Below the pieces are notes generated by a model that saw only the letters and a list, made by a program, of their open reading frames with translations, ran no database searches and had not been told where the DNA came from. This document shows positions 1-64,000 of a stretch of DNA of 64,000 bases, piece after piece. The DNA lies in the IMG/VR virus record IMGVR_UViG_3300033553_000338, positions 1 to 64,000 of that record. The stretch is one strand, 5' to 3'. Positions within the stretch are counted from its first letter, which is position 1, and the number at the start of each line of letters is the position of its first letter. This DNA comes from a virus. Made by a program: the position numbers and the translations under genes.

Positions 1-123
1 TCTGACCACATCAGTGTAGCCAGCAATCGGTTCAAGGGTGAAGGATGGGTATTGAATTCCCCCAAGCCTAAGAATAAGTTGACCCACCTGTGCCCAAAAT
101 GTAGCACAGTTTTGAAAAGTTAA
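1..123 (+). CDS. C-terminal fragment of a plus-strand gene, unknown function
   Basis: The first frame is open from the window edge to a TAA at 121-123, giving the last 40 residues of a protein whose start lies outside the window. The fragment ends with a CPKC pair close to the C-terminus, which could be half of a zinc ribbon, followed by a short basic tail. It lies 43 nt upstream of the next gene on the same strand, so it probably belongs to the same transcription unit. Function is not recognisable from the fragment. Confidence 0.5.
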   Translation, partial: SDHISVASNRFKGEGWVLNSPKPKNKLTHLCPKCSTVLKS

Positions 124-166
124 ATCAAACCCGTCCGGTAAATCCGGAGGGGCTAATTTTAAACGT

Positions 167-613
167 ATGGAAAAAATTATTATCGTTGACATCGATGGGA
201 CAATCTCCAAGCCAGGGGATCGTCTGAAATACCTCCAGCAGGATAAGCCTAACTGGGATGCCTTCTATGAAGCTTGCTTCGAGGATGAGCCTATCCAGGA
301 AATTGTGGAGATGGTGGATACCCTTGCGGCAACCTACCAGATTGTATTTTGCACTGGGAGAAAGGAGTCCGTTGGAGAAAAGACAATTGAGTGGGTGAAT
401 AAGTATTTCAAGAACCTTCGGGATAATTCCGTCCTGCTTATGCGTAGGAATGGGGATCTAAGACATGACACCCGGGTAAAACCGGAGCTCTTAAAACTTG
501 CAGAAATCGATCTGGGGAATGTTGCTTTTGTTCTGGAGGACCGGGACAGTATGGTTAAATGCTGGAGAGGTTTAGGACTAAGGTGTCTCCAGGTAGCGGA
601 AGGAGATTTTTAA
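167..613 (+). CDS. HAD-superfamily phosphatase resembling the polynucleotide kinase 3'-phosphatase domain
   Basis: A 148-residue protein with all HAD landmarks. D8 and D10 lie in the N-terminal DIDGT motif (nucleophile and acid/base), the TGR motif is at 63-65, there is a lysine around 105, and E124/D125 sit in the VLEDRD motif. The C-terminal pattern DRDSMVKCWRGLGLRCLQV closely matches the 3'-phosphatase half of T4-type polynucleotide kinase/phosphatase. The kinase half is absent, so the protein would only remove 3' phosphates from nucleic acid ends, or act as a nucleotidase. The length fits a stand-alone domain. The start at 167 is the only good ATG. A GGAGG lies 16 nt upstream, too far for a normal ribosome site, and AT-rich sequence directly precedes the ATG. 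Confidence 0.82.
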   Translation: MEKIIIVDIDGTISKPGDRLKYLQQDKPNWDAFYEACFEDEPIQEIVEMVDTLAATYQIVFCTGRKESVGEKTIEWVNKYFKNLRDNSVLLMRRNGDLRHDTRVKPELLKLAEIDLGNVAFVLEDRDSMVKCWRGLGLRCLQVAEGDF

Positions 614-615
614 TT

Positions 616-1341
616 ATGGCAGAGCTGACACTGACCCCGGACGGATCCGGGATGATGGCTGAGGCCAGCCGGGAAGCAATGACCGTTTTTGCATACGCTA
701 TTTATGAGGCAAATCCAGGATTGTCACACCAGTTACGCCGCTGGGTAAAGTCCGCAGACTGTGCGTCATTGGTTAATGACATCCAGGAATTTATTACCTA
801 TCATGGATTTACCTGGACGGTGGAGAGGATCGCGGAAGAGTACCGGAAGCATGTCCGGTGCGCTTATGTAAGCTGCACTGCAAAGATAGTTATTGACAAA
901 TTCAAAAACCGACTACAGCTGCACGTTAATTCTCCGGAATTCATAAAACTCATCAGAACATCTGGGGAAATTTCCCCTGAAGCGGTTAAGCCGGTTATGT
1001 CTTTTGGGCCAGCCAGTGAAATTTCAGACGGATACCATACTTTCGAGGAGCTGTATAGTTTCCGGAAAATGTACAATTGCCTGTTATTTAATGAGTGGGC
1101 CAAGGCCGGTAAATACAACGTTCACAAGTCCAAGCGACACTTTACCGGTGAGCTTTGCTTTGGAGGAGACTGGTTTATTGTCACAGCGGTACTTCCCACG
1201 GGCCAGATATCCAATCACTATAAACTGGAAGACTGGGACTTGTTTAAGGTCCCCGACACCGAAAAATCAGAGGTAGAATTTGATGGACATACCGGGATAG
1301 ATGTGCTCGTGAGAATGCGTTCGTTGAACGATACCCTATAA
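616..1341 (+). CDS. Conserved phage protein with a DGYHTFEELY / DGHT domain, function unknown
   Basis: A start at 559 is possible, but the ATG at 616 is preferred: it follows the previous stop by 2 nt, sits behind an AGGAG stretch and has the TAATTATG context seen at other starts here. The product is 241 residues. The C-terminal half contains SDGYHTFEELYSFR, a GDWFIVTAVLPTGQIS segment and a terminal DGHTGIDVLVRM. This is the layout of a widespread small phage and plasmid protein family that I recognise but cannot name functionally. The N-terminal ~120 residues (an alpha-helical domain with a YVSC segment) are extra relative to that family, so the gene looks like a fusion. Probably in an operon with the flanking plus-strand genes. 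Confidence 0.7.
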   Translation: MAELTLTPDGSGMMAEASREAMTVFAYAIYEANPGLSHQLRRWVKSADCASLVNDIQEFITYHGFTWTVERIAEEYRKHVRCAYVSCTAKIVIDKFKNRLQLHVNSPEFIKLIRTSGEISPEAVKPVMSFGPASEISDGYHTFEELYSFRKMYNCLLFNEWAKAGKYNVHKSKRHFTGELCFGGDWFIVTAVLPTGQISNHYKLEDWDLFKVPDTEKSEVEFDGHTGIDVLVRMRSLNDTL

Positions 1342-1375
1342 CCGTTTTAAATATAGCAAGGAGAATGAGTTAATT

Positions 1376-1615
1376 ATGTCAATATTTAAACAAAAGACAT
1401 CAGTTAATTATAAAAGGCAGGTCCATCCCTTTAAGCAACGGATGATTGCCCTATGGCATGTCCTTACAGATCGTAATTTTATCCTGATCACATCCATTGA
1501 GGAGTTTACCAAAGATGGGGAACCAGGGAGAAAAGTTACGTTAATCCAGCGCACTGACTATGACAGGGACTCTGATGAGCTCTCTTGTCTAGGAGGAGCA
1601 TCTTTGTGTAAATAA
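1376..1615 (+). CDS. Small protein of unknown function (79 aa)
   Basis: A basic N-terminal half precedes a short hydrophobic core (FILITSIEEF), followed by an acidic stretch and a Cys-containing tail. The ATG lies in the context TTAATTATG, the same AT-rich start context as the neighbouring gene, with GGAGAATGAG about 10-20 nt upstream. It lies 34 nt after the previous stop. No family is recognised. It is supported as a gene mainly by start context, spacing and co-orientation. Confidence 0.6.
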   Translation: MSIFKQKTSVNYKRQVHPFKQRMIALWHVLTDRNFILITSIEEFTKDGEPGRKVTLIQRTDYDRDSDELSCLGGASLCK

Positions 1616-1631
1616 CCCTTAAATTATATCG

Positions 1632-1793
1632 ATGTCAAAACAATCAGAAGTAAAGAAAAGAAGACCCCGGGTAAAGCTGGTCAAAACACTTGATTTAGAT
1701 CAGGTGGCCAGTAATTTCAAAGTCTCAAGACAAGTTGACGGAGAAGGTCTTCGTGTGAAGTTGAGGAAGTCGAATACTTCTGAATTAATCTAA
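1632..1793 (+). CDS. Very small basic protein (53 aa), unknown function
   Basis: An ATG at 1632 opens a 53-codon frame ending at TAA 1791-1793. The product is strongly basic at its N-terminus (KKRRPRVK), so it might bind nucleic acid or be a regulator, but no fold is recognised. It begins 16 nt after the previous stop and ends 4 nt before a strong hairpin terminator, which is the placement expected for the last gene of an operon. The Lys/Arg-rich start and good context argue that it is real. Confidence 0.55.
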   Translation: MSKQSEVKKRRPRVKLVKTLDLDQVASNFKVSRQVDGEGLRVKLRKSNTSELI

Positions 1794-1797
1794 ACCT

Positions 1798-1836
1798 GCC
1801 AGGGCCTGTCACAGGGCTCTGGCTTAATTTTTTTTT
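1798..1836 (+). terminator. Rho-independent terminator at the end of the first plus-strand operon
   Basis: Bases 1798-1807 pair with 1814-1823 in a ten-pair stem (GCCAGGGCCT with GGGCTCTGGC, two G-T wobbles) around a six-base loop. The sequence TTAA and nine T residues follow. The T tract ends only 3 nt before the next ATG (1840), so this may work as an attenuator for the genes downstream. Confidence 0.85.
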
Positions 1837-1839
1837 AAC

Positions 1840-2211
1840 ATGGTATTAAGGAGTACAAAAATAGCGGTGATCACCTCAACGGCAGAGTCGTTTCAATATG
1901 CAGTCAGGGAAGATATTAAAAAGAACCCAGAGAACACCTTTAAAGATTACGTGTTTGTTCACAGCATTCACACCGTTGATGGACGGTTATTTTCCCGAAT
2001 AATCTACGGGGATCTGTATTACCGGGTGGATCGGGATGTCATCGAAATTGTCAAAATACGTCTAATTAATGGAAAAGAAAAAGATCAATCACCTGAACCA
2101 TCACGGGCTGGTGAACAGCGGGTACCGGTGGCTGAAGAAGCGGTGCGGAGCGATGTTCAAGGAGCTGACTTCCGTGACTGTGGAAGTGCCGGATGTGATT
2201 GGGTTCAATAG
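1840..2211 (+). CDS. Protein of unknown function (123 aa) overlapping the next gene
   Basis: The first ~77 residues look like a small folded alpha/beta protein (TKIAVITSTAESFQYAV, VHSIHTVDGRLF, GDLYYRVDRDVIEIVKI). The last ~45 residues share DNA with the following gene in another frame and have a Pro/Glu/Arg-rich, shadow-like composition. The start codon stands 3 nt after a terminator T tract with no room for a ribosome site, and no other in-frame ATG exists. Either readthrough of the hairpin supplies this message, or expression is attenuated. The 143-nt overlap is unusual for this genome, where overlaps are otherwise 1-41 nt. A frameshift joining the two frames is an alternative. Confidence 0.5.
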   Translation: MVLRSTKIAVITSTAESFQYAVREDIKKNPENTFKDYVFVHSIHTVDGRLFSRIIYGDLYYRVDRDVIEIVKIRLINGKEKDQSPEPSRAGEQRVPVAEEAVRSDVQGADFRDCGSAGCDWVQ

Positions 2212-2557
2212 TAACGGGAGCTTCCTTTTAGAGGCCAAGGCTTCCAGGGCTGACTTTTTAGCTGACCGGAAGAAACCCTTTCGAAAGGATCCGTCTAAAG
2301 GAATGGGAGACTGGAGATTTTATATTGTCCCTGAAGGGATGGTACGTATTGAGGAGCTTCCCGAGATGTGGGGATTGCTGGAAGTGAATTCCCGGGGAAC
2401 GGCCCGGATTTCGCATAACCCTTTTGGGAGAGGTAATATTTATTCCCTCTGGAAACGGAATCTGAAAAATGAAGTGGCCGAACGTGATGTCATGTACAGT
2501 GCCCTGAGGAGATTACAGCAAAAGGGATGGCTGGAGAAGTTAATTGAAAAGGAGTAA
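2069..2557 (+). CDS. MmcB-like PD-(D/E)XK nuclease-fold protein
   Basis: A 162-residue protein with the pattern HHGLVNSGYRWLKK, then PDVIGF (D42), then LLEAKASRADF (E55 and K57). This is the D...ExK arrangement of the PD-(D/E)XK fold as found in the MmcB family of DNA-repair-associated and phage proteins. The later WRFYIVPEGMV and WGLLEVN segments also fit that family. An endonuclease or DNA-binding role in repair is likely, but the substrate cannot be read from sequence. The ATG at 2069 overlaps the preceding frame by 143 nt and has the TAATTAATG start context. Confidence 0.72.
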   Translation: MEKKKINHLNHHGLVNSGYRWLKKRCGAMFKELTSVTVEVPDVIGFNSNGSFLLEAKASRADFLADRKKPFRKDPSKGMGDWRFYIVPEGMVRIEELPEMWGLLEVNSRGTARISHNPFGRGNIYSLWKRNLKNEVAERDVMYSALRRLQQKGWLEKLIEKE

Positions 2558-2756
2558 ATTATTGTGGGGGACGTTGTGTGATGTTCTAATTAATTGTATC
2601 TTGCAGTTATACCAAAATCCAACTAAAAAACAACCCTGGGGAGAATGAAAAATCATAGAGTTGTCTTATAGTTGTGATTATGAAAAGTACGGTTAGTTAA
2701 AACCAAGGTCATTTTCAAACGATTAAGTTTTCAAAGAATTTTTTCGTATACCCACT

Positions 2757-2963
2757 TTAATCCATAACAAGGAAAAGAGGATTCTGTTTCATCAACTCCA
2801 CGGATACCTCCTCACTTACGGAATCAACTTTTTCTACTAGCTCTGACAGGCCTATGGCCTGGAGCATTATGGACACATTTTTCAGAGAACTTACTGACAA
2901 CGACAACATTTCATAATCGTCGAAATCCTCCCCACTCGCTACTTCGGGTTCTGAGATTAACAT
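2757..2963 (-). CDS. Small acidic protein (68 aa), unknown function
   Basis: A single minus-strand gene flanked by plus-strand genes. The product is acidic and mostly helical, with heptad-like leucine/valine spacing (MLSLSVSSLKNVSIML, LVEKVDSVSEEVSVEL), so a small coiled-coil partner or inhibitor protein is conceivable. It has its own host-type TATATTTG box 32 nt upstream of the ATG, which suggests autonomous early expression. The 199-nt gap on its downstream side (2558-2756) holds no recognisable gene or hairpin. No family is recognised. Confidence 0.55.
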   Translation of the reverse strand: MLISEPEVASGEDFDDYEMLSLSVSSLKNVSIMLQAIGLSELVEKVDSVSEEVSVELMKQNPLFLVMD

Positions 2964-2995
2964 GATTAGGTATTTAATTAGTAAAACTTAAAATG

Positions 2996-3003
2996 CAAAT
3001 ATA
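2996..3003 (-). promoter_or_regulatory. Host-type promoter -7 box (TATATTTG)
   Basis: On the minus strand the bases read TATATTTG, a full match to the Bacteroidota -7 consensus TAnnTTTG. A TTG lies 19 nt upstream as a possible -33 element. It precedes the 68-residue minus-strand gene by 32 nt. Confidence 0.55.
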
Positions 3004-3066
3004 GACGATATTAAACGTAAAACAACTTTTTAAAATCACCCATTCACAAAATTTATTTAACAAATT

Positions 3067-3375
3067 ATGGAAAACAAAATTAACAATGTAGAACCCAAAT
3101 GTTTACAGAACATTTGTGCGGAAGAAAAAACAACCCATCACCCCAAATTATTTCAATTGTTGTATAATCCTCAGCCGGATATTACCACTTTCGAGCTGGC
3201 TCAGGTGGTTGGGCTCAGTTTTGAATTATCAAACTCCCCTTTTCCCTTATCAGAGGAAGCCCTTGAAATGATCCCTTTAGATATAAAGAAGCATTATACA
3301 ATCAAGGAAGTTTCCGAAGAGTTTTACGAAATGGTGGAAAAACAACAAAATAACAAAACATGCGAAAGATCATAA
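3067..3375 (+). CDS. Protein of unknown function (102 aa)
   Basis: The start is in an AT-rich context (ACAAATTATGG). The product has a charged N-terminus with two cysteines, a central LFQLLYNPQPDITTFELAQ segment and a helical acidic C-terminus. No family or catalytic motif is visible. It follows a 103-nt divergent gap shared with the minus-strand 68-residue gene, in which AT-rich sequence but no clear plus-strand promoter box is seen. It overlaps the next plus-strand frame by 16 nt. Confidence 0.55.
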   Translation: MENKINNVEPKCLQNICAEEKTTHHPKLFQLLYNPQPDITTFELAQVVGLSFELSNSPFPLSEEALEMIPLDIKKHYTIKEVSEEFYEMVEKQQNNKTCERS

Positions 3376-3566
3376 TTTATTTCAAAGTTATATGGAACTG
3401 GTGGCTTCGCAGCTCGTATGATACGGCAACGTTTTCCTGGAATAAAACCTCGGGTCGGTGTGCCAACGCTTCCTGGGAAGATCAGTCAACAGGTACTTAC
3501 TGCTATCTGCTTGAAAAGCAGTGCCATGCCCCCAAGTGTAAACACTGGAGAGATAGATACCGTTAA
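3360..3566 (+). CDS. Possible small Cys/Trp-rich protein (68 aa)
   Basis: The frame starts inside the last codons of the preceding gene (16-nt overlap) and ends at 3566. The N-terminus is hydrophobic with tryptophans (IIIYFKVIWNWWL), and the C-terminal half carries cysteines (CYLLEKQCHAPKCKHW) that could bind a metal. A second open frame covers most of the same DNA (from 3418), so only one of the two may be used over 3418-3566. The composition looks slightly more protein-like here than in the competing frame. No family is recognised. Confidence 0.4.
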   Translation: MRKIIIYFKVIWNWWLRSSYDTATFSWNKTSGRCANASWEDQSTGTYCYLLEKQCHAPKCKHWRDRYR

Positions 3567-3783
3567 TCTGTTGTTTGCTTTAAAATGGCTGGAAACCCTT
3601 CCGGACCACATCCAAAAGGCAATGAGGGAGCATGGCTTTGAATTTTGCAAAACCACACTCCCTTTTACCAGGTATATCAATGAAATGAATGATCTGGGGA
3701 TGGACCAATGGCTGAAAGAACACCTCTCTACAGAGGACTTTCAGTATCACCGGACACCTGGGGAGCATCTTCGGGACTCGTAG
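3526..3783 (+). CDS. Protein of unknown function (85 aa), start uncertain
   Basis: The open frame could begin at ATG 3418, giving 121 residues, but the part before the internal ATG at 3526 lies in competition with another frame and has a shadow-like composition. The convincing part runs from 3526: LLFALKWLETLPDHIQKAM and YINEMNDLGMDQWLKEHL look like amphipathic helices of a real small protein. It overlaps the end of the convergent minus-strand gene by 56 nt. No terminator is visible between the two. Function unknown. Confidence 0.45.
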   Translation: MPPSVNTGEIDTVNLLFALKWLETLPDHIQKAMREHGFEFCKTTLPFTRYINEMNDLGMDQWLKEHLSTEDFQYHRTPGEHLRDS

Positions 3784-4228
3784 CTTCCAGCTTCTTGTCG
3801 TAATCTTGTTTTTTCATGGCATCCTTGACGGTCATTTTAAGATCCATCAACATGTCCACCTTGCCTTGAGTATCGATGTATTTCCGGTAAGCCTCCACGA
3901 AAAGCTCCACCTGGAACAGCCGTTTGAAATACACGGCTTTCCGGGTTTTGTTTTCTTCACTGAGGAGATCCCACCGGTCCTCTTCGGTCATGATTTCCAA
4001 TTCCCCGGGGAAGTTGTTGTCAAAGGCCTCCTGGGTCACTACCATCTCATGAATGGCATGGGGAAGGTATTTTTGGATCTTCCGCAGGGTATCCCTACGG
4101 GCTTTACGACTCTCAAAAGTACTCGGAAGGTTCTTTCGAAGTTCAGCTCCGGACAATCCGGCCTTGGCCTCTGTTGTGGCACCTTCTAAATCTGCGTCTA
4201 CGGTTTTTGTTGTGTTACCTGTGTTCAT
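3728..4228 (-). CDS. Protein of unknown function (166 aa), last gene of the thyA operon
   Basis: A charged, largely helical protein. The N-terminal ~30 residues are low complexity (Thr, Ala and Glu rich), the middle is helical (RKIQKYLPHAIHEMVV, FQVELFVEAYRKYID) and the tail is acidic with Pro/Ser. It starts 14 nt inside the preceding gene, implying translational coupling in the minus-strand thyA operon. The gene ends with TAG, one of the pieces of evidence that TAG is a normal stop here. No family is recognised. Confidence 0.6.
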   Translation of the reverse strand: MNTGNTTKTVDADLEGATTEAKAGLSGAELRKNLPSTFESRKARRDTLRKIQKYLPHAIHEMVVTQEAFDNNFPGELEIMTEEDRWDLLSEENKTRKAVYFKRLFQVELFVEAYRKYIDTQGKVDMLMDLKMTVKDAMKKQDYDKKLEATSPEDAPQVSGDTESPL

Positions 4229-4517
4229 CCTTTGTTTTATTTTCTGGGTTATGTTTTATAATCATCTTCTCAATCCCTTGATGGATCGCGTCCGGGCTCT
4301 CATCAACATAGTAGTCTGTCCCGTTAGCTACTACTACAGTCATTTTCTCTTCATCATCAAAGTAAATGGCACTGATATGAGTGACATTGATCTTGTAGAG
4401 TGAAAACATCTTGAGGGAAACTCCGGGCTTGAAAAACCAGCCCAGGATTTCCTTGGTCCCTGGCTTTAACTTGTCCAGGATATTCTTTTCTATTAGTACG
4501 GGTAGTGTTATAAACAT
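4215..4517 (-). CDS. Protein of unknown function (100 aa) in the thyA operon
   Basis: A compact mixed alpha/beta protein with alternating strands (KINVTHISAIYFDD, MTVVVANGTDYYVDE) and a charged C-terminal tail. It overlaps the upstream nuclease gene by 10 nt and the downstream gene by 14 nt, so it is part of a tightly packed minus-strand operon with thymidylate synthase and the RecB-like nuclease. No catalytic motif or known family is seen. Confidence 0.6.
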   Translation of the reverse strand: MFITLPVLIEKNILDKLKPGTKEILGWFFKPGVSLKMFSLYKINVTHISAIYFDDEEKMTVVVANGTDYYVDESPDAIHQGIEKMIIKHNPENKTKDEHR

Positions 4518-5515
4518 GAGTGTATCTGATTATAGGCTTGTTGAATAATTGAGTGTTCGATCAAAAAAGTTCTAAATCCTCCGATGAAATCCATCCACCA
4601 ACCGGAATTAATCGCAATAGGATCCACTTCACCGGTTTCCGGATTCAGCCACAGGATTGTCATCTTTTCAATTTCATATCCCGGATATTGGTCCAGGAGC
4701 ATGTAAGCATATAAAGTAAGCTGGATGCAGTAATGATAATAGTCCGTATCCGGAGTGGAGCTAAAGTATCCAAGCATGGTGTTGAATGCTTTCTTGGATT
4801 GCTCCGGACGTTTGCTATTGGTCTTGTAATCCAGAATCCAGATCTTCTTGGTCTGGTGATTCAGCATGACCAGATCCGATTGGCCGGCCAAACAATACCG
4901 GGAATCGATTAACAGCGGTTCTGCAACACACTGGTACCCGTTTCGCAGGAATCCATTCAGAACCTTGTCTACGTTCTTCAGGATCTCCGGAATGATGGGA
5001 CGGATAGCGGTGGCCGGATTTCTCAGCTTCAAATGTTCCATGACCTGATCATGGGAAATACCCGGGTAAACGGACAGGTACTCACACCCCATGTGGGCCG
5101 CAGTGCCGTAAGAGCTGGCATCGATGCTGTTATCACTCCAGGCCTTGCGTATCCGTGCAGCCCGTTCATCGATACTCAGATGTTCCCATCCCAGGGTATC
5201 TAAAAAATTTGCTTCATAGGTTTTCTTCCTGGCACAGTGGTAGGACATCGGACCTTCCTCAAAATCATTGGAAAACAGGTCAAGAAAGGTTGTCACAGAA
5301 ATCAGTGGATAGCGGTAGCCTTGGTTGACCACAAAGTAAACGTGTTCCAGATCCTCGTAGTAAGCATCCAGTCCCTGTACGTTTAAGTACTTGTATCTGG
5401 GGGCTACCTGTAGGGGAAACTCCCTTGGGGGTTGCACCCGCTTGACAACGGGTAACTGGTTAGACAACTTATTGGCTAACTTTCCAACGATCATATCCAC
5501 GTTCGCTTTCTCCAT
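4508..5515 (-). CDS. RecB/Cas4-like PD-(D/E)XK nuclease
   Basis: A 335-residue protein with the ordered motifs of the RecB/Cas4 nuclease group: YGTAAHMGCEYL (H141), E199, GQSDLVML (D214), WILDYKT (D229 and K231) and a later QLTLYAYML segment (the Q-x-x-x-Y motif). H141, D214, D229 and K231 would bind the metal and cleave DNA. Phages of the crAss-like group often encode such an exonuclease in the replication/recombination gene set, so a role in recombination or replication is likely. Its ATG overlaps the thyA stop by one base (TAATG), which indicates translational coupling. Confidence 0.82.
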   Translation of the reverse strand: MEKANVDMIVGKLANKLSNQLPVVKRVQPPREFPLQVAPRYKYLNVQGLDAYYEDLEHVYFVVNQGYRYPLISVTTFLDLFSNDFEEGPMSYHCARKKTYEANFLDTLGWEHLSIDERAARIRKAWSDNSIDASSYGTAAHMGCEYLSVYPGISHDQVMEHLKLRNPATAIRPIIPEILKNVDKVLNGFLRNGYQCVAEPLLIDSRYCLAGQSDLVMLNHQTKKIWILDYKTNSKRPEQSKKAFNTMLGYFSSTPDTDYYHYCIQLTLYAYMLLDQYPGYEIEKMTILWLNPETGEVDPIAINSGWWMDFIGGFRTFLIEHSIIQQAYNQIHSCL

Positions 5516-6543
5516 TATACCACCATTTCAGCTTTAATCACCGGCCCGTCACTTACGTAGTCAATCTGAATTTCATCCGGGGAAATATTGTCCGGATCTT
5601 CGTCCCAGTTAATTGTGTAGTCAAAGTACCCGACAGGATCAGTATCCTGTAAAAGCTGGGTATTAACGGCATCGGTATGGTTTTCGTAAATGTGTGCGTT
5701 CACTACGCGATGGGTAAACTGGCCGGGGGCAAGGCCCGTAAGCTCCGCGATACATAAAAGCAACAGCGCTGAAGAAGTGATATTAAAAGGTACTCCCAGG
5801 AAGGCATCTCCGGACCGCTGAGTCATATCCATGTTCAGACGGTAAGTAGGGATTTTTAAATCTTCCAGTAATTCGGGATTGTAATTGTATACGTGCTCTT
5901 TCAAGATGGCCTCAGCCATGTAAATGCGTTCTTGTTGGGTAATTGGGATGGTGTTAAAAATTAGGGGCATGGAGTGACATGGAGGAAGTGCTGAGTGTTT
6001 ACTGTCATAGGAGGAAAAGGTATCCAGAACAATCTGCCGTGAGTTTGGATTAGTCCTAAGGTCTTGAATCAGTTCGTATAATGGATCTGTTTCTATAACT
6101 TTTCCAGACAGATTCACGACCTGTTTTCTTCTCCATTGATACCCATACATCCGGCCCAGATCACCAAAAATGTACGCCTTTTTATTGATCTCTCCGGTAG
6201 CCCCGGCATCCACAAAGCTTAAAAAATCTTCTATTGGAAGGTTCCCACCCAGGCCTTCGTAATACCTGTAAGCGTTTGCATCCCAGAAGTGTACCTTATT
6301 TTCCCGCAACCTGCGGACATTGGTGTCACCGGCCAGGAACCATAAAAGTTCTTGTATAATACCTTTTATCCAGATCTCTTTAGTACTCACCACAGGGACT
6401 CCCTGCGACAGATCAAACACCATTGGAGTCGTTGTTCCGAAAGCTTCTATCGTTCCATACCCCTGATCCCTGCTGGGATCCTTCTTCACGCCATTCATCA
6501 AAATCTCCAAGAGGAATTTGTGGTATGTTTCGTTCGTATTCAT
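5515..6543 (-). CDS. thyA: Thymidylate synthase (ThyA type)
   Basis: Converts dUMP and methylene-tetrahydrofolate to dTMP and dihydrofolate, supplying thymidine for phage DNA synthesis. Recognised by ELLWFLAGDTN near residue 65, HFWDANAYRYYEG, the active-site motif LPPCHSM with catalytic C189, QRSGDAFLGVPFNI, and VVNAHIYENH. It is 342 residues from the preferred start (MNTNETYHKF), longer than the usual 264-316, with extra sequence around INKKAYIFGDLGRMYGYQW and between catalytic blocks. A start 39 nt further upstream exists (6582), but a host-type promoter box lies inside that extension, so 6543 is preferred. It is the first gene of a four-gene minus-strand operon. Confidence 0.95.
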   Translation of the reverse strand: MNTNETYHKFLLEILMNGVKKDPSRDQGYGTIEAFGTTTPMVFDLSQGVPVVSTKEIWIKGIIQELLWFLAGDTNVRRLRENKVHFWDANAYRYYEGLGGNLPIEDFLSFVDAGATGEINKKAYIFGDLGRMYGYQWRRKQVVNLSGKVIETDPLYELIQDLRTNPNSRQIVLDTFSSYDSKHSALPPCHSMPLIFNTIPITQQERIYMAEAILKEHVYNYNPELLEDLKIPTYRLNMDMTQRSGDAFLGVPFNITSSALLLLCIAELTGLAPGQFTHRVVNAHIYENHTDAVNTQLLQDTDPVGYFDYTINWDEDPDNISPDEIQIDYVSDGPVIKAEMVV

Positions 6544-6568
6544 ATTTCTTTTAAGGTCGTTGTGTTCA

Positions 6569-6576
6569 CAAATATA
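6569..6576 (-). promoter_or_regulatory. Host-type promoter -7 box (TATATTTG) of the thyA operon
   Basis: On the minus strand the bases read TATATTTG, the same octamer as the box at 2996-3003 and a full match to TAnnTTTG of Bacteroidota. It is 25 nt upstream of the preferred thyA start. The -33 region is weak (TTAG about 20 nt upstream). Confidence 0.55.
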
Positions 6577-6652
6577 GTGCATTAAGATCTATTATACTAA
6601 TAGGCCTTAGAAAAAATTTATCAAAAAGCTAGAAAAAAATTTCGTTAATCTA

Positions 6653-6682
6653 TTGACTTATGTCAAAACAATGGTTACCTTG
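6653..6682 (+). promoter_or_regulatory. Possible host-type promoter for the HNH endonuclease gene
   Basis: TTG at 6653-6655 and TACCTTG at 6676-6682 are separated by 20 nt, close to the -33 and -7 pattern of Bacteroidota, with one mismatch in the -7 box. The gene starts 36 nt downstream. Weak evidence from pattern alone. Confidence 0.25.
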
Positions 6683-6718
6683 CAACTGATTTATCAAAAA
6701 TTTCTTAATTTATATCTT

Positions 6719-7582
6719 ATGTCAACCGAGCAATGGAAGCCACTGGAGAAATTCCCGGGCTACAAAATTAGTGATCTTGGTCGGGTTTATAGTGAAAAGC
6801 GTTCCAAGGTTTTAAAGAACCGTGTCACCACTACGGGATACGAAATCGTAGATTTGCCTGTAGGAAATAAAAAGTACAAGTCTTTCCACATACATTCCCT
6901 TGTTGCGGAAAACTTTGTACCCAATGAAGACCCCGAGAACCTTACGAATATTATACACCTGAATTGGGAACGGGCCGATAACCGGGCAAACAACCTGAAA
7001 TGGGCTTCCCGGGCCGATACCTCTGCTTATGCCTTCCGCACACATGATAGTGTAAATGAGAAGGATACGCTGGAGCACTCGGATATTACCCTCCGGCCAG
7101 AGGAGCATGTCAAGGAGAAAATTCTGGGCAAGAAAAATGTATGGTATTTCTATCAAGGGAAATACCGGAAGGTTCGTATATCCAAGTCCTCCCTGTACTT
7201 TTTCATCAAGGATCCGGAAACATTCGACTGGTCCATTAAGACCGTTGCTCATGATATCCTTGAAAATACGGTAGGTTCTTGTCCCAGTCCGAAGCATAAG
7301 GCCGGGTACCTGGATTTCAACATTACCAACCTGCATCCGCGTAACCTGGTCTGGGAAACCCAGTCAGAGAAGCTTAAGCGATTGGTTAAGTTCAACCCAA
7401 CCTATGTAAGGGAACGGTCTGAGGCCATCGCCAAGGTGCTTACCCAGGAGGTGCCTTATCTGAAAAAGAGACGGATTCAAAACTTGTACAAGCTTGGGAA
7501 TTCCGTAGAGAAAATTGCAAAGAAAGTCAAACTGTCCAGGTACATGGTAGATAAGGAGATCAAAAATGGAGGAACTAAATAA
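6719..7582 (+). CDS. NUMOD4/HNH homing-type endonuclease
   Basis: The preferred start is at 6719 (MSTEQWKPL), because the preceding in-frame 22 residues are not part of the domain. Residues 1-45 are a NUMOD4 DNA-binding motif (EQWKPLEKFPGYKISDLGRV). Residues 50-100 are an HNH nuclease of the phage type (HIHSLVAENFVP, then IIHLNWERADNRANNLKWAS), in which the usual NH pair reads IH. A second HNH-like stretch follows around 165-218 (GYLDFNITNLHPRNLVW), and a helix-turn-helix ends the protein (IQNLYKLGNSVEKIAKKVKLSRYMVDKE, read as two short motifs). It sits beside thyA, a classic target of homing genes, but thyA itself is uninterrupted. Whether the altered HNH site is active is uncertain. Confidence 0.82.
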   Translation: MSTEQWKPLEKFPGYKISDLGRVYSEKRSKVLKNRVTTTGYEIVDLPVGNKKYKSFHIHSLVAENFVPNEDPENLTNIIHLNWERADNRANNLKWASRADTSAYAFRTHDSVNEKDTLEHSDITLRPEEHVKEKILGKKNVWYFYQGKYRKVRISKSSLYFFIKDPETFDWSIKTVAHDILENTVGSCPSPKHKAGYLDFNITNLHPRNLVWETQSEKLKRLVKFNPTYVRERSEAIAKVLTQEVPYLKKRRIQNLYKLGNSVEKIAKKVKLSRYMVDKEIKNGGTK

Positions 7583-7730
7583 AAAACTCAGACCCCTAAT
7601 TAAGGTCAACCCTATTTTCGATATTGTCATTGACATCGAGACTGAGGAAAAGAACTACACCTTAAAGTTTGATGTAGCTCCTTTCCCCTGGATCACTCGA
7701 AGTACAACGGACTTATTCGTCCTCGAATAG
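7566..7730 (+). CDS. Small protein (54 aa) at the convergent boundary
   Basis: An ATG at 7566 lies inside the last codons of the HNH gene (17-nt overlap) and opens 54 codons ending with TAG. GGAGG-like sequence is not placed upstream, but the coupling to the HNH gene gives a route to translation. The product has a beta-rich pattern (FDIVIDIETEEKNYTLKF) and an acidic end, and matches no family I recognise. Its last 18 bases overlap the 3' end of the convergent 1474-residue gene, and no terminator separates the two strands. Confidence 0.45.
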   Translation: MEELNKKLRPLIKVNPIFDIVIDIETEEKNYTLKFDVAPFPWITRSTTDLFVLE

Positions 7731-10700
7731 CGGCTCAAACACTTTGGTAAACCCTGGATGTGTCAGGGTTTTCCAGGGGTTTGATAAAGCATTCTTCAAA
7801 ACACCCATGGCAGGAATAGCCTCTCCGGTACCCAAAATTGGTGTCGCTTGAATATGTCCAATTAGGTTGATCTCCTGTGCCGATGCTGAGTACATGTAAT
7901 ACCACACTGTATCCTCATCCTCATCATCAAACATGAGTCCCCCCAAACCAATCAAAGCCAGGATCATTGCCATATCTGCAACCATCCTTCTAAGGTTTGT
8001 TTTTTGGGCATCATTCAGTGGATCTCCCAAACCCATCAGCAAACTTATGTCTCGTTCTTTTACCGCTGCAACGGTGGATTGGATCATATCTCTAAGCGTG
8101 TAGCCTATCCCTTCCATGTACTCCCCTTCATAGCTGTAACTTACTTCCTTGGTCACCGCGTCAATAGTCTTTACCAGTTTCTTGTTGCTGGTCATCTGCG
8201 TTGGCCGCATAGCATATCGCTGTACTTTTTTAAACCACCAGTTCCGGTACTGGCCAAAGACAATCCCCCAAATGGTGTTTCTAAAATTTTCCTGATCCTC
8301 ATTATTCTGAGCATCAAAGGACTCATTGGCAAAACGCTTCATCCGCTGCATATCCATACTGGTATAGGCCCGGGCCATCGTGCCATCAGAGTTCAAGGAA
8401 CCCTCCTTACGCATTTCCTCAACCAAAAATTCCTTTAGCTTCTTACCATCTTCTCCTTCAAACCTGGGATCTTTATTCTCATCATAGGTTAAGTTCCCAT
8501 CAGCATCAACATCATAGGCTTTCATGGTTCCGTCATACATCATCTGGGAAATCATAAATACCGAACGGTGAAAATGATCACCCCCGTAGTTAATGAGGTT
8601 TTTATACTGGGAGTTGGCAAATCCACGCTTCCCCATCTGGGTCGCAAACCCGTTGATCAACTGATCCGTATCCGCATTGGCCAGCCCCATATTCCACATC
8701 AGCTTATTAGCTTTTTCTGATCCAGAAGGGGTCATAATATATCCATAAGCTTTGACCAGGTTTTTACCAAATTTAGGTACGGTAATGCCCGTTGAGATGG
8801 TATGGTAAAAGCCGGCAATGCCGTTCTTAATCTGTGAGAGAACGTTATAATCCAGCAGCATAATATTAGCACCCATCCTGGCAGCTGCAGCTGCTTTTGC
8901 ATAGGGAGATTCCTCCTCTGTAATCTGATTCTTTTGAAATAAGTTTTTCTCCGTATAATTTTTCAGATAGCCCATCAGGGTTTTATTGTTCCGAAACAAC
9001 GCGGACTCCGAGTAAGCAATGACTGCCTTAACAGATTTATATTCTGGAAGTAGCTCACTAAGATAGTCATACCTGTACTTATTGGCCATCGTATGTCCCA
9101 GGACACTTTCCAGGTTTGTTTCAATGGTTCGCGTTACCGGAATTACTTTCTGGTCATTGTCATTCCTTCGAATCTTAGTGGTAATGGCCTTCCCGTCAGC
9201 GGTGAATCCTAAGCGTTCCATCCGGCCAACATCTCCAAACATGGGGATGACTTCCCCTTGAAACTTTTTCTGCACTTCCAATTTATCAACAAGCTCTTGG
9301 TAATTATCCGATGCGAGTTCAATATACTCATTTTTAGAGGTGTAGGGATCAAGTACCCGTTTCACGTAGTTGGATCCACGATCCTTAAAGCTACCTTCAG
9401 CAGCTTTATTCCCAAAGAGGTCACCCGCACGGGTATCCGTGGAAGGAGCAATGGCAGGGATCATATCCTCATCCCAATACTCATTAAATTCTTCCAGACG
9501 CTTTCCTTCCAGCCCAGTAACCATTGATTCCCGGACTTTCTTTTTGTACCAGCCAATATATTCTTTCTGGACATCTGATAACAATTTGTACTCACTGGAA
9601 TCCTGCGGCCAAAATCTTCCGGTATGCCTGGAGACTTTGCGATCTGTACCATCATCGGTGAAGACCTCGATACGCTCCAGCAAGGGCTCATACACATCCG
9701 ATGCCCTGTTCATCGCAATACTCCCGGAAGTTTTGGTGTCTTTGATCAATTTCTTGTGCATTTTTTTACTCTCGCTAAAGAACTGATCGTTTAATGCCCG
9801 GTTCATCTCTCCTACCTTTCGTTGGACACGGCCAATGAATTCATCCACAATTTCAATGCCTGACATTCCCGGGTTAACCAGCTGTGCCTGAATAAATCCA
9901 ATGCTTTTAAAGTCAGAGAACTGGGCTGTCATCCCCTTTAAATCAAGGATTGCATTAGAAACGTAGAGATATTCAGGGTTATGTAAGTAGCCTTCCTTAT
10001 CGTGTGAAGCGGAGTTATACCCTTCAATATCGTGCTGTCTGGCTGTTAGTGCTTTAAGCATGTCTTCCCGGAACTCCTCATTTTTCATGATGATGTCCAC
10101 CGTACCGGTGATCCCCATATCCGTATAGATGTTGGAGAGTAATTTTTTCACACTTCCACCTTCCAGCCAGTTGTACAAACGTCCCTCCTGGGTTTTGTAG
10201 GAAGATCCTTTTATTTCCATGGATCCCGATACCTGCGTCATTGTCAGACCGGCATATCTCAGGTAGGCTTCAAAGGCACCATATTTGTAACTTTCCCGAT
10301 TCCGTACCCTCTCATCTTTAAACAAGTCTTTGATACTGGAGTCCACCCCATAATCAAAGTCCAGGATACTGGCTCCATCCACTTGTGCGGCCTCCATTAT
10401 CTTGAACTGGTCCATAACTTCAGATAATTGCCGGCCAATAGGACTTCCACTTGATTGTGTTCCAATACCCCCAACGGATAAGCGGTCCACCGGAGTATTG
10501 GGGTTATCTTTCTGAAGCTGCATGGCGATCAGTCCCATCCGAAGCATGTGAGCATTCTCCCGGGTATTGTACCAAATAGCAGTACCTCCTAGTCCTGCTT
10601 TTCCAGGTATACCCTTTGCCTTTGCATTGGACATGTACCTGCCAAGAATAGTTGTCCCTTTCTCCTTACGGGTAGGGGTTTTGAGTGTGATATCTTTATT

Positions 10701-12137
10701 TAAGGTCAGGATATCGATGGAGCTGTAGGATCCGGTTGTTTGGTTGTACCCCTTGTAAACCAGGACCACATCATCTCCGGCAGCTTCCATACCTTTTACA
10801 GTATTGGCTTTCACGGCACGGTCAATATTTCGGACGTACATCCTTGTCAACAGCTCCACATGGGTTTTATCATCACTGTGAACGGTTTCTGTAGAGAACG
10901 TCTCGGCCTCCCCCTCATTTAGATAACGAATAAAGTCATCCGCAGGGCTATTATAATTATCACTTATGGACTGGGCATGACTAGCTAAAATCTCTTCTGT
11001 TCTTGCCTGAACTCCCGCTAAGGTATCTTTATGGGATTCCGGGTTTGTATAGTAGGTTCGTTTACGGTTCTTGCCAAAGACAAAGTAATATTCCCCCGTT
11101 TTAGGATCCTGTGAAGATCCCATGGCAATCCGTGAAGCAGCATCTTTAGAGTCCAGGTTATCAAGCTCAATCCCAAGATGGGTATTGATAAACCCATTCC
11201 AGTCGGGCCGGCCATTGATTTTAAGTTTGACAGACCCCTTTTTGAACCCAGGTGCCGGGAAAAAGCCCCTGGAAATTCCCTCATTGATCCGGTGATCCCC
11301 AAAAATATCCTTATCATCAAAAGGAATGGGGTCCTGTGATTGGAACCCCTGGAGGAAAGCATCATCCCCGTCCACAACAATGTCAAATTCAATGGGCACA
11401 ATCGCGGCCCCCCGGACCCGTAATTTTTTGGCACCGGTCTTTGTATCCCCTACCTCCAGCATCCGCTTATACAGGTTAAGCTGAAGGTTATTCCCCCGTC
11501 TCTTACTGATCCCGGCATTGTCCGGTTTCCGATATTCTGATCCGGTACCTTTGAAGTCAAAGATTTCCAGGCTACCATCCGGGTAAACCACTGCAACGTC
11601 AACTGTACCTGCAACCCCCTTTTCAATGTTGGAGATTCGAAACTCGGTAAGTACTTTGTTCCGGCCCCCATCACTCCAGATTTGATACATCTGATTGACC
11701 TCTTTAACCCAGGATTTAAGAATCGCGTTACTCGCGTACTCTTTCTCAATATCGGAGAATTTCTTACCCTCGTTGAGTTTCGTAATCACTTCTTCAGCAG
11801 TATTATGAAATAAGGTACCCGACTTATTGGCTTTTACTCCACGAGCTTCCGGGGCACCTCCCCTATACTTGTAGGTCTCTTCAATAATATCTGAGACTGA
11901 TTTCAGAACCTTACCATCGTAATTGTACTCATGTACGTCAATCTTTTTACCATCACTATCCTCCCGTTCACCAACAAAATTAACTTTCTTCCCAGTCTCC
12001 TCGATCATCTTAACAACCTCATCCTGGGTAAGTTCATCTGGGATAACTTCGTTGGTGTTGGCTCCAGCTATGTACTTCAGCTGTTCTTCCAGGCTATCAA
12101 ATTCTATACCATCGTAGGTGCGTATGCAGTCTTTCAT
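7713..12137 (-). CDS. Giant virion-type protein with an N-terminal RecB-like nuclease domain (1474 aa)
   Basis: Residues ~100-230 carry a full RecB/Cas4-type PD-(D/E)XK set: SGTLFHNTAEE (H111), GTVDVAV (D180), EIFDFKG (D194 and K196) and NLQLNLY (Q219, Y223). The next ~1000 residues are helical and match no family I recognise. Near the C-terminus lies a hydrophobic helix (MAMILALIGLGGLMF) followed by an acidic stretch, which could contact a membrane. It is the last gene of the late block and overlaps the preceding gene by one base (TAATG). By position in the giant-protein block it is probably packaged in the virion. Possible roles are degradation of host DNA or processing of phage DNA at entry. 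Both are inference. Confidence 0.72.
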   Translation of the reverse strand: MKDCIRTYDGIEFDSLEEQLKYIAGANTNEVIPDELTQDEVVKMIEETGKKVNFVGEREDSDGKKIDVHEYNYDGKVLKSVSDIIEETYKYRGGAPEARGVKANKSGTLFHNTAEEVITKLNEGKKFSDIEKEYASNAILKSWVKEVNQMYQIWSDGGRNKVLTEFRISNIEKGVAGTVDVAVVYPDGSLEIFDFKGTGSEYRKPDNAGISKRRGNNLQLNLYKRMLEVGDTKTGAKKLRVRGAAIVPIEFDIVVDGDDAFLQGFQSQDPIPFDDKDIFGDHRINEGISRGFFPAPGFKKGSVKLKINGRPDWNGFINTHLGIELDNLDSKDAASRIAMGSSQDPKTGEYYFVFGKNRKRTYYTNPESHKDTLAGVQARTEEILASHAQSISDNYNSPADDFIRYLNEGEAETFSTETVHSDDKTHVELLTRMYVRNIDRAVKANTVKGMEAAGDDVVLVYKGYNQTTGSYSSIDILTLNKDITLKTPTRKEKGTTILGRYMSNAKAKGIPGKAGLGGTAIWYNTRENAHMLRMGLIAMQLQKDNPNTPVDRLSVGGIGTQSSGSPIGRQLSEVMDQFKIMEAAQVDGASILDFDYGVDSSIKDLFKDERVRNRESYKYGAFEAYLRYAGLTMTQVSGSMEIKGSSYKTQEGRLYNWLEGGSVKKLLSNIYTDMGITGTVDIIMKNEEFREDMLKALTARQHDIEGYNSASHDKEGYLHNPEYLYVSNAILDLKGMTAQFSDFKSIGFIQAQLVNPGMSGIEIVDEFIGRVQRKVGEMNRALNDQFFSESKKMHKKLIKDTKTSGSIAMNRASDVYEPLLERIEVFTDDGTDRKVSRHTGRFWPQDSSEYKLLSDVQKEYIGWYKKKVRESMVTGLEGKRLEEFNEYWDEDMIPAIAPSTDTRAGDLFGNKAAEGSFKDRGSNYVKRVLDPYTSKNEYIELASDNYQELVDKLEVQKKFQGEVIPMFGDVGRMERLGFTADGKAITTKIRRNDNDQKVIPVTRTIETNLESVLGHTMANKYRYDYLSELLPEYKSVKAVIAYSESALFRNNKTLMGYLKNYTEKNLFQKNQITEEESPYAKAAAAARMGANIMLLDYNVLSQIKNGIAGFYHTISTGITVPKFGKNLVKAYGYIMTPSGSEKANKLMWNMGLANADTDQLINGFATQMGKRGFANSQYKNLINYGGDHFHRSVFMISQMMYDGTMKAYDVDADGNLTYDENKDPRFEGEDGKKLKEFLVEEMRKEGSLNSDGTMARAYTSMDMQRMKRFANESFDAQNNEDQENFRNTIWGIVFGQYRNWWFKKVQRYAMRPTQMTSNKKLVKTIDAVTKEVSYSYEGEYMEGIGYTLRDMIQSTVAAVKERDISLLMGLGDPLNDAQKTNLRRMVADMAMILALIGLGGLMFDDEDEDTVWYYMYSASAQEINLIGHIQATPILGTGEAIPAMGVLKNALSNPWKTLTHPGFTKVFEPLFEDE

Positions 12138-15100
12138 TATTTACAAGTTATGTCGTAATTATTCATTTTATAGGCATCCAGTAACAAGGCATTCACCTGG
12201 TTGTAATAGCTGAATTCTCCGGAAGCGATTAAGCTTGCTTCAATCTCAGGGTTGCTCAGTGCCCGATGCATGGTTAAGGCTCCCTCAGCGACCTTCTCAT
12301 TGATCAGGATAGCCAGTTTTTCCAAGGTTTCCAGTGATCCATTCACAGCCCCCAGCTCGGTCAGTGTCTGATCGATGTGGGTCATAAACTCATTCACCGT
12401 ACCAACAAACCCAGAAGGATCCCACCGGCTGTTCGACTGGGAATCCAGCGTACTCAGAATGTACATGAATACGTTGTGTACGTGTTCATGGTCTTCCAGA
12501 CTCGGGTTTAGCTCCACAGACTTCTCGTAGGCTGAGGTCGTTTTTACCAGGTCCGCTACCCTATTGTAAAGGGATTCATTGGTCAGGCGTACTTTTTCAA
12601 AGAACAAGCCCCGCATCTGGTCATAAACAGTTCCATGTAAGATGTTGTCGGTATTGATATACAAGTTCCCCTGAAAGTAAAATACCTTCTCCCCCTTCAG
12701 CTCCTGCGGAAATCCTTTGGTTTTATTGATCTGTTCCTGATCAATCTTCAAAGCTCCAACCCTGGAGTGTGAAATAAGACCATCCACCGCATATACCCGG
12801 GAACTGTGAGCATACTCCTTCGAGAGTTTGCTTGATTGTACAGCTCCACGTTCATCGGTTGCTATTCCCAGGTAATCCCCCAGGATCTGATTGATGTCTT
12901 CCTTAAAAGCTTCCACCTCTGCCACGGGTTTAGTGGTTGACCGCATCCTGTCCGACAATACCGTCATAACAGGGGTTCCCCAGAATAGAAGAGCCAGGGA
13001 AGTATTTCGATCAATGTTGGACCGTTCTGAGTTGTAAAAGCTTGCTTCATCCAGAATACCACTCTTTAAATTGGAGGGCATCGTTTTCTCGGAAACTGCG
13101 TAGCCGTAGCTTAGCTTATTTTCAAAGAGTTCATTATCGAAGTCATTCAACATGGCAAACTCTTTTTTCACCTTTTCCAAACTACTCTCCTCAAGGCCTT
13201 TCAGCTTATCAGAAATATTGGTTGAGGGGACAAACACCTTACGTCCATCACTTAAGACGATCAATGTTCCATGTACAATCATGGGTTTTGCTGTCGGGTC
13301 ATTGCGCTGTAAATCAACGGAGTGTCCCGGATTAACCGACTGGATGGTTGCAAGTACCCCGTTTAGGTTCAAAGGCTCCTTGGCCAAAAAAGTGGATTCA
13401 ACATCTGCGTGTAAGGTAGCCCGGATTTTATTATTCAGCTCCTCCAGCTTGACATGGGCAACAATGGCCACATCCTCCCCTACTTTTACAGGATCTCGCT
13501 CGGAATAACTTTGGAGAATGATCTCCTCCGCTGTTCCCGACTCTGTGGGCAGGAAGGTGATATCAATATTTTCCCCATCCTTCAAGTTTTCTCTGGAGTA
13601 TGGGTCAGGACTGTTGAGGTTATTGATGATCTGGTCTGCAAAAGTTTCCCGGGTTACAGGGGGTTCAAACTCCGGAGTTTTCTGCTGGACCGTTGATTTG
13701 ATGTGCTGCTTCTTCAGCTCCCCCTCATCTTCCGGCTGGGTGGTTGTTGGGTCATTGATAAGGACCTCCGCTATCTCAACCTCTTTTTCCTGTTGAGTCA
13801 TCGGTTCCCCATTCAGGAACTTCTTGAAGGTTTCCGGACTCGGGTTTTGCACACTGGCCATAAAGTCCCAGTACATTGCTGCAACCAGGAAGGGGTCAAT
13901 ATCCCCTTTCTTTTCAAGGTGTTTCTCAATCAAGGTAACAATCTCTGGGTCAGCCCCTTGTAATTGGGTGACCGGGATAATCCCTTCATAGAGTCCGGAG
14001 AATCCAAGCAAAGTTTCGGCAGTCAGGATAGCGGAATCCACGCTTCGTACCATCTTAAAAAGCTGAGTGGCTTCTTCCCTGCTACGTGCGTAGCTGGTGA
14101 TATCAATACCCGAAGCGTCATTGGTGATGATCTTCTTCAAGAACTCCAGCTCCGCTTCAGAAAACCGATCGGTGTCAATAACATCCTTCAACGCTACCCC
14201 TTCGGGGATGTAGATCTGGTTACCCAGGACACTTGTAATTTTAGAATTTCCAGTCCCCATTAAGCGGAAAATAAACTCGTGATCGTAACTGGGAAATTCG
14301 GTGATCCCTGCAAGGGTTTTTCTAAGGTACTTCAACCTACCCTCTTTACGGCTAAGGTTTTCCGGGGCCAGCTGTTGTGCCGTTCGGTTGTCATAGTTAT
14401 CCCAGATACTTTGGTTGGTGTCGCTGAGGGATTTTAACAGGTTTCGGTATTCCTGTGCATATTGGGTAATCAACTTGGTATCATCTGCATCAATAGCCTT
14501 TTCGTATTTCTCATTCAGATCATTGAAAGATTTGTTGAACAGCTCCTCCACACGGGCCATATCCATGCTCATAGCCAAGGAATTACTAAAACTATGAGAG
14601 GGATCACTGTAACCTGAGGATTCGCGTACAGCCGTTTTCTGATCGGCCCACATCGCAGTTTTCAAGATACCATCCAGATCAGCATTTTTCATCTGGAGTA
14701 TTCCGGATACGCTGTCCATAAACGTTTCCTTTAATCCGTAAAATTCCAGAATACCCATCATTGCTGGGGTACTGAATACGGAGTCAATAAAATCCCGGGT
14801 AGTTGTGGCATTAAAGTTGATTCCTTCCAGGGTTCTTATATCCTTACCGGTAAGCCCTTTCAGAAGTGCTGAGAATCCTTCACCGTAAACTCCCCCTGCT
14901 CCAGCCGGAATGATTTCAGCCTTCAGTAGGTCGAAGATCTTCTTCTGAATGGTAACAATACTCAGGGTGTGGCTATTCAGCGGGGAAGTACCAATGCTGT
15001 TTAGAATAGCTGCCTTTACAATTTCCCGAAGCAAGATAGCTTCGAAGTCTTCTTCCCCGGACCAAACATCCTCACGCATGACAATGTTGGATCCTTGTGT

Positions 15101-16063
15101 GTGATTTTCCACAAAGGCTCGTGGGGCTCCTTCAACGGATCCCAGGTATACGGTGTCGTTAAGAGAGTCAGAAAGGCTTAAGACTTTCCTTGATTCCTTT
15201 GTTCCAGTTTCTCTTTTAGTCTCAGCAGAATCAGCGTTGGACTTATTCCGGTGCTTTTTGCTGCCTCTTTGACGATCTTTTGTAGTTGTTTTTTCTGCAT
15301 TTTGTTCTTCAAATATGATTTCATTAATAAGTTCGGTGACCAGCTCTTCGGAGTCCAAGTCAGAATTCTGGGAAAGATACGCTAAAACTTCGTTTAATTC
15401 CTCATTAAATTCCTCTGATTTCATCTCCTCAGCCACCTCAGCTGGAGTGTACTGCTTTCCGTACCCGTCCGCGCTGGACTCCCCGGTGAGCTCGTACATT
15501 TCAAATAGCAAAGCCTTCGAAGATCCTGCCAGAGACTCCACTTCCACAAAGATATTAAGGGCTTCCTCTTCCGATTGAATCCCATACTTCTCTTGTAGGG
15601 TAGCCATCGCAACATCCATGGTTGTTGTACCTGGGATTGGAAGATCCGACAATAACCAGTGTAAAGCTACATTAAATGGATCTTTACTTTTTGGGGCATG
15701 TCTCAGGACGTACTCCAGTCGCATATCTTTGCTTGCCCGGCCCCGATATACCGTATCGTCCTTGATGACATCCTGGAGCTTCTTTGCCAGCTTCACGGCT
15801 TGAGGGTTTTTTCCGTTCTTGACAATATTGGACAGTACCGTATAAACACCGGCTTTGGCCCTGTTCTTACCAAAGTAAGTGTCAAAGATAGGATCAGTCC
15901 CCGATCCGGGAATAGGTAAAAATTTATGGGATGGGTCTCCGGGTACTACCGATGATACACGATTGTTTTCAAAGGCCTCCCCATTATTTGCTGCCCGGGA
16001 AGCTGCCAGGCTCGTTTGGTATACCTTATCCGAACCTGGCAGTGTTATTTTACAATTACTCAT
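12137..16063 (-). CDS. Giant virion-type protein with a possible zincin site (1308 aa)
   Basis: No confident overall family. Near the C-terminus a HEHVH sequence (H1192, E1193, H1196) fits the HExxH zinc-protease motif, and E1225 in VNEFMTH could be a third ligand. A second stretch (AILLREIVKAAIL, around residue 350) resembles a protease helix in which the histidines are replaced by R and K, as in an inactive copy. An acidic and basic low-complexity segment lies near 270-300. The gene has its own TTCGTATATTA promoter motif 22 nt upstream and overlaps the next gene by one base. Probably packaged in the virion with its neighbours. If active, it might process virion proteins or host targets. Confidence 0.6.
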   Translation of the reverse strand: MSNCKITLPGSDKVYQTSLAASRAANNGEAFENNRVSSVVPGDPSHKFLPIPGSGTDPIFDTYFGKNRAKAGVYTVLSNIVKNGKNPQAVKLAKKLQDVIKDDTVYRGRASKDMRLEYVLRHAPKSKDPFNVALHWLLSDLPIPGTTTMDVAMATLQEKYGIQSEEEALNIFVEVESLAGSSKALLFEMYELTGESSADGYGKQYTPAEVAEEMKSEEFNEELNEVLAYLSQNSDLDSEELVTELINEIIFEEQNAEKTTTKDRQRGSKKHRNKSNADSAETKRETGTKESRKVLSLSDSLNDTVYLGSVEGAPRAFVENHTQGSNIVMREDVWSGEEDFEAILLREIVKAAILNSIGTSPLNSHTLSIVTIQKKIFDLLKAEIIPAGAGGVYGEGFSALLKGLTGKDIRTLEGINFNATTTRDFIDSVFSTPAMMGILEFYGLKETFMDSVSGILQMKNADLDGILKTAMWADQKTAVRESSGYSDPSHSFSNSLAMSMDMARVEELFNKSFNDLNEKYEKAIDADDTKLITQYAQEYRNLLKSLSDTNQSIWDNYDNRTAQQLAPENLSRKEGRLKYLRKTLAGITEFPSYDHEFIFRLMGTGNSKITSVLGNQIYIPEGVALKDVIDTDRFSEAELEFLKKIITNDASGIDITSYARSREEATQLFKMVRSVDSAILTAETLLGFSGLYEGIIPVTQLQGADPEIVTLIEKHLEKKGDIDPFLVAAMYWDFMASVQNPSPETFKKFLNGEPMTQQEKEVEIAEVLINDPTTTQPEDEGELKKQHIKSTVQQKTPEFEPPVTRETFADQIINNLNSPDPYSRENLKDGENIDITFLPTESGTAEEIILQSYSERDPVKVGEDVAIVAHVKLEELNNKIRATLHADVESTFLAKEPLNLNGVLATIQSVNPGHSVDLQRNDPTAKPMIVHGTLIVLSDGRKVFVPSTNISDKLKGLEESSLEKVKKEFAMLNDFDNELFENKLSYGYAVSEKTMPSNLKSGILDEASFYNSERSNIDRNTSLALLFWGTPVMTVLSDRMRSTTKPVAEVEAFKEDINQILGDYLGIATDERGAVQSSKLSKEYAHSSRVYAVDGLISHSRVGALKIDQEQINKTKGFPQELKGEKVFYFQGNLYINTDNILHGTVYDQMRGLFFEKVRLTNESLYNRVADLVKTTSAYEKSVELNPSLEDHEHVHNVFMYILSTLDSQSNSRWDPSGFVGTVNEFMTHIDQTLTELGAVNGSLETLEKLAILINEKVAEGALTMHRALSNPEIEASLIASGEFSYYNQVNALLLDAYKMNNYDITCK

Positions 16064-16085
16064 TGTCTATCTATTAATTAGTATC

Positions 16086-16096
16086 TAATATACGAA
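16086..16096 (-). promoter_or_regulatory. Late promoter motif TTCGTATATTA
   Basis: An exact copy of the 11-base motif on the minus strand, in the 37-nt gap between the RNA polymerase gene and the 1308-residue gene, 22 nt from that gene's ATG. No terminator precedes it, so it probably boosts the last two genes. Confidence 0.6.
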
Positions 16097-16100
16097 ATAA

Positions 16101-19100
16101 TTAGCAGTCAGTCACATTTTTATTCGTAGAATCCACACCGGTAGCGGAGTACCCTTTACCAGTCTTTCCCTTACTTTTATCCTTGTAATAGACCGGCTCC
16201 ACTCTAATAAAAATCTCACTTTGATCTTCTAGTGGCTTACTGCCAAATTCGTCACTGGATGGGAAAGCACTCTCACCATAGTTTTTATGGATCAGGTTCG
16301 ACCCCAGAAACGGGTTTCTTACTTCCACCTGGTCATAGCTAACAAGAAAATGGGTTTTGTAATCAACCACGACCGCACGGATAAAGACATGGTGTTTTAA
16401 GTTTGGATCAAACGTCTTGACCATTACAATTTCAAAATCTGTACCTGCAGGAAGGTCCATAAGCTGTTTGCTTAGGCCTTCATCATAAGCCATCCCCGCA
16501 CTTTGGTCTGCCTCTATTGCCTGACTTGGATCATCCTCAATAGCATTCTCTGCATTGTAGGCTCCACCATCCGGATCCTGCTGGTCACCTGCTTTCTTTA
16601 TTTTATCTTCCCGCTTTTTCTTCAGCCCGGACAGGTCAATAAACTTTTGGTCAATCCGTCTTAAAGGATCCTCATACAATGCTTTCATGCCCACTTCTTC
16701 CCACGGCAAGGTTTTAACCTTAGAGGAATCGTAATAGCGGATAACAATCAAAGACTGCTTTAACCGGTCCTGGATCTTTTTACCCTTTGCCCCTCCATTG
16801 GTATAGTCCTGATAGTAGCCCTTTCGGAACTCGTTCAGCCCCTCCTGTAGCTTCACAGGAACATACTTGCTGAAGGTAGCTGTGTACATGTTGCTGGATT
16901 GTTGGATCAGGTCATAGAAGAAAAGTGCTTTTTGTGTACCTTCTTCGAGTTTACGAAACCATCCCATCATCCTCATCTTCGTGTTATCTCCAACCTTTTC
17001 ATTAAAAGAAGACAGGTATTTCATCGGCTCAGATCCCATGGCCATCGTCTTGCTGTTTTGGACTACCGATGAGATAAATTCATTCTGGTAGAACTCTGAA
17101 TCAGGATCATCATATCCCTGCTTCATCGACTCTATCTTGGAATTCATACTTTTTGCAAACCGGTTAATCCCACTGAGAGTGGTAAAATCATGAGTGGTTC
17201 CTTTAAAAACACCACTATTGAATTGCACCCTTCCAAGTTTATGCAGGTATTGGTAATTGATATCGGTGTTCACAGCAAGCTCCGTCTGCTTGTAAACCTC
17301 TTCGTTCACCCCATCCTTCTGGATACCATCCTTGTCAGTCAGGATGTCCTCAACGACATGATAAACATTTAGCATCTCGTCTCTCACCAGGTAAGAGTTA
17401 TCATAGAAAGAGTTGACAAACTCCATGTAGTGAGGATTGTTATTCAGCACATTTAACACATTGATCTGGACGTTTGGAAGCCTTCCAAATGCTTTAATCA
17501 TGTCAGCTCTTTTCTCAGGACTCGCTTTCACAAACTCCTGCAGAGAGATTTTCTTACTGTTTGGACTTTCTGATAAGATATCTTTCAGGTATTTATTCAC
17601 ATCCTGGAAGTACTTAAACATCCCGTGAGCATCGTTATTCAAACCCTGGTTGATCTTCGCGATCTTGGCAACCGTCTGGAGTTCTTTAGTCAGGCCCGAA
17701 AGCTGGTACCAAAAATCCCTCATTGGCTTACTCAACCCACTATCCTTTTTAGACAAGTGGGAAGACAGTGACCCAAACAATCCCTCATCCACAATTTGTT
17801 TGGCTTTCCGAATTGCAGCCGGAGAAAGGACCAGCTTAAAGATCTCATCAATAGGGACTCCCAGCATGATCATCGTAGCGATGTCGTTACCGGTGGCCAG
17901 GTTCGTATTGATGTAACCCAGAATAAGTTCCTTCGCGTTATCCGTACTGGCATTGATCAGGCCGGCCATGAAGTCCCAGGAGTGAGTGCTCTTTGAAATA
18001 ACATCCAAATGCTTGGACATCGCTTTCATAACTGCCTCATCGGTGATATCTTCTGGTTTTACAAAGATTCCGCTTGCCTGAACAAAGCTTTCCGCATTCC
18101 GCTTAATATCTTGGTTATGCTTCTCACGCAGACCGTCAAAGAAACTGACAGGTGTCAAGTTTGCGATGTTTTTGAATGGGTCATTAATCCCAGGAACCTT
18201 AAGGCCCCTTGGAAGGTGTGGTTTTAACACACCATGGTTTTTCTTAAAGTCCAGCATATCTGTCTGGAAACTCAGTGATATCGCAGACATGGCCTTAGCG
18301 GAAGAAGCCATCACCCCAACCATCTTGTTACCCACCTTATTGATGGTACTCAGCTTCACAACGGAAACAGGGCTCAGCAGGGAGAATAATCTTCCAGGGG
18401 CACCCTTGTCCTCGTTGGCCATCGCTCTTTGCTTAATTCCTTCAAGCATCCGGGGATTAACCGGAGTATTGGACTCCTCAATGTTCCGGGAGTCACTGGA
18501 CACCTTCATGATGTTATCCACCATCAGGTTCTGAAGTCCGGCAGCATACCAGTCATATTTACGGTTTTGACGAATCTCATAAGCATGTTCGCGCTTTAAA
18601 TAATCCTTTGGCAGGTATTCCCGAATTTCAGCTTTTGTCAGTGGAACCGTACCAGGGATATTTTTTACAGGGACTGGATTACCCAGTTCATCCATGGACC
18701 ATCCAAAGTAGTCAAACAGAAATCCCTGATCATCCTGATCCTTAATCATTAGGTAACCGGAGTCAATATCGAAATCCTCTCCTTTAATCACCATCGCATC
18801 AACTGGGATACCTACAGCATTGTTTAATGACTCCATGAAACCAACTACACGAACGGCATTGAAGGAGTGTTTTCCTGAGGTAGGAATACGGGGTAGTACC
18901 CCTTCCAGTGACTTCGAAAAGTCCTTGTGGATCCTATAGTACTTTGTGTACACTTTATCTGCCTTACGCATCGCACGGAGTACGTCATAATCAGATTCCG
19001 TGAGGCCCTTGACCTTCTTAAAGTTAGCCTTGTCCTTAATCAGCTTCTTCAGGTAGACTTTACGTTCAATTGGAATATCCGCATTGTCCGGATCCCGGAG

Positions 19101-22100
19101 GTACATGGTATGTAAACTATCAGGCTCACCGGTAACTTTTACGCCCAGCTCACCACGCTTTACCTTGTTCTCTTTATACCTCTCGAAGAAAAAGTTTTCA
19201 TTCTCCAGAATTTCCTGGAGGTTATCCCCTACCCCTAAGTGGTATTTCTTTTTCATGATCGGAGGCAAGACAATCTCCGCAGCATGGTGCTTTATTTTAG
19301 ATTCCGGGTTATTCAGCATCCGATTGTAAACAGCCAAAGCATCCTTGTGAAGTGCTTTACCCTCAGGACTCTCATCTTTGTATAACCGTTCCATTGCCTT
19401 AAACGCAGCAGAATCGCGAACGGTCATTCCAGCAACCACAGGATCTCCAATTTTGTAGACATAGTAAGCTTCCCCGTCAATCTCCATCTCATTAACGATG
19501 ATCTCCGGGTTGCTTGCTATAAACTCCTGGAAGGCTGTGTTCAATGAACTGCCCATCTTTACAACAGCGAACCCACCGGCATTCATCACAGCAGCAAAGT
19601 TATTGATATACTTTTCAAGAACTTTCTTATCTGGATCCTTCACCAAAGACTTGCTGTCAGCAAAATAGGTCACGCTGTCTTTTGCAGCTTCCATAAATTT
19701 AACTGTTCCCAGTGCTTTAGGAAGCTTTGCAGAGTTTGTGGCTGTGTGGTAAGCAACACTGTTTGCAATTCCAGCAGCAACATCTGTGGCCCCTGAAACG
19801 TTAAGCTCCTCTGCCCTACTAACCCGATCTTCCAGTACAGCCATGCTGAACTTATCAGACACCGCAGTAGACCCTTCCAGGAACTCGTGAGTATTCCAAT
19901 GAAGGTTCCTCGAAGTAATTTTCTGAGCTGCCATCTCTTCGCTGGTTGAGTCCACTGTAAGCCCCTTACCCTTCACATATACCCCATCAGCAGCAATGTA
20001 TTTCTCCAGCTCTATCCTGTTCATCATCATTGGAGCTTTACCTGGCCGTGGAACTTCATACATCGTATAGATGTCAGCAACCGGAGTCAAGGTCATCTTA
20101 CCCCCATTCATCCGAAGACGGACCGTAGCCTTCTCCACGATAGTGTTCAATTTGGATACCACCCGCTTTGCGATGTCTGGGTCATCATAGCTCCAGTTAC
20201 CCTGTATAAGTTTCTCCATGAAGTTATCGTAATTGTCCTCACGGAACTCGGATAGAATCATATCATCCTTTACGGCCTGAGCAATGTTCCCTTCATAAAG
20301 CTCTTTGATCAGTTCCATATTGTGCTTGCTCAGGTACCTGATAGCAGTAAGCACAGCGGTAACCTCAGCGAAATTTCGCCCCTCATTTGAGATGGAGGAA
20401 GTAACCTGGGTAGGTGCGTTAAGAGAGTTTCGAGTATCCTCAAAGTTGTGGTTAGCACTTAGCTGAATACCTGAATCAACCAAGGATAATTGAGTTGTTT
20501 CAATCGGCATAGCGTATGCTATACCCCCATCAGTTTTAACTTCCTTCCCTATATCACTCAGTTTCCCGTTGGTCTTTCTACTCCCATTTTTTACGGAAGT
20601 ATTCACCACAAGCATGGAAGTGTGCTGATTTGCAATGGCAGGATTCTGATACTCAATCTCCAGAATATCTTTCCACAGGTGTTCGTAGTGCAGAGGATCC
20701 ATACGTCCCGAGGGACCCATTTCAGCAAACTCCTGCATCACTTCCCACATATTATTGAACTTCCTCCCTTCAATGACCTTTGATAGATCATGCTTGCTGG
20801 AGTACTCAATAAACGTAGGTTCTGGGAAGTTCCTGCTAAACATCCGTTTAAGGATGTTGTACATATCTGTTTTACCGTTCCCCCTGGAATTTAAGGCCAC
20901 CTCTGCTGTGATCTGGTGCATGGCCATCTTCACAACCTGGTTGATCCCCCGGGTATGGTCCCTATTGGTGATAAAGGATTTGATGATCTCAGAGGATAAA
21001 GAAGAAAAATCATTTCCGTAAGACTCACGCCATTTCAACACATCCAGCGGAGTGATAAAGATTGCCCCATCCATAGCTTCCTGAGCTTTAACAGCTCCCG
21101 ATCCCATCACACTTACATCGATCTCCACATCATCCGTGTAGATCACATTGACTTTTGCAGGGAGTTTTCTTGAGCCCATCAACATACCTGTGGGATTCCC
21201 TTTAATGTCAAAGGCGTTATATTCAGATGTATTGATTGGCCGGCCCAACTCATCAACATCAGCCAGAATAGGGTGACTGTACTCTGCAGTGTTACTCACA
21301 TTACGCTTACCCATAGTCAGGAAGCTGTTATGCATGATTTCTTTCCAGTCTAAGCTGTTTGTTTTCGCATCATAGTCAAAAATATTCCCCTGGGTCAGTG
21401 ACAATAAACTCTGGGTAGCCATTGCATTAGCATAGAAGAAAGCCTCTAATCCCGGGTTGATCTGGACCTCCTTGTTTTCCATGACTACAGAAATCTTACC
21501 TGTGGACCAGAGTCTGTCTTTTGGTTCCACATCAGCCTCGTAGCGTTCACTGATTATCTTGGAAGACTTATCATCCAGCTTAATTTTCATCTCTGATAAT
21601 TCCCGAAGGAATTCATGGAATTTTTGATCCAGTACTTTGGAGATCTCGCCCTCGTCTGTATTGATGTACAGCCACTCGGTCATCCCCGAATTAGCCTGGT
21701 ATCCTTTGTTGCGTTTAATGTAATCCCTGTTCTTAACCAGTCCGGATGATGCAAGTTCGCTATCTGTAAACTTGGCCTGGGTAAAAATCTGGTGGATACT
21801 GTTCTTTAAGAACATTGCTGACTTAATGTGCATCTTTTCTTTCCTCTCCGCTTTTAGAAAATCGCGAATAAGATCCCTGTCAGATTCTAAAATCCTAATG
21901 GCACTTTCAACAGGTATCCGCTTAGTCTCTGATAAATACTTTGCAGCCTTGCCGCGAGCAGCCAGGTATAGCGCGGATGACTTCTCATTACCACGTAGAT
22001 GCCATACAATGACAGCTTCGGCAAATACAGAAGCATCCATATCCAACAACATATCCTTGGCCTGGTTGGACATGGTGTTGTAATAGGTAGCCTTCAATGA

Positions 22101-24641
22101 TTTTTTATTTGTAGGCATCAAACCAGACTTCATCTCAATCTCCGCTGGCATGTAGGTCTTCTTATCGGAGGGTGTGAAGAATTCAAAGAAGGCACTTCTG
22201 AATTCTGATTCCCTGGCAGACTGGAAAAACATCGTCAGATTAAACAAGGTTCCCTCTTTATCCCCCAGATCCCAGTGAGACTTATCATCCACCTTATTTT
22301 TAACTCCAAACCCACGTAATGCCATAGTACCGGCCTTGGAGGTGAAAGGGTTATTCGCGTAAACAGTATGCTTCATCCACTTCTCAGCTCCGGACTTTGC
22401 TTCATGGAAAAGTGAAATCTTACTCTGTAACGCCGAGATGTGCCTTGGGATTTTGTGAAGGGCTGAAGCCTTGCCATCAGACATGACTTTCTCTCCCTTA
22501 TCGTTCAACGCATAGACGGTTGTATCCACATCGGTCAGATCATTGATGGCATCCTTGAAAGCCACCAGGTCATCCATCAAGGTATGTGGGGGCATAATCA
22601 CCTTTCTCTCCAGAAGCTTGATATTCTGAGAGTAATACTCATCCTTCTTTCCAAACTCTTTAAAATTGGCAACGTCAGGCTTTATCGCATTTTGTGCATT
22701 AAGGGTTGATATACGAATTGCCTGCCCAATAAAGTTGGTGATCCCGTCTATTGAATGCCGGGAGATGAAACTCTCGCTTAGATTCCTCATGTATGGGATG
22801 CCCAGCTCACGTAAGATTTTGTCAAGCTGTCCGGGATCCGCTTCCGTACCCGGTTTCAGCTTCCAGATTCCTGTCGTATCATCCTCTGTAGCCTTTACAT
22901 TGACCAATTCAATTGTATCCTGATTAGTCCCAAACCGTATCTTGATCTTACTAGAGCTATTAGTAGGAAGAGCAAACCTTAGTTTTTTATTGATAAACTT
23001 AGAAGTCAGTTCCTCAAGGGATGCCTGTAACATCCCCTTGGTCATGTTTGTACTGGACTTGACATTCAGGCTACCTCCCTCAACAGAAATCCATCGACTC
23101 CTTTCTGTGGTCATTAAATAGCTCGTGAAGTCGGTTAAGATGTCCTCAGCTATCCTTGACTCTACCGACTGGCTTTCAAAACGGTTCGTACCGGGTATTC
23201 TTTTTCTACCATCCGTGTACACTCGATATAAGGAGCGAACTTTTAATCCCGAATTGCTATTCAAAATGTACTCATCTGGGTTAAAGTACCTGTTGTAGAG
23301 TGCTATAAATTTGGGATCCTTATTAAGAGTTTTATTCGACTGATAGTAATGGGTGAATCTTCTGGCAATATGTCCTATTGTTGGATGAGTCTTCCCAATT
23401 GTCCGGGTATCAATGATCCGGTTGATGTAATTTTTAGTAAGCGGAGAAGAATTTAAAGTCTCGATGAAGTTACTTACTGATCTAACATCCGTAGAACGTT
23501 CCTGATCAAGCGTATTGGCCATGATGATCCTGGAAACCTTGTTGGTGGAATCGAAGGCAGAGATTGCAGACTCATTCTCCCAAGACTGTTTATGCTCCCC
23601 TTGTATTTTATCCTCACGCAAGCTGATCGTGCCCTCTGCATCAAACTCAATAGCCCCACCAAACAGAGTGTCATGATTTAGCATGGTCTCAAATACGGTG
23701 TACATCACATAGTTGATGTAGGTGTCATGGTAGCTGGAGTTGTTATTAAGGAAATTCTCCAGCTGGCCCCAGGTCATCTTGCTGATATCGGAATTTCCCA
23801 TCAACAATTCCCTGGCCTTAAGGTAATCGCGTTCCATCTCCTGTTTCAGGGCAGCTAAATTCTTAGGAAGATTGGACTTTAACGCTGGGGTACCATTCGC
23901 ATTTATAATGGCCCGGTGAAAAACATTTCTCTGGAAGTTGCTTAATGCCTTCTCCGCAATGTGCTGATTTCCAGGAAACAGGTTAATATTGATTTTCCCC
24001 CAGGTCATACCTTTCTGGCCCAGTGTAACTTGCTCCTTCAGCTTGTCCTGCTGTTTGCGGAGTTGAGTAGCTTTTAACTTGTCCAATTCATCCAATGCAA
24101 CCTGGATGGCAGGATCCTGGTCGGATTCGGCAGATTTAGCCTTATCTAAAAGACTCATGCTCCCTTCTTCAACCTCATCTGAATCATCAGATAGTGCATC
24201 TGAAATGTTGTCAGCAGATTCTTCAGGCTCTTTCAGGCCGGCAGACTCTTCCAAAAAATTGATTTTCATGGCCCCATGAAAGTCAAAGATACTTTCAGAA
24301 AGGTCAAACACCGGAAGATTACTATCTCCAAACTCCACCTTAGCAATCGTCTGGATCTTGGCTGAGATAGCTGTTCCTGTATTAAGGGACTCCATTACCC
24401 TGACAGCTATTGACTGAGCATCCGTAGTAACTCGACCTCTACTTTCCAATATCCCCGAAACAATGAACTTTAGTCGGGTCATATCCTCGTCCAACATCCC
24501 TTTGGTGTCTACATTACCCAGTTTGGTACGTATTGCATTGACTATCCCCAAAGCAGTGTTTGGAATATCACTAATATCCGCAGTCGTTACGGCAAATCGT
24601 ATGCCGTTTCGATGTTCGTCATAATTAAATTTACAGCTCAT
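16101..24641 (-). CDS. Virion RNA polymerase of the crAss-like type (2846 aa, DFDID motif)
   Basis: A single-chain, multi-subunit-type RNA polymerase related to the crAss-like virion polymerase (phi14:2 gp66 type) and YonO. The catalytic motif GEDFDIDSG (D1956, D1958, D1960) holds the magnesium ions. It is preceded by RIPTSGK (1918-1924), which corresponds to the RxPT loop of the beta-prime subunit. A lysine-rich stretch (LPPIMKKKYHLGVG) upstream may be the beta-like barrel, with lower certainty. In this phage group the enzyme is carried in the particle, enters the cell and transcribes early genes. At 2846 residues it is longer than the ~2180-residue phi14:2 enzyme, and its first ~1600 residues have no assigned domain. 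It is third in an operon starting at 35804 and begins 1 nt after the previous gene. Confidence 0.88.
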   Translation of the reverse strand: MSCKFNYDEHRNGIRFAVTTADISDIPNTALGIVNAIRTKLGNVDTKGMLDEDMTRLKFIVSGILESRGRVTTDAQSIAVRVMESLNTGTAISAKIQTIAKVEFGDSNLPVFDLSESIFDFHGAMKINFLEESAGLKEPEESADNISDALSDDSDEVEEGSMSLLDKAKSAESDQDPAIQVALDELDKLKATQLRKQQDKLKEQVTLGQKGMTWGKININLFPGNQHIAEKALSNFQRNVFHRAIINANGTPALKSNLPKNLAALKQEMERDYLKARELLMGNSDISKMTWGQLENFLNNNSSYHDTYINYVMYTVFETMLNHDTLFGGAIEFDAEGTISLREDKIQGEHKQSWENESAISAFDSTNKVSRIIMANTLDQERSTDVRSVSNFIETLNSSPLTKNYINRIIDTRTIGKTHPTIGHIARRFTHYYQSNKTLNKDPKFIALYNRYFNPDEYILNSNSGLKVRSLYRVYTDGRKRIPGTNRFESQSVESRIAEDILTDFTSYLMTTERSRWISVEGGSLNVKSSTNMTKGMLQASLEELTSKFINKKLRFALPTNSSSKIKIRFGTNQDTIELVNVKATEDDTTGIWKLKPGTEADPGQLDKILRELGIPYMRNLSESFISRHSIDGITNFIGQAIRISTLNAQNAIKPDVANFKEFGKKDEYYSQNIKLLERKVIMPPHTLMDDLVAFKDAINDLTDVDTTVYALNDKGEKVMSDGKASALHKIPRHISALQSKISLFHEAKSGAEKWMKHTVYANNPFTSKAGTMALRGFGVKNKVDDKSHWDLGDKEGTLFNLTMFFQSARESEFRSAFFEFFTPSDKKTYMPAEIEMKSGLMPTNKKSLKATYYNTMSNQAKDMLLDMDASVFAEAVIVWHLRGNEKSSALYLAARGKAAKYLSETKRIPVESAIRILESDRDLIRDFLKAERKEKMHIKSAMFLKNSIHQIFTQAKFTDSELASSGLVKNRDYIKRNKGYQANSGMTEWLYINTDEGEISKVLDQKFHEFLRELSEMKIKLDDKSSKIISERYEADVEPKDRLWSTGKISVVMENKEVQINPGLEAFFYANAMATQSLLSLTQGNIFDYDAKTNSLDWKEIMHNSFLTMGKRNVSNTAEYSHPILADVDELGRPINTSEYNAFDIKGNPTGMLMGSRKLPAKVNVIYTDDVEIDVSVMGSGAVKAQEAMDGAIFITPLDVLKWRESYGNDFSSLSSEIIKSFITNRDHTRGINQVVKMAMHQITAEVALNSRGNGKTDMYNILKRMFSRNFPEPTFIEYSSKHDLSKVIEGRKFNNMWEVMQEFAEMGPSGRMDPLHYEHLWKDILEIEYQNPAIANQHTSMLVVNTSVKNGSRKTNGKLSDIGKEVKTDGGIAYAMPIETTQLSLVDSGIQLSANHNFEDTRNSLNAPTQVTSSISNEGRNFAEVTAVLTAIRYLSKHNMELIKELYEGNIAQAVKDDMILSEFREDNYDNFMEKLIQGNWSYDDPDIAKRVVSKLNTIVEKATVRLRMNGGKMTLTPVADIYTMYEVPRPGKAPMMMNRIELEKYIAADGVYVKGKGLTVDSTSEEMAAQKITSRNLHWNTHEFLEGSTAVSDKFSMAVLEDRVSRAEELNVSGATDVAAGIANSVAYHTATNSAKLPKALGTVKFMEAAKDSVTYFADSKSLVKDPDKKVLEKYINNFAAVMNAGGFAVVKMGSSLNTAFQEFIASNPEIIVNEMEIDGEAYYVYKIGDPVVAGMTVRDSAAFKAMERLYKDESPEGKALHKDALAVYNRMLNNPESKIKHHAAEIVLPPIMKKKYHLGVGDNLQEILENENFFFERYKENKVKRGELGVKVTGEPDSLHTMYLRDPDNADIPIERKVYLKKLIKDKANFKKVKGLTESDYDVLRAMRKADKVYTKYYRIHKDFSKSLEGVLPRIPTSGKHSFNAVRVVGFMESLNNAVGIPVDAMVIKGEDFDIDSGYLMIKDQDDQGFLFDYFGWSMDELGNPVPVKNIPGTVPLTKAEIREYLPKDYLKREHAYEIRQNRKYDWYAAGLQNLMVDNIMKVSSDSRNIEESNTPVNPRMLEGIKQRAMANEDKGAPGRLFSLLSPVSVVKLSTINKVGNKMVGVMASSAKAMSAISLSFQTDMLDFKKNHGVLKPHLPRGLKVPGINDPFKNIANLTPVSFFDGLREKHNQDIKRNAESFVQASGIFVKPEDITDEAVMKAMSKHLDVISKSTHSWDFMAGLINASTDNAKELILGYINTNLATGNDIATMIMLGVPIDEIFKLVLSPAAIRKAKQIVDEGLFGSLSSHLSKKDSGLSKPMRDFWYQLSGLTKELQTVAKIAKINQGLNNDAHGMFKYFQDVNKYLKDILSESPNSKKISLQEFVKASPEKRADMIKAFGRLPNVQINVLNVLNNNPHYMEFVNSFYDNSYLVRDEMLNVYHVVEDILTDKDGIQKDGVNEEVYKQTELAVNTDINYQYLHKLGRVQFNSGVFKGTTHDFTTLSGINRFAKSMNSKIESMKQGYDDPDSEFYQNEFISSVVQNSKTMAMGSEPMKYLSSFNEKVGDNTKMRMMGWFRKLEEGTQKALFFYDLIQQSSNMYTATFSKYVPVKLQEGLNEFRKGYYQDYTNGGAKGKKIQDRLKQSLIVIRYYDSSKVKTLPWEEVGMKALYEDPLRRIDQKFIDLSGLKKKREDKIKKAGDQQDPDGGAYNAENAIEDDPSQAIEADQSAGMAYDEGLSKQLMDLPAGTDFEIVMVKTFDPNLKHHVFIRAVVVDYKTHFLVSYDQVEVRNPFLGSNLIHKNYGESAFPSSDEFGSKPLEDQSEIFIRVEPVYYKDKSKGKTGKGYSATGVDSTNKNVTDC

Positions 24642-24642
24642 A

Positions 24643-27600
24643 TTATATCTTGCAAATGTTATTTACTTTTTTATAATTTAAAATGATGTTTTCATACTTT
24701 TCAAGCCTTAAGGCATAGTCCAAGTTGTACGCATAGAGGTTATTAAAAGCAGTCTCAAATCTTTGCTCGTTCACCGCATCCATGATTGCTGGGTTACCGG
24801 CATTGTCTAATCCAAGTATCTTCATCGCGTAGTTGTTCAATATCCACTCCAGAGATAGTCCTACTTTCGGGGAATTAAAGAATTGTACCATGGCATCATC
24901 ACTAAGAAGGGTTTTCGACAATGACTTCAACTCTTTCTGCAAATCCTCAAAGGTGCCTAGCTTTTTGCCCTGCCCCGCTAGTTGCTTCAATCGGACTTCT
25001 TCTTTCATAATCTCCTCATCAATCCGGTTTAACTGTGCATCTGCGTAATTTAATACTGTAGAGCGTTCCATGGACAGGTCCATTTCAGTAACATGATTGT
25101 CAACTTTATCCCGTCCAATCCTTAGCTGATCCCTGTAACCCAATAGCCGATTTAACAGCCCACTGTCCTGAGACATATCCAGATTACTGCTTGTAGCCAA
25201 GGTGTGTAAATCCATAATAACCGCTTTCTGTGCTTTCATTAATTTGCTCTTTTCTGATTTAGTAATCTGCTCCGAGGCACTGTCCACAATCCTTTGAATA
25301 CCAGAGTCTGTGAAAACCACCGAAGGAGCTGTAACTGTATCATACGGGATTACTGCAACATCATCCAAGCTCAGTCCGGAACCTTCTAAACCTTTTACAG
25401 TGGAGACATCAATGGAAGCTTTCTTTTCGTGGGTAATCTTGCTTCCCGTATTCATTGGAAAGTTACCAAAAAATCCGCGATTATAGTTCAAATTATGAAC
25501 ATATTTCTCACCCTTCTTAATGACTGTGCCGTTAGCATCCTTTACATCCGGCTTAATCTTGTACTCATTGTCAAACCCTTTTTTAGGAATCTTCTTGAAC
25601 CACTGCCACATCTCGTCAAAGGTTTGTTTATCCTCTGACCGGAGTGTTTCCAGGAACTCAATGAATGCTGCTGGGTCAACATTATACCACTCTCCTTCTT
25701 TGGGTTTAGAAAACAGTTTTTTACCATTGCTTAATTTGTGATTTTTAATTTGGAAAAACATCTTCTCGACTTTTGTCTCTTTCCCTTCCTTAGAACGAAG
25801 TTCAGCAATCATATTATTACCGGCACGTAAGAAACGGTTAAGCTGGGAAGCACTTGCAAGAAAGCTGGCATATTTAGGGTCTGTCAGTTTATGGTAATCT
25901 TCAATAATCTCATCAAGAGACCTTGCCTTTTCACGGACAGGGACAAGCAAAACATCATCCGAAACTTTCGTCCAATCACCCTGTACTAAATCTTTTATAG
26001 TTTCATTCAATATTGTTTTAGCCTTATTGGGGGAAGCTACTAGATAAGCCTGACCTTTTTTCGCAACAGTGTTTCCATCTTCCCCGACAATGTTAGACGT
26101 AAGCACGTACACATCATCGGAGAAAGTCAATGGGGTTTTTGTACCATTGGGGCTATGTGAACGCATAAACTCTGAAAGAGTCACCCCTAGCTTTATTCCA
26201 GTATTCGTAAACCTCCCCTTTACGATTCGTTTGGAAGTACCATTCTTCATCGCTGAAGTAATATCCAGACCCTCCGTTGGGATGGATCCTTTTAAGCCGT
26301 TGATTCTGTCATATAGCTCAGCAATGTTCAGGTCAGGGTAATTTGTATCCATGTTCAGGATATTTCCATCCAAAGGCATAACAGAGTACACGATTGTAAA
26401 ATATTCCCCGGTTACTGAATCAGGAACAGTAGCCTCAATGTACAGGATCTCCCTACCATTATTTACATCCTCAATGGCATCCTTGCTAAAGATAGCTGCG
26501 CCAACTTCATTTTCAAGATTCTCTGCAACAAACCCTTTCTTTAGCCGAAAGGATACCTCGGATTCTTGTAATGCATTGGTTGCTTCCATTTTCAGCCTGT
26601 GAAAGTCTGCCAGAGTGAGCTTCCGGGTACTGTTTGGTGTAAGATCCACATTCAGCCACAGGTAGTTTAAAATCTCCCCATTGGATGCTGCGGTTAGTAA
26701 TTTGGTTTTTCGGGCCGACTTATCATCATTCTTAAACGTTCGGGTGATCTTACCCTGAGGTTTAGTGTCACCACCTCCCCCACTTTGATCCTTCTTCTTA
26801 GGAAGTGCAATTCGTACATATCCCGGTTTTACCAGATTTCCGGAAGCATCATAGATTGGGGATTTCATACTCTCAATAACCTCTTTTGTATCTGTTCCCG
26901 GGATCTTCTCTACACTGTAGTTCTTGGGGGATTTTGCATAGTCAGCCTCAATTTCCTTAGTCCCCTGTATAAATGCAAAGCCGGCATTCTTAAATTTCTC
27001 AAGCAGCTGGGCCAGGTGAGCTTTAATTTCAGCCTCAAACTTCACCTTGCTGAAGTCAATCTCGGAAATGTTATTGGCCAGGGTAATTAAAGACTCCGTA
27101 GCAAACACATCAATGTTGTTTTGATGAGTCATCCCAAGAAGTGAGTTAATCAAGTTTTTTGATTTCTCATCCACCCCTTCAACCAGTTTAAGCAGCAGGT
27201 CAAGGTGGGTCTTGTTAGCATCTTCAGCAATCACATTATAGTACATGGTCAGGAAGATTTTTTCCAAATCCGTCAAAGGGTCCATGTTCTCCATTTTTAC
27301 CATCGCGGAGTTAGCTAAATTATCCAGTCCCTTGGTGTGCATAAAGTAGATGGAATCTACCCCGGACCGGGTAGCAAATTCTATCTTTGCCTTTTCCAGA
27401 TCAGAAAGATCTGATTTACGTAACTCTTTATCAGCCTGAAGTTGGTTCCATTTTCTGTAGGCATCCTCGTTATTGCCATTACGCATGGCCCTTTCAATTT
27501 CATTGCGGATAATCCCCCCACTCTTTTTACCATGCTTGGTAATGATCTCACTTCGATCTTCCTCTGTAAGCAAGTTAAGTACGTGAAGATAATCCCCCTC

Positions 27601-30600
27601 AATGATTGGTTTGCCAGGTGCCCTGCGGACTTTAACCTTTGCTTTGAAATGGTCAGCCCCCAAAGAAGGGATAGAAACGACTTCCCCGTTAGCAGTTTTA
27701 ATAAATGCTTGGGAAACAACTTCCTCAATAATAACTTCACCGGCTTTCAGACTAGGATCTATCACCGGATCCCCATCAATGGCCATAGTATCTTTATCAA
27801 AAGTTACAGAGCTATCAAAGGAAGTCATCTTATAACCTGCCTTTTCAATGAGTGCCCTAACCGACTCTAGTGCAGGGGTAAGATAGCTGCTCAAATTAGT
27901 GTCCTGGGACGATCTATCCAAGGCTTCCAGTAGCTTAACACTAAGCTCATAGTACACATAGGAATCCATTGGTGACGAATCCATTAAGTACAGGATGTCC
28001 AATAAACTCTCCCGGGTACGGTCTACTGCTTCTCCGGAGAATTTACTAGCATCCTCCAGTTCCTTGATGGCATCATTCAGTATTTCTTTCTCAGTACGGA
28101 TGGCATCATTCAGTTTCATTGCCTCCACAAAGGCATCCTTGTCAAACAAGGTAGACAGGAACAGGCTGTTTTTGAAAGCAGCATCAATGGCATCAGAGAT
28201 ATCAGATGCACGAACCAATCCATCCAGCTTCTTCAATAAAAGATCAACTTCCTGGTCCATCATTCCACGGAATTTAGTGTGATCATCTCCTTCCCACTTG
28301 CTGTAGGCATCCATCACAATGGTATACAGCTCTTTATATTTGGTAAGCATATCGGGCTTGATAGTAACCTTAATGTCACCCCCGGTAGCAAGCTCCTTAC
28401 CCGTCAAAGACTTTTCAAGGTCACTTAAAACCTTTCGAATCTCAACTCCCTTTTTCTTGTAGGTGTCAAAAACTTTAGAATTTAATTTAGCCTCCACGTT
28501 AGGGACAATGCCTGGTATGGTTACAATCTTCCACCCGGTAGCTTTCTTGATCAGGATCCCCTTCTGAGCCCTGGATACGGCTGTATAAAACAGCTGGGTC
28601 ATGATGTTGTTTCTCTCCACATGTTGCATGGTATTCAGGTGGGGAATATCCACAATAACCTGGTCGAATTCCTGGCTCTGTGCATCGTGTACTGACATAA
28701 CCGGGATACCAAACTCTTCAAGAGCCGCATACGCTTCCGCATCCTCCTCTTTGGTTACGGTGGTAACAATAACAATCCGATTCTTATTCTTCTTTTCATC
28801 CGCATGATCCACAGCCAAAGCACGTTTAATACGCCCTTTAACCATAGCATTCCAGTCATCAGCATCAGTTGCAATTTGAACACCAATATCCTGAGATATC
28901 CCATCAACTTTCTTAACCTCGTAAGTCAGAGTAACATCCTTTTGCTCTTCGGCCATGTTTTTAGTGGTCTCAATAGCCTCCCGGATTGTTTCGAATAATT
29001 GGGTGTTGGATAAATAACCTGTTCGCTGAGAGGACCTGATAATCGGGGTCATCTCAATACCTGAAAGCTTATCAATCCCGTTGGTCATGATGGTGTTATA
29101 GTTGTTCCCCTTCATGGTTATGCTGGATGCCTGTAAAGGATCACCCAAGCCTAAGATACGTATATCACTGCCTTCATTGTTTTTGTTGAACTCCCGAACA
29201 GCATCAGCCAACCGGCTAACTTCCGAAGCTGGAAACCGGGTAATCTCATCAATAATAATGAGGTCGCTGTTAACGATGGATTCATCTGACCCATTCAACA
29301 GCCCAATAAGGGTCTCGATATCAAGATCACCATCATCATTAGTTGGGGTTTCCTTAGGGACTATACCTGTATCCTTCAGCCCCTTTACCAAAGTCTCTGC
29401 CTGAGATTTACCAGGAGCCAACAATACAACATCTCCGGAACCTTTCATCATCTTAACTACCGCAGCGATGTAAGTTGTTTTCCCAGCTCCCCCAATTCCT
29501 CGTACATATCCCAATTCAGGGATAAAGTTCTGAGCTGAATTTTCTTTAATTTCTTTATCTGACAACCCGGCAGTATCCCCAAAATGTTGAGCCTGATCGA
29601 ATCGGCTCAGCCAGTTCAAGGTATACTTACCTTTTGTACCCAGATACTCCACACTTGGCTCCAAGGGACTTGTGAGCTTCACGGCCATTTGAATGACTGC
29701 ACGGCTCTGCTCGTATGTTGGTGAGCTAGTAAAAGTTAACCTGGCAACATCCTGTTCAAATGATTGCTGAACAGTTGCAAACGATTCACGCGACATCATC
29801 AGGTAGTAGGCGTACAGTACCCGGGTGTTTTCAGAAAGCATCCTGGACTCAAACTTACCCAGGTTGATCTTCATTTTGTCTTCCTCAGAAAGGGTCATCA
29901 GATAGATATGGAGCATTAACTCCACCTCTTTGATTGCAGCCCACTTCTCGGTGACATTATCCTGGTTCGTTCCATCAATATCCCTGAATTTAGTCAAGGC
30001 ATCCAACAGAGCTGTTTTAGTTTCCGAAATATCGCTTGCGGGAAAGATAAAGGTAGTAATCAATTCTTCCAGCATATCACCAGTGCTTTCCATCTTGGCC
30101 ATATCATTAAGATACACTCCACGGATGGACTCCCCTTTGTTTCTGTACAAAGTATTGATCAAGAAATCCAGTACATGTCCATCCAACAAGGTGTCATTGG
30201 AGTGTGCGCTGAAAGCCTTGGCCACGTATGTAAGAGATTCATTTACTTTCGACTCCAAAGTCTTGGCTTCCTCTTCTGAAGTACTTGGATCATACATCTT
30301 GTAAAGGCTATCAGTAGCATCGTCTGAGATGATCGTCTCAATCTTATTTTTGAATTCAAACTTATCCTTGTTGACAGCCTGGAATTTATGAAGTTGAGGC
30401 TCAATGCTTAAAATACTGCGTATGAACTCTTTACGGTCAGACATCACTTTTCGTATCCGTTCTAAGTTCTCCATATCCCCATCGTAACTCTCGGGACCTG
30501 CGGTATTAAGGGCAATCACTTCCTCCTTAATCTGTGAATGGATATACTTACCCCCTTTCCGGTCGTAGTCCAGATAGGCTTTCATAGCTCTCTGTGATGG

Positions 30601-33600
30601 ATCCAGATCATGATCCCAGGAGATTAATTGAATTACTGTGTTCATCGCACTCATCCGGTCACTTCCAACCGACTTAATTAGAGATTCCTTTTTCGGAGCA
30701 TCTACTGTGTCGTTGAGGTGTTTGGCCAGCTCAGTTGAGTAGAGAATATTTCCCTTCTCCTCTTCTACTTTCTTGATAAACTCAATCAGTTCATCGGAAT
30801 CGGTAATCTGCAAAGCCTCATCGTGACGTTGACGGGATGCCTCACTGATTTCATTGAATTTGAAGTTGTAGTGGGCAAAGTCTGCCACTTTAGTGATGGC
30901 TTTATCGGTAGCATCGATAGCTTCCTGAAGTCCCTCAACATCTGAGGATTTCAAAAATTCAGAGGCCTCAACAAACTCATCACTGTTAGGATCATAAATC
31001 CCATCAGGTCCTTGTGGGAGAGCATAGTTAAGACTAATCGTCCTAAGGTCAGCTAATTTACGGCCAGGCTTTTTTAAATCCCGAATTACCCTGGCAAAAG
31101 CGTCATCTAAAATTCTCTGCCCCTCTGATCCTGGTTCAATATTCTGAGTTATCTCAATGTTAGTTTTTATTTCCTGCATGCCGGCCAGGAATGCCTGTTT
31201 AATCTCTTCGCTTACCGGAGCATTTTTTAAGGATTCCAATATCCTCTTCTTATCCTCTTCCCTAAGGTCTGGGAGTTTGTCATTCAAGATCCTTAATTGC
31301 CTCTCTTCGGGGGTCATATTCTCCAGCTCGTCCACGTAGTTTGCGGAAATCTTACGGATGCTTGATTCCTTGACATCTTCTTCCTGGAAAAACTTAACCT
31401 CTTCCATCATCTCCTTACGCATGGCTTTCCATACACTGTAACTGATATAGTCTGCATCCCCCTTCTTGGAAATACGACCATCTGAATGTTTATTGGCATC
31501 CTGAAAAAGCTCAAACAATGCCTTCTCGTAGTATTCATTGGCAGACTTACCCTGAACAATGTCACGTACCTTTTCAGAGGCAGCTTCCATTTTATCCTTG
31601 ATAGTCTTAATTTTCTCCTTGAGTTCTTTCTTCGTTCCCTCTGGAGTTGACTTATCGTCCACCTGTCGCTGCAGCTCCTCAACATTGGCATCTTCCTTCA
31701 CAATGTAAGAGATGTGGTTGGCCATATCGTCCAAAGCATCTGTCATCTGCACGGTTAACTGATCTCCAAAGGCTTCCTGGGTTTTACCAGACCAGATCTC
31801 TGCCATGGCTTCCTTAATTTCCTTAGGACTCTTATCCTTAAACTCTGGAAGGTCCTCAACGGCACGTTTCATTTGCTCATCCGAATGCAGTTTAATATTC
31901 TCCCACAGGGTTTTAAAGGCATACTCATTGGAATCTGCCTGAGATACACGTAATACCTCATCGGTAGAGCTTGAATCAACTGGTCGGTACTTACCCCTTT
32001 CATCACGGGCATAGGAAAGCTTCTCACTTCCGAAGGCTCCCTTAGGTTTTTTAGCGATCATAACATCAATGATATTGCGCTCCTCAGCTGTATTTGAGGC
32101 TTTTACCATTGTTTTTATGTAATTGTCCGAAGTAATGCGGGTAACTTTTTTACCCATGTTTTGATTCAGGAGTGATTTACCAATACCACCACCGACAGAA
32201 CCCATCGCACCGGCAAATATTGCTTCTTTTGCAAATTCGCTGAAGTCATGTTCCGCAAACCTTCCGTCACCAACTTCTTTTCCTTTTCCCAAGGTGGCGT
32301 TGTACATCCATTTAAGGCCGTACTCTTCTGCAGTTTCAACAGTTTCCTCAAGCCCCTCTGACATCATAGCTCCCAGGTATGCTTTCACCCCAGTGGATCC
32401 TGCAGATTGGTAAATGTCAGAAACTTTTTCTCGCATAGAATTAAAAGTAGTAGCCATCAGGCCACCTTCCTTAGCTGCTTTTTCCGGGGTAATATTCTTA
32501 ACTCCTTGTCCCGTAAGTCTCTTTATGTGGGACTTAAACAGATTTGCTTTAATCTGCTGATCGAAAGTCTCAGGGTAAGGTTTGATAATGTTCTCGGTAA
32601 GCTTAGAGGCAAACCCGTACATCAGGGCAGAAAAAGAGGCATGCATGATTAAGGCATCCCGGTCGGATAACCCGCTTTCCTTAGCTTCCCTGGCAAAATC
32701 CTCGGTAGCCATCATACTCATCGACCCACGGCCCATAAAGGAGCTGATACTACTAACCATTTTCTTTTGGGCTGCGGAGACTGTTTTATCAGCATAGTAC
32801 GATTCGAAAGCTTTAGTAAATCTCTTTCGACCTAACTCACCTGCCAATTTGGAAGACCGTAATCCCAGTATAGACGGTACAATTTTGGTAACGGCTTGCA
32901 TACCTAGCAGCTGTGGAACGATATCTCCAATGCTGTTGGTCATGTTATTCAGGTTCCACATACTCTGCCTGGACCGTTCATCCATTTCAAAGGAGTACCG
33001 TTTCAGGTAGTTCTGAGTCATGTTCATGGAACGCATGAAAGAAGAGTCCTTGTCAGCTCCCATGGCAGATCCAATAGATTTGCCAAGCTCTGCAGTTCCG
33101 GAGATTGCTGAAGATATAAATGTTGCAATTGCAGTATAAGGAATCACTTTAGGAATCTGTCTCGCGGCTACACTGAAAAATCCCTGGTCCACCTTATTAC
33201 CATCGAGGAACCCAAAGTTTTTGGCCAGGGCTCCTGAATTGAAAATGGTCACGATATCATCAGTACTATGGATAGTCTCCCCACCATCAACACGTTGGAT
33301 GAAAGGGTTACCATCAACAGTCAGCTTAGGCATCCCTTCCTCATCCCTGGCTACTCGCCATAGGTCAGAAGTCATCATCTGCTCAAAGGTGCCCGGGGCA
33401 TCTTCAAATTTCCCGTCCTTAAGCTCTCCCATGGCCAGGGCAACTTGCTTGTTGGTCTTGGTACGTACACGCTCACCAAATAAGGTAGATGAATCCATAG
33501 AGGCAAAAGAGCCCTCAACAAGGTTCGCGATATTGATCTCTCCCAGGTACTTCTCTCTAAAGACACTCTCCAGGTAGTCCCCATCGGTGTCAGAGATAAA

Positions 33601-33939
33601 AGCCTTAGCTCCCAGAACATCATGATCAACCGTTTCCCGAACGCTGTTTATCAAGTGTAGCTTGTCGTAGAAATTGTCAAAATCCTCCTTACCTTCAAAT
33701 TTCTCTTTGATGTTGTCAATTTTCCAGTAATCTTCCCGGTTACGGAGACTGAAATCGACTCCCTGATTCTCCGTCAGATCATACGCTTGGTCGAAGCTCA
33801 TTCCTTTGAATTCGCTGGGATCGTCACTTGCACTAAATATCAGGCCCAGTAAGTCCGGGGCATTTGACTCAACTTCTATCTTTTTTCCAAGATCCACTTC
33901 CTGGGAAGAGTAATCCTTCATTGCTTCGTTATCGCCCAT
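24643..33939 (-). CDS. Giant virion-type protein containing an SF1 helicase (3098 aa)
   Basis: Residues ~1470-1800 contain a complete superfamily 1 helicase of the RecD/Pif1/Dda style: GIGGAGKTT (motif I, near residue 1480), LLAPGKSQAETL (Ia), IIIDEITRF (II, near 1560), GDPLQ (III), RSSQRTG (IV), VHDAQSQEFDQVIVD (V) and YTAVSRAQKG (VI, near 1783). All key residues are present, so it should bind and hydrolyse ATP and move on DNA. The first ~600 residues include hydrophobic and Gly/Ala-rich helices (YTAIATFISSAISG, AIFAGAMGSVGGGIGKS) that might insert into a membrane. The regions either side of the helicase are long and helical. It overlaps the previous gene by one base and directly precedes the virion polymerase gene, so both are made from one message. 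Confidence 0.82.
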   Translation of the reverse strand: MGDNEAMKDYSSQEVDLGKKIEVESNAPDLLGLIFSASDDPSEFKGMSFDQAYDLTENQGVDFSLRNREDYWKIDNIKEKFEGKEDFDNFYDKLHLINSVRETVDHDVLGAKAFISDTDGDYLESVFREKYLGEINIANLVEGSFASMDSSTLFGERVRTKTNKQVALAMGELKDGKFEDAPGTFEQMMTSDLWRVARDEEGMPKLTVDGNPFIQRVDGGETIHSTDDIVTIFNSGALAKNFGFLDGNKVDQGFFSVAARQIPKVIPYTAIATFISSAISGTAELGKSIGSAMGADKDSSFMRSMNMTQNYLKRYSFEMDERSRQSMWNLNNMTNSIGDIVPQLLGMQAVTKIVPSILGLRSSKLAGELGRKRFTKAFESYYADKTVSAAQKKMVSSISSFMGRGSMSMMATEDFAREAKESGLSDRDALIMHASFSALMYGFASKLTENIIKPYPETFDQQIKANLFKSHIKRLTGQGVKNITPEKAAKEGGLMATTFNSMREKVSDIYQSAGSTGVKAYLGAMMSEGLEETVETAEEYGLKWMYNATLGKGKEVGDGRFAEHDFSEFAKEAIFAGAMGSVGGGIGKSLLNQNMGKKVTRITSDNYIKTMVKASNTAEERNIIDVMIAKKPKGAFGSEKLSYARDERGKYRPVDSSSTDEVLRVSQADSNEYAFKTLWENIKLHSDEQMKRAVEDLPEFKDKSPKEIKEAMAEIWSGKTQEAFGDQLTVQMTDALDDMANHISYIVKEDANVEELQRQVDDKSTPEGTKKELKEKIKTIKDKMEAASEKVRDIVQGKSANEYYEKALFELFQDANKHSDGRISKKGDADYISYSVWKAMRKEMMEEVKFFQEEDVKESSIRKISANYVDELENMTPEERQLRILNDKLPDLREEDKKRILESLKNAPVSEEIKQAFLAGMQEIKTNIEITQNIEPGSEGQRILDDAFARVIRDLKKPGRKLADLRTISLNYALPQGPDGIYDPNSDEFVEASEFLKSSDVEGLQEAIDATDKAITKVADFAHYNFKFNEISEASRQRHDEALQITDSDELIEFIKKVEEEKGNILYSTELAKHLNDTVDAPKKESLIKSVGSDRMSAMNTVIQLISWDHDLDPSQRAMKAYLDYDRKGGKYIHSQIKEEVIALNTAGPESYDGDMENLERIRKVMSDRKEFIRSILSIEPQLHKFQAVNKDKFEFKNKIETIISDDATDSLYKMYDPSTSEEEAKTLESKVNESLTYVAKAFSAHSNDTLLDGHVLDFLINTLYRNKGESIRGVYLNDMAKMESTGDMLEELITTFIFPASDISETKTALLDALTKFRDIDGTNQDNVTEKWAAIKEVELMLHIYLMTLSEEDKMKINLGKFESRMLSENTRVLYAYYLMMSRESFATVQQSFEQDVARLTFTSSPTYEQSRAVIQMAVKLTSPLEPSVEYLGTKGKYTLNWLSRFDQAQHFGDTAGLSDKEIKENSAQNFIPELGYVRGIGGAGKTTYIAAVVKMMKGSGDVVLLAPGKSQAETLVKGLKDTGIVPKETPTNDDGDLDIETLIGLLNGSDESIVNSDLIIIDEITRFPASEVSRLADAVREFNKNNEGSDIRILGLGDPLQASSITMKGNNYNTIMTNGIDKLSGIEMTPIIRSSQRTGYLSNTQLFETIREAIETTKNMAEEQKDVTLTYEVKKVDGISQDIGVQIATDADDWNAMVKGRIKRALAVDHADEKKNKNRIVIVTTVTKEEDAEAYAALEEFGIPVMSVHDAQSQEFDQVIVDIPHLNTMQHVERNNIMTQLFYTAVSRAQKGILIKKATGWKIVTIPGIVPNVEAKLNSKVFDTYKKKGVEIRKVLSDLEKSLTGKELATGGDIKVTIKPDMLTKYKELYTIVMDAYSKWEGDDHTKFRGMMDQEVDLLLKKLDGLVRASDISDAIDAAFKNSLFLSTLFDKDAFVEAMKLNDAIRTEKEILNDAIKELEDASKFSGEAVDRTRESLLDILYLMDSSPMDSYVYYELSVKLLEALDRSSQDTNLSSYLTPALESVRALIEKAGYKMTSFDSSVTFDKDTMAIDGDPVIDPSLKAGEVIIEEVVSQAFIKTANGEVVSIPSLGADHFKAKVKVRRAPGKPIIEGDYLHVLNLLTEEDRSEIITKHGKKSGGIIRNEIERAMRNGNNEDAYRKWNQLQADKELRKSDLSDLEKAKIEFATRSGVDSIYFMHTKGLDNLANSAMVKMENMDPLTDLEKIFLTMYYNVIAEDANKTHLDLLLKLVEGVDEKSKNLINSLLGMTHQNNIDVFATESLITLANNISEIDFSKVKFEAEIKAHLAQLLEKFKNAGFAFIQGTKEIEADYAKSPKNYSVEKIPGTDTKEVIESMKSPIYDASGNLVKPGYVRIALPKKKDQSGGGGDTKPQGKITRTFKNDDKSARKTKLLTAASNGEILNYLWLNVDLTPNSTRKLTLADFHRLKMEATNALQESEVSFRLKKGFVAENLENEVGAAIFSKDAIEDVNNGREILYIEATVPDSVTGEYFTIVYSVMPLDGNILNMDTNYPDLNIAELYDRINGLKGSIPTEGLDITSAMKNGTSKRIVKGRFTNTGIKLGVTLSEFMRSHSPNGTKTPLTFSDDVYVLTSNIVGEDGNTVAKKGQAYLVASPNKAKTILNETIKDLVQGDWTKVSDDVLLVPVREKARSLDEIIEDYHKLTDPKYASFLASASQLNRFLRAGNNMIAELRSKEGKETKVEKMFFQIKNHKLSNGKKLFSKPKEGEWYNVDPAAFIEFLETLRSEDKQTFDEMWQWFKKIPKKGFDNEYKIKPDVKDANGTVIKKGEKYVHNLNYNRGFFGNFPMNTGSKITHEKKASIDVSTVKGLEGSGLSLDDVAVIPYDTVTAPSVVFTDSGIQRIVDSASEQITKSEKSKLMKAQKAVIMDLHTLATSSNLDMSQDSGLLNRLLGYRDQLRIGRDKVDNHVTEMDLSMERSTVLNYADAQLNRIDEEIMKEEVRLKQLAGQGKKLGTFEDLQKELKSLSKTLLSDDAMVQFFNSPKVGLSLEWILNNYAMKILGLDNAGNPAIMDAVNEQRFETAFNNLYAYNLDYALRLEKYENIILNYKKVNNICKI

Positions 33940-35804
33940 TATAAGTTTGTTAAATCTTTGAATGTTAGTAATTTACCGCTAGACCGGTTAATGTTTAATC
34001 TGCCACCTTGCTCCTTACTCTTCATGTACAGGTTTCCGGTAATTGCCTTCTTGATTGGGTAGTTGTCGTTGAGGGGAACGATGATTTTGGTTCGGAACCA
34101 TTGATCAACCTCGCTTTTCGCGTTGTATCCTGTTTTTCTGTAAAGATCTTCCAGTTCCGACTTATCTGTTACAGCACTTGCTCCTGCCTCTGTCATCAAT
34201 TTTTTATCGTCTTGACCAATCCAAGCATCATCAGTAGGAAGAAACCCTGCATAAACAATGGCAGGTTTAAAGGTTGTATCGTTCCCAAAAATTAAAAACT
34301 CTTCGGCAAGCTTTACAAGCTGGTCCTTAAATACGTTAGGGTCATATTTATCAGCATCGTCAACCATCGACTTTTTAGCCTCTTCCAGGAGCTCACCTTT
34401 TCTTTTATTGTAGTCAACAATGTCCTTACCCTCTTTAGTAATCTCAGTCATCACCTGTCCCTTTGAGTTTACAGGTACCATAGTGAGAAGTGCTTGTTCT
34501 GGTATCATTCTACTGACAATGGCATGAACGTTACCCCCAAAATCCCCTGCTGATTTACCCTGAATTCGGGCACCTTCAAACACCAGGGATGAGCTCACTT
34601 TCGAAGATCCTATAGGAGTCAGTTGATCACCATTCTTGTATGCACCTGGCTCTACCTGAGTTCCTATAAGTCCTTTAAGGTCACCTGAAGTATATGCGTG
34701 TCCTTTATCCCCCAACACATCAAGGGCTGACTCATCGGTCAACTCTCCCTCTATACTCGTGGAATGGCTCTCCTTGGCCCTTTCTGCAATTAACCCATAG
34801 ATGGATTTAGTCATCTCGCTATCCAACGCTTTTTGGAAGGCTTCTTTATCTACAAAATCAATTCCTTCAATCTTTCTCATTGCAGCATTACGCAGATGCA
34901 TTTTTGACGCGGCACTGAGTCCCAGATTTGTTCCCAGCAATCGATGAATCGCAGCCTTAAGATTCTCCGCATCAGAAGAATCCTGGGTTCCCTTGGTTTC
35001 TTCCACCAGCCTGTCCGGATCCCAACCAGCGGTAACCAGTAAACTAGCCAGATTTGTATTTCGGAGAAAATCAAACGTGGTTTCTTTTTTACCCTCAGTG
35101 GTACTTCCCACTTGTTTCAGCTGAGTGTCAATCTCATCCATCACTTTGGTCTCGCCATTGACTGCACCGGTAATCTGCTTAAGGTAAATGCCGTTCTTGC
35201 TACCCATTCCGGTATAAGGGGAATCCTTACTGGTATGGATATATTGCAGTGCCTGGGAGTTAGATATTAAGGAATACTTTCCGGTACCTTTAGCCCTGTC
35301 TTGGTTGTACTCAAAGGGAGTGATCTCCTTAAATTGTCCCGTAGCATTATCAATAGCCACCAGGTTTGAGGAAGTCAAGTCTGTAACAAATTCTTTCTCA
35401 GACCCGTTAGTTCCAACCCTTGTCTCCGCAGCATTCGCTAATTCTTTACTCACCTTCAACTCATTGGGTGCGCGGTACAGGATACTTTGAAGCTTGCTCA
35501 AAGCAGCAATACCGTCATGGGTCTCTATCCAGAACCGGTCAGTTAATGTCTTCTCCTTTATCTGATTTTGAAGTTTAAGCACCTCATCGATAACTGCGTT
35601 CCTCTCCCCCATCAAGCCATCAGCCTTTATCAATTGATCCATATCAATCTCGGGGATCTGAACTTCTTCCTGGGGGTTTAATACATCTGACAGGTCAGCA
35701 TAAGGATTATCCTTTGGAGCAACCTGATTCTCTTTCCATTTGATTGGGAGAGCTTCTTGAACGGCCCCACCTTCCTGAAATTTCTTAACACCTATGTAAT
35801 CCAT
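33939..35804 (-). CDS. Putative virion protein (621 aa), first gene of the polymerase/helicase operon
   Basis: No known domain is recognised. The N-terminus carries KKFQEGGAV, a short double-glycine motif that also occurs in several neighbouring proteins. The rest is a soluble alpha/beta protein with a long helical stretch (residues ~60-110) and a basic C-terminus (SKEQGGRLNINRSSGK). It is the first gene after the promoter motif at 35827-35837 and overlaps the helicase gene by one base, so it is made together with the helicase and the polymerase. A role in packaging or delivering them is an inference from this context. Confidence 0.6.
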   Translation of the reverse strand: MDYIGVKKFQEGGAVQEALPIKWKENQVAPKDNPYADLSDVLNPQEEVQIPEIDMDQLIKADGLMGERNAVIDEVLKLQNQIKEKTLTDRFWIETHDGIAALSKLQSILYRAPNELKVSKELANAAETRVGTNGSEKEFVTDLTSSNLVAIDNATGQFKEITPFEYNQDRAKGTGKYSLISNSQALQYIHTSKDSPYTGMGSKNGIYLKQITGAVNGETKVMDEIDTQLKQVGSTTEGKKETTFDFLRNTNLASLLVTAGWDPDRLVEETKGTQDSSDAENLKAAIHRLLGTNLGLSAASKMHLRNAAMRKIEGIDFVDKEAFQKALDSEMTKSIYGLIAERAKESHSTSIEGELTDESALDVLGDKGHAYTSGDLKGLIGTQVEPGAYKNGDQLTPIGSSKVSSSLVFEGARIQGKSAGDFGGNVHAIVSRMIPEQALLTMVPVNSKGQVMTEITKEGKDIVDYNKRKGELLEEAKKSMVDDADKYDPNVFKDQLVKLAEEFLIFGNDTTFKPAIVYAGFLPTDDAWIGQDDKKLMTEAGASAVTDKSELEDLYRKTGYNAKSEVDQWFRTKIIVPLNDNYPIKKAITGNLYMKSKEQGGRLNINRSSGKLLTFKDLTNL

Positions 35805-35826
35805 ATAAATACTGTATGTTAGAATT

Positions 35827-35837
35827 AAATATACGAA
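35827..35837 (-). promoter_or_regulatory. Late promoter motif TTCGTATATTT
   Basis: A one-base variant of the motif, 22 nt upstream of the ATG at 35804 and downstream of the terminator at 35888-35926. It would drive the 621-residue, helicase and RNA polymerase genes. Confidence 0.6.
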
Positions 35838-35887
35838 TTTTATACAGGTTTACCAAGTCATTTATAACTGAAAACGTTATACCAGGT

Positions 35888-35926
35888 AAAAATAGAAGAG
35901 GTCATACCGCGAACGATATAACCTCT
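35888..35926 (-). terminator. Rho-independent terminator after the muramidase gene
   Basis: On the minus strand AGAGGTTATA pairs with TATGACCTCT (one wobble) around a ten-base loop, then TCTATTTTTA follows. It lies 28 nt beyond the stop of the 1313-residue gene. Confidence 0.8.
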
Positions 35927-35954
35927 CAAATTATAGTCTGTAAATAGCTTTCAG

Positions 35955-38900
35955 TTAACGCTTAAAGTAGCTTCGTAAAAGAATCTCGTTGGACTTCTTC
36001 ACCAGCTCCGTAGCTTTCCGGAACTCCCGGTGAGAACGAATCTGATCCCGCTTAAGCTCTTTGGCCCGGTCAGCAGACTCTTTCATCTCTGCAATCTTTA
36101 TCCTGGCCTCCGCTTTGATCTTTTCCTTCTGGATAGATCCACCCTTTTTAAATAATGAGTTACCAGCTGACAACATCGCATTACGTTTTCGTACATTAAG
36201 TGTACTTGTTTGGGCCTTCTCAAGCCCAATATCGTAGGCATCGTTGGCCAAATCAAAAGCTGTTTGCGCAGCTGACTCTTGATTAATAAGGTTCTTATCA
36301 GTAGGGTTCATGGCTAAAGCGTTTCTTAACGCCTGTAAGGTATTCTGAGCCATAATAGTCTCTTTCTTTAAACCGGAGATCTCCCTGTTACTTATAGCGA
36401 CCTTTTCCTGCATATCCATATAGCTGGCTGTAGCCTTTCTATTGGAAACAGTACTCAAGGTATCCGCAGCAAACTGGGCCATACGATTTTGCTCCAGTAC
36501 CTCTGCACGGGTATCCGCAGCTTCATCCGCAGCTTTGTTTGCGTAATCCGCAGCCAGGAAATTGTTCTGGTTGCTAAAATCGATCTCCTTATTCTTGATA
36601 GCAGCGGTACTAGCCTCCCGTTCAGAAGCAAGCTTGAAATCAGCCATAGTCGCATGGCTTCCTCTGATCAGATCGGATACTGCCTTCGCTTTACCTACAG
36701 AAGCCCCCACATCGTCCGGATTGGAATTTGTAGGGGAATAGTTGATGCTGTCCACTAAATGCTGCTCAGCCATCCGCTGTGCCTCTGTAGTGATTCCAGT
36801 GTTCACTGTCGGAACCGCAATGTTGGCCATGGCTGCAACCTCTTTCTTCACCGGATTGCTTCGGGTCGGTTTGGAACCTGCGTAATTGACGATTGCTTTA
36901 AGATCCACATTACCCAGCAGCTTTTCCATACCGGACATTGGGGGTTCTACCTTAACATCCCCCTCTCCCGTCTGAGATGCTTTCTTACCCCCCTGGATTG
37001 TTGGCAAGGTAGTTGCAGCATTTACTGCCTTATTCAAGGCATTCCCTGAATTACCATCACCACTTAAAATACCGGTAATGGAGGATGTCAAACCATTTTC
37101 ACTTCCAACACCTTCAAGTAATGAGCCAGGATCAAATGAGGATGTAAAAGGGATATTTTTCCCGGCATCCAGCAAACTCGCTATACCAGCACGATTCCCT
37201 AAAGCCTTTTCTGCTACCGCTTCTCCAGCTCCTGATTTCCCCACACCTTTTATGATATCCAGCATCTTAGCCCCAAACCAATATTTAGGCTTATCCTCCA
37301 GCTCATTCAAAATCGCATAGGGTTTATCTCCCTTACGGTAAGCTCTCTGGAGCATGTTACGGACACCAAATTTACGATCTTCATCTTCCTTGGTTCCCCG
37401 GGTGCCTACAAAAGCATCAGAGTGTTCAGCATCATAGGATGTAATCCGCTGTTTAAGTTTATTGATGTCAGGGTATCCTTGAGCTACCAGCTCCTGTATC
37501 TCACTGTCCTCAAGATAGAACTCTCCGTGTTCCCCGTAAATATCCTTTGCATAATCTCCTAGATTACTGTGGCTGAACTCCGGAATCTCCCCATACTTTT
37601 TCATGATGCCCATCACCGGAATCTTGCCCTGGTACTTGTTGGCCAACGCCTTTGTGTATAAGGCCTGAGCTTTGTAGAACTCATCGAAGTAATCCTGGTC
37701 ATCAGTGTCCAAGGATCCACCGGACTTATGGCTTCTTTGTCCCCCAAAGGATGACTGCAGTATGCCTGGGTTTGTTCTCGTACCCTTAAATCCCCCATAA
37801 GCTCCCTGAGGCCTGTCTGAAGGGATGAATGGGTTGATGGGATTACCCTCTTCGTTTACAGAACTAACCTTACTTCTTTCCCAATTAGCCCCGTCTTGAC
37901 TAGAGTAAGAATCCCTACCTTGATTAAGAATGTATCTTCTGGTTTTAGGATCAAAGAATACTTCAGGGTTTTCTACATTTTCGGGAATGCTGACTTTGTT
38001 TTTCAGGATATCAGAACTGGTAAGTGTGTAACTCTTATTCCCTTCCGGTACATGCCGTTTAATTCCCGAGTAAGTGCGCTCCCCCCTGTCAAGTACTTCC
38101 AATGAGGAATTTTTCAAAAACTCATGCAAGTTACCTTTAGAGTTTGCTCCATTAAGTGCCCTATTCAGGTAATCACTTTCGGTGGTATCCTCAAAATCTC
38201 GCAGTATTGGGTTATACTTTTTTATCAATGTTTTGCTACCGACATTGTTGTACATGTAATACTTTCCTGCCGTCTTATCAAATAACAATGTACCTGGGGA
38301 GTTTTCACCAAATTGAGGTCTGTACTTGTCCCCCTTAGTGACCGGCTTAGCTGCAAAGAAATCCAAAACTTCATTGTCTTTAAATTCTTCCTCACTAAAC
38401 CCAGGGAAACGGGTATATAAATGTGAATCATCAAACTCGGATACGATATCTTTTCGTTGAGGGTTGCTTAAAACCTGGACTCCTGGCTCATGAGTTTCCC
38501 CCGCACTAACTGGATTACTCATAACTACAGCCTGTGCATCAGGGATTGCTCCTCCAGCAACCACAGCATTTTGAGCCTGACCCTCTGCATTAGGAATTCC
38601 CTGCTCCGGAGATGCAGCTTCAGCAACAACCTCAGCAGCCACAGAACCTCCACCATCAGTACCGGCACTTAAACTTGCATCAGCTGGAGCAGTCACAAGT
38701 GGAGTACCAGTTGCAAGTGGGGCACCTGAAGCATCTACAGCTCCCGGGACAACTGCAGCAACCTGAGGAATGTACTCTTTACCTTTGTACTCAACCATCT
38801 CTGTGGGCTGCTCATGTTGCAGATAATCTCCCGATACCAGGTAGTTGAGAACCTTATCGTACTTGGTACCCTTCAACCCTAAGTCACCTTTACCCTTAAA

Positions 38901-39896
38901 CAGCTTTCGCTGGTCACGGGTGTCCACACCGGAGAAACGATTCAAACGAAGACTGGGATCTTCCCACTGCCAGTTGATGTTATCTCCTTTCAGGTTGACT
39001 TTAATTTTGTTGGAATCTCCAAGGTTTTCCCGAATCTTCAAAATACTCTCCCGCATGTCCTTATTTTCAGGAGCATCTCCAAGATCCTGTAACGCCTTAT
39101 CAAAATCAAACGTAGCACGGCTACTCGAAAATCCCTCATCGTAGATCCTTTTGATCTCTGCCGGCTTATACGCACGTTCGTAGTATTTTCCGTTTTCCTC
39201 AATGTACTTGGAAAGATCCTCTGTACTGGCAACTGCTTCAAGTTTTGCAGCAGTTTGTTCAGGTATTGTCTGGCCTCTTTGGCTTGCTCTAAGAGTAATG
39301 TCAGGCTTATTGTGTACGTAAGTTCCTGGAACATAAGCTCTGTTTGACTTTACCTCGTCAAGTACAGTTGCCATTTCATCAAAATGGGTAAGGATATGCT
39401 GACCGGGATAGTGGGCAGTCCCGTCTGCCTTTGAGATTGATGGCCATATACGTCCCAATTTGAGGGTGAATTCTTCATTGGAACGCTCATCTTTCATCCA
39501 CTTGTCCACCCCTGCATCCCCTAGTAGACTTAGTGCAAGACGTTCCTGAACCCGGGCATCAAAGACCGTATTCTCATTAATCTCACCTTTAAGATTTGTA
39601 AGTAAGCCTAATAGGGTTTCTTTCATGAATTGGTACTTCCCTACTGCGGTTGTACCGGCATTAGGGTCATCAGCCGAAAAACCAGCACTTTGTACCCTTA
39701 GCCTATCCTGATACTCCATTACTTCCCCAATAGTCATCTGGGTTAATGGCTTATTTGGCTTAAGACTTTTTGGTCCCACACCATAGCCAAATGGTGCATC
39801 GTATGGAGAATCTAATCCATTTTCTTTCCAGGCACTTGTTTCCCTGGAAATCAAATCCAGCACAGGCCTTATTTTTAAATATTCTGCTTCAGTCAT
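35955..39896 (-). CDS. Virion protein with an N-terminal lambda-endolysin-like (GH104) muramidase domain (1313 aa)
   Basis: Residues 1-190 follow the order of the lambda R transglycosylase: DLISRETSAW with E19 as catalytic acid, FGYGVG, TTAVGKYQFMKETL, FDARVQERLALSLL, LGRIWPSI and HYPGQH. It should cut glycan strands of peptidoglycan during DNA entry. A Pro/Ala/Gly-rich low-complexity linker follows (~395-470), then beta-rich segments repeating a FDK/FDPKTRRYILN style. The C-terminal ~300 residues are helical coiled coil (ANDAYDIGLEKAQ, KIKAEARIKIAEMKES) and include FKKGGSIQK. No endolysin sits next to it, and its place among giant virion proteins fits a particle-borne enzyme, not a lysis gene. 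A terminator follows it and another precedes it. The possible promoter between is degenerate. Confidence 0.78.
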   Translation of the reverse strand: MTEAEYLKIRPVLDLISRETSAWKENGLDSPYDAPFGYGVGPKSLKPNKPLTQMTIGEVMEYQDRLRVQSAGFSADDPNAGTTAVGKYQFMKETLLGLLTNLKGEINENTVFDARVQERLALSLLGDAGVDKWMKDERSNEEFTLKLGRIWPSISKADGTAHYPGQHILTHFDEMATVLDEVKSNRAYVPGTYVHNKPDITLRASQRGQTIPEQTAAKLEAVASTEDLSKYIEENGKYYERAYKPAEIKRIYDEGFSSSRATFDFDKALQDLGDAPENKDMRESILKIRENLGDSNKIKVNLKGDNINWQWEDPSLRLNRFSGVDTRDQRKLFKGKGDLGLKGTKYDKVLNYLVSGDYLQHEQPTEMVEYKGKEYIPQVAAVVPGAVDASGAPLATGTPLVTAPADASLSAGTDGGGSVAAEVVAEAASPEQGIPNAEGQAQNAVVAGGAIPDAQAVVMSNPVSAGETHEPGVQVLSNPQRKDIVSEFDDSHLYTRFPGFSEEEFKDNEVLDFFAAKPVTKGDKYRPQFGENSPGTLLFDKTAGKYYMYNNVGSKTLIKKYNPILRDFEDTTESDYLNRALNGANSKGNLHEFLKNSSLEVLDRGERTYSGIKRHVPEGNKSYTLTSSDILKNKVSIPENVENPEVFFDPKTRRYILNQGRDSYSSQDGANWERSKVSSVNEEGNPINPFIPSDRPQGAYGGFKGTRTNPGILQSSFGGQRSHKSGGSLDTDDQDYFDEFYKAQALYTKALANKYQGKIPVMGIMKKYGEIPEFSHSNLGDYAKDIYGEHGEFYLEDSEIQELVAQGYPDINKLKQRITSYDAEHSDAFVGTRGTKEDEDRKFGVRNMLQRAYRKGDKPYAILNELEDKPKYWFGAKMLDIIKGVGKSGAGEAVAEKALGNRAGIASLLDAGKNIPFTSSFDPGSLLEGVGSENGLTSSITGILSGDGNSGNALNKAVNAATTLPTIQGGKKASQTGEGDVKVEPPMSGMEKLLGNVDLKAIVNYAGSKPTRSNPVKKEVAAMANIAVPTVNTGITTEAQRMAEQHLVDSINYSPTNSNPDDVGASVGKAKAVSDLIRGSHATMADFKLASEREASTAAIKNKEIDFSNQNNFLAADYANKAADEAADTRAEVLEQNRMAQFAADTLSTVSNRKATASYMDMQEKVAISNREISGLKKETIMAQNTLQALRNALAMNPTDKNLINQESAAQTAFDLANDAYDIGLEKAQTSTLNVRKRNAMLSAGNSLFKKGGSIQKEKIKAEARIKIAEMKESADRAKELKRDQIRSHREFRKATELVKKSNEILLRSYFKR

Positions 39897-39910
39897 AAAG
39901 TATAGAAATT

Positions 39911-39934
39911 AAAAAAGGAGGGAATACTCCCTCC
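39911..39934 (-). terminator. Rho-independent terminator before the muramidase gene
   Basis: On the minus strand GGAGGGA pairs with TCCCTCC around a four-base loop and is followed by TTTTTT. The sequence after it (TTTCTATACTT) is at the position where other terminators are joined by the late promoter motif and could be a degenerate copy. Confidence 0.85.
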
Positions 39935-39962
39935 CTTCATGTTTTTTGATGCACCTCGGAAA

Positions 39963-40253
39963 TTACAATTTGATTTTAGGAACCTTCATTCCATAACGAC
40001 CCATCGGTGGAGCCATTTGTTCTGCAGGTGCAGGACCTTCAGGGGCAGGGCCTCCTGGTGCTGGTCCTTCAGGAGCCATTCCCATCTGTGCTGCCAAAGC
40101 ATTACAGAATTCCAGAGCCATCTGAGGATCTTGGGTTTCGACTACTTGCATAAGCATCTGATCGATACCATCTCCTGCGGGTGCTCCTTCGGGACCTGGT
40201 GCCGGCATACCGCCACCTTCCTGAAACATTTGTAAGTAATTTTTTTTCTTCAT
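39963..40253 (-). CDS. Small Pro/Ala/Gly-rich protein (96 aa) with a FQEGG motif
   Basis: Begins MKKKNYLQMFQEGG and ends in a basic KVPKIKL. The middle has a short predicted helix (MLMQVVETQDPQMALEFCNAL) and two low-complexity blocks with repeats of the type APEGPAP. The composition suggests an unstructured linker or virion-associated protein. It has its own promoter motif 40 nt upstream and a terminator after it, so it is a single-gene unit. No family recognised. Confidence 0.6.
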   Translation of the reverse strand: MKKKNYLQMFQEGGGMPAPGPEGAPAGDGIDQMLMQVVETQDPQMALEFCNALAAQMGMAPEGPAPGGPAPEGPAPAEQMAPPMGRYGMKVPKIKL

Positions 40254-40293
40254 CTCTTGAATATTTTAGTTCGAACTTTTATTCGTTAAGAAG

Positions 40294-40304
40294 TAATATA
40301 CGAA
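40294..40304 (-). promoter_or_regulatory. Late promoter motif TTCGTATATTA
   Basis: An exact copy on the minus strand, 4 nt beyond the stop of the DUF192 gene and 40 nt before the ATG of the Pro/Ala/Gly-rich gene. Confidence 0.6.
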
Positions 40305-40308
40305 TTTA

Positions 40309-40935
40309 TTAGGAGTTTTGCAATTCGTAGGTTTCCTTTGTTTTACCCTTCACGTAGTCCTGACCACGGGAATCCTGAGCCACAATTTCTTTTAATGTCA
40401 TCCTGGCCAGTCTGCGTAATTCGGAGTCAGTCTCTGCGTTGAGGGCCAGGTTCACAATCTTACGGGTAGATTTCCGGGAAAAGATCCTCTCCCCTCCCTT
40501 GATGGTCATCTGCACTTCCCCGTCTTCATCCAGTACAAAGGCTCTTCCTTCCTGATCGCCGGCAGTACGAACTTCCTTTGGAATCGTGTCCAGGATATCT
40601 CCAACCTCGATCCCTACCTCTTTAGCCATACCCTCCTGGAGCTCCAGTGCATAGGCGATATCATCTCCTGAACCCAGCAAATCCTCATCATCTGGATCCC
40701 CGGTTTCAATATACAGCACTTCCAGATCCTCGGACAGAAAAATAATGTCCAGTGGAAATTTAGTATCCTTCATCCAGATCCGGTTGTCCCGGATAACCGG
40801 GAAGACGATCAACATACATTCATCATCTTCAGGGATATCCTCAACCCCAGAGTATCCTTTTTTCCGGTCCTCCTCTGCAACTGCGACAGAGCAACGGAAT
40901 TCCTGGTCCTTCAGCTTAAGATTAATTTTCTTCAT
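40309..40935 (-). CDS. DUF192-family protein with a C-terminal extension (208 aa)
   Basis: Residues ~1-120 match the DUF192 fold: VAVAEEDRKKGYSGVEDIPEDD, NRIWMKDTKFPLDIIFL, then LEVLYIETG, YALELQEGMAKEVGIEVGD. DUF192 proteins are small beta-barrel-like proteins found in bacteria and some phages, and their function is not established. About 90 extra residues at the C-terminus (RAFVLDEDGEVQMTI, GGERIFSRKSTRKIVNLAL) are not part of the known domain. It overlaps the upstream gene by 14 nt, so it is made with the cysteine-cluster protein. The setting among virion genes suggests a particle or assembly role. This is an inference. Confidence 0.78.
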   Translation of the reverse strand: MKKINLKLKDQEFRCSVAVAEEDRKKGYSGVEDIPEDDECMLIVFPVIRDNRIWMKDTKFPLDIIFLSEDLEVLYIETGDPDDEDLLGSGDDIAYALELQEGMAKEVGIEVGDILDTIPKEVRTAGDQEGRAFVLDEDGEVQMTIKGGERIFSRKSTRKIVNLALNAETDSELRRLARMTLKEIVAQDSRGQDYVKGKTKETYELQNS

Positions 40936-42187
40936 CGGTAATCATTTTTTCAGTAAAGTCAATAGTGTTGTTGCGGACCTCATCGCGAAGACGTTTGCCC
41001 ACCTCCAGTAATTCATCTTTGGTGATGTCTCCGGACTCCAGTTTCTTTGCATATTTCTCCAGGAACAAGGTAACATCAATTGTGAAGATGATTTCCTCTC
41101 GCTCGATCTCCGCTATCTTCTTTAAGGATCCACCTTCTTCCCTCACAACCACCGGCAGACCTTTGTCCCCCAGGTTATTTTTATGGGCATGAAGTACCCC
41201 TTTGGGGATCACGTTCATACTACCTCCATCACGGAACTTGTCGATACCCATATTTTCCAGATCAAGGGCTTCAAAATCTGATGGGGCATCCCCTTCAGGA
41301 AATGTGAAGATCTCTCCCTGCTTGTTTTTGTACGGAAGGTAGCCTTCCTCAATATTTTCATAAATGCTGTCAACAAAAGTAGGATGCTTAGAGGTCTTAA
41401 GCATTCGTCCCGTCTTGGGATCGCGTGAAGGGAGATGATATAGCCCATCCTTTTCCTGATACTCTGGTTCCATACCTAGTTCATAGGCCGACTCAAAGTC
41501 ATACAGGTTCGGATCTTCACCTTTCAGGTTATCTGGGAGTGACTCTTTCCACTTATCAAAGGATACTCCTAAAATTCCACCTTCCTGGTAGCTTGCGGTA
41601 AACTTCTTCTTTTTCTCTTTGGGGATATCCCCACCTTCTTCGAGTTTACAACCGCAGCCACACTTTCCACCCTTAAGTAATTTGCATCCGCATCCACAGT
41701 CCCCGAACTCCTCAGAATCATCCTCCCCCTCAACCTTTGTAGTGATCCTTTTACTGGCAACATCGATGCTGATCTTAAGAATCAAATCCTGCAGATCCTC
41801 ATCCAGGTTCTCATGCTTCGCGATATCACCACCGGTCATCAGCAGCTTACCACCGGTACGGTTGAGCATCAGGTTATTAAAATACCCTGTACCCGCTGCA
41901 TTGGCGTTAGCCAGTGAAGCCCCATCCTGATTAAGCATGGAAAGATCCGCAGAGTATTTCTTCTGATCTGCCAGTGCTTTAGCATCTAGCTCATCTCGTT
42001 GTTTGCGGGTTTTGACTAGCCCAAGAACGGTCCCAAGAACAGCCCCCGCAGCAGCACCATAAGGGCCAAATTGAGATCCCATCGATGCTAAGCTGGAAGC
42101 ACTTCCCATAACATTAGATGCCCCGGTACCTTCTGGCAGGGATACGCTTTCAGGCACAGGAGGTGCCCCAAGATTTACCTTTATCAT
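40922..42187 (-). CDS. Protein with a glycine-zipper helix and two CGCGC clusters (421 aa)
   Basis: Residues ~25-60 are a Gly/Ala/Ser-rich hydrophobic stretch (ASSLASMGSQFGPYGAAAGA, VLGTVLGLV) that could be a membrane helix. C164, C166, C168, C176, C178 and C180 form two CGCGC clusters seven residues apart. They could bind metal or form disulfides. Double-glycine motifs recur through the protein: TGGK, TGGD, KGGK, EEGGD, QEGGI, RDGGSM and EEGGSL. The C-terminal part is an acidic/helical domain. It has its own promoter motif 17 nt upstream and is co-transcribed with the DUF192 gene. Probably a virion protein. No family is recognised. Confidence 0.62.
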   Translation of the reverse strand: MIKVNLGAPPVPESVSLPEGTGASNVMGSASSLASMGSQFGPYGAAAGAVLGTVLGLVKTRKQRDELDAKALADQKKYSADLSMLNQDGASLANANAAGTGYFNNLMLNRTGGKLLMTGGDIAKHENLDEDLQDLILKISIDVASKRITTKVEGEDDSEEFGDCGCGCKLLKGGKCGCGCKLEEGGDIPKEKKKKFTASYQEGGILGVSFDKWKESLPDNLKGEDPNLYDFESAYELGMEPEYQEKDGLYHLPSRDPKTGRMLKTSKHPTFVDSIYENIEEGYLPYKNKQGEIFTFPEGDAPSDFEALDLENMGIDKFRDGGSMNVIPKGVLHAHKNNLGDKGLPVVVREEGGSLKKIAEIEREEIIFTIDVTLFLEKYAKKLESGDITKDELLEVGKRLRDEVRNNTIDFTEKMITDEEN

Positions 42188-42204
42188 AGTTTAACTGTTT
42201 ATTA

Positions 42205-42215
42205 TAAGATACGAA
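42205..42215 (-). promoter_or_regulatory. Late promoter motif TTCGTATCTTA
   Basis: A one-base variant of the motif, 17 nt upstream of the ATG at 42187 and between the muzzle gene and the cysteine-cluster gene. Confidence 0.55.
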
Positions 42216-42232
42216 TAATCAGCGAGATTCCA

Positions 42233-45200
42233 TTACGCTGAGAATGTTGTAACAATACCGTACACTTTAACTTCTTCCCCACTCTCGTACCGGATACTCA
42301 CCTTAATTGCGGAGTCCTGAAAGTGACGGAACTTCATCCTGCTCCAGGCATCCTGAGAAATAAACATCGGTTGAAGGCCTTTGCTCATGACAATCTCCAG
42401 TTTACCGGGAGAGTAGAAAGCATTGGCCCGGGAGATCGGATTGAATCTGCGGTCACGAACTTCCTGACGGAAAAACATGGCAGGGTACGTCACCGAACGA
42501 TCACCAAGAACTCCAAAATGGTTGAAGTATCCGGCCTCAGCCTCCTCCCATGATCCATATTTGCGGGTATCCGGAGCACTCATGACGTGATTGAGTAGTG
42601 GGTTATCCCCACTTAACACGTACATGATGTTGCTTGGAGTCGCATGGTTGCTGATCAGTGTCAGCATTTCAAAATTCTTTAGCATCGTAGGATTCTGCGC
42701 GATGGCCAGGGTAAACTCGACAACCGGGTCTTTCCCGTAAAAAGAACCAAACATCGGGATGGCAGGATTAAATCCTTCATGTTTCCAGATCAGTCTGCGA
42801 AGACTGTCCCCGGGTGCATAAAGTGATGAATTTACCCTCAATATCTCGGAGGAGCCCCCTGCGATAATTCCTGTCTCAATATCCTGAATAAATTTCAGCG
42901 TAGTGGAAGGAAGTTCAGCTGTATCCTGTTTATTCGCGATACTATACATTGTACCATTATGGTTGAACATGAACTCCGGTGCCACACTCCATCTGGTTAC
43001 CCAGATGTCCAGATCCTCGTTGTAGATGATAGTCACACAGTTGTTGATCTTGGAGTTAAAACCTGGTGCAATCTTCGCATAGATTTCAAGAAAAAGCTCC
43101 ACATACCGGATCCGATCCTCTCTCCGAAGATGGTTCATGGAATGATCCTCTCCATACCATCCCTCTTCGGCCCAGTGATACAGAAGATCCTTGGATTTAA
43201 CAAGGTCACCACCTGAGGTGGCCAGCCCTGCATTGTGCAGATTCTTCAAAAAGAAGTAAACATCGGGCTGCATCAGGGTATCGAAATTGGGATGCTGTGA
43301 ATCCTTGTCGTAAATCGTGAAAACCATTTCCCTTTTAGAGGAATCATAGAAAGAAGCAATGTAACGCTCCCCGGGGATTTCCGATTTACCTTTCATCTCG
43401 TACAGGAATCCTTTCAATAAAACTTCAATCCGATTATCCGAGATGATCTCAAACATGCTACCATCCGTTCTCCAGATTTTACCATGGTCCGCATCGATAC
43501 CGTACACGAAACGATCTGATTTCTCCACTGATCTGGGAAACTTACTCCCAAACTTCGCTGACAGCGGAGAAGGTTTTTCAGAAAGCACATTGGAAGACTT
43601 GGTGTACACCGGATTGTTTGGATCCCCGTTGACCAGTTCGCGATCATTCACCCCTACCAGGTACGTTCCCTTGGAGTGGACCACAATCAGGTTATTACGG
43701 TATTCAATCATCCGGTTGATTTCCCCCATCTCTGAGCCATACGTTTTGCTTGCAGCCAGATCGAAGTCACGATAGGCATTGTAAAAGGAATTCCGTGACA
43801 TGGTACCAGAGAAAGCTACAGTGTTTGCACCTTTCTTCGCGTAGAACGGAGCACTTCCGCTCACTGCGTAATACTTCCTTCCCTGAAAGTTATCCTTGAA
43901 TCCCTGGTTAAACGCTGTAGTCTCTTCCTGCTTGGCACCATTCGATATTCTCAACACACTGTCCGAAGCACCGGCTAATGGAAGAAACGTTCTGGGACCA
44001 CCATAAGAGGCTGATTCCGCTTCATCCTTAATCTCGTTATGACGGGCGTAGTTGAGGTAATTGGAGGCATGGGTAGCCATAATACTCATGGAAGCCGCAG
44101 CTGCGCGGTAACTGTTCGGTTCGGTAGTTCCCTGACCTAAACCGGTAAATTGAGGACTATTGGATGAAGGGGAACCGGAGATGGCCGGCAATGACCTTGC
44201 AACATTGTGTACCGTAGTGGTGATAAAACAGTCCCCACGGGTACCAAAGGCAACCGACACCCGCTTGTTGATGAAATCTTTCAACTTCATCTTCGGAGTG
44301 ATGGCAATATGCTGGTCATTGTTGTTGGATCCATAGATCACCTGCAGGGTTTCCTGTGAGATTGGTCCGGCAATGTCCGGATACAAGTCATAGAAACCAG
44401 TCTTTAATTCTTCTTTAGCTGAACACCCCACATACGGGGTATAAGCACCAGTCAGATAGGTCAGCACTTGCTGTCCTTCCTCGTTGGTAATGATCCGGCC
44501 AAGAGATCTGAATGGAATCAGACTTGAAAATCCTCCCGGGCTACGGGTATTCTGTCCGTATGCGCGAAAGTCAGGAACTACCTTGATAGCAGTCTTGGTA
44601 TTCTCCGTCATTAGCTTGGAAGGTTTCAAGGCTTGCAGGATATGCTCATCCCTGGTTTCAAATCCAAGGCTACTCACATCCTCAACATCCGAAAGATACC
44701 TAAGAATGTTACGGGTAGAGGTAAACCTTGAGTAGGAGCTCGTATCAATTGAACTGACCAGACTCATCCCAAAGGGCTTACCGTTAAAGTCAGCAGCTGC
44801 CTGAGCAAAGTTTCCAAAAATATCACCAGACTTCAGCCAATACTTGTACACCGGGACCTTATCGACAAACTCATTGTATTGGTAGTTGTCCTCATAAGAT
44901 TCCGAAGCACTCTTATCGGAAACCATGCTTGCGATAAAGGCACCGGCATGGTTATATTCTTTGATTCCCCAGTTCATGTCATCCCCTGACAAGGAAACAC
45001 AATGCTCATAGGCCATGATACCCAGTCCTGTAAACAGGGAAGGTACACAGGCTTTGAAAGAGTTCACGGAGTTGTTCACCGTTGGGATGTATTTCGTGGG
45101 ATCCTCATCCCTGATCACTGTCTTATCAGTCAAGGTACTGTGTACCGGCCCAAGGAAAGCTTGCATCAAAATGTCAGGCCTTCTTTTTGAACGGGTAAAG

Positions 45201-48200
45201 AAAAATCCCTTGAACTGATCCAGAAATCCTGGGTACTCTTCACTCATCTTGTTCAAGTCGAACACGAATTTCGGAAAGAATACCTGGTTCGGTTTCCGTT
45301 GTTTAGGGAATCTACAAACTCCAAGGTTGTTGAAGGTGTAATTGCCGCTGGTGAACCAAGATCCATCAGAAGGGTTATTACTCTCCTCTCTGGATTGGTT
45401 GAAAGATTCAATAACCTCCTTGTTATTGTCGAACATCAGCGGGTTGAAATCCATCCCGATGTAATCAGCCCCGGTAATGGGTATTGGCCGGGTGATAAAG
45501 TTGTTGTTGGAGATGAAGGAAACACTGTAAACATAGGTTTCTTTGGGCCAGTACGCGGCATACCTCTCCACAAACAGGGGATTGTGGTATCCCTGTGTAC
45601 GTGATAAGTTTAACGTTTCCTGAATATCCAGGATGTTTTGGGAATCCAACGAGCCTGATCTGAATTTCTTCAGCTTCTCATTGTAAAAACTGGTAGAGAA
45701 GGTCTGCAGGTTCACATCCTCAGAATCCCCGGGCCAGGCTTCCATGAAGTCTGTAAATTTGTTTCGATCATTCCCCATGGATGGGGTCACAATGATGGAG
45801 GTTCCAACCTTGAATAACTTGTTGTAATCGATATCCTCATGGGTAAAGTTTCCAACGATAAGCCGGTTCTGGATCTGTGCAATGGTTTTGATGGAGCTGA
45901 TCGGTAATTTTTGCTCATCCAGTTTGGCAGCTGGGGCAACCTCACGGGGTTCAAATCCTGTCAAGGTAATCCCCACCTCTGGGCCTTTTATAAGATACTG
46001 ATAATTAACTTTATAAAAGTTTTTCACCAATTGATTGACACCGGTGGCCAGGTCAATGTAGACATTTACGTGATTGAAATAATTGTCAATCCCCGTTAAA
46101 GCAACCTTGATAGCCTTGGTCGTTCTTGATGCTGTCTCCCCTCCCTGGATGGACCCAAGGGTATCACCAAACATGATGGGGATCAGGCCGGTTTCGGCTA
46201 TGAAGTCAGTCTCATTCCCGTCCACCGTTGACAAGGTGAACAGCAGCTTATATCCACCAACCTCAAGACAACCCCCACTGGAGGTTACTTCCAAAACTTC
46301 CGATTGTGGAATAGCATCTTCGGTTTGTACCAGACGGGTAGAAATTTCAACAGTTTCAGAAAAGTATCGGTTGCTTTCTTTGCCCCCGGACCTGCGGACA
46401 ATTTCATATTCAGAATCTTTTCGTGCGGAAAATCCGGAGTTAATCACCCTTGGGGCATGCTCCCCGTCAGTAAAAATTACATTCACCGAACCATCGTACA
46501 CGGGCTGGATTTCCAGCTCCACATAGGAATTCCCGGATAGCTTGATCTGGTCCGTGATGAACGCGGCCTCGTTTAAGTTTTGCAGTGGTTGGTACACCTC
46601 AATCAGTTTGCCCTTAGGATGGCCGTAGTAAGGTGAAGGGAACGTTCCGATCTCCAGGTTGTACCAATTCCCTTTAAAGTTTTCTGTGACCAGGATAGAC
46701 GATCTGACGATACGTTTGAAGTAAGTCGTGCTGTCCTTGGTCTGCCGGCCTGATAAATAAGTCAACCCACCGATGTACAATTCATCCCGGTCATTGCTGT
46801 TCACGGCATAAATGTTTAGAGTTCCTTCATGTCCCATGACTTGATTCAGCGGGATCCTTGTTTCAGTATCTCCATTAATCGTTGCAATGGGAACCAGGTT
46901 GTGAATATTTTTCTCATCCAGGTAGGTGTACGGAGATATAAAAATGTTATAACCTCCGCTTGCATTCGAGGGATCGTGTACAGTCACCAATAGGTCGAAA
47001 TTAGAGACTTTCTTGTCCCCGGACATATCAACGCTCACCTGAAGCTCTAAGTCCTCAAATTTACGAGTAGAATCCACTGTGATCGATTTCTTTGCGTACA
47101 GGTACTTCCCGGATTGGAATCTCCGGACATACAGGCTGTAACTTCCGGGAGGAAGTCCATAGATTACCCCGTTTCCATCCGGATCCACCGGCCTGAAATC
47201 GGAGTAGTCGATAGCAAATTCATACCCGCTATCCTCCACCGGCTTGGATCCGATAGCCCAAGAAGCTACTGCAGGGTCATTGGCCCGGGAATCCACCTTG
47301 AACGTGTCGATACGGTTATCAAACCGGTACATCGACAACCCTGTCCATACTTTTGTGATGGTGAAGCGGTAGTACCCACCTGACCAACTACCTAAATAGT
47401 AAGCATTTCTTGGAGCTACCCTAAACCAGACGTAGTATTTATAGTCTGTAAGTTTCTTTGAAATATTGGCCACATCAACAGAGAAGGAAGTTTCCGCAGT
47501 TGTCCCTAAAGACTTCCACTCCGCTTCGCTGGCTACCTGGTGATTTGCATTATCTGAAACCACGTACTGCACCTCATACGCATTTACGTTGGAATCATTA
47601 GGTTTTGTCCAGGAGAATTGGGCCGAGTATGATTTTAAGGCCGTAGTCTTTGTTTTCAGTGAAGGGATGTTTGCAGGGTAAGTCAACAGCTCCCCGGGCA
47701 CAAGGTTTTCAACCGCTGTGATAATCTCCACCTTCCCGTTTGAATGTAAGTTAGAAGTGGCCGGAGTGACTACGACAGATTTTAACAAGGTGTTGAGGTT
47801 GCTGTATATATCGGATACCAGCGCATCTTTGGTTTCTACAAGGTGAGTTGTAGTAGAATAGGCACTTGCTTCCAGGGACAGTTTGACCTCCCCTTTAGAT
47901 CTGGCCTCTCCCTGAATCTCCAAGTGAATCTGGTCACCTTTCTTTAAGTCCCGAAGCGTTACAGATCCATTCTTGGATATAGAGGAAGATCCGCGATACT
48001 TATCCCCAATCAACCAATCCTCATTACGGTAAGGGATAACATCACTAGGGTACCCGGGGGTATACTCACTTCCATCCTCACGTTCCACACGAAGACGGGC
48101 ATATACGGCAACATGTCTCCAGCTTTTGTGCTTCATCTTTGCCTCTGCAGTTGCAGTAACATTGAATACGTAATTCCCGTCTGCAGGGATCTTATCTCCA

Positions 48201-49123
48201 ACAGGGGTTTTCTGTATTGGGGAATAAACCCAGGTATCACTTAACAATCCACCCCATCCGGAAAATCCACCCATGTTTGCGGTTTCCATGGTAATAGGCA
48301 TTGTTTCAGTGATATCACTGGTATGAGTCAACTTGTCCCTGTCAGCCTCACTGGAATCCTCTGGGTCGGGCTCCGGATTAAATTGCGCTTGATTAATGGA
48401 GTCGTTGTTCCACTGATCGTATGGCGTGATGCCTACATTGTTGGAGCTAACCACCGGAGTTGTTTTATAGTCCGGGTCTGCAATTATAAAGTAGGTGATG
48501 TTGTTGAATGTCTTTGTTCCTAATATGATCTTATCTTCTGACGGTCCCACATTCTCACTTTCGTTGGAAGTCATCTCGGAGAAATAATCGATGGTGCCTA
48601 CCTGGTATCCAATTACCGGAACTCCGTGAACCTGATAATCGATGGAAGCAATGTACTTATCCGGGTTTACTCCAAGCTTAAAGCGGTCACCCTCTGAGTA
48701 CAGGTGCAGTAAAATTGTTTCTACATAAGCAGCGGAGCCATCGGTATAGCTCACAGTGATATCCATGTAGTAATTGTCCAGGCCCTTAAGCTTACTGAGC
48801 ATGTCGGTTCCAGGAGCATATACAAAATAGGACTCCTTGAATTTTACAGGATCCGCACCCATGTCCACTGAAGAGGCTATATCTCTTGTCAGGAGCTCCT
48901 TCTGAAACATCTCAACAACGTTATCCGTTTTGTTGTAATGCTTCTGGTACAGGGAAGTGACCGGGATGGTAGACTTGAGGGACTGGTAAACAAACTTACT
49001 CCCACTCTCCGGAGAGATGGTTACGTTCACGGCATCCAGTAAGGTATCCGGCTGAATTTTAGCCATGTCCCTGTCTGAGATTATCCCGCTGAGAAGGTTA
49101 TTCTCGCTTGTATTTCTTTGCAT
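42233..49123 (-). CDS. Tail stabilisation/muzzle-type protein (2296 aa)
   Basis: The N-terminus ISDRDMAKIQPDTLLDAVNVTI and a C-terminal segment YGIDADHGKIWRTDGSMFEII / SDNRIEVLLKGFLYEM match the crAss-like stabilisation protein (P22 gp10-related), the protein that forms the muzzle around the tail. Around residues 480-600 is a fibronectin type III-like domain (SAQFSWTKPNDSNVNAYEV). Further repeated beta-rich domains make it much longer than usual family members. A large insertion of this kind may enlarge the tail tip or carry receptor-binding parts. The gene overlaps the preceding small gene by 26 nt and belongs to the operon that starts at 49852. Confidence 0.85.
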   Translation of the reverse strand: MQRNTSENNLLSGIISDRDMAKIQPDTLLDAVNVTISPESGSKFVYQSLKSTIPVTSLYQKHYNKTDNVVEMFQKELLTRDIASSVDMGADPVKFKESYFVYAPGTDMLSKLKGLDNYYMDITVSYTDGSAAYVETILLHLYSEGDRFKLGVNPDKYIASIDYQVHGVPVIGYQVGTIDYFSEMTSNESENVGPSEDKIILGTKTFNNITYFIIADPDYKTTPVVSSNNVGITPYDQWNNDSINQAQFNPEPDPEDSSEADRDKLTHTSDITETMPITMETANMGGFSGWGGLLSDTWVYSPIQKTPVGDKIPADGNYVFNVTATAEAKMKHKSWRHVAVYARLRVEREDGSEYTPGYPSDVIPYRNEDWLIGDKYRGSSSISKNGSVTLRDLKKGDQIHLEIQGEARSKGEVKLSLEASAYSTTTHLVETKDALVSDIYSNLNTLLKSVVVTPATSNLHSNGKVEIITAVENLVPGELLTYPANIPSLKTKTTALKSYSAQFSWTKPNDSNVNAYEVQYVVSDNANHQVASEAEWKSLGTTAETSFSVDVANISKKLTDYKYYVWFRVAPRNAYYLGSWSGGYYRFTITKVWTGLSMYRFDNRIDTFKVDSRANDPAVASWAIGSKPVEDSGYEFAIDYSDFRPVDPDGNGVIYGLPPGSYSLYVRRFQSGKYLYAKKSITVDSTRKFEDLELQVSVDMSGDKKVSNFDLLVTVHDPSNASGGYNIFISPYTYLDEKNIHNLVPIATINGDTETRIPLNQVMGHEGTLNIYAVNSNDRDELYIGGLTYLSGRQTKDSTTYFKRIVRSSILVTENFKGNWYNLEIGTFPSPYYGHPKGKLIEVYQPLQNLNEAAFITDQIKLSGNSYVELEIQPVYDGSVNVIFTDGEHAPRVINSGFSARKDSEYEIVRRSGGKESNRYFSETVEISTRLVQTEDAIPQSEVLEVTSSGGCLEVGGYKLLFTLSTVDGNETDFIAETGLIPIMFGDTLGSIQGGETASRTTKAIKVALTGIDNYFNHVNVYIDLATGVNQLVKNFYKVNYQYLIKGPEVGITLTGFEPREVAPAAKLDEQKLPISSIKTIAQIQNRLIVGNFTHEDIDYNKLFKVGTSIIVTPSMGNDRNKFTDFMEAWPGDSEDVNLQTFSTSFYNEKLKKFRSGSLDSQNILDIQETLNLSRTQGYHNPLFVERYAAYWPKETYVYSVSFISNNNFITRPIPITGADYIGMDFNPLMFDNNKEVIESFNQSREESNNPSDGSWFTSGNYTFNNLGVCRFPKQRKPNQVFFPKFVFDLNKMSEEYPGFLDQFKGFFFTRSKRRPDILMQAFLGPVHSTLTDKTVIRDEDPTKYIPTVNNSVNSFKACVPSLFTGLGIMAYEHCVSLSGDDMNWGIKEYNHAGAFIASMVSDKSASESYEDNYQYNEFVDKVPVYKYWLKSGDIFGNFAQAAADFNGKPFGMSLVSSIDTSSYSRFTSTRNILRYLSDVEDVSSLGFETRDEHILQALKPSKLMTENTKTAIKVVPDFRAYGQNTRSPGGFSSLIPFRSLGRIITNEEGQQVLTYLTGAYTPYVGCSAKEELKTGFYDLYPDIAGPISQETLQVIYGSNNNDQHIAITPKMKLKDFINKRVSVAFGTRGDCFITTTVHNVARSLPAISGSPSSNSPQFTGLGQGTTEPNSYRAAAASMSIMATHASNYLNYARHNEIKDEAESASYGGPRTFLPLAGASDSVLRISNGAKQEETTAFNQGFKDNFQGRKYYAVSGSAPFYAKKGANTVAFSGTMSRNSFYNAYRDFDLAASKTYGSEMGEINRMIEYRNNLIVVHSKGTYLVGVNDRELVNGDPNNPVYTKSSNVLSEKPSPLSAKFGSKFPRSVEKSDRFVYGIDADHGKIWRTDGSMFEIISDNRIEVLLKGFLYEMKGKSEIPGERYIASFYDSSKREMVFTIYDKDSQHPNFDTLMQPDVYFFLKNLHNAGLATSGGDLVKSKDLLYHWAEEGWYGEDHSMNHLRREDRIRYVELFLEIYAKIAPGFNSKINNCVTIIYNEDLDIWVTRWSVAPEFMFNHNGTMYSIANKQDTAELPSTTLKFIQDIETGIIAGGSSEILRVNSSLYAPGDSLRRLIWKHEGFNPAIPMFGSFYGKDPVVEFTLAIAQNPTMLKNFEMLTLISNHATPSNIMYVLSGDNPLLNHVMSAPDTRKYGSWEEAEAGYFNHFGVLGDRSVTYPAMFFRQEVRDRRFNPISRANAFYSPGKLEIVMSKGLQPMFISQDAWSRMKFRHFQDSAIKVSIRYESGEEVKVYGIVTTFSA

Positions 49124-49400
49124 ATTGCTCTTTTTTAGACTCTCGTAAATTATTCAGCCGAAGCTTGTTGATGAAATATCGCTCTTTCTTTGACTCCGCT
49201 GTCCGCTGGCTCCTGTAAAAAATGATCCGGTACTTGTCAAAGTTCGCGTTGTTACTTTCTAAACGGACATCGTGGTCCCGGTGAATCAAAGACTGGAGAT
49301 TGGACATCCCTTTCTTTACAATCTTGATAATGGACTCTCGCTCGATGTCGGGATACATGCTTTGCAGATCCTCAATATAATTCTTGTAATTTTTTACCAT
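49098..49400 (-). CDS. Small basic virion/assembly protein, possible crAss-type IHF-like subunit (100 aa)
   Basis: A Lys/Arg-rich helical protein beginning MVKNYKNYIEDLQSMYPDIE and with IIKIVKKGMSNLQSLIHRDHDV. In crAss-like genomes two small genes between the capsid and the stabilisation protein have been called integration host factor-like subunits. This protein and its neighbour sit at that position and fit by size and charge. The homology is by pattern and place only. It overlaps the 152-residue gene by 7 nt and the muzzle gene by 26 nt. Confidence 0.5.
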   Translation of the reverse strand: MVKNYKNYIEDLQSMYPDIERESIIKIVKKGMSNLQSLIHRDHDVRLESNNANFDKYRIIFYRSQRTAESKKERYFINKLRLNNLRESKKEQYAKKYKRE

Positions 49401-49852
49401 ACTCCAATGTTGTTGCTGTACCGTTTTCCTTCATGGAGATTTCGCATCATCTTGGAATACCGTTGTTTATCGAAAATTACCCTAAACTTGTGGCTTGATC
49501 TGTTGGAAGACTTAAATCGGTAAGTAGGTGCATGAGGGGCCTCAACCATTGCATTGTCAAAGGTTTCCATCTGGTTGTTCTCACGCATACGCTTGAGGGC
49601 AAACTCCGGAATCTTCTCAATATATAGCTTCGCATCGTATGCCGGGAACTCAAACACATCACCTTCCACAACATCATCCATCACCAGGTTCATAAAACTG
49701 TGGAACACCCCACGAGCAAGCCGGCATTTATCTGACTTACCATAAGTACGGGCCAGTCTTCCCTTTCCCTTCACAAAGTCATACTTCTCGTAATCAGGGA
49801 ACAGATCCCCTACCCTGGCCATGTGGTTTTTATGGTGTATTTTCTTATCCAT
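49394..49852 (-). CDS. Possible crAss-type IHF-like subunit or tail connector protein (152 aa)
   Basis: A basic protein whose core CRLARGVFHSFMNLVMDDV, then VEGDVFEFPAYDAKLYI resembles the HU/IHF-like arrangement reported for two small crAss-like proteins, with basic flanks (RFKSSNRSSHKFRVIF). The promoter motif lies only 7 nt before the ATG, so its message may have almost no leader. The first gene of an operon with the 100-residue and muzzle genes. An alternative is a tail connector protein. Confidence 0.5.
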   Translation of the reverse strand: MDKKIHHKNHMARVGDLFPDYEKYDFVKGKGRLARTYGKSDKCRLARGVFHSFMNLVMDDVVEGDVFEFPAYDAKLYIEKIPEFALKRMRENNQMETFDNAMVEAPHAPTYRFKSSNRSSHKFRVIFDKQRYSKMMRNLHEGKRYSNNIGVW

Positions 49853-49859
49853 TAAGGAT

Positions 49860-49870
49860 TAATATACGAA
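49860..49870 (-). promoter_or_regulatory. Late promoter motif TTCGTATATTA, joined to a terminator
   Basis: An exact copy on the minus strand, 7 nt before the ATG at 49852. It follows the T tract of a hairpin terminator, and 25 bases (49860-49884) are identical to 51391-51415. Confidence 0.65.
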
Positions 49871-49884
49871 AAAAGCCGGACTTA
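49860..49884. repeat. 25-bp direct repeat, copy 1 (promoter plus half terminator)
   Basis: Twenty-five bases identical to 51391-51415: the late promoter motif and the left arm of the following terminator. The identical unit before two different operons suggests duplication or strong selection of the whole module. Confidence 0.8.
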
Positions 49885-49897
49885 AGGAAGCCGGCTT
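49869..49897 (-). terminator. Rho-independent terminator joined to the promoter motif
   Basis: On the minus strand AAGCCGG pairs with CCGGCTT around an 11-base loop, followed by TTTTTT that runs into TTCGTATATTA. It ends the 237- and 246-residue tail gene operon. Confidence 0.8.
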
Positions 49898-49916
49898 CTA
49901 TGAATTACGCTAGTAA

Positions 49917-50630
49917 TTACTGTAATTTGAAATCCTGGTTATACACCTTGCGGTCGTGCGATGCCCGGACATCCAGTAATTCGTTCCATTGGTTGTCTGT
50001 AATGTAATCCGGAACCCGTGATTGAGCTGTCTTTTTGGATGCTTCCGATTTGAAGTACTTCAGTTTGTTGACATCCTTTAAGCAACCCATGATCAGCTGC
50101 TTTTCCAGGAACATGACAATGGTCTGGTAGGCAAAGGCAATCACTTGCTTTTCGGTAAGCAGCGGAGATCCTGCCTCATCCAGGTACGGAGCTGTCCCAA
50201 CCACGTAGATTTCCCGATCTGTCAGAAGCTCCGAAACGTACAGCGTGGATCCCCCGTCAAAACGAAAGTCCACATACTCCCCTGTTACCTTACCCGATGT
50301 ACTCGAAAAGTCGGTCTTACTGCCCCCAAGCTTATTGGTGGATACAATAAAATCCTCACTGCCCAGGGTCTGAACAGATTTCCAGTCATTATACAGGTAG
50401 GCATTGGTGGTCACGGATTTGATGAATTTGAAATCAACAGGGAGATCGACAACACCCCCTTCGCCTACCATGCATGGGGTCTTTGTAATTGCCTGTACGG
50501 GTCTTACAAGGTTGCGGACAATGTATGAAAAGTCCAGAAAGTCATCGTAATTCATGACAATCCCTTGCTGGGTTATCAGTGCATAGGCCACTTCCAGCGG
50601 CTGATCAGGTGGTGTTGCTCTATTCTCCAT
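49917..50630 (-). CDS. Putative tail ring/neck structural protein (237 aa)
   Basis: A soluble mixed protein with beta-rich centre (EYVDFRFDGGSTLYVSEL, REIYVVGTAPYLDEAG) and helical N-terminus. It is located between the capsid and muzzle genes and is co-transcribed with the 246-residue protein 2 nt upstream. In crAss-like genomes these positions hold ring/tail tube proteins. No exact homology claimed. It ends with a terminator. Confidence 0.55.
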   Translation of the reverse strand: MENRATPPDQPLEVAYALITQQGIVMNYDDFLDFSYIVRNLVRPVQAITKTPCMVGEGGVVDLPVDFKFIKSVTTNAYLYNDWKSVQTLGSEDFIVSTNKLGGSKTDFSSTSGKVTGEYVDFRFDGGSTLYVSELLTDREIYVVGTAPYLDEAGSPLLTEKQVIAFAYQTIVMFLEKQLIMGCLKDVNKLKYFKSEASKKTAQSRVPDYITDNQWNELLDVRASHDRKVYNQDFKLQ

Positions 50631-50632
50631 GT

Positions 50633-51373
50633 TTAGCTGATTTTATCGGCCATGTCTGAAGCTTGAATTGGTGCGTTCATTTGCCGGTAGTAAGTAAGAT
50701 ATCGTTGGGTGATGGTTTCTATAATCTGCAGGATGAGCTGGTCCGGAGCTGCCAAGGCAACTATGTCCTCAACAATACCGTTGGCTACCTGGCAGCACTT
50801 GTATTCATAGATTGCATAAGGATCCCGAAACACTGCTGTAAGGGCAATGGATTTCAGGTACTCCGGAATATTGTATAGATAAGCTTTGTGGTATCCTTGC
50901 TCTGCAGATCCCAGTACCGCGTAGGGCCTGGCTGCTGAAGGTAACAATACCCTGGCCCGATGGCTCTCCCCAAAGTAAATCTTCCAGCTGTACCTGGTCC
51001 TCCGGGAATCCCCAAAGAAGGAATACAGCGGCATGCTTCCTATGCGGAGCATTTCCGGGATACGGACATATTTCACAAGGCTCCCCTCCTCATCAATTTC
51101 AAAACCACTCCCCTCACAACAATCCGATGGATCCCCTTCCAGGATATCCAAACATCCTACGGATTGACTGGCTGGGGTCATCTGAAAACCTTTGGCACAG
51201 GGGCTCCCGTCCGGGGAAAATCCTGCGGTAACCAACGTATTTCTTAACAGCTTAATCTCCTGACGAAGCTGCTCCTTCGGGATGGGTGTATTAGGACTCC
51301 CATGGAGCCCGTCCAGAACATTGTTCATGATTGCATCTGCAATGGCAGATTCTGACCAAACTATCTCATTCAT
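50633..51373 (-). CDS. Putative tail/neck structural protein (246 aa)
   Basis: Begins with a helical N-terminus (VWSESAIADAIMNNVLDGL) and contains a CC-bearing acidic segment (PSDCCEGSG), a Pro/Arg-rich centre and a helical C-terminus (LILQIIETITQRYLTYYRQM). Cysteines are present at several sites (CLDI, CC, KCCQ). It is the first gene of a two-gene operon under the motif at 51391-51401 and fits a tail ring or connector protein by position. No known domain is recognised. Confidence 0.5.
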   Translation of the reverse strand: MNEIVWSESAIADAIMNNVLDGLHGSPNTPIPKEQLRQEIKLLRNTLVTAGFSPDGSPCAKGFQMTPASQSVGCLDILEGDPSDCCEGSGFEIDEEGSLVKYVRIPEMLRIGSMPLYSFFGDSRRTRYSWKIYFGESHRARVLLPSAARPYAVLGSAEQGYHKAYLYNIPEYLKSIALTAVFRDPYAIYEYKCCQVANGIVEDIVALAAPDQLILQIIETITQRYLTYYRQMNAPIQASDMADKIS

Positions 51374-51390
51374 ACTTAATGGTTATGATT

Positions 51391-51401
51391 TAATATACGA
51401 A
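51391..51401 (-). promoter_or_regulatory. Late promoter motif TTCGTATATTA, joined to a terminator
   Basis: An exact copy on the minus strand, 17 nt upstream of the ATG at 51373 and directly after a terminator T tract. Confidence 0.65.
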
Positions 51402-51415
51402 AAAAGCCGGACTTA
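51391..51415. repeat. 25-bp direct repeat, copy 2 (promoter plus half terminator)
   Basis: Identical over 25 bases to 49860-49884. See that entry for the reading. Confidence 0.8.
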
Positions 51416-51429
51416 TTAAAGCCCGGCTT
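51400..51429 (-). terminator. Rho-independent terminator joined to the promoter motif
   Basis: On the minus strand AAGCCGG pairs with CCGGCTT around a 12-base loop, followed by TTTTTT into TTCGTATATTA. The left half is identical to the copy at 49860-49884. It ends the operon of the 273- and 287-residue genes. Confidence 0.8.
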
Positions 51430-51453
51430 GATTTCTTGATTATGTAAAAAAAA

Positions 51454-52317
51454 TTATGGAATCAGAGGGTCCACAATCGGAGTCCATCCTTGCGGAGACT
51501 TCGCGCCAATGGCGTTCAGAGTTTCCCACAAAACTTCTTCCTGAGATTTCAAAAGGAAAATGCAAAAAGATGCGGTTCCTTTCAAACGGTCGTACATACC
51601 CTGAACTTCATGGTTGTAAGACATCGGAATCTCAAAATAGAACTCGTGATACAGGGCCGATTTGATCGGACGGTCTGAACTCAACTCTGCAGTTGGATGA
51701 ACAGTTGCAGCGGTATCCAGGAATTCGTTTTCTTCCAGGTCTTTGCCAGATCCTACAGCGTATGCAGGGGCAGTAGTAACTGCGATAGCGCAAGCTACTA
51801 AACCAGGAAGTTCCGACTGGGTTTCCACGGCAACCACTTTGGGCTCGTAATTGAATCCGCGATGTGCGTTAATCACTTTGCTGAATTCGTCTTCCATAGT
51901 GAAGATAATCTCAGCACCTGCACCGGTTACTGCGAAAGGCAGATCACCAAATTCATCTTCCTGCAGCTGCTTACGCAGTTCAGCAGCGATGTCAGCAGCG
52001 GTTGCACCGGCAATTGCTCGTACATTGTATACAAATTCGCGTCCCGGAGTTGTTTTAAACCGGGCATTCTCCGATGCATAACGGGTAGTCTCGTAACCAA
52101 ATACGAAAGTGATATTACTGGCCACTGCAGGAGCACCTGTAATGGTTGCAGTGAATACCCCTTTAGTAGCGGCAGCTCCATTTGCAGCGGCCACGTTTAC
52201 CATGTCAGCTACAGTGAACTCACCGAAACCGGGAATTCTGAGAAAAGTTGCATCACCAGTTGCACCCCAAGATGCCAAATCGTTAATCAATACTTGTTTT
52301 GTTCCTAAAGTCGCCAT
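51454..52317 (-). CDS. Structural protein, possible auxiliary capsid/head protein (287 aa)
   Basis: An Ala/Thr/Val-rich, beta-rich protein (VFTATITGAPAVASNITFVF, AVTGAGAEIIFTM) with high GC in its codons relative to neighbours, as expected for an abundant virion protein. It sits two genes downstream of the major capsid protein and is co-transcribed with the 273-residue gene. A head decoration or auxiliary capsid role is plausible by position. A tail role is also possible. Confidence 0.5.
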   Translation of the reverse strand: MATLGTKQVLINDLASWGATGDATFLRIPGFGEFTVADMVNVAAANGAAATKGVFTATITGAPAVASNITFVFGYETTRYASENARFKTTPGREFVYNVRAIAGATAADIAAELRKQLQEDEFGDLPFAVTGAGAEIIFTMEDEFSKVINAHRGFNYEPKVVAVETQSELPGLVACAIAVTTAPAYAVGSGKDLEENEFLDTAATVHPTAELSSDRPIKSALYHEFYFEIPMSYNHEVQGMYDRLKGTASFCIFLLKSQEEVLWETLNAIGAKSPQGWTPIVDPLIP

Positions 52318-52335
52318 GTTTTATAGTTTTAGCGA

Positions 52336-53157
52336 TTAATCTACTTGCTGCTTTGTTCTCGGTCCCTTCTTAGTGGTGGCAGCAGCTTCGCCATACACTT
52401 CAGGATTAATTTCTTTTTTGATCTGATTTAAGATCTCTGTGTTTGAAGGATTCTGAAGGTAGCTGATCACAGCATCTTCGTTACCTCCCAGCGGCATGGT
52501 ACCATAAATGAATACCCCGTTTTTCTTTTCAATGACTCCCAGGTCACACGCTCTGTAGAATACCAGAGTCGTAGCAGCTGATCCCTTCTCATACACATCC
52601 AGTACCCGTGCAACTCCATCACGCTCCCGTAAAAGGTGAAGCAGGAATTTTTTGGCACTACCAGGAGATTCCCCGGCCATATCGATACCCAACAGACGGG
52701 CACGGCCAATCAACAGTTCAGGACTATCCTTGTGGACGTACTCCTGGGCTTTGAAGAATCTATCTTCAGTCTCCAGCTCTTTCTGGACCTCAACATCCTC
52801 GTTGAAAACGTAAAACAAAGCATCCTTGGATTGCTGAGCATCATCGAAGCTCATGGCAATTTTTGGATCATGTTGGGCCATGGCCCATAACATACGGTCT
52901 TCGAACCGTTCCAGGTTAAACTGGTAATCATTACGGGCAGTGAAGTGTGTTTTACCAGTGGTAAAAAAGGTCAATTTTTTCTTGTCTTCATCACTAAGTA
53001 CCGGAACGCCTAATAGCCTACCTGTACTGCGGTCCTTTGTGGGTTCAATACGTGCCTTTTGCTCTTTGAAGAACAAGGTCTTTAGCGTGATGATTCCCGT
53101 TTCAGGAATTCCCCTCAGCACATCCTGCGCTGAAATGGGTAAATCTTTCATTTCCAT
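52336..53157 (-). CDS. Structural protein next to the major capsid protein (273 aa)
   Basis: A charged helical protein directly downstream of the major capsid gene. The N-terminus EMKDLPISAQDVL is followed by a KTLFFKEQKARIEPTKD segment. The middle is acidic and helical, and the C-terminal part ends in a TTKKGPRTKQQVD tail. A head or packaging role is inferred from location. No family recognised. It is the first gene after the terminator/promoter unit at 53216-53253, with an unusually long 58-nt leader between motif and ATG. Confidence 0.5.
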   Translation of the reverse strand: MEMKDLPISAQDVLRGIPETGIITLKTLFFKEQKARIEPTKDRSTGRLLGVPVLSDEDKKKLTFFTTGKTHFTARNDYQFNLERFEDRMLWAMAQHDPKIAMSFDDAQQSKDALFYVFNEDVEVQKELETEDRFFKAQEYVHKDSPELLIGRARLLGIDMAGESPGSAKKFLLHLLRERDGVARVLDVYEKGSAATTLVFYRACDLGVIEKKNGVFIYGTMPLGGNEDAVISYLQNPSNTEILNQIKKEINPEVYGEAAATTKKGPRTKQQVD

Positions 53158-53215
53158 ATAAATTGCATTTAAACATTAAACATTTTTTCTTTTCACTAAT
53201 TTAATCATTATTCTC

Positions 53216-53226
53216 TATTATACGAA
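53216..53226 (-). promoter_or_regulatory. Late promoter motif TTCGTATAATA, joined to a terminator
   Basis: A one-base variant of the motif on the minus strand, directly after the terminator hairpin that ends the capsid gene, and 58 nt upstream of the next ATG. Confidence 0.6.
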
Positions 53227-53253
53227 ACACCCGTCAGAAAAAGATCTGACGGG
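53226..53253 (-). terminator. Rho-independent terminator after the major capsid gene
   Basis: On the minus strand CCCGTCAGA pairs perfectly with TCTGACGGG (nine pairs) around a six-base loop, followed by TGTTTCG, a short T tract. It lies 33 nt beyond the capsid stop. Confidence 0.75.
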
Positions 53254-53285
53254 AGTATCGTAAATATAGAGTTTGATCAGCATGA

Positions 53286-54692
53286 TTATTTCACTGACTC
53301 AAGGAAGATCACTGAGCTGTAAGGATCCAGTACCGCGCTGCCGGCATAACCGAGCAGGTGATAGCTGCTTGCAGACACAGGAGTTGAAACTTCTCCGCTT
53401 GTTTTGCCTGTCAATCCACCCATTCCATTTAACGTGCCCGAAATTATGTCTTGTCCCTCAAGGGTGAACATGTTAATGTTACTGTAAGAACCTTCAACTT
53501 TGTCGTTGTTCAAATCCAGCATGATTGCAAATGCGCGATCTTCGAATTCCAGGTTCAGAGCTTCGTTCTTCATCACCGTGAAGGTCGTGCCGGCAAATTC
53601 GTAAGCATTGAAGGTGGCACCGATTTTCAGGTACTTACCGTTAGCTTGGACAAATTTGTTGTCACTCGATTTCAGGAATCGTTTGTCTTCCTTCATGATC
53701 GTGTTGAACTTGTACCAGAAGCGGTTGTTGCAGATCAACGCATAATTCTTATCTGAGTGAGCACCAACACGCTCATTCAAAGATTGGATTGCATCCTCGA
53801 ACAGGTCAGTTGACATTTCGTTGAATCCGAAGATATCAGCGAAGCGGAACAACTGAGTGATAACACCGTCTCCGGAAGGAATATCCTGTCCGTTCTCATC
53901 CTGCAGTTTGCATTTAGAGTTGATGTCGTAATTCGACTCACTGGTCAACATGGACTGCTCACGACTCTCCAGGAAGTGCTTCAGACAGGTGTCTTCGCTT
54001 TTTTCCAGTTTGTAGTAAGACTCTTTGCCCTTCTTACCCATCTCAATGTACTTGTACTCCTGCAATGAAAATGCATTCGTCTTTTCGATTGAGGCACGGT
54101 GAATAGACAGGAAGTTTTTGTGAACTTCACTAGATGAGATATATTTAACATAACCTCTCTCAGACAGTTCACCATAGTAGTTACTATGGTAACGAGTCTT
54201 ACGTCCACCCTGGGCGTAGGCAGTGTTGATTTTCCGGCTGTCCTCATTACCCATCAGGATAACAGTATAACGCCAACGGTTCGCGTTGATACGCGTTGGT
54301 TTTTTCACAACCCACAACTTCTGACGGTTTTCCAACTGGAAAGAGTCGTTTGGATCGTAGTACTTTTCTTTCAGGTCAACGGTTACCGGCTTACCACCTT
54401 GACCATCTCCGCTGATCGCACCAACGATTTCAACTTTTTTGATGAACGACACTTCGATCTGCCATTCCACAGACATTGCATTCAGCGACTGGAACCGGTT
54501 TTTTCCGGCACGGCTGTTCTTGAAGGTGTGTCCCAACAAGTCAGTTAGTACGCTAATGCTCAAAGAAGGATAGCGTTTAACGACTACCCCGAGGCGATCT
54601 GGGTTATTACCCAGAAAGGTTCCAAAATTCTTGATACTTCTGGTATCGGAAGAAATGAAACTAGGTAACGATTGTTTTTGAATAACTCTCAT
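53286..54692 (-). CDS. Major capsid protein, crAss-like type (468 aa)
   Basis: Resembles the crAss-like major capsid protein through WRYTVILMGNEDSRKI, YAQGGRKTRYHSNYYGE and LSERGYVKYISSSEVHKNFL, in the right order and at the expected length (about 470-490 residues). The acidic 398-residue protein upstream is placed where the scaffold is expected. The gene follows an unusually AT-rich start region (four TTAA repeats) and ends in a strong terminator, both in keeping with high expression. It should assemble the HK97-fold capsid shell. Confidence 0.9.
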   Translation of the reverse strand: MRVIQKQSLPSFISSDTRSIKNFGTFLGNNPDRLGVVVKRYPSLSISVLTDLLGHTFKNSRAGKNRFQSLNAMSVEWQIEVSFIKKVEIVGAISGDGQGGKPVTVDLKEKYYDPNDSFQLENRQKLWVVKKPTRINANRWRYTVILMGNEDSRKINTAYAQGGRKTRYHSNYYGELSERGYVKYISSSEVHKNFLSIHRASIEKTNAFSLQEYKYIEMGKKGKESYYKLEKSEDTCLKHFLESREQSMLTSESNYDINSKCKLQDENGQDIPSGDGVITQLFRFADIFGFNEMSTDLFEDAIQSLNERVGAHSDKNYALICNNRFWYKFNTIMKEDKRFLKSSDNKFVQANGKYLKIGATFNAYEFAGTTFTVMKNEALNLEFEDRAFAIMLDLNNDKVEGSYSNINMFTLEGQDIISGTLNGMGGLTGKTSGEVSTPVSASSYHLLGYAGSAVLDPYSSVIFLESVK

Positions 54693-54697
54693 GTTTC

Positions 54698-54714
54698 AAT
54701 TAATTAATTAATTA
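54698..54714 (-). promoter_or_regulatory. Translation start region of the major capsid gene (TTAA repeats)
   Basis: A run of TTAATTAATTAATTAATT lies 5-22 nt before the capsid ATG on the minus strand, with no Shine-Dalgarno sequence. AT-rich, unstructured leaders of this kind favour initiation in Bacteroidota. Confidence 0.5.
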
Positions 54715-54715
54715 T

Positions 54716-55912
54716 TTAACTCTCTGATAAAAAGTCCTCTAGGGTTTGATCGTCAGAGTTACTTTGCCGTCCTCCCTTGTTCACACTTTTACCTTTTACT
54801 TTACTAAATCTTTGTTGGACGGTCTTGCCGGAATTCCCATCCGTGATACCTTTCCGATAAACCTCCGTAAGCTTCGATTTATAGAAAGTGTCCAGCTCTT
54901 TAAATTTGGCCTCTCCGTACTTCATGTACCACATGGCCTGGATTGCCTTGGATTGATCAGCCATTACCTTGTCGAACTCAGTCTTACCTGAAGCATCACG
55001 TTCGGCAAATGCCTCCAGGATGTCGTTCCGGTCCGTGTCGCTTAGTTTCCATCCAGCGATCTCAGTTTGACTCTTTGCGGCATCTACAAAGCCTTTTACC
55101 CGTCCGGTGAATACTTCTTCAGCTTCTTTTTGAATTCCTTTTAAAGCAGCTGCTTTGGCCTCCTCCCGTCTGGAGATAAAATTCTTCCGCAGGGACTCTG
55201 CCGTGTTTCCAAACAGACTGGATTTCTTAAGGTGTTCCACCTCATCCTTAATCTGCTCTTCGGTAGCCTCTTCATTGTTGGCCGCAACATAGAGTTCCAG
55301 GATCTTGTCGTTGGACATGTCCTCAAACTTGTAGTCCGGAGCATCATACTCGTTTTCAACTGAGCTGAGCACACTGAACTCCTGTGCTGACTTCTGCATG
55401 AAATCCTTTACTGTCATCTTGGATTCGCGAATCTGGGCCAGTAAAGCCTTTTCATCATCCTTAATGCTCAGTTCCTCTTCCACGCTTGGCCGGGTACTGT
55501 CTACAATCTGTGCTAGAACGTTCACTTGTTGTTCGGGCTTAAGCTCTGAGAACTTCACTTTCTTTCCATCCTCAGTCTCCAATTCACCCCCAACAATGTT
55601 GTATCTCTCAAGGAAGGTTTCAACAATAGATGACTCACTCACCGGAGCATCATTATCGCTCTCCTCCCCTTCTTCTTCTTCTTCTCCTTCACCTGGTTTA
55701 GGTGGTTCAGGAGTATTACTTGGATCATCCTGAAATCTTGGATCATCTTCTAACCCTTCAAACTCAAACCCTTCTTCCTCGTCTTCTGATCCCGGTGCTG
55801 GTGGGTTGGCAGGGTCTGCAGGTGGATTAGCAGGGTCAATAGAGTCCTCGTTAAAGGACTCATCATCGAATAATTCATCAAACATTAATTCTTCTTCTTC
55901 CATACCTCTCAT
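54716..55912 (-). CDS. Scaffold-like protein (398 aa)
   Basis: The first ~90 residues are low complexity and very acidic, with Pro/Asp repeats (DPANPPADPANPP, GEGEEEEEGEESD). The rest is predicted helix (EEATEEQIKDEVEHL, SLRKNFISRREEAKA, KGFVDAAKSQTEIAGW) and ends in a Lys/Arg-rich and Ser tail. An acidic N-terminus, coiled helical body and basic C-terminus directly upstream of the capsid gene fit an internal scaffolding protein. The function is inferred from these features and location. The gene follows a small intergenic hairpin at 55922-55940. Confidence 0.68.
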   Translation of the reverse strand: MRGMEEEELMFDELFDDESFNEDSIDPANPPADPANPPAPGSEDEEEGFEFEGLEDDPRFQDDPSNTPEPPKPGEGEEEEEGEESDNDAPVSESSIVETFLERYNIVGGELETEDGKKVKFSELKPEQQVNVLAQIVDSTRPSVEEELSIKDDEKALLAQIRESKMTVKDFMQKSAQEFSVLSSVENEYDAPDYKFEDMSNDKILELYVAANNEEATEEQIKDEVEHLKKSSLFGNTAESLRKNFISRREEAKAAALKGIQKEAEEVFTGRVKGFVDAAKSQTEIAGWKLSDTDRNDILEAFAERDASGKTEFDKVMADQSKAIQAMWYMKYGEAKFKELDTFYKSKLTEVYRKGITDGNSGKTVQQRFSKVKGKSVNKGGRQSNSDDQTLEDFLSES

Positions 55913-55921
55913 TTATTTTAC

Positions 55922-55940
55922 CCTGGTATTCGTTACCAGG
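55922..55940 (-). other. Intergenic stem-loop upstream of the scaffold gene
   Basis: CCTGGTA pairs with TACCAGG around a five-base loop (ACGAA on the minus strand, TTCGT on the plus). No T tract follows on either strand, so this is not a plain terminator. It lies 9 nt upstream of the scaffold ATG and could affect translation, processing or RNA stability. Confidence 0.5.
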
Positions 55941-55949
55941 CGTTATTTC

Positions 55950-56789
55950 TTATTGCTGAGGCTGCTGTTGCTGGATACCTCCTTGAGGTGGCACCGACTG
56001 GTTTACTGCTGAGTAATTCTGTGCAATTGGGTTGTTGTTCCCAAAGGCGATCAGTACCACAGCCTCTTTGATAATTTCGTGACAGACATCTTCTTTGAAC
56101 TCCATGATTTGAGAGCCATCGATCAGGGTATTCAGTTGATCGTTTGTCAAGACGATCTCCATAGGGTACTTGATAAAGTCACAATGGACTTTGGTCAATT
56201 CAAACACCCCCGCGATATCTCCTGCAGTCCGTACAATATTGGCATCTGGGCCAAAAGTCACCGACAGCTTGCTCCCAGGAGTATCCCCCTGCCCTGCCGT
56301 TGCTTGCCAACCCCCGGATTCAATCTTGAAATAAGGATTCCGGTAAGACGGTTTCAACCAGGCATTCTGTAAAATCAAGCTTTCTTTATCAGATGACAGC
56401 GGCTTGGCCGGCATACTGAAAGAAGAACCTGCCGGGTAACATTTGTACCCTGTCTTCACAGTGTATTCCAAAATGCAGTTAAGCATGTGGAAATAGGTAT
56501 TTGGAAGCTTACCGGTAAAGTAGTAGTTACTACCTTTCCGTTTGAAGCTCAGTTCATTCTCCGCTGGGTTGTCGTAATCTAAGGGTGCTGAGAACTCATA
56601 GTTCATCTTAAGCACCTGGACATCATCGGTAGTCTGCTGGTTGGTGTCATACACATTATACCTTTTCTGGGTCCATTGATAAACGGACTTATTGATATAG
56701 TGATTGAAATCCTCAAGCAGCAGATCCGGAGTTCCGTAATTCTTATTCAACTCAATCAGGATAGCTTCAAATACGTCTCTTGCTGTCAT
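55950..56789 (-). CDS. Head-tail/neck structural protein of crAss-like phages (279 aa)
   Basis: The N-terminus FEAILIELNKNYGTPDLLLE, then FNHYINKSVYQWTQKRYNVYDTNQQ matches a conserved structural protein of crAss-like gene sets near the capsid. The centre is beta-rich, and the end is Gln/Pro-rich (GGIQQQQPQQ). It overlaps the upstream 70-residue gene by 4 nt and lies 38 nt upstream of the scaffold gene. The exact place in the virion is not assigned. A neck or ring position is an inference. Confidence 0.65.
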   Translation of the reverse strand: MTARDVFEAILIELNKNYGTPDLLLEDFNHYINKSVYQWTQKRYNVYDTNQQTTDDVQVLKMNYEFSAPLDYDNPAENELSFKRKGSNYYFTGKLPNTYFHMLNCILEYTVKTGYKCYPAGSSFSMPAKPLSSDKESLILQNAWLKPSYRNPYFKIESGGWQATAGQGDTPGSKLSVTFGPDANIVRTAGDIAGVFELTKVHCDFIKYPMEIVLTNDQLNTLIDGSQIMEFKEDVCHEIIKEAVVLIAFGNNNPIAQNYSAVNQSVPPQGGIQQQQPQQ

Positions 56790-56998
56790 TTATTCCACTT
56801 ATTTTGTTTACACAATTTTTTTGATCTAGTCAGTGACGGAAGGAAACACCCACAGGATGTACACCAGTTCCCGTCCCTCAAACTACACGCTGCACAAACT
56901 CTTAATCTTTGCTGGGCCAATTCTTCAACATTGTTATCAGAAGTTCTTCCGATAGATAAAGCGTAATTGACGTATCCCTCTATAATGTGTTTTAGCAT
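56786..56998 (-). CDS. Small cysteine-rich zinc-ribbon-like protein (70 aa)
   Basis: Six cysteines, at 35, 38, 46, 49, 51 and 63, in the pattern CAACSLRDGNWCTSCGCFL...KLC, which fits a small zinc-binding fold. The N-terminal half is helical (GYVNYALSIGRT). It is the first gene of the head operon under the motif at 57013-57023, 14 nt upstream. Similar short Cys-rich proteins occur next to structural genes in many phages. Their function is unknown. Confidence 0.6.
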   Translation of the reverse strand: MLKHIIEGYVNYALSIGRTSDNNVEELAQQRLRVCAACSLRDGNWCTSCGCFLPSLTRSKKLCKQNKWNK

Positions 56999-57012
56999 TG
57001 TATGTTAAGAAA

Positions 57013-57023
57013 TAATATACGAA
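57013..57023 (-). promoter_or_regulatory. Late promoter motif TTCGTATATTA
   Basis: An exact copy on the minus strand, 14 nt before the ATG at 56998. It should drive the zinc-ribbon, neck, scaffold and major capsid genes as one operon. Confidence 0.6.
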
Positions 57024-57031
57024 ATAATTAC

Positions 57032-57259
57032 CTAATTAGCAAGACCCGGCCTTTTGGAGAACTTTTCCAGTCCCGTGGCCCCCAGTATTGCTCCAATCAA
57101 AAATGCAAGCGTATCGATGTAGGCAGCATCAATTTCCAGGAATATCCCAAACAGCAATGCTATCATAAGCACAGCCACTGATTGCCGCTTGAAGGAAGGG
57201 GCACCCTCCGAATCTCTGAAAGTGCCCCCTAACCAACTATATGTTTGTGCTTTACTCAT
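57032..57259 (-). CDS. Small membrane protein with two helices, possible holin (75 aa)
   Basis: Two hydrophobic helices, VAVLMIALLFGIFLEI and YIDTLAFLIGAILGATG, separated by a short loop, with a basic C-terminus (EKFSKRPGLAN). Size and arrangement fit a two-helix holin, which makes holes in the inner membrane at lysis. No endolysin gene is close by, so other small-membrane-protein roles remain possible. It overlaps the upstream gene by 8 nt. It uses TAG as its stop. Confidence 0.5.
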   Translation of the reverse strand: MSKAQTYSWLGGTFRDSEGAPSFKRQSVAVLMIALLFGIFLEIDAAYIDTLAFLIGAILGATGLEKFSKRPGLAN

Positions 57260-57683
57260 GATCCCCAGCCAGTAACGGAATCAGTATCGATAAGTTCTCA
57301 GTCGTAATATCTTCCGGAAGATCCGAAAATTTAAGAGGCGTAACCTCAACATCCACCCGGACAGTGCTGGCAGCTTCTTCAGATGCCTTCTCAAAAGTCC
57401 GCATCTCGTCCAGCTGCTTGATGTACTTCTTGTTGATGGATTCCAGGAGCTTCAATTTCTTCTCCGGCTGGCCCTTCATATCCTCCCCAAACACCGTTCT
57501 AACGGAGTCCTGGTACTCAGACATGTCTGGACCTTTGATCGTCCCTTTAAACACTTCAATAGCCTCGTCCAGCTTCTTGATAATAACAGCATACCGGTAC
57601 TTGGTAGCAATGGGCTTATCAGCTGATAAACCTCCCAGCACCGATTTTGCCCGGTGCATTTCGTTTGGCGTAATTTGAATCAT
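57252..57683 (-). CDS. Protein of unknown function (143 aa), helical
   Basis: Predicted mostly helical (RYAVIIKKLDEAIEVFKGTI, KKLKLLESINKKYIKQLDEM) with an acidic C-terminal tail. It is located between a head operon and a small-protein operon. It resembles small phage assembly-type proteins by composition, but no family is assigned. It follows an inverted repeat (57728-57752) and lacks the late motif, so its control may differ from the neighbours. Confidence 0.5.
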   Translation of the reverse strand: MIQITPNEMHRAKSVLGGLSADKPIATKYRYAVIIKKLDEAIEVFKGTIKGPDMSEYQDSVRTVFGEDMKGQPEKKLKLLESINKKYIKQLDEMRTFEKASEEAASTVRVDVEVTPLKFSDLPEDITTENLSILIPLLAGDHE

Positions 57684-57727
57684 AATCTGAATTAATTTTT
57701 TTTTACTTAAACATTTTCATTTGCATA

Positions 57728-57752
57728 GGATATAATTTAACAACTTATATCC
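57728..57752. repeat. Inverted repeat GGATATAA/TTATATCC, candidate operator
   Basis: Two perfect eight-base arms are separated by nine bases, in the 109-nt gap upstream of the 143-residue gene and beyond the terminator at 57760-57787. No T tract follows on the minus strand. It could bind a dimeric regulator. Confidence 0.45.
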
Positions 57753-57759
57753 TTATTTC

Positions 57760-57787
57760 AAAAAACAAAAGGCGGTATAGACCGCCT
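57760..57787 (-). terminator. Rho-independent terminator of the 91-residue gene
   Basis: On the minus strand AGGCGGT pairs with ACCGCCT around a four-base loop, followed by TTTGTTTTTT. It lies 5 nt beyond the stop of the 91-residue gene. Confidence 0.85.
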
Positions 57788-57792
57788 GTTAG

Positions 57793-58068
57793 TTACCTCA
57801 TTCGGTTGTAAGAGTCCAGGAGGGTTTCAATTCTTACGATCCGCTTACCCTGGTCTGTCTGTACAATAAGCAAGTCATCATACTTCACTGTAAGAAAATC
57901 GTTTTTGTCTTTGATGTTGTCAACTTTTTCGGCAACATTCTTAGTACCATTATCAATATGTTGCTTGATAAGAGCCACATCGGTCTTAATACTAATGATG
58001 GACAGCGAGGACCAGCTGAGAAGACCTATCAATACTGTTCCTATAATTCCCAGGTACCAATCCCTCAT
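57793..58068 (-). CDS. Membrane-anchored coiled-coil protein, possible spanin-like (91 aa)
   Basis: An N-terminal hydrophobic helix (WYLGIIGTVLIGLLSWSSLSI) is followed by a helical coiled-coil region (IKQHIDNGTKNVAEKVDNI) and a basic C-terminus. This layout fits an inner-membrane spanin or another anchored periplasmic coil. A lysis role is only suggested by the layout. It is the second gene of an operon that starts at 58371 and ends at a terminator. Confidence 0.5.
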   Translation of the reverse strand: MRDWYLGIIGTVLIGLLSWSSLSIISIKTDVALIKQHIDNGTKNVAEKVDNIKDKNDFLTVKYDDLLIVQTDQGKRIVRIETLLDSYNRMR

Positions 58069-58074
58069 AACTTA

Positions 58075-58371
58075 TTACACTACAGAATCAAACAATAAAG
58101 GATCCTGAAAGATCGCCAGGACACCAACTTTCATACTCTCGTTCAGCCCCGAGAGATCATCAGTAGCGGTCTGATTTACATTTCCGTAAAAATTGATTCC
58201 GTCACTGGTATGCAGGTCTGCTACGTGCCGGCCTTCTGCCGCCTTAGCGGAACACATTACGGTATCTTTGAGGATTCCACCGGTTAAGTTATACCTGTAT
58301 GTGATATCAAACTCGTTAAAGGTATCAGATAATTCAATCTGTTCTACCCTAGATTTTAGTGATAATGCCAT
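58075..58371 (-). CDS. Protein of unknown function (98 aa)
   Basis: A beta-rich protein with segments FNEFDITYRYNLTGGILKDT and HVADLHTSDGINFYGNVN. No known family. It is the first gene under the motif at 58417-58427 and is 6 nt upstream of the coiled-coil gene. The regular strand pattern suggests a small structural domain. Confidence 0.5.
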   Translation of the reverse strand: MALSLKSRVEQIELSDTFNEFDITYRYNLTGGILKDTVMCSAKAAEGRHVADLHTSDGINFYGNVNQTATDDLSGLNESMKVGVLAIFQDPLLFDSVV

Positions 58372-58416
58372 GGGAATAATTTGTTTTTAGTTACTAAACT
58401 TTTAATGATATAATAG

Positions 58417-58427
58417 TAATATACGAA
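58417..58427 (-). promoter_or_regulatory. Late promoter motif TTCGTATATTA
   Basis: An exact copy on the minus strand, 45 nt upstream of the ATG at 58371, preceded by eight A on that strand. Confidence 0.6.
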
Positions 58428-58448
58428 TTTTTTTTCATTATACCCCGC

Positions 58449-58898
58449 CTAAAAGAGTAGTTTGGATAATTTCAACATAAGAGACTCAATCTCTGTAGTT
58501 CGAGCGGAGTACGTTAGTAGCTGATTCTTAGACATGCCTTCCCTACCCTGTTTTATTAGCAAGTACTCTTCTCTTAGATCAGATATAATGGAGTTCACCT
58601 CTATAGAACTACCACCATATAGAAAAATGGCTTGGGAGGTTAGTTCAGTAATATCCCTAAGTAAGTATTTCAATGCCTCGTTTACTTTCTCTTTTAAGTT
58701 ATCTAGGGAGCTGATTTCATGTGGGAATACTGTGTGAAGCCCCTTATCCTTAGTATAGTGTAGTTGCTTCCCTATCGCCTGCTCATCTATTAATTTATCA
58801 CAGTGCTCTTTAAGCATTTTCACCCCATCTTTAGGGATTTTTTTTGCTGGGTTAAAGTCGTAAATTCCCTTTGTAGCTGGATCGTAAATAACATACAT
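58449..58898 (-). CDS. Protein of unknown function (149 aa) after the fibre genes
   Basis: Begins MYVIYDPATKGIYDFNPAKK and is otherwise helical with charged stretches (LKEKVNEALKYLLRDITEL, EIESLMLKLSKLLF). It is the gene immediately downstream of the tail-fibre pair. Tail-fibre assembly chaperones often lie there, so that is one possibility, with no sequence match claimed. Confidence 0.5.
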   Translation of the reverse strand: MYVIYDPATKGIYDFNPAKKIPKDGVKMLKEHCDKLIDEQAIGKQLHYTKDKGLHTVFPHEISSLDNLKEKVNEALKYLLRDITELTSQAIFLYGGSSIEVNSIISDLREEYLLIKQGREGMSKNQLLTYSARTTEIESLMLKLSKLLF

Positions 58899-58902
58899 AT
58901 CT

Positions 58903-60393
58903 TTAATTTTTAATTCCTACAGCAATATAATGGCAATCTACGGAGGTATTAATAGCCTCTGCTACATCATGCCAGTAAAAGCTACTATAATTTAAAATAT
59001 ACGCCCTCAAAAGCCCAGTACCTCCCACCATTACAACTGAGTAACAGGTAGTAAAAGCTCCAGATCTAAAATATACAGTACCTCCAGTATTTGCATTGAC
59101 TTGACCCCAGGCGATTGTAAGACCTCCTGGAAACCTCTGGTAACCACTAGAGGCGGTTCCTGATTTATTGTCGTTATACGCAGTGTCAATAGTCCCTATA
59201 GTTAGTACATCATCAAGATCAGTGCTATAGCCCGTATTTCCGTTTGCTGTAAACAGACCTGAGACATGTGTCTGGGCAGCCAACAGAACAGTTCCTGGGG
59301 TTGTAGTGGTGGCCATTCCGACACTATATGAATTCACAGCACTCTTTACAAAAGCTGTTGTGGCAATTTTAGTACTATTATCTGTAGACACCTGTGTTGG
59401 GGCAGTGGACCCATTATATAGAGACACTAGCCCAGTTAAAGTACCCCCTGTTAACGGAAGATACCCATGACTGTGGCTTGACGCAGCAGCACCAACTTCC
59501 GAATAGGTATAACTTGGTTTTGTTGAGGCTTTTGCCCAACTGTAAACATCGGATGCTGAACGGGAATCAGATAACCTCCCGTCATTGTTTAATACGACTG
59601 TTTGTCCGTTGGAAACGATTGATCCGGAAGTCCAGATACCACCTGCAAACCCAATAGCAGTCCCTGGAGTTCCTGCATTACAAAATACAATCTGATGACC
59701 CCCAGCCATAGATCCTCCGGTAGTGTTGTTAGTGTGCTTGTAAGCCATTCCATAGAGGGTACCGAAATTAGCTCCATCTGCAGCAACTCTATAAGCTACA
59801 CCCATCGACCACACATGATTTATCTTGTTCGAATCATAGTCTCCAAAAACACCTTTATCCCGATACCCAGTTTCATTCACTATATATCCTCTGTTGTATA
59901 GGGTGTTGCTAATGTAGTCAGTTGTATCTGATCGTAAAAAGCTTCCGCTGGCAATATTATCTAACTTGCTGGAATCCGCAGCTTTGCCATTGCTAAGTAA
60001 AACACTCGTCCCATTAACTGTTGGAGTAGCTTTAAAGTCAACCACACTCGATGCTCTACTACCAGTCATGATTTCAACACCGTTCAGATTGTTATCATGT
60101 CTCCTAAAATACCATTTCGCATTTGTGCCTCCGTTGGTAGCCCCAGATGGAAATGATGCTGCAGCAGTATCACCAGAGTACCCTATTGACAGTCCGTATA
60201 GAAAGTTTGTAGAATTCTCTTTAAACATTATTCTCGAACTTCTATCTGCACTATGTCCAATAGCCTCAAAAGCGAATCCCCCGTCAAGGATCTCCTCAAT
60301 ATATGATTTCTTAGTAAGCAGGTCATTTCCGGCATTACCTGAATGATACGCCTTATGCCCTCCTATGGTTGTTCCCTCTTTTAATATTCCCAT
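58903..60393 (-). CDS. Tail fibre / receptor-binding protein (496 aa)
   Basis: The preferred start is MGILKEGTT at 60393; the longer open frame to 60516 would overlap the gene upstream. Residues ~300-360 carry GYLPLTGGTLTGLVSLYNG and KIATTAFVKSAVNS, hallmark repeats of phage tail fibres. The C-terminus (YQRFPGGLTIAWGQVN, TGGTVYFRSGAFTTCYSVV) matches the gp53-like fibre tip domain. It should bind host surface receptors. It begins 2 nt after the larger adhesin gene and lies in a fibre operon. Confidence 0.85.
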   Translation of the reverse strand: MGILKEGTTIGGHKAYHSGNAGNDLLTKKSYIEEILDGGFAFEAIGHSADRSSRIMFKENSTNFLYGLSIGYSGDTAAASFPSGATNGGTNAKWYFRRHDNNLNGVEIMTGSRASSVVDFKATPTVNGTSVLLSNGKAADSSKLDNIASGSFLRSDTTDYISNTLYNRGYIVNETGYRDKGVFGDYDSNKINHVWSMGVAYRVAADGANFGTLYGMAYKHTNNTTGGSMAGGHQIVFCNAGTPGTAIGFAGGIWTSGSIVSNGQTVVLNNDGRLSDSRSASDVYSWAKASTKPSYTYSEVGAAASSHSHGYLPLTGGTLTGLVSLYNGSTAPTQVSTDNSTKIATTAFVKSAVNSYSVGMATTTTPGTVLLAAQTHVSGLFTANGNTGYSTDLDDVLTIGTIDTAYNDNKSGTASSGYQRFPGGLTIAWGQVNANTGGTVYFRSGAFTTCYSVVMVGGTGLLRAYILNYSSFYWHDVAEAINTSVDCHYIAVGIKN

Positions 60394-60395
60394 TG

Positions 60396-63300
60396 TTATA
60401 AGTCGTAATTTATTGTTGCATAAAACCTGTCGTCCCCGTAGGACCTGACTTCTTCTTTGATTAGTCTGTTTCCAAAACCAATACAAGCATAAGGACTTCG
60501 ATAGTAAGAGTCCCAATTATACTCTACAAAGTCAATAGATCCGAGATCAGTCATCACTTGGTCTAGCGTTGCATTTGATTTACAAGCATCGTAACTTGTT
60601 AAAGCCCACCAGAAACTTCCAACATTGAGTAACGCATTTGCAAGATCGGTTCTCGCTTGGTCAACTCCGTATGTATCGTATAAAGTGTTTGATACCAATG
60701 TACCATCGTTCTCAAAAACAGTAAGGTAAAGTCCCCTGCCAGTAGCATTTAGCAGCGTTACATCGTTAAACTTCACTAATCTTGGTAGAACAGCAACATC
60801 ACCAGCGGCTTGAGCACCTCCTATAACGACTACTTTATTTATGCCTTCTATAAATGTACTCAATTTTAACGAGTTTTTCCCTAAGCGCATAGCCTTCTTT
60901 ACATCTGAAATGTCGATTTCTTCAATAACAAGGTCACTTATAAATAAGGTTGTCCCAAGACTCCCAGTGCTCCCATAATTATACCCTATCTTCATTTGAT
61001 AGTAAGTGTCGTAGGTAGTCCCATCTGAACCTAACTGGAATCGGTTAGAAACTGTATAGTAATTAGTTTTCTGAACCCACTCATCTTGGATGGTTCCAGC
61101 TTCCAGTCTTTCAATGTTTCCTATCAAGCCGTGATTTGTCAGCCCAACTCCCATGCTACTCCACCCTATCTCATAAGCAAAATAGTGCTTACAAGTCATT
61201 GTAGACTGACCTTTACACCAATATGTAATTTTATAAGTCTTTCCCTCCTGCTTTGCAGCTTCTGGAGGATATAGACGCAAGCCTCCCCACATTACAGTGC
61301 CTACATCTGGGTAAATGAGATTAGGGGTTCTCTTGATACATACAGAGTACTTGTCAAAGAACCTAGAGGCTTTGACTGCAAATACTTTACATTGAGGCTG
61401 TGTGTAATAACTGATTCCTCCTAAATCCCCAGAAGCCCCACCAAAAACACCATCATTGAAGAAATCTTTGCCCATATACTTTGAACCAAGTAAATTCTCG
61501 GACTCATACATTTCCTCAACAAACACATCACCTGATTTATCTGGGGAGAAAGAGCTTTTTGGGAAGTCGTCTTTAACAACATCGTACACGGACACTTCTT
61601 TAATAATCCCTCCCCAGTCACCTGAAAGTTCAATACTATCAAACTTGAAGCTAGTAGCACCAAAATCTGTTGCCGGATCTACCGGAAGTTGCCATGTTAC
61701 TTGTTGCCCGTCCTGCGAGTGTAATTTGAGTGTGACTGTATTTCCACTACGAGTTATAAATCCTTCAAAAGGGACTCCAGATTCAGTGTTAAAATCCTTA
61801 TGCACGTTATGGCTTCCACCATCAAAGTCATTGCCATTGAGATAAGGTACTGTGGTATAAGACCTAAAGAGAATATCTGTGCCGGAATTATCAACTAGAG
61901 TAAACATAGCAAGCTGTACAGGCCGATTGTCAGAATTCTTCATAGCAATCCCTTTGAAATAAACAGTAGCATCCCCCAGACCCAAGTTAACCGGAAGTTT
62001 CAGTGATCCTGTTGAGGCCCTTTTACCCGCGACAAATGCTGTTGGGTAGTCTTTTCGTTCAAACTGGACATCCCAAATTTCTACATGTACATTTGCTCCT
62101 ATAGTAAAGTCCATAAATCGATAAGTATTGTCGTGAGACGAGCGACTTCCTGTAGCATAGCAAAACAGATAATCATCAAACTCTTTAACCCCTGACTTAG
62201 AAAATACTGTATCACACCAGTCATTCATGTAGAAAGTACCCTCAGAGATAAACTTCATTTTAAAGGACATAGTGTAAGTGTATCCTCCTACTAGCTTACT
62301 GACAGGTATGTAAAACCTCATAGTGCCTCCTGTGGAGCTTCCTAGTATTTTATATCTGGAGTTCTCAATAAGAGTTGTGCAAGTTCCTTGAGATCCTATA
62401 GTCCAGTTAATGACCCCGTTATCATATAATAAGTTCTCAGTCGCCTCGTCAACGATAATACCTTCACGGGAATACTCAACATCTTTAATCTCCAGTCTGT
62501 GAGTCTTTCCTGCTGGTGTTTCCGGGTAAGTTCCTTCTTGGGCACTATCGAAAATAGTGTACCAGAGAATTCCATCAGCAGACACCTCTGTCTTAGTGCT
62601 GTAGTAAGTTCTTCCATCACCATAGTAGTGCCATACCTTGATCTCCTCTAATTTATATAAATGCCCAAGATCAACTTGAACCCAGTCTAATCCATTGCTT
62701 GTATCAAAATGAGAGACCATATTACCGTCAGTTAGCATAGGTCTTGATCCTCCCAAGTTATCAGAAGAAGATTTACCTAGTGCAACGTTCTCTCCAGAAT
62801 AAGTAATTGCCTGTATCTCTACCCAATGGTTATATATATCAGTAGTACTCCCATTCAAATAGTCCCGAATATACCGAACCCCTAAAGGGTTAAATACGTT
62901 CCCTTCTCCATTTAGTAAGTCACTAATACTTGGCTCTGTACCATCAATAAGATCCACACGAGGGTAGCACCAGAGTTGATGTGTTTCAGGTGCTGTGGAG
63001 TAGTACAAGTAAGTCCTGTGACGGGCTGAAGTTGTTTCAGGAATCCATTTATAATCAACACAGGTTGAAATTTTGTTTCCCGATAAGTCGTATGTCCCTG
63101 TATCTGGATGAGTTATATACTCCGTATTGTCATGTTCCCATACATGAGCAACTAATAACACCCACTCATTTAAAGGAAAATACCACCCACCTGACCTGAA
63201 ATAAGGATTAGTGTTTAAAGTTGTACTCCCATTGTTTGCGACAACTCCGCTGACACTTCCATACCCATTGAGCCCAAAGTAAAAGCTACCATTACCTAAA

Positions 63301-63671
63301 GTGTTCCTACGAATCCAAGTAGAAAATCTGTACATTTTTGAGTTGTCTATTGGAAAAGTACTTGTAGCCCAGCCACCATCAGCCCCACTCTCTACATCGT
63401 TGTTTAAAGTTTGCCATACAGGAGTTAATTTCCCAAAAGGGTCTTTGTCCAGTATGATTGAGTTTCCATCCCCATTCTGGCCAAATATCCCTTGAGACCC
63501 AGAAGTACCTACTGCCCAGACTCTATAGTCTATTAAGTTCTTGTATGCAACCCCTTTCATGGAATTACTAATAGCAAATTTCAAGTTGTCTTTATTCGTT
63601 GGAAGTTCAGTAAATACTCCCAAAGCTTTTAAATCACCTCCCCCTGATAAACTTGCTACTTTCGTTCCCAT
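60396..63671 (-). CDS. Large tail adhesin with F5/8 C, LamG-like and ILEI-like domains (1091 aa)
   Basis: Around residues 290-402 is an F5/8 type C (discoidin) domain: NVALGKSSSDNLGGSRPML, DWVQVDLGHLYKLEEIKVW. Around 555-700 is a LamG/ConA-like lectin domain (GDATVYFKGIAMKNSDNRPV, FEGFITRSGNTVTLKL). The last ~140 residues (940-1078) resemble the ILEI/FAM3 fold: GRGLYLTVFENDGTLVSN, DTYG, LANALLNVGSFWWALTSYD, LGSIDF and SPYACIGFG. The combination points to a carbohydrate-binding tail protein that contacts the capsule or outer glycans of the host. It is followed by the fibre protein and preceded by another fibre fragment. Confidence 0.78.
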   Translation of the reverse strand: MGTKVASLSGGGDLKALGVFTELPTNKDNLKFAISNSMKGVAYKNLIDYRVWAVGTSGSQGIFGQNGDGNSIILDKDPFGKLTPVWQTLNNDVESGADGGWATSTFPIDNSKMYRFSTWIRRNTLGNGSFYFGLNGYGSVSGVVANNGSTTLNTNPYFRSGGWYFPLNEWVLLVAHVWEHDNTEYITHPDTGTYDLSGNKISTCVDYKWIPETTSARHRTYLYYSTAPETHQLWCYPRVDLIDGTEPSISDLLNGEGNVFNPLGVRYIRDYLNGSTTDIYNHWVEIQAITYSGENVALGKSSSDNLGGSRPMLTDGNMVSHFDTSNGLDWVQVDLGHLYKLEEIKVWHYYGDGRTYYSTKTEVSADGILWYTIFDSAQEGTYPETPAGKTHRLEIKDVEYSREGIIVDEATENLLYDNGVINWTIGSQGTCTTLIENSRYKILGSSTGGTMRFYIPVSKLVGGYTYTMSFKMKFISEGTFYMNDWCDTVFSKSGVKEFDDYLFCYATGSRSSHDNTYRFMDFTIGANVHVEIWDVQFERKDYPTAFVAGKRASTGSLKLPVNLGLGDATVYFKGIAMKNSDNRPVQLAMFTLVDNSGTDILFRSYTTVPYLNGNDFDGGSHNVHKDFNTESGVPFEGFITRSGNTVTLKLHSQDGQQVTWQLPVDPATDFGATSFKFDSIELSGDWGGIIKEVSVYDVVKDDFPKSSFSPDKSGDVFVEEMYESENLLGSKYMGKDFFNDGVFGGASGDLGGISYYTQPQCKVFAVKASRFFDKYSVCIKRTPNLIYPDVGTVMWGGLRLYPPEAAKQEGKTYKITYWCKGQSTMTCKHYFAYEIGWSSMGVGLTNHGLIGNIERLEAGTIQDEWVQKTNYYTVSNRFQLGSDGTTYDTYYQMKIGYNYGSTGSLGTTLFISDLVIEEIDISDVKKAMRLGKNSLKLSTFIEGINKVVVIGGAQAAGDVAVLPRLVKFNDVTLLNATGRGLYLTVFENDGTLVSNTLYDTYGVDQARTDLANALLNVGSFWWALTSYDACKSNATLDQVMTDLGSIDFVEYNWDSYYRSPYACIGFGNRLIKEEVRSYGDDRFYATINYDL

Positions 63672-63678
63672 GATTAGG

Positions 63679-64000
63679 TTAGTTAATTATAAAATCAATC
63701 GTTTTGTCTGTGTCATTCCATTCAACCTTAAAGCCTTCCGCACCAGAGTCGTTCTTCACTTCAACATGCTTCCGAACTTCCGTATAACCTGCTACTACTA
63801 AATTAGTATGAATGTCTACTTTAGATCCATCGTGCCACACATCTACAGCTCTCCTTACTGTTCCATTATAAGAAAACCATGAGGAGACTGAAGTTCCAAC
63901 TCCGAAAGCAAATCCACCGGATGCATTATTTACAAATAAGGAATTAGAACTAATAACACTGGAACTCCATGCTTGAGCCATATCTACTTTTGCAGCTTTA
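63679..64000 (-). CDS. C-terminal part of a tail fibre protein, cut by the window edge
   Basis: An open minus-strand frame with the typical fibre segment KAAKVDMAQAWSSSVISSN near the edge. Upstream codons stay open to base 64000, so the ATG at 63981 is probably internal and the gene continues beyond the window. The end is beta-rich (SGAEGFKVEWNDTDKTIDF). It is 7 nt upstream of the large adhesin gene. Confidence 0.7.
   Translation of the reverse strand, partial: KAAKVDMAQAWSSSVISSNSLFVNNASGGFAFGVGTSVSSWFSYNGTVRRAVDVWHDGSKVDIHTNLVVAGYTEVRKHVEVKNDSGAEGFKVEWNDTDKTIDFIIN

Follow-up and report, generated by a model that had tools for sequence, protein, structure and literature searches.

Crassviruses, a phage type from the gut and the environment, are the most abundant human gut viruses. 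Among the closest described systems is that of Cellulophaga phage phi14:2, whose gp77 is the virion RNA polymerase that has been crystallised and structurally solved, and which reportedly transcribes the early genes. For injection itself, an experimental case has to our knowledge been made with the polymerase alone. The phi14:2 record (KC821624) lists gp76-gp82, among them all giants of this phage, as structural proteins on the basis of MS/MS. In phicrAss001 (Steigviridae), gp45, gp46, gp47, gp49 and gp50, which are encoded in a block after the muzzle gene and include the RNA polymerase (gp50), were detected in virions by mass spectrometry. How protein totalling over 5 MDa is ordered and passed through such a narrow tail is left open by the structural work (PMC10172136), and what gp47 does is likewise an open point (PMC8375218). 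Parallels also exist with the N4 virion RNA polymerase and the "polyvalent proteins" (Iyer et al. 2017, PMC5512222), which are likewise giant, multi-domain and predicted to enter with the DNA, and among which are a zincin fused to a virion RNA polymerase and helicases for which a role on the incoming DNA has been proposed.

The window analyzed here, a 64,000-nucleotide stretch of IMG/VR virus record IMGVR_UViG_3300033553_000338, contains a block of this kind. As the initial annotation had claimed, four giant proteins are encoded next to one another on one strand, and an ORF check found them to be real, with the same sizes and places; all window features given below lie on this, the minus, strand. 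They are a 3098-aa protein with a central helicase (24643-33939), a 2846-aa virion-type RNA polymerase (16101-24641), a 1308-aa zincin-family protein (12137-16063) and a 1474-aa protein with an N-terminal nuclease domain (P0001; 7713-12137), with a 621-aa ORF upstream (P0005; 33939-35804). The two promoters that had been proposed for the block were recovered as two sites of a phage-specific, late promoter-like element, WTTCGTATATTW, one of which (35818-35839, position 35837) precedes the 621-aa, helicase and polymerase genes, while the other (16077-16098, position 16096) lies between the polymerase and 1308-aa genes, before the genes for the zincin-family and nuclease proteins. The same element is common to capsid and tail genes.

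By its sequence, the phage is a crassvirus. A 2296-aa protein (42233-49123) is a crassvirus muzzle protein (Pfam crAss_MUZ, E 4.5e-19), the major capsid protein is related to annotated crassvirus MCPs (tblastn E down to 5e-15), and the family of the giant DxDxD RNA polymerase is homologous to phi14:2 gp77 (hhalign 96.5%, E 1e-9), so that it corresponds to gp77 and crAss001 gp50. The DFDID motif by which the polymerase had been recognized is present at aa 1956-1960 (18762-18776). This enzyme is of the two-barrel type, unlike the single-subunit, T7-type polymerase of N4. Searches of annotated phages (tblastn) returned no match for the polymerase, and nothing meaningful was found among PDB sequences (phmmer) for the polymerase, helicase or nuclease proteins. 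A search of IMG/VR by peptide patterns gave no close relatives of the helicase giant, and relatives were reached via a capsid protein search; the same gene order occurs in at least 14 records. Two unannotated human-gut crassviruses (MT835470 and MT835492) and IMG/VR relatives have a syntenic block of four giants comprising an SF1 helicase, an RNA polymerase, a zincin and a homologue of P0001. Several of them have stop-codon recoding and introns, unlike the window, and the large genomes and recoding of the relatives are suggestive of a placement in the zeta crAss-like phages (proposed Echekviridae). Two further proteins, P0005 and the 1313-aa P0006 (35955-39896), occupy the positions of cargo proteins C2 (by synteny) and C1, respectively. 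No homology of P0005 to C2 was detected by hhalign, and hhalign and Pfam detected neither C1 homology nor a crAss_CARG1 domain in P0006, in contrast to crAss001, which has C1 (crAss_CARG1; gp45 scores 2.3e-66). The N-terminus of P0006 has only a weak match to a lysozyme-like domain.

The domains assigned to the giants were examined individually. In the first, predicted to be an SF1 helicase, the core (aa 1470-1800; 28540-29532) contains GIGGAGKTT, IIIDE, GDPLQ, QSQEF and YTAVSR and matches Pfam AAA_30 (7.6e-11), and Foldseek comparison of the predicted structure retrieved RecD (4.4e-11) and Dda (2.1e-9) as well as RecD2 and Dna2, placing it more precisely in SF1B. Motifs I, II, III, V and VI are intact in all 17 giants considered (the window and 16 relatives). 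Initial family HMM tests with default filters gave no match for helicase or zincin and were rerun with domain alignments and filters off. The helicase model matches 26 of 35 records, several of them outside its building set, but none of 8 classical crassvirus/Lightbulbvirus records. The same genome also carries a second helicase gene, Dda-like and separate from the giant (114267-114740). Among the polyvalent proteins, an SF1 helicase, of the UvrD type, occurs only in actinomycete plasmid proteins (PMC5512222).

The RecB-like nuclease was likewise borne out: aa 95-260 of the 1474-aa protein (11358-11855; GTLFH, GTVD, EIFDFK, QLNLY) match the PHROG 298 exonuclease (E 3.8e-6), and the catalytic residues D...DxK...QxxxY of a PD-(D/E)XK domain are intact in the window (GTVD, IFDFK, QLNLY), although about half of the relatives have a degraded motif. 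The possible zincin stands as a family homologue, with its active site replaced. In the zincin-derived region (aa 1118-1307; 12143-12712), VYDQMRG takes the place of the HExxH that is intact in 15 of 15 relatives, and the third metal ligand (EE), kept in the relatives, is also replaced. An HEHVH at aa 1192-1196 was rejected as the zincin motif, being a chance match at the wrong position relative to the family HExxH. The sequence match to the family is modest (score 10.9 with i-E 0.0012, against 6.7 for the best of 100 shuffles), but is backed by gene order and collinearity; the predicted fold has a core pLDDT of about 80 and no significant PDB match in a structure search. Judging from these replacements, the zincin-family protease is probably catalytically inactive in this phage.

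Three of these giants have homologues in virions. The nuclease domain corresponds to the crAss001 gp47 family (97.2%, E 4.6e-11), the zincin matches the gp47 family (E 1.2e-4) and cr108_1 (E 1e-5), and the N-terminal region of the helicase giant also matches gp47 (88%, E 3e-6), which suggests that gp47 consists of this N-region, the nuclease and the zincin. The motifs of both enzymes are intact in gp47, where they are fused, whereas in the window they are separate. The C-terminal half of the 1474-aa protein is related to crAss001 gp49 and phi14:2 gp76 (hhalign E 2e-7). The gene order of phi14:2 gp76-gp81 is the same as in the window, with three giants rather than four and HExxH in gp76 and gp81. 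Neither phi14:2 nor crAss001 has the SF1 helicase. Homologues of the cargo set are thus present in purified virions of both phages, while the helicase domain itself has no homologue in proteomically studied virions. We know of no virion proteomics for this phage or for any helicase-bearing relative.

These comparisons alter the view of the initial annotation, which had held that only the polymerase is known to be injected. Taken as a statement on which giants are known to travel in virions, that premise is wrong, since homologous giants were found by mass spectrometry in the virions of crAss001 and phi14:2. Its proposal that the other three giants also travel in the particle is sustained for the nuclease protein and the zincin domain, and lacks a counterpart for the helicase; the combination, thought to be undescribed, is an entry package largely known in outline, to which the helicase, absent from virion-characterized phages, is the addition. 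Homology and synteny strongly support virion carriage of the block, and delivery of the giants in the virion is very probable. The helicase, nuclease and zincin might instead be non-virion replication or recombination factors encoded beside a virion polymerase, as these phages also have SF1 helicases and PD-(D/E)XK nucleases with genes of their own in the replication block. We consider this quite unlikely, given that the genome already encodes its separate Dda-like helicase, that the giants have late promoters in common with capsid and tail genes, and that homologues of three of the four, far from being non-structural, are found in virions by mass spectrometry.

The distribution of cysteines suggests how such a set might be held together. 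The four proteins contain 6 cysteines in 8,726 aa, where about 92 would be expected, and none is internal: all lie at protein ends, one on each side of every protein-protein junction. At the first junction (24633-24654), the single cysteine of the helicase giant (aa 3096; 24652-24654) faces aa 3 of the polymerase (24633-24635); at the second (16052-16106), aa 2846, the only other cysteine of the polymerase (16104-16106), faces aa 4 of the zincin-family protein (16052-16054); and at the third (12126-12145), aa 1307, the only other cysteine of that protein (12143-12145), faces aa 4, the single cysteine of the nuclease protein (12126-12128). The same rule (…C, then M-x-C… in the next protein) is obeyed at 54 of 56 junctions in 18 chains from 18 phages, with both missing junctions explained on inspection, and none of the 18 chains has a cysteine at its outer ends. 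It holds in sets of two, three, four and five proteins, among them the four-giant blocks of the relatives, crAss001 (gp47, gp50 and gp49, in that order) and phi14:2, where cysteines occur only at junction ends. It was also found in the Suoliviridae cr55_1 and cr4_1, in cr111_1, cr106_1 and phi17:2, and in the Intestiviridae crAss002, and it reaches a Lightbulbvirus and non-adjacent genes. Newly split proteins bear new cysteine pairs but intron breaks do not. All families examined follow the rule, including cases in which sequence comparison detects no relationship, such as the phi17:2 giants, for which no homology to these families was detected. The depletion is not strict, as internal cysteines are numerous in relatives such as G017, G018 and G024.

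Such a pattern could arise secondarily, from signals in the nucleotide sequence where genes end or begin (translational coupling, overlap of start and stop) or from a general avoidance of cysteine, and indeed several junctions overlap or abut and the C1/C2-like proteins are also cysteine-free, as are P0005 and P0006 in the window. However, TGT and TGC are both used, the positions vary from residues 3 to 5 at the N-terminus and from -1 to -15 at the C-terminus, and a promoter separates the genes at the 16063/16101 junction. Gene overlap does not account for the pattern either, since the chain genes of crAss001 and cr106_1 are convergent and still obey the rule; convergent genes and mixed codons were the grounds for rejecting an operon or overlap artefact, and we regard the by-product explanation as a whole as extremely improbable. 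The terminal-cysteine pattern, apparently undescribed so far, is the first evidence at the sequence level for a physical coupling of these giants.

Our best explanation is that the cargo is linked. Late in infection, the four giants would be made from the late promoters and packed in the capsid beside the portal, as their homologues suggest. The cysteine pattern indicates that the C-terminal cysteine of each could pair with the N-terminal one of its successor, giving a string of 8,726 residues in the order helicase, polymerase, zincin, nuclease, which would pass through the tail unfolded, with its N-end leading, and come apart in the reducing cytoplasm. Inside the host, the polymerase would transcribe early genes, as reported for phi14:2; the SF1B helicase would most likely move on or open the entering DNA for it; the nuclease may process DNA ends or host DNA; and the zincin, where active (and thus not in this phage), may cleave either the giants or some target in the host. 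That the block is the cargo set of a large-genome crassvirus, linked and delivered in this way, seems to us somewhat probable. For the specific proposal of one covalent, disulfide-linked, head-to-tail string with a fixed extrusion order, cysteines having been largely removed elsewhere, we see about an even chance.

The cysteine pairs could instead serve metal binding or recognition. The giants might be delivered separately, with the terminal cysteines acting as docking or packaging marks (ends joined at the portal, or metal-bound) that form no disulfides. The virion evidence is identical for such marks, and although crassvirus tails and gp57 contain known disulfides, we know of none reported between cargo proteins, which are not resolved in the maps. 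Still, each junction has its exact donor/acceptor pair of cysteines and the two outer ends never have one, whereas a generic packaging mark should also sit on the first or last protein, making separate delivery possible but rather unlikely.

Apart from its use in correcting gene starts and in telling real protein breaks from introns, the rule bears on how these phages enter their hosts. In a large clade, the set to be delivered also includes an intact SF1B helicase, a feature that may have been mentioned earlier (Yutin 2021, figure 3). The terminal-cysteine rule offers a concrete and cheaply testable mechanism for ordered ejection and, if the linked string is real, it would represent a previously undescribed way, common to the whole order, of ejecting proteins in a fixed sequence.

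The virus record containing the window (157,880 bases; G000) is, from its predicted proteins, that of a crassvirus, because a 2296-aa protein matches the Pfam crassvirus muzzle family (4.5e-19) and the capsid protein is similar to annotated crassvirus capsid proteins. The muzzle-like protein precedes six minus-strand ORFs of, in order of transcription, 1313, 621, 3098, 2846, 1308 and 1474 aa; the initial annotation had located and sized the last four (the giants, 7713-33939) correctly. This block, with its gene order unchanged, recurs in two records from the human gut (MT835470, MT835492) and among IMG/VR relatives; its bearers use either the standard genetic code or a recoded one (TAG=Q or TGA=W). 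Just past the giants, 4508-5515 (-) and 5515-6582 (-) look by eye like a further nuclease of the PD-(D/E)XK kind and a gene for a thymidylate synthase-like enzyme. Outside the window, an ORF at G000:90672-92339 (-) resembles by eye a full-length GroEL-type chaperonin, an unusual gene for a phage that might bear on how ejected or assembled giants refold, and ORFs resembling a ParA-type ATPase (69306-70088, +) and a plasmid-type replication initiator (151463-152464, -), again by eye, suggest a possible phage-plasmid lifestyle.

A phage-specific element resembling a late promoter, WTTCGTATATTW, is present in 12 copies in the genome versus about 0.5 in shuffles, the majority on the minus strand upstream of capsid and tail genes, the 621-aa gene and the zincin-family gene (window 16077-16098, 35818-35839, 40285-40306, 51382-51403 and 57004-57025, all minus strand), and is often followed by TCTTAAC or similar. 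Since it precedes capsid/tail and giant-block genes alike, the giants are probably late genes. F/Y-(K/Q)-x-GG motifs (KKFQEGGAV, LFKKGGSIQ, SYQEGGILG) recur in late proteins (33939-35804, at the N-terminus; 35955-39896, at aa 1249; 40922-42187), and also in relatives' proteins at the positions of cargo proteins C1 and C2.

The giants had been proposed to form a virion-delivered entry package of which only the polymerase was known to be injected. The RNA polymerase carries its catalytic DFDID motif at aa 1956, and its family aligns with crAss001 gp50 (92%) and with phi14:2 gp77 (96.5%, E 1e-9), the crystallised virion RNA polymerase. In MT835470 (L009/L010), about 1 kb near 41941-43002 interrupts this gene precisely where its catalytic DxDxD motif is encoded, as is reportedly the case in zeta crassviruses. 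The C-terminal half of the 1474-aa family matches phi14:2 gp76 and crAss001 gp49 (E 2e-7). Matches to gp47 were obtained with the nuclease domain (97.2%, E 4.6e-11; gp47-family motif GEVD...IYDVK intact), the zincin family (1.2e-4; 1e-5 against cr108_1; HExxH and EE intact in both) and the N-region of the helicase giant (88%, 3e-6), so that gp47, whose role was left open previously (PMC8375218), looks like an N-region plus nuclease plus zincin. MS/MS underlies the annotation of the phi14:2 giants (gp76-gp79) and their neighbours as structural proteins, and gp45, gp46, gp47, gp49 and gp50 were detected in crAss001 virions (PMC10172136). Known virions thus contain homologues of three of the four proposed activities, and the polymerase is not the only giant of this kind known from particles. 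The package interpretation is largely right; it is also known in outline, because earlier publications describe PD-(D/E)XK domains that some crassviruses carry within their large transcription proteins (PMC7886860), as well as fusions of zincins to virion RNA polymerases of the N4 type (PMC5512222). C1-type cargo proteins have a CX7-8C pair as their sole cysteines (crAss001 gp45 aa 390/398; equivalents in cr111_1, cr106_1 and phi14:2 gp80), unlike P0006, the 1313-aa ORF at the C1 position, which has no cysteine.

Judged by sequence, the helicase is an addition by the window phage's clade to the predicted virion set. The 3098-aa giant matches Pfam AAA_30 (7.6e-11) and UvrD_C_2, and both it and its counterparts in 16 relatives retain motifs I, II, III, V and VI in full; an HMM built without the window recovered the window copy at 1.2e-15. 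The helicase-domain model matched 26 of 35 tested records, several outside its training set (e.g. G014, G015, G022, G023), and gave no hit in the eight phages used for comparison (crAss001, phi14:2, phi17:2, cr111_1, cr108_1, cr106_1, cr128_1, Dulem virus 41). The helicase's AlphaFold model (pLDDT 63) matches RecD of RecBCD, T4 Dda, RecD2, Dna2, nsp13 and Upf1, which places the predicted fold in SF1B. The replication half encodes a separate 459-aa Dda/RecD-like SF1 helicase (G000:114174-115553, +), making that within the giant a second copy. Of three candidate roles, the most plausible, though tentatively held, is to open entering DNA or travel along it on behalf of the co-delivered polymerase; DNA-end processing with the nuclease is rather unlikely, and counter-defence slightly more so.

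The nuclease domain matches a PHROG exonuclease (3.8e-6); its catalytic D, DxK and QxxxY are kept in the window and about six relatives, and are degraded (YNFK, YLFK) or lost in others. Synteny ties the 1308-aa protein to the zincin family, together with an HMM match that is weak but collinear. All 15 of 15 relatives retain both HExxH and the third-ligand EE. The window copy is probably not a protease, because VYDQMRG occupies the HExxH position and its HEHVH, rejected as the zincin motif, sits at the third-ligand helix; the active protease proposed earlier is therefore not borne out in this phage.

Comparing the ends of the giants revealed a terminal-cysteine rule. The helicase giant ends with a cysteine, the polymerase and zincin-family proteins start M-x(1-3)-C and end with C, and the nuclease protein starts M-x-x-C and has none at its C-terminal end. 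With no others in the giants' 8,726 residues, these six, all terminal, compare with about 92 expected from the other ORFs (under uniform models, Poisson 1e-31 for depletion and about 1e-17 for placement). Four cysteines in 5,398 aa of phi14:2 giants follow the same pattern. Across 18 phages, both cysteines are present by a fixed rule at 54 of 56 junctions between successive giants, and the outer ends lack them in all 18 chains; of the two exceptions, one is an artefact of trimming the start codon and the other places its cysteine at about -26. A single pair is present in Suoliviridae with two giants. The giants of phi17:2 obey the rule, and their homology to the window's giant families was not detected. 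In crAss002 (Intestiviridae), gp32 has its sole cysteine at -2, and the 4245-aa polymerase protein gp33 (L101, MN917146) has an annotated start 32 codons upstream of an MSC start; the rule favours the latter, the annotation being probably too early.

Where giants are split into two ORFs, the new break bears a new cysteine pair (helicase giant in MT835492 and G020; polymerase in G001 and G024); intron-like gaps in the polymerase ORF bear none (MT835470, G016, G019, cr108_1). Gene overlap or translational coupling as the source is excluded, because the gene for the first giant runs convergent to the other two in crAss001 and cr106_1, and the gp47 end and gp50 and gp49 starts still fit. Both TGT and TGC encode the terminal cysteines. 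No mention of the rule was found in the crassvirus literature searched, the RNA polymerase structure paper not being covered; 'cysteine' occurs nowhere in the text of PMC10172136, whose disulfides concern tail and portal-vertex proteins only. The new findings are the helicase variant seen throughout the clade, the domain map of gp47 and, most importantly, this rule.

The simplest reading would be an inter-protein disulfide at every junction, joining the giants into a head-to-tail string that would fall apart in the reducing cytoplasm. Such a string would be consistent with the published picture of extrusion, in which the cargo passes in an unfolded state, C1 exits N-end first and the order needs some control (PMC10172136).

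Follow-up and report, generated by a model that had tools for sequence, protein, structure and literature searches.

Phage signals that serve a dedicated transcription system are known in several forms. In T7, the class II and class III promoters are small variants of one phage signal and stand before both replication and late genes. In T4, the late promoter is a single box, TATAAATA, near −10 without a −35 element, and it is read by the host core enzyme together with gp55 and gp33. According to the available excerpts, early promoters of the phiKZ group are AT-rich sequences of about 10 nt centred near −10 (PMC7598289), the early promoter of AR9 is AAATATATATTAT-(6N)-G+1 (PMC5312081), and a strongly conserved AT-rich motif was assigned to gp96 of P23-45, a protein compared with the crAss-like gp66 (PMC10770324). 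No promoter motif of a crAss-like phage was found in the literature searched, a scope that lies outside the phi14:2 polymerase paper.

The window analysed here, positions 1–64000, is part of a 157,880-base crAss-like phage record. Its TerL matches 134 phage records, and most of the 30 matches listed out of these 134 we take by their names to be crAss-like; it also matches crAss001 itself (E 1e-33). The capsid protein matches 23 records, and PF25702 (CrAss_Ring_2) is among the Pfam matches of the ORFs. Judged by TerL, capsid and tail proteins together, the phage belongs to the Crassvirales. Genes were called by a simple rule (ORFs from ATG, at least 60 aa). The genes for DNA polymerase, ligase, helicase and ribonucleotide reductase lie in a plus-strand module at about 82–158 kb, the virion and RNA polymerase genes in a minus-strand module; the names "middle" (plus) and "late" (minus) were assigned to them from gene content.

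An 11-base motif had been noticed in the window in nine minus-strand copies and described as a strand-specific, promoter-like signal of the late region. Coordinates and strand of all nine are right, as is their division into six exact and three one-mismatch copies, and every one is intergenic, 7–58 nt upstream of a start codon. With at most one mismatch the window contains 11 matches, whereas 100 shuffled versions gave 0.95 on average and never more than 5. The two beyond the nine are 22707–22717 (−) and 36188–36198 (+), the latter within a CDS of the opposite strand. A two-mismatch copy at 6590–6600 (−) lies upstream of thymidylate synthase, and a plus-strand TTCGTATA copy was found at 2743. 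The 11-base box is real; the element, however, is longer, about 25 bp, and reads TTYGTATAWYA-N3-CTTAAY-N3-YA (Table 1). Copies are designated below by the coordinate of their first base.

Table 1. Copies of the element and adjoining features in the window; start-codon positions are counted from the first base of the element
Feature	Coordinates	Strand	Context
Element TTCGTATA, poor downstream half	2743..2767	+	Intergenic, antisense to small ORF 2757-2963; doubtful member
Element TTAGTATAATA, full CTTAAT half	6576..6600	−	Before thymidylate synthase ORF 5515-6582
Element	16072..16096	−	Before 1308-aa ORF 12137-16063, start codon at 34
2846-aa ORF, candidate crAss-type RNA polymerase catalytic subunit	16101..24641	−	GEDFDID, DxDxD from residue 1956
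Element copy, full CTTAAT half	22693..22717	−	Inside the 2846-aa ORF
Element	35813..35837	−	Before 621-aa ORF 33939-35804, which heads an ORF run ending with the RNA polymerase ORF
Element, full CTTAAC half	40280..40304	−	Before 96-aa ORF, start codon at 52
Variant TTCGTATCTTA, without CTTAAY half	42191..42215	−	Before 421-aa ORF 40922-42187, start codon at 29; weak member (site 42205)
Element, full CTTAAT half	49846..49870	−	2 nt after terminator-like hairpin; before ORF 49394-49852
Intrinsic-terminator-like hairpin	49873..49897	−	Adjoins element
Element	51377..51401	−	2 nt after terminator-like hairpin; before ORF 50633-51373, start codon at 29
Intrinsic-terminator-like hairpin	51404..51429	−	Adjoins element
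Element, TATAATA...ATTAAA subclass	53202..53226	−	3 nt after terminator-like hairpin; before ORF 52336-53157
Terminator-like hairpin	53230..53253	−	Adjoins element
Element, full CTTAAC half	56999..57023	−	Before ORF 56786-56998, start codon at 26
Element	58403..58427	−	Before ORF 58075-58371, start codon at 57

The bipartite spacing of the element is fixed. Among sites picked by TTYGTATA alone, columns 15–20 and 24–25 are conserved and reach 1.08 bits where the 99.9% null lies at 0.43, and CTTAAY with at most one change stands at offset 15 in 15 of 26 sites (next best offset, 3). The downstream half is absent in copies 42215, 69003, 79803 and 2743. As had been claimed, there is no conserved −33 partner: all upstream columns between −59 and 0 stay within 0.36 bits. 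A roughly 10-nt AT-rich box without a −35 partner is what characterises the phiKZ and AR9 early promoters, which are likewise conserved over about 10–13 nt and were found by bioinformatics alone. Those promoters have another sequence, belong to virion RNA polymerases that are multisubunit phiKZ-type enzymes, and lack the second conserved half, CTTAAY-N3-YA, that is present here.

Across the whole record, TTYGTATAWYA occurs 19 times and its reversed form once, and the exact bipartite pattern occurs in six copies against none reversed. TTYGTATA is intergenic in 26 of 36 occurrences, where intergenic DNA makes up 7.7% of the total, and the copies are coherent in strand: the next gene lies on the same strand for 23 of the 26. 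The reversed control gave 13 occurrences, 4 of them intergenic and 2 with a same-strand gene. A list of 32 sites, 18 on the minus and 14 on the plus strand, was curated by eye; the counts of both words are independent of it. The three exceptions are 2743, 110037 and 40304, the last due to a plus-strand ORF called over, and overlapping, the likely 96-aa gene. A 20-column model found 45 sites above 12 bits, yet also 11 for its reversed form, and copies 42215, 69003 and 2743 fall outside its 75 best scores; a 34-column model had been dropped after refinement at a loose threshold carried it into AT-rich noise. At about 130–145 kb of the plus module, neither a convincing coding-strand copy by the 20-column model nor another strong motif was found. 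The full copy 22717, inside a CDS, was counted against the explanation preferred below.

These distributions change the claim about use. Strand specificity is true of the 64-kb window only, since plus-strand copies occur elsewhere in the record, and the same element precedes plus-strand genes at about 82–158 kb, among them RNase H; one copy stands 70 nt before an Rfam match to a permuted tmRNA that heads a tRNA cluster. Occurrence on both strands genome-wide, which the sequence-only reading had named as evidence against itself, is thus literally the case. Because the plus-strand copies precede plus-strand genes, the late-specific role falls, and the promoter-like, intergenic character, oriented with the downstream gene, stands.

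Start codons limit where transcription can begin. They lie 26–143 nt from the first base of the element in a table of 29 of the 32 curated sites (the table leaves out 2743, 79803 and 93347 (RNA genes), and 22717 belongs neither to it nor to the curated list), and they place the transcription start at position 26 or earlier, best near 17–18. At 66676 (GTG), 129703 (TTG) and 40304 the start was assigned manually, each time with an open frame. For 49870 and 6600 the second in-frame ATG was taken, as the first, at position 19, falls within the element; if the position 19 ATG is right for these two, transcription starts at or before 19. With a start at position 18, the leaders have a median of 31 nt and one of 29 falls short of 10 nt. 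The distribution is similar in Bacteroides thetaiotaomicron, for which an excerpt of PMC7366714 gives about 3.7% of leaders below 10 nt and a median of 32. Start codons and leader lengths together favour positions 17–19, as a bound only.

The element is very probably a promoter. We consider it probable that it is a dedicated promoter of the phage, used across the genome and not in the late region only, given its position, orientation and architecture. The 11-base box would be recognised at about −17 to −7, with nothing needed upstream of it, and transcription would begin some 6 nt past the box within the conserved TTAA, at the A of element position 18 or perhaps 19. For the phiKZ and AR9 promoters a distance of about 6 nt from box to start has been published. 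Many operons would start from such sites, in the plus module those for DNA metabolism and tmRNA, in the minus module those with the virion and RNA polymerase genes. This breadth differs from the phiKZ and AR9 promoters, which serve early or continuously expressed genes only, and from the P23-45 motif, which resembles the element by description as a strongly conserved AT-rich signal of a virion RNA polymerase and was assigned to pre-early genes at the left genome end. T7 class II and III promoters have a similar breadth, again one signal with small variants before both gene sets; no T7-type single-subunit polymerase was among the Pfam matches of the 126 ORFs scanned here.

The suggestion that a phage-encoded or phage-modified polymerase reads the motif is plausible. 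The phage appears to encode a crAss-type RNA polymerase, the one polymerase candidate seen; the phiKZ/AR9 group has split beta/beta' enzymes of phiKZ type. The three Asp of DxDxD in the candidate ORF are invariant with crAss001 Gp50, phi14:2 gp66 and a further sequence (G001) in a four-row alignment, and BLASTP against Gp50 gave E 9e-06. Compared over its whole length with PDB sequences, the ORF did not recover a polymerase of this type, and the ORFs of the polymerase region gave one chance-like match (E 0.036) and otherwise none in PDB sequences; a single-sequence structure prediction for a 600-residue stretch had a mean pLDDT of 35, too low to use. The phage's own crAss-type polymerase is a serious candidate for the reader, a little short of being probable. 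A more tentative proposal is that this giant (QDE-1-like, two-barrel) enzyme reads both replication and late operons through the element. If so, this would be, within the literature searched, the first promoter sequence proposed for such a polymerase in a crAss-like phage, and it would be at odds with a dependence of late crAss genes on the host polymerase.

Alternatively, the host RNA polymerase core may be redirected to a −10-only box by a phage factor, either sigma-like or of the T4 MotA/AsiA or gp55 type, which we hold possible and somewhat unlikely. The single box near −10 without a −35 element resembles the T4 late promoter, which differs from the element in being late-specific. CGTATA is similar to the −10 sequence used by some ECF sigma factors. 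A −10-region CGT box in Flavobacterium psychrophilum is ascribed to ECF factors in an excerpt of PMC9723704, and late genes of crAss001 and phi14:2 are thought, in the portions available of PMC8375218 and PMC10136315, to be read by the host polymerase. Promoters of the N4 type carry a small hairpin at every site; the three sites folded here have hairpins that end 2–3 nt before the motif and look like terminators, which suggests an enzyme obeying intrinsic terminators; they fit the host core as well as or better than a phage enzyme. Against this reading, Sigma70_r2 has no match in the record at E≤10, and no sigma or appropriator family, gp55/gp33-type factors included, was matched in Pfam among 126 of 180 ORFs. 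The Pfam E limit was 0.05 in one scan and 0.001 in others, 54 ORFs including the giant ones were left out, and ORF 42233-49123 was in no family scan. Sigma-like and appropriator factors can be too divergent for detection.

The element is quite likely not an ordinary host sigma-A promoter, and the reading in which TTYG is the −33 element and positions 24–31 a degenerate −7 box is very unlikely. TTYG (1–4) and YA (24–25) do coincide with the places of the host −33 TTTG and −12/−11 TA; TTCG occupies positions 1–4 in 22 of 26 sites, themselves selected on TTYG, the N19 spacing to YA matches the −33/−7 geometry, and copies 148646 and 92327 have an exact TAnnTTTG at 24–31. If the −7 box spans −12 to −5 (PMC9723704, excerpt), however, transcription would start at position 36, and 9 of 29 start codons lie upstream of it. 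Two of these nine are well supported: for RNase H (148678), profile position 2 falls on residue 2 with an in-frame TGA directly upstream, and for ORF 50633-51373 the N-terminus has the same length in a relative. Thus, the start-codon bound counts against the host reading. Moreover, columns 28–31 carry 0.34, 0.07, 0.05 and 0.17 bits, leaving the TTTG of the −7 box unconserved, whereas the non-host TATAWYA and CTTAAY are conserved. The host reading is largely refuted by the start-codon positions and was set aside on both grounds, and the element is distinct from the TAnnTTTG box, as had been proposed. That this box precedes early minus-strand genes has little support: the window has one minus-strand TTG-N-TAnnTTTG site (3025–3003). 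In the whole record this longer form is intergenic six times and its reversed control 2 times. Gaps are not enriched in TAnnTTTG by itself, which has 14 intergenic occurrences where the reversed word has 21.

A role outside transcription initiation, as translation signal, operator, or replication or packaging mark, is very improbable indeed. A palindrome, TTAATSATTAA, at positions 16–26 of copies 66676, 74827, 93347 and 148646, and with one change in 53226, could act as an operator that covers the start of transcription; most intergenic copies, however, point to a same-strand gene, the distance to start codons is not fixed, and a translation signal fails as explanation because one copy precedes RNA genes. 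A promoter of a host ECF-type sigma factor is hardly to be expected: the box contains CGT and ECF factors are numerous in Bacteroidota (PMC7366714, excerpt), yet a −35 partner is lacking between −59 and 0 and terminator-like hairpins occupy its place at three sites.

In none of the other records searched was the element in excess. The capsid protein alone confirmed no relatives in viral contigs; a two-sequence terminase alignment gave 140, of which the best 80 were kept (best identity 37%). In 25 whole records (22 of these 80 terminase loci plus MT835470, MT835492 and L100), TTCGTATAWYA was present in 7, with 11 matches against 37 for the reversed control. The bipartite pattern matched 15 stretches of viral contigs, once each; 14 of these 15 records, searched whole for TTYGTATAWYA, were not clearly above control, and one match (L100) was rejected, as it lies within a CDS of an unlike phage. 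In genome contigs it matched 113 stretches, once each in the 80 listed, from many phyla. De novo word counts in nine other crAss-like genomes (one, G006, without its last 3.3 kb; crAss001 and phi14:2 with gaps from a few hundred up to 2,700 bases between stretches) found no such motif. Top words there were from the tRNA T-arm (z up to 9.0), the host-like TATCTTTGCA in crAss001 (7.4), or weaker, against 14.2 in the present genome; recovery of the T-arm words indicates that the method works. Homopolymer-like words were excluded in the final rounds, before which poly-T in crAss001 had reached 14.5, and earlier rounds used the standard code (one also with TAG read through), a choice that does not work for recoded genomes.

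A defined 25-bp element makes the question of which polymerase reads it directly testable with one synthetic promoter. It may also serve as a marker of operon starts in an uncultured phage and as an entry point to the identity of the enzyme that transcribes the abundant crAss-like group. Sequence changes after the TTCGTATA core may tune timing or strength; if the crAss-type polymerase is the reader, two or three versions (TATAACA, TATAATA...ATTAAA, TATATTA) would set timing. After the core, AACA is found in the plus module only, and the minus module has mostly ATTA. In a post hoc comparison of 30 sites, which left out the minus copies 82462 (TT) and 22717 (C at position 10) and the plus copy 2743 (also C at that position), TT at positions 9–10 occurs in 10 of 17 minus-module and 1 of 13 plus-module copies (p 0.007), and C at position 10 in 0 of 17 and 7 of 13 (p 0.0008). 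A subclass test, likewise post hoc, gave 5 of 8 against 4 of 24 (p 0.02).

The sequence-only reading had described nine minus-strand sites of an 11-base motif, six exact and three with one mismatch, and motif search recovers all nine with that split; all lie in gaps, 7-58 nt from motif end to start codon. At up to one mismatch the window holds 11 matches against a shuffle mean of 0.95, the other two being at 22707 (-), inside a 2846-aa ORF, and 36188 (+), inside a CDS. The proposed restriction to the minus strand and late region does not survive a genome-wide count. The virus record has 157,880 bases, and the window covers its initial 64 kb. Throughout the record the 11-mer is matched 22 times at up to one mismatch, 5 times on the plus and 17 on the minus strand, compared with 2 and 3 for the motif read backwards (reversed control); TTYGTATAWYA is found 8 times on plus and 11 on minus, its reversed control once and not at all. 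The shorter TTYGTATA is intergenic in 26 of 36 cases, intergenic DNA being 7.7% of the record (binomial p about 1e-21), and the next gene is on the same strand for 23 of these 26; the reversed form gives 13, 4 and 2 in the same tallies. Among de novo words upstream of ORFs, TTTCGTATAT ranks first of the 10-mers at z 14.2: allowing one mismatch it is found 19 times where 1.1 are expected, and never antisense. Minus-strand genes, including virion and polymerase genes, occupy about 4-79 kb (minus module), and mostly plus-strand genes, including DNA polymerase, ligase, helicase, ribonucleotide reductase and RNase H, about 80-158 kb (plus module), where the top 10-mer is TCGTATAACA (z 7.7). Gene direction, not genome region, organises the element.

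The 11-base motif is real and promoter-like, but it is part of a longer element of about 25 bp, TTYGTATAWYA-N3-CTTAAY-N3-YA. At 26 sites picked solely on TTYGTATA and intergenic location, columns 9-11, 15-20 and 24-25 are conserved downstream (A18 21, A19 24, T/C20 25, T/C24 25, A25 21), with up to 1.08 bits against a null 99.9% level of 0.43; columns 9 and 15 are at that line (0.43 and 0.42). CTTAAY with at most one change stands at offset 15 in 15 of the 26, and at any other tested offset in 3 or fewer. Of ten CDS copies, 22717 and 119282 also have it at this offset; 119282 falls at the extreme end of its gene. The full copy inside the 2846-aa ORF, in sense orientation, could mark the start of a shorter product or be due to chance. 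No upstream column exceeds 0.36 bits, in agreement with the earlier claim that a conserved upstream partner is lacking. At 49870, 51401 and 53226, 2-3 nt separate the element from a terminator-like hairpin ahead of it; terminator-like sites overall show no clear excess over shuffles. In post hoc comparisons, TT at positions 9-10 occurs in 10/17 minus-module and 1/13 plus-module copies, C at position 10 in 7/13 plus and 0/17 minus copies (in-CDS copy 22717 left out), and TATAATAG at 5-12 together with SATTAAA at 21-27 is common to five sites distributed over both strands.

Coordinates of features (L010 and L013, stretches of the phage record beyond the window)
Feature	Position	Strand	Detail
11-base motif sites	16086, 35827, 40294, 42205, 49860, 51391, 53216, 57013, 58417	-	
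2846-aa ORF	16101-24641		GEDFDID, DxDxD from residue 1956
Element within this ORF	22693-22717	-	
TATAATAG/SATTAAA sites	53226, 66676, 74827, 93347, 148646		
TTG-N17-21-TAnnTTTG sites, among the six	3025 (-), 69250 (+), 153035 (+), 153658 (+)		
Permuted tmRNA	L010:10417-10717 = record 93417-93717	+	Rfam RF04321, 67.5 bits, gathering 47
tRNA match	L010:10754-10893 = record 93754-93893	+	140 nt, adjoins tmRNA
Rep3-type initiator	L013:9963-10964	-	PF01051/PF21205
Iteron-like direct repeats	L013:11073-11307		adjoin initiator gene

The element is strong, and from its sequence and placement we infer that it functions as a promoter. A translation signal is rejected, since the 93347 (+) copy precedes RNA genes (a permuted tmRNA match, then tRNAs) and the distance from the first base of the element to the start codon varies over 26-143 nt. 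The ARAGORN tag of the tmRNA is GKTIPLFSNAQVRLAA; one paper on permuted tmRNA and phages deals with a marine methylophage. The adjoining tRNA match, with an anticodon loop Phe-like (GAA) by eye, is stretched across 140 nt and therefore has a large insertion.

Of 32 sites, 29 have an assigned start codon and 3 were left out; five of the starts were placed manually. The nearest start codon lies at element position 26, so transcription must begin there or earlier. A start at position 18 leaves 1/29 leaders below 10 nt (median 31) and one at 25 leaves 8/29; host leaders have a median of 32, with about 3.7% below 10 nt (PMC7366714). PMC9723704, which gives 5.5% leaderless transcripts, places the host -7 box at -12 to -5; here that box would occupy element 24-31 and imply a start at 36, and nine of the 29 start codons then fall outside the transcript. 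Among the nine, the RNase H ORF at 148678 has profile position 2 on residue 2 and an in-frame TGA just ahead of its ATG, and ORF 50633-51373 has an N-terminus equal in length to that of a relative; checks on portal-like ORF 66668-68974 and on 49394-49852 gave no clear start support. YA at 24-25 and TTYG at 1-4 coincide with host -12/-11 and about -35 to -32, a real point in favour of a host-derived origin. As for the host box said to precede early minus-strand genes, TTG-N17-21-TAnnTTTG occurs at 6 intergenic places (2 reversed), one of them on that strand in the window; TAnnTTTG by itself shows no excess in gaps (14 vs 21 reversed). A model in which host promoters open a few operons and the element many others fits, with thin evidence for its first part.

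The phage terminase matches 134 phage records, most of the 30 matches listed being crAss-like by name, and also the cultured crAss001; its capsid protein matches 23 phage records, and one protein matches Pfam CrAss_Ring_2. The three aspartates of the 2846-aa ORF are invariant with crAss001 Gp50 (pairwise E 9e-06), gp66 of cultured phi14:2 and the relative G001 in a four-row alignment, and the aligned phi14:2 stretch matches PDB 6vr4. On the DxDxD, this alignment and the 6vr4 match, the phage therefore very probably encodes a crAss-type RNA polymerase. The element may be read by a phage enzyme, a preference we hold tentatively and short of probable; phage virion polymerase promoters have a similar architecture (PMC5312081, PMC7598289, PMC10770324). 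Host core polymerase guided by a phage factor is possible and somewhat less likely: late reliance on host polymerase has been proposed for cultured crAss-like phages (PMC8375218, PMC10136315). Sigma70_r2 search found no sigma, and Pfam, run on 126 of the 180 ORFs listed, showed neither a sigma nor a T7-type polymerase, most giant ORFs being scanned with PHROGs only.

Outside this record the element did not turn up in the searched collections, from which near relatives may be missing. TTCGTATAWYA occurs in 7 of 25 records, with 11 matches against 37 for the reversed control. The bipartite pattern has one match in each of 15 viral-contig stretches and six in the phage's own record; 14 of those 15 records, searched whole with TTYGTATAWYA, gave no clear excess. 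By terminase the nearest relative is G001 (37%); it matches 22 of the phage's ORFs at 23-45% identity and, searched as a whole record, does not share the element. When nine further crAss-like genomes are each translated in the best-fitting genetic code, the top non-homopolymer word is a tRNA arm (z 9.0); crAss001 poly-T had reached 14.5 before homopolymers were excluded. The standard code suits the phage (coding fraction 0.84). Reading through TAG raises coding fraction from 0.42-0.48 to 0.84-0.90 in G005, G006 and MT835492, and reading through TGA from 0.47-0.59 to 0.84-0.86 in G008 and G012; stop codons are, to judge from coding density, reassigned in these five crAss-like relatives.

Taken as a set, the proteins of L010-L013 include matches to Tad2-like and Acb2/Tad1 hairpin anti-defence families, the ArdC N-terminal domain and RIIA/RIIB-like proteins. 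The Rep3-type plasmid replication initiator and its iteron-like repeats look like a candidate plasmid-like origin. In the plus module, the ORFs of about 15 kb at record 130-145 kb are for the most part small and on the plus strand; no convincing copy of the element on the coding strand, nor any other strong motif, was found there. Between divergent genes at 82327-82493 stand two element-like copies in opposing orientation, 82351 (+) and 82462 (-), which point at and read over one another; in both, ACAACATCGA follows the element. At 110011-110037 the element is an imperfect palindrome, so that a TTTGTATA copy can also be read on the opposite strand.

Follow-up and report, generated by a model that had tools for sequence, protein, structure and literature searches.

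In a lineage of crAss-like phages, an SF1 helicase domain is embedded in a giant protein that is encoded beside, or fused to, the virion RNA polymerase (vRNAP). The fold class of the domain, its conserved catalytic residues, and its conserved placement beside or fused to the polymerase are directly supported. The reading favored here, held with somewhat more than even confidence, is that the domain would be a co-packaged and co-ejected SF1 motor that serves the vRNAP in DNA entry and early transcription, both its virion location and its function being predicted.

None of the components is new: crassviruses were known to have a transcription block and giant cargo proteins, and SF1 helicases are familiar as well. 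A pairing of helicase and vRNAP is not described in the portions of the literature text that could be searched, and the transcription-block domain figure of Yutin et al. 2021 may show it. The word "helicase" is absent from the text of the PhicrAss001 atlas (PMC10172136), and in the accessible part of the 2021 genome survey an SF1 helicase is named only in the legend of a marker-gene figure. The pairing touches on how a crAss-like vRNAP gains access to duplex DNA that is still entering and on the role of the giant companion proteins. A conserved and apparently independently repeated pairing gives one companion protein a testable enzymatic role, and an SF1 helicase together with a virion polymerase suggests a two-motor machine for entry and transcription.

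The phage and its giant genes

The window (the whole 64,000-nucleotide stretch that was analysed) is the first 64 kb of an IMG/VR virus record of 157,880 bases. Judged from its muzzle protein, its crAss-type major capsid protein (MCP), and a DxDxD vRNAP in a giant ORF, it is a deeply diverged crAss-like phage (Crassvirales). The best relatives of its MCP are those of MT835470 (at 36.5%) and MT835492 (at 28.9%). TerL was not found in the record with PF03237. The main genes are as follows.

12137-16063, minus strand: 1308-aa ORF after the polymerase, in the position of phi14:2 gp076
16101-24641, minus strand: vRNAP ORF, 2846 aa, with DFDID at residues 1956-1960 (18762-18776)
24643-33939, minus strand: 3098-aa ORF (standard code) that encloses the helicase domain
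33939-35804, minus strand: 621-aa ORF that opens the closely packed gene run, in the position of phi14:2 gp079 (593 aa)
42233-49123, minus strand: muzzle protein (PF25731, 4.5e-19), which marks the window as crAss-like

The vRNAP ORF matches the PhicrAss001 polymerase gp50 around DFDID (1e-4). The helicase ORF is separated from the polymerase ORF by a 1-nt gap (TAA-T-ATG), and the stop of the 621-aa gene overlaps the start of the helicase ORF (TAATG). Both junctions fit a single message, so that an earlier claim, made from the sequence alone, that the helicase protein comes from the same message as the virion polymerase is plausible, in a weaker form than it was stated. No match to PhicrAss001 gp45/gp46 was found for the 621-aa family by profile comparison or for the 1313-aa family by single comparisons.

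An SF1 helicase in the middle of the 3098-aa protein

At 28563-29510 the sequence-only reading had recognised a full SF1 helicase in which motifs I, Ia, II, III, IV, V, and VI follow one another in order. The helicase is indeed there, but on the minus strand, where the interval encodes residues 1477-1792 of the 3098-aa ORF; the plus strand is noncoding. All of these motifs are present, and a Q motif is found as well. Since the Q motif lies outside that interval, the domain is better placed at about 28495-29757. All features are on the minus strand.

28495-29757, minus strand: SF1 helicase domain including the Q motif, residues ~1395-1815
29707-29721, minus strand: Q motif PTYEQ, residues 1407-1411 (P1407, Q1411)
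29473-29499, minus strand: motif I / Walker A GIGGAGKTT, residues 1481-1489 (K1487)
29398-29424, minus strand: motif Ia LLAPGKSQA, residues 1506-1514
29239-29262, minus strand: motif II / Walker B LIIIDEIT, residues 1560-1567 (D1564, E1565)
29131-29157, minus strand: motif III ILGLGDPLQ, residues 1595-1603 (Q1603)
29023-29031, minus strand: motif IV SQR, residues 1637-1639 (R1639)
28648-28707, minus strand: motif V within IPVMSVHDAQSQEFDQVIVD, residues 1745-1764
28549-28590, minus strand: motif VI FYTAVSRAQKGILI, including FYTAVSRAQKG at residues 1784-1794 (R1790)

A Pfam search of the 3098-aa protein matched AAA_30 (E 7.6e-11, residues 1478-1641), Viral_helicase1 (E 1.7e-8), UvrD_C_2 (E 3.8e-6, residues 1747-1794), and the related family AAA_19. 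Beyond the helicase it gave nothing of weight, and divergent domains could escape Pfam. These E-values, together with catalytic residues that are invariant in 24 diverged homologues, put the helicase match far beyond chance. The embedded domain is thus predicted to be a catalytically intact SF1 helicase/translocase, with ATPase activity expected from the conserved residues. A further claim, that the protein begins with hydrophobic helices, was not supported. In a 19-residue Kyte-Doolittle scan no TM-like segment was seen in the protein; the best mean was 1.33 (residue 340). Because no position reaches 1.6, N-terminal helices would be at most amphipathic.

Profile and structure searches agree on the fold. 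A 17-domain profile searched against the PDB matched MERS nsp13 (1.2e-12) and, across the whole core, UPF1/NAM7 (3.4e-11), and also RecD, Sen1, and Pif1. The AlphaFold2 model of the window's own domain was poor (pLDDT 47.7, pTM 0.49), and Foldseek with this model still found helicases (nsp13 at 7.4e-6, SLFN11, RecD2, Pif1, and UPF1). An orthologue (L134) modeled better (pLDDT 77.3, pTM 0.76), and its model matched SF1 helicases over both RecA-like lobes in Foldseek and in VIA-align, where SF1 ranked top. Z-scores were 19.4 for DSH9, 18.1 for UvrD, 17.4 for SLFN11, 17.1 for Dda, 16.9 for RecD2, 16.2 for HelD, and 15.9 for nsp13. In other words, the structure searches returned SF1 helicases and not a non-helicase P-loop fold, the contrary outcome that had been named in advance.

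To which class of SF1 does the domain belong? The PDB profile search favors SF1B (UPF1, nsp13, RecD, Pif1), while the structural ranking mixes UvrD with SF1B enzymes within ~1-2 Z. Going by sequence, the domain is most likely SF1B, with 5'-to-3' polarity, although the SF1A enzyme UvrD also fits the structure well. The domain does not match the full NCBIfam RecD/RecD2 models.

Conservation in related phages

With the window's domain as a single query, neither a tblastn search of 50,697 phage records nor a scan of IMG/VR gave a match. Relatives were gathered through alignments, together with two capsid-matching GenBank records (MT835470 and MT835492). A capsid-protein alignment retrieved 47 IMG/VR contigs, of which 38 were searched with a four-row helicase profile. 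The profile matched 23 of the 38; among the 23 contigs of at least 75 kb, 19 carried the helicase at E 3.4e-8 or better, and the two GenBank phages were matched as well. With this profile, three long related contigs (G022, G037, G038) gave no helicase match and a fourth (G009) only a weak one.

Homologous domains are only ~16-30% identical to that of the window. Nevertheless, all 24 sequences compared keep the Q-motif Q, the Walker A G and K, the DE of motif II, GDxxQ, the R of motif IV, and the T and R of motif VI. The surroundings of the helicase were read in 20 stretches (19 profile-search records plus G001). The usual order is an ORF of ~580-650 aa, an ORF of ~2700-3350 aa with the helicase near its middle, and then the polymerase ORF. 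Downstream of the helicase, a D[FY]D[IV]D motif was seen in 11 of these 20 stretches and also in the fused ORF described below; elsewhere the sequence that was read stops too early, the polymerase gene is split, or the motif deviates. The same gene block (L114-L133) occurs under three genetic codes: 11 (standard), 15 (TAG sense), and 4 (TGA sense).

MT835470 has the helicase in a 2967-aa ORF, at residues ~1498-1850. In MT835492, with TAG read as sense, the helicase-bearing protein is split (1542 + 1556 aa); the domain is close to the beginning of the second half, and this half-ORF adjoins a DYDID polymerase ORF. The gene is split in other contigs too (330 + 2404 aa in G013/G015, 1540 + 1550 aa in G036). 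In MT835492 (14922-24196) and G036 (2071-11328) the helicase protein consists of two overlapping ORFs of ~1540 + 1550 aa. The second half-ORF starts ~130-150 residues before Walker A, which turns the helicase into an N-terminal module. As for polymerase genes, that of MT835470 is split (2275 + 983 aa) by ~1 kb at 7942-9003, which may be an intron, and has no intact D[FY]D[IV]D.

An embedded helicase was sought without success in PhicrAss001, phi14:2, cr55_1, cr10_1, cr60_1, cr115_1, crAss002, Bohxovirus, and DAC15. Likewise, a profile search with all HMMER filters off found no hidden helicase in gp47, gp078, or gp32. The embedded helicase is thus a feature of a lineage, not a crAss universal.

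Fusions of helicase and polymerase

In three IMG/VR contigs, G001 among them, which may be one virus from sister samples, the helicase and a DFDVD polymerase share one 5046-aa frame. A second kind of fusion is found in Cohcovirus hiberniae cr50_1, whose 4774-aa protein QOR58058.1 (labeled "DNA helicase" in GenBank) has DFDID at 3154 and a helicase from ~4249 to near the C-terminus. Like the fused members of the window's lineage, this protein physically joins an SF1 helicase to a crAss-like vRNAP. Unlike them, its helicase is Dda-like, lies C-terminal of the polymerase, and groups with replication-type helicases. The window phage and several relatives carry a separate helicase of 420-500 aa elsewhere in the genome, a type that many crAss-like phages have. 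In a tree, 21 embedded helicases fall on one side of a 100/100 branch, while the Cohcovirus helicase groups with the separate helicases (455-506 aa) of these phages. Because of long branches, only the 100/100 split was taken from the tree. Going by this split and by the position of the helicase at different ends of the polymerase, the joining of a helicase and a crAss polymerase seems to have happened at least twice independently. Conserved adjacency and two kinds of fusion strengthen the link to the virion polymerase that was first proposed from the window alone.

Evidence for a proposed virion protein

In phi14:2, gp079 (593 aa), gp078 (1797 aa), gp077 (2180 aa, DFDID), and gp076 (1421 aa) lie in the same order on one strand and are all annotated as structural from MS/MS. 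In PhicrAss001, gp47, gp49, and gp50 are cargo detected by MS (PMC10172136). The helicase ORF sits between a ~600-aa protein and the vRNAP gene, as in phi14:2, and the 3098-aa ORF is the positional counterpart of phi14:2 gp078 and PhicrAss001 gp47. PhicrAss001 differs from the window and phi14:2 in that its polymerase genes are on the other strand. The blocks gp45-gp50 of PhicrAss001 and gp076-gp079 of phi14:2 resemble that of the window in gene order, giant sizes, an adjacent DFDID polymerase and, for some members, distant N-terminal homology; their counterparts have no helicase, whereas the window's lineage keeps an intact and conserved one.

The N-terminus of the fused protein (L005) matches gp078 (4.5e-9) and gp47 (3e-5 to 3e-4), and the protein upstream of it matches gp079 (3e-4). 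An N-terminal profile of the clade matched crAss002 gp32 (1.8e-5), with no match among controls and none to gp47 or gp078. No direct sequence homology to gp47 or gp078 was detected for the window's own N-terminus. A match of the N-terminus to a gp47 profile (E 4.5e-14) was discounted as circular, one phage having contributed to both the query and the profile; without the shared phage only crAss002 gp32 remained. The proposal of a virion-type protein is thus supported indirectly, by distant homology and by a gene order that resembles the one seen for the MS-detected virion genes of phi14:2. Helicase homology and synteny carry the step from gp47/gp078 to the protein of the window, and from them we infer its presence in the virion and its ejection.

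How might the motor act?

The conserved catalytic residues, the conserved placement, and the repeated fusion point to an ATP-driven motor serving an injected polymerase. In the proposed mechanism, an SF1 motor is built into a cargo protein that accompanies the crAss-like vRNAP. The helicase protein would be made with the polymerase, packaged, and then ejected together with it. ATP-driven movement on the phage DNA, or on a nascent hybrid, would let the polymerase open, enter, or clear the template during entry and early transcription. Template opening or clearance is the first candidate step, pulling DNA in the second, and recycling or R-loop removal the third. A need for help would not be unprecedented, as the N4 vRNAP is inactive in vitro on native N4 DNA (PMC12633501). 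The counterparts in PhicrAss001, phi14:2, and crAss002 show that crAss vRNAPs can work without a helicase. The same arrangement in relatives and one fused lineage suggests that some phages bring their own unwinding motor with the polymerase.

Helicases bound to RNA polymerases have precedents. The SF1 motors HelD and PcrA/UvrD act on RNA polymerase (PMC7749160, PMC8318588), but these are unfused host factors and not virion cargo, and the nsp13 helicase is bound to the coronavirus polymerase (PMC7675986). The SF1B enzymes nsp13, UPF1, RecD2, Pif1, and Dda share the motif set and the two-lobed fold and are free-standing or part of other complexes. Giant injected polymerases at the DNA entry point are known from N4-like vRNAP and from the tail-tape-fused vRNAP of P23-45 (PMC12633501, PMC10770324); the word "helicase" is absent from both texts. 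A broader proposal stands at about even chances. In it, phages of this lineage would package and inject their own polymerase together with a dedicated SF1 helicase motor as one transcription machine, the pairing would have arisen at least twice independently in crAss-like phages, and the motor would open or clear the genome for the polymerase as it enters.

Other readings are less probable. The strongest of them, though still unlikely, holds that the helicase is an ATP-driven translocase pulling phage DNA through the ejection channel, with co-packaging as its only tie to the polymerase. Its location in a predicted ejected cargo protein fits this, and for vRNAPs fused to large proteins a coupling of transcription to DNA translocation has been proposed (PMC10770324). 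However, relatives enter without a helicase, and polymerase fusion in two different arrangements points to transcription and against a pure entry motor. SF1 enzymes mostly track single strands, which also counts against it. A lower probability is given to an injected conflict or host-takeover effector of the polyvalent type, which would shield incoming DNA or attack the host and be unrelated to transcription. Polyvalent proteins are giant, multidomain, and delivered with DNA, and can bear helicases, mostly SWI2/SNF2 and rarely UvrD-like SF1 (PMC5512222). In the 3098-aa protein, on the other hand, the helicase is the only domain recognised; Pfam found nothing else of the polyvalent set, such as a methylase, a protease, or an ART, and the constant partner of the helicase protein is the polymerase.

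It is more doubtful still that this helicase works in replication or repair, sits in the late block by chance, and acts after early transcription. Crass-like phages often have an SF1 helicase among their replication genes, but the window phage and several relatives already have a separate one, and in the tree the embedded domains are a clade apart. Least probable is a P-loop domain that has degenerated or is structural and lacks helicase activity. The low identity among members and the low-confidence model of the window's domain would allow it, yet all catalytic motifs are invariant across very diverged sequences, and the orthologue model is a two-lobed SF1 fold with Z up to 19.4. A motor that would serve the injected polymerase stays the preferred reading.

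Other genes of the window

The muzzle protein has 2296 aa against a 1371-aa scale for PhicrAss001 gp44, and it must therefore contain large insertions. A DUF192 (COG1430) protein (40309-40935, minus strand, 9.6e-20) is encoded within the virion gene block, with a phrog_6056-like internal virion protein on one side and cargo genes on the other. At the end of the block, a 1474-aa ORF (7713-12137, minus strand) weakly resembles phage exonuclease families at its N-terminus (phrog_298, 3.8e-6), as if the cargo block held a nuclease too. The interval 5515-7582 holds a thymidylate synthase gene and, adjoining it on the opposite strand, a free-standing NUMOD4/HNH endonuclease gene. Finally, a 1091-aa protein (60396-63671, minus strand) that likely serves host recognition contains a carbohydrate-binding domain of F5/8 type C (2.4e-6) and is encoded beside a tail-fibre-like gene.
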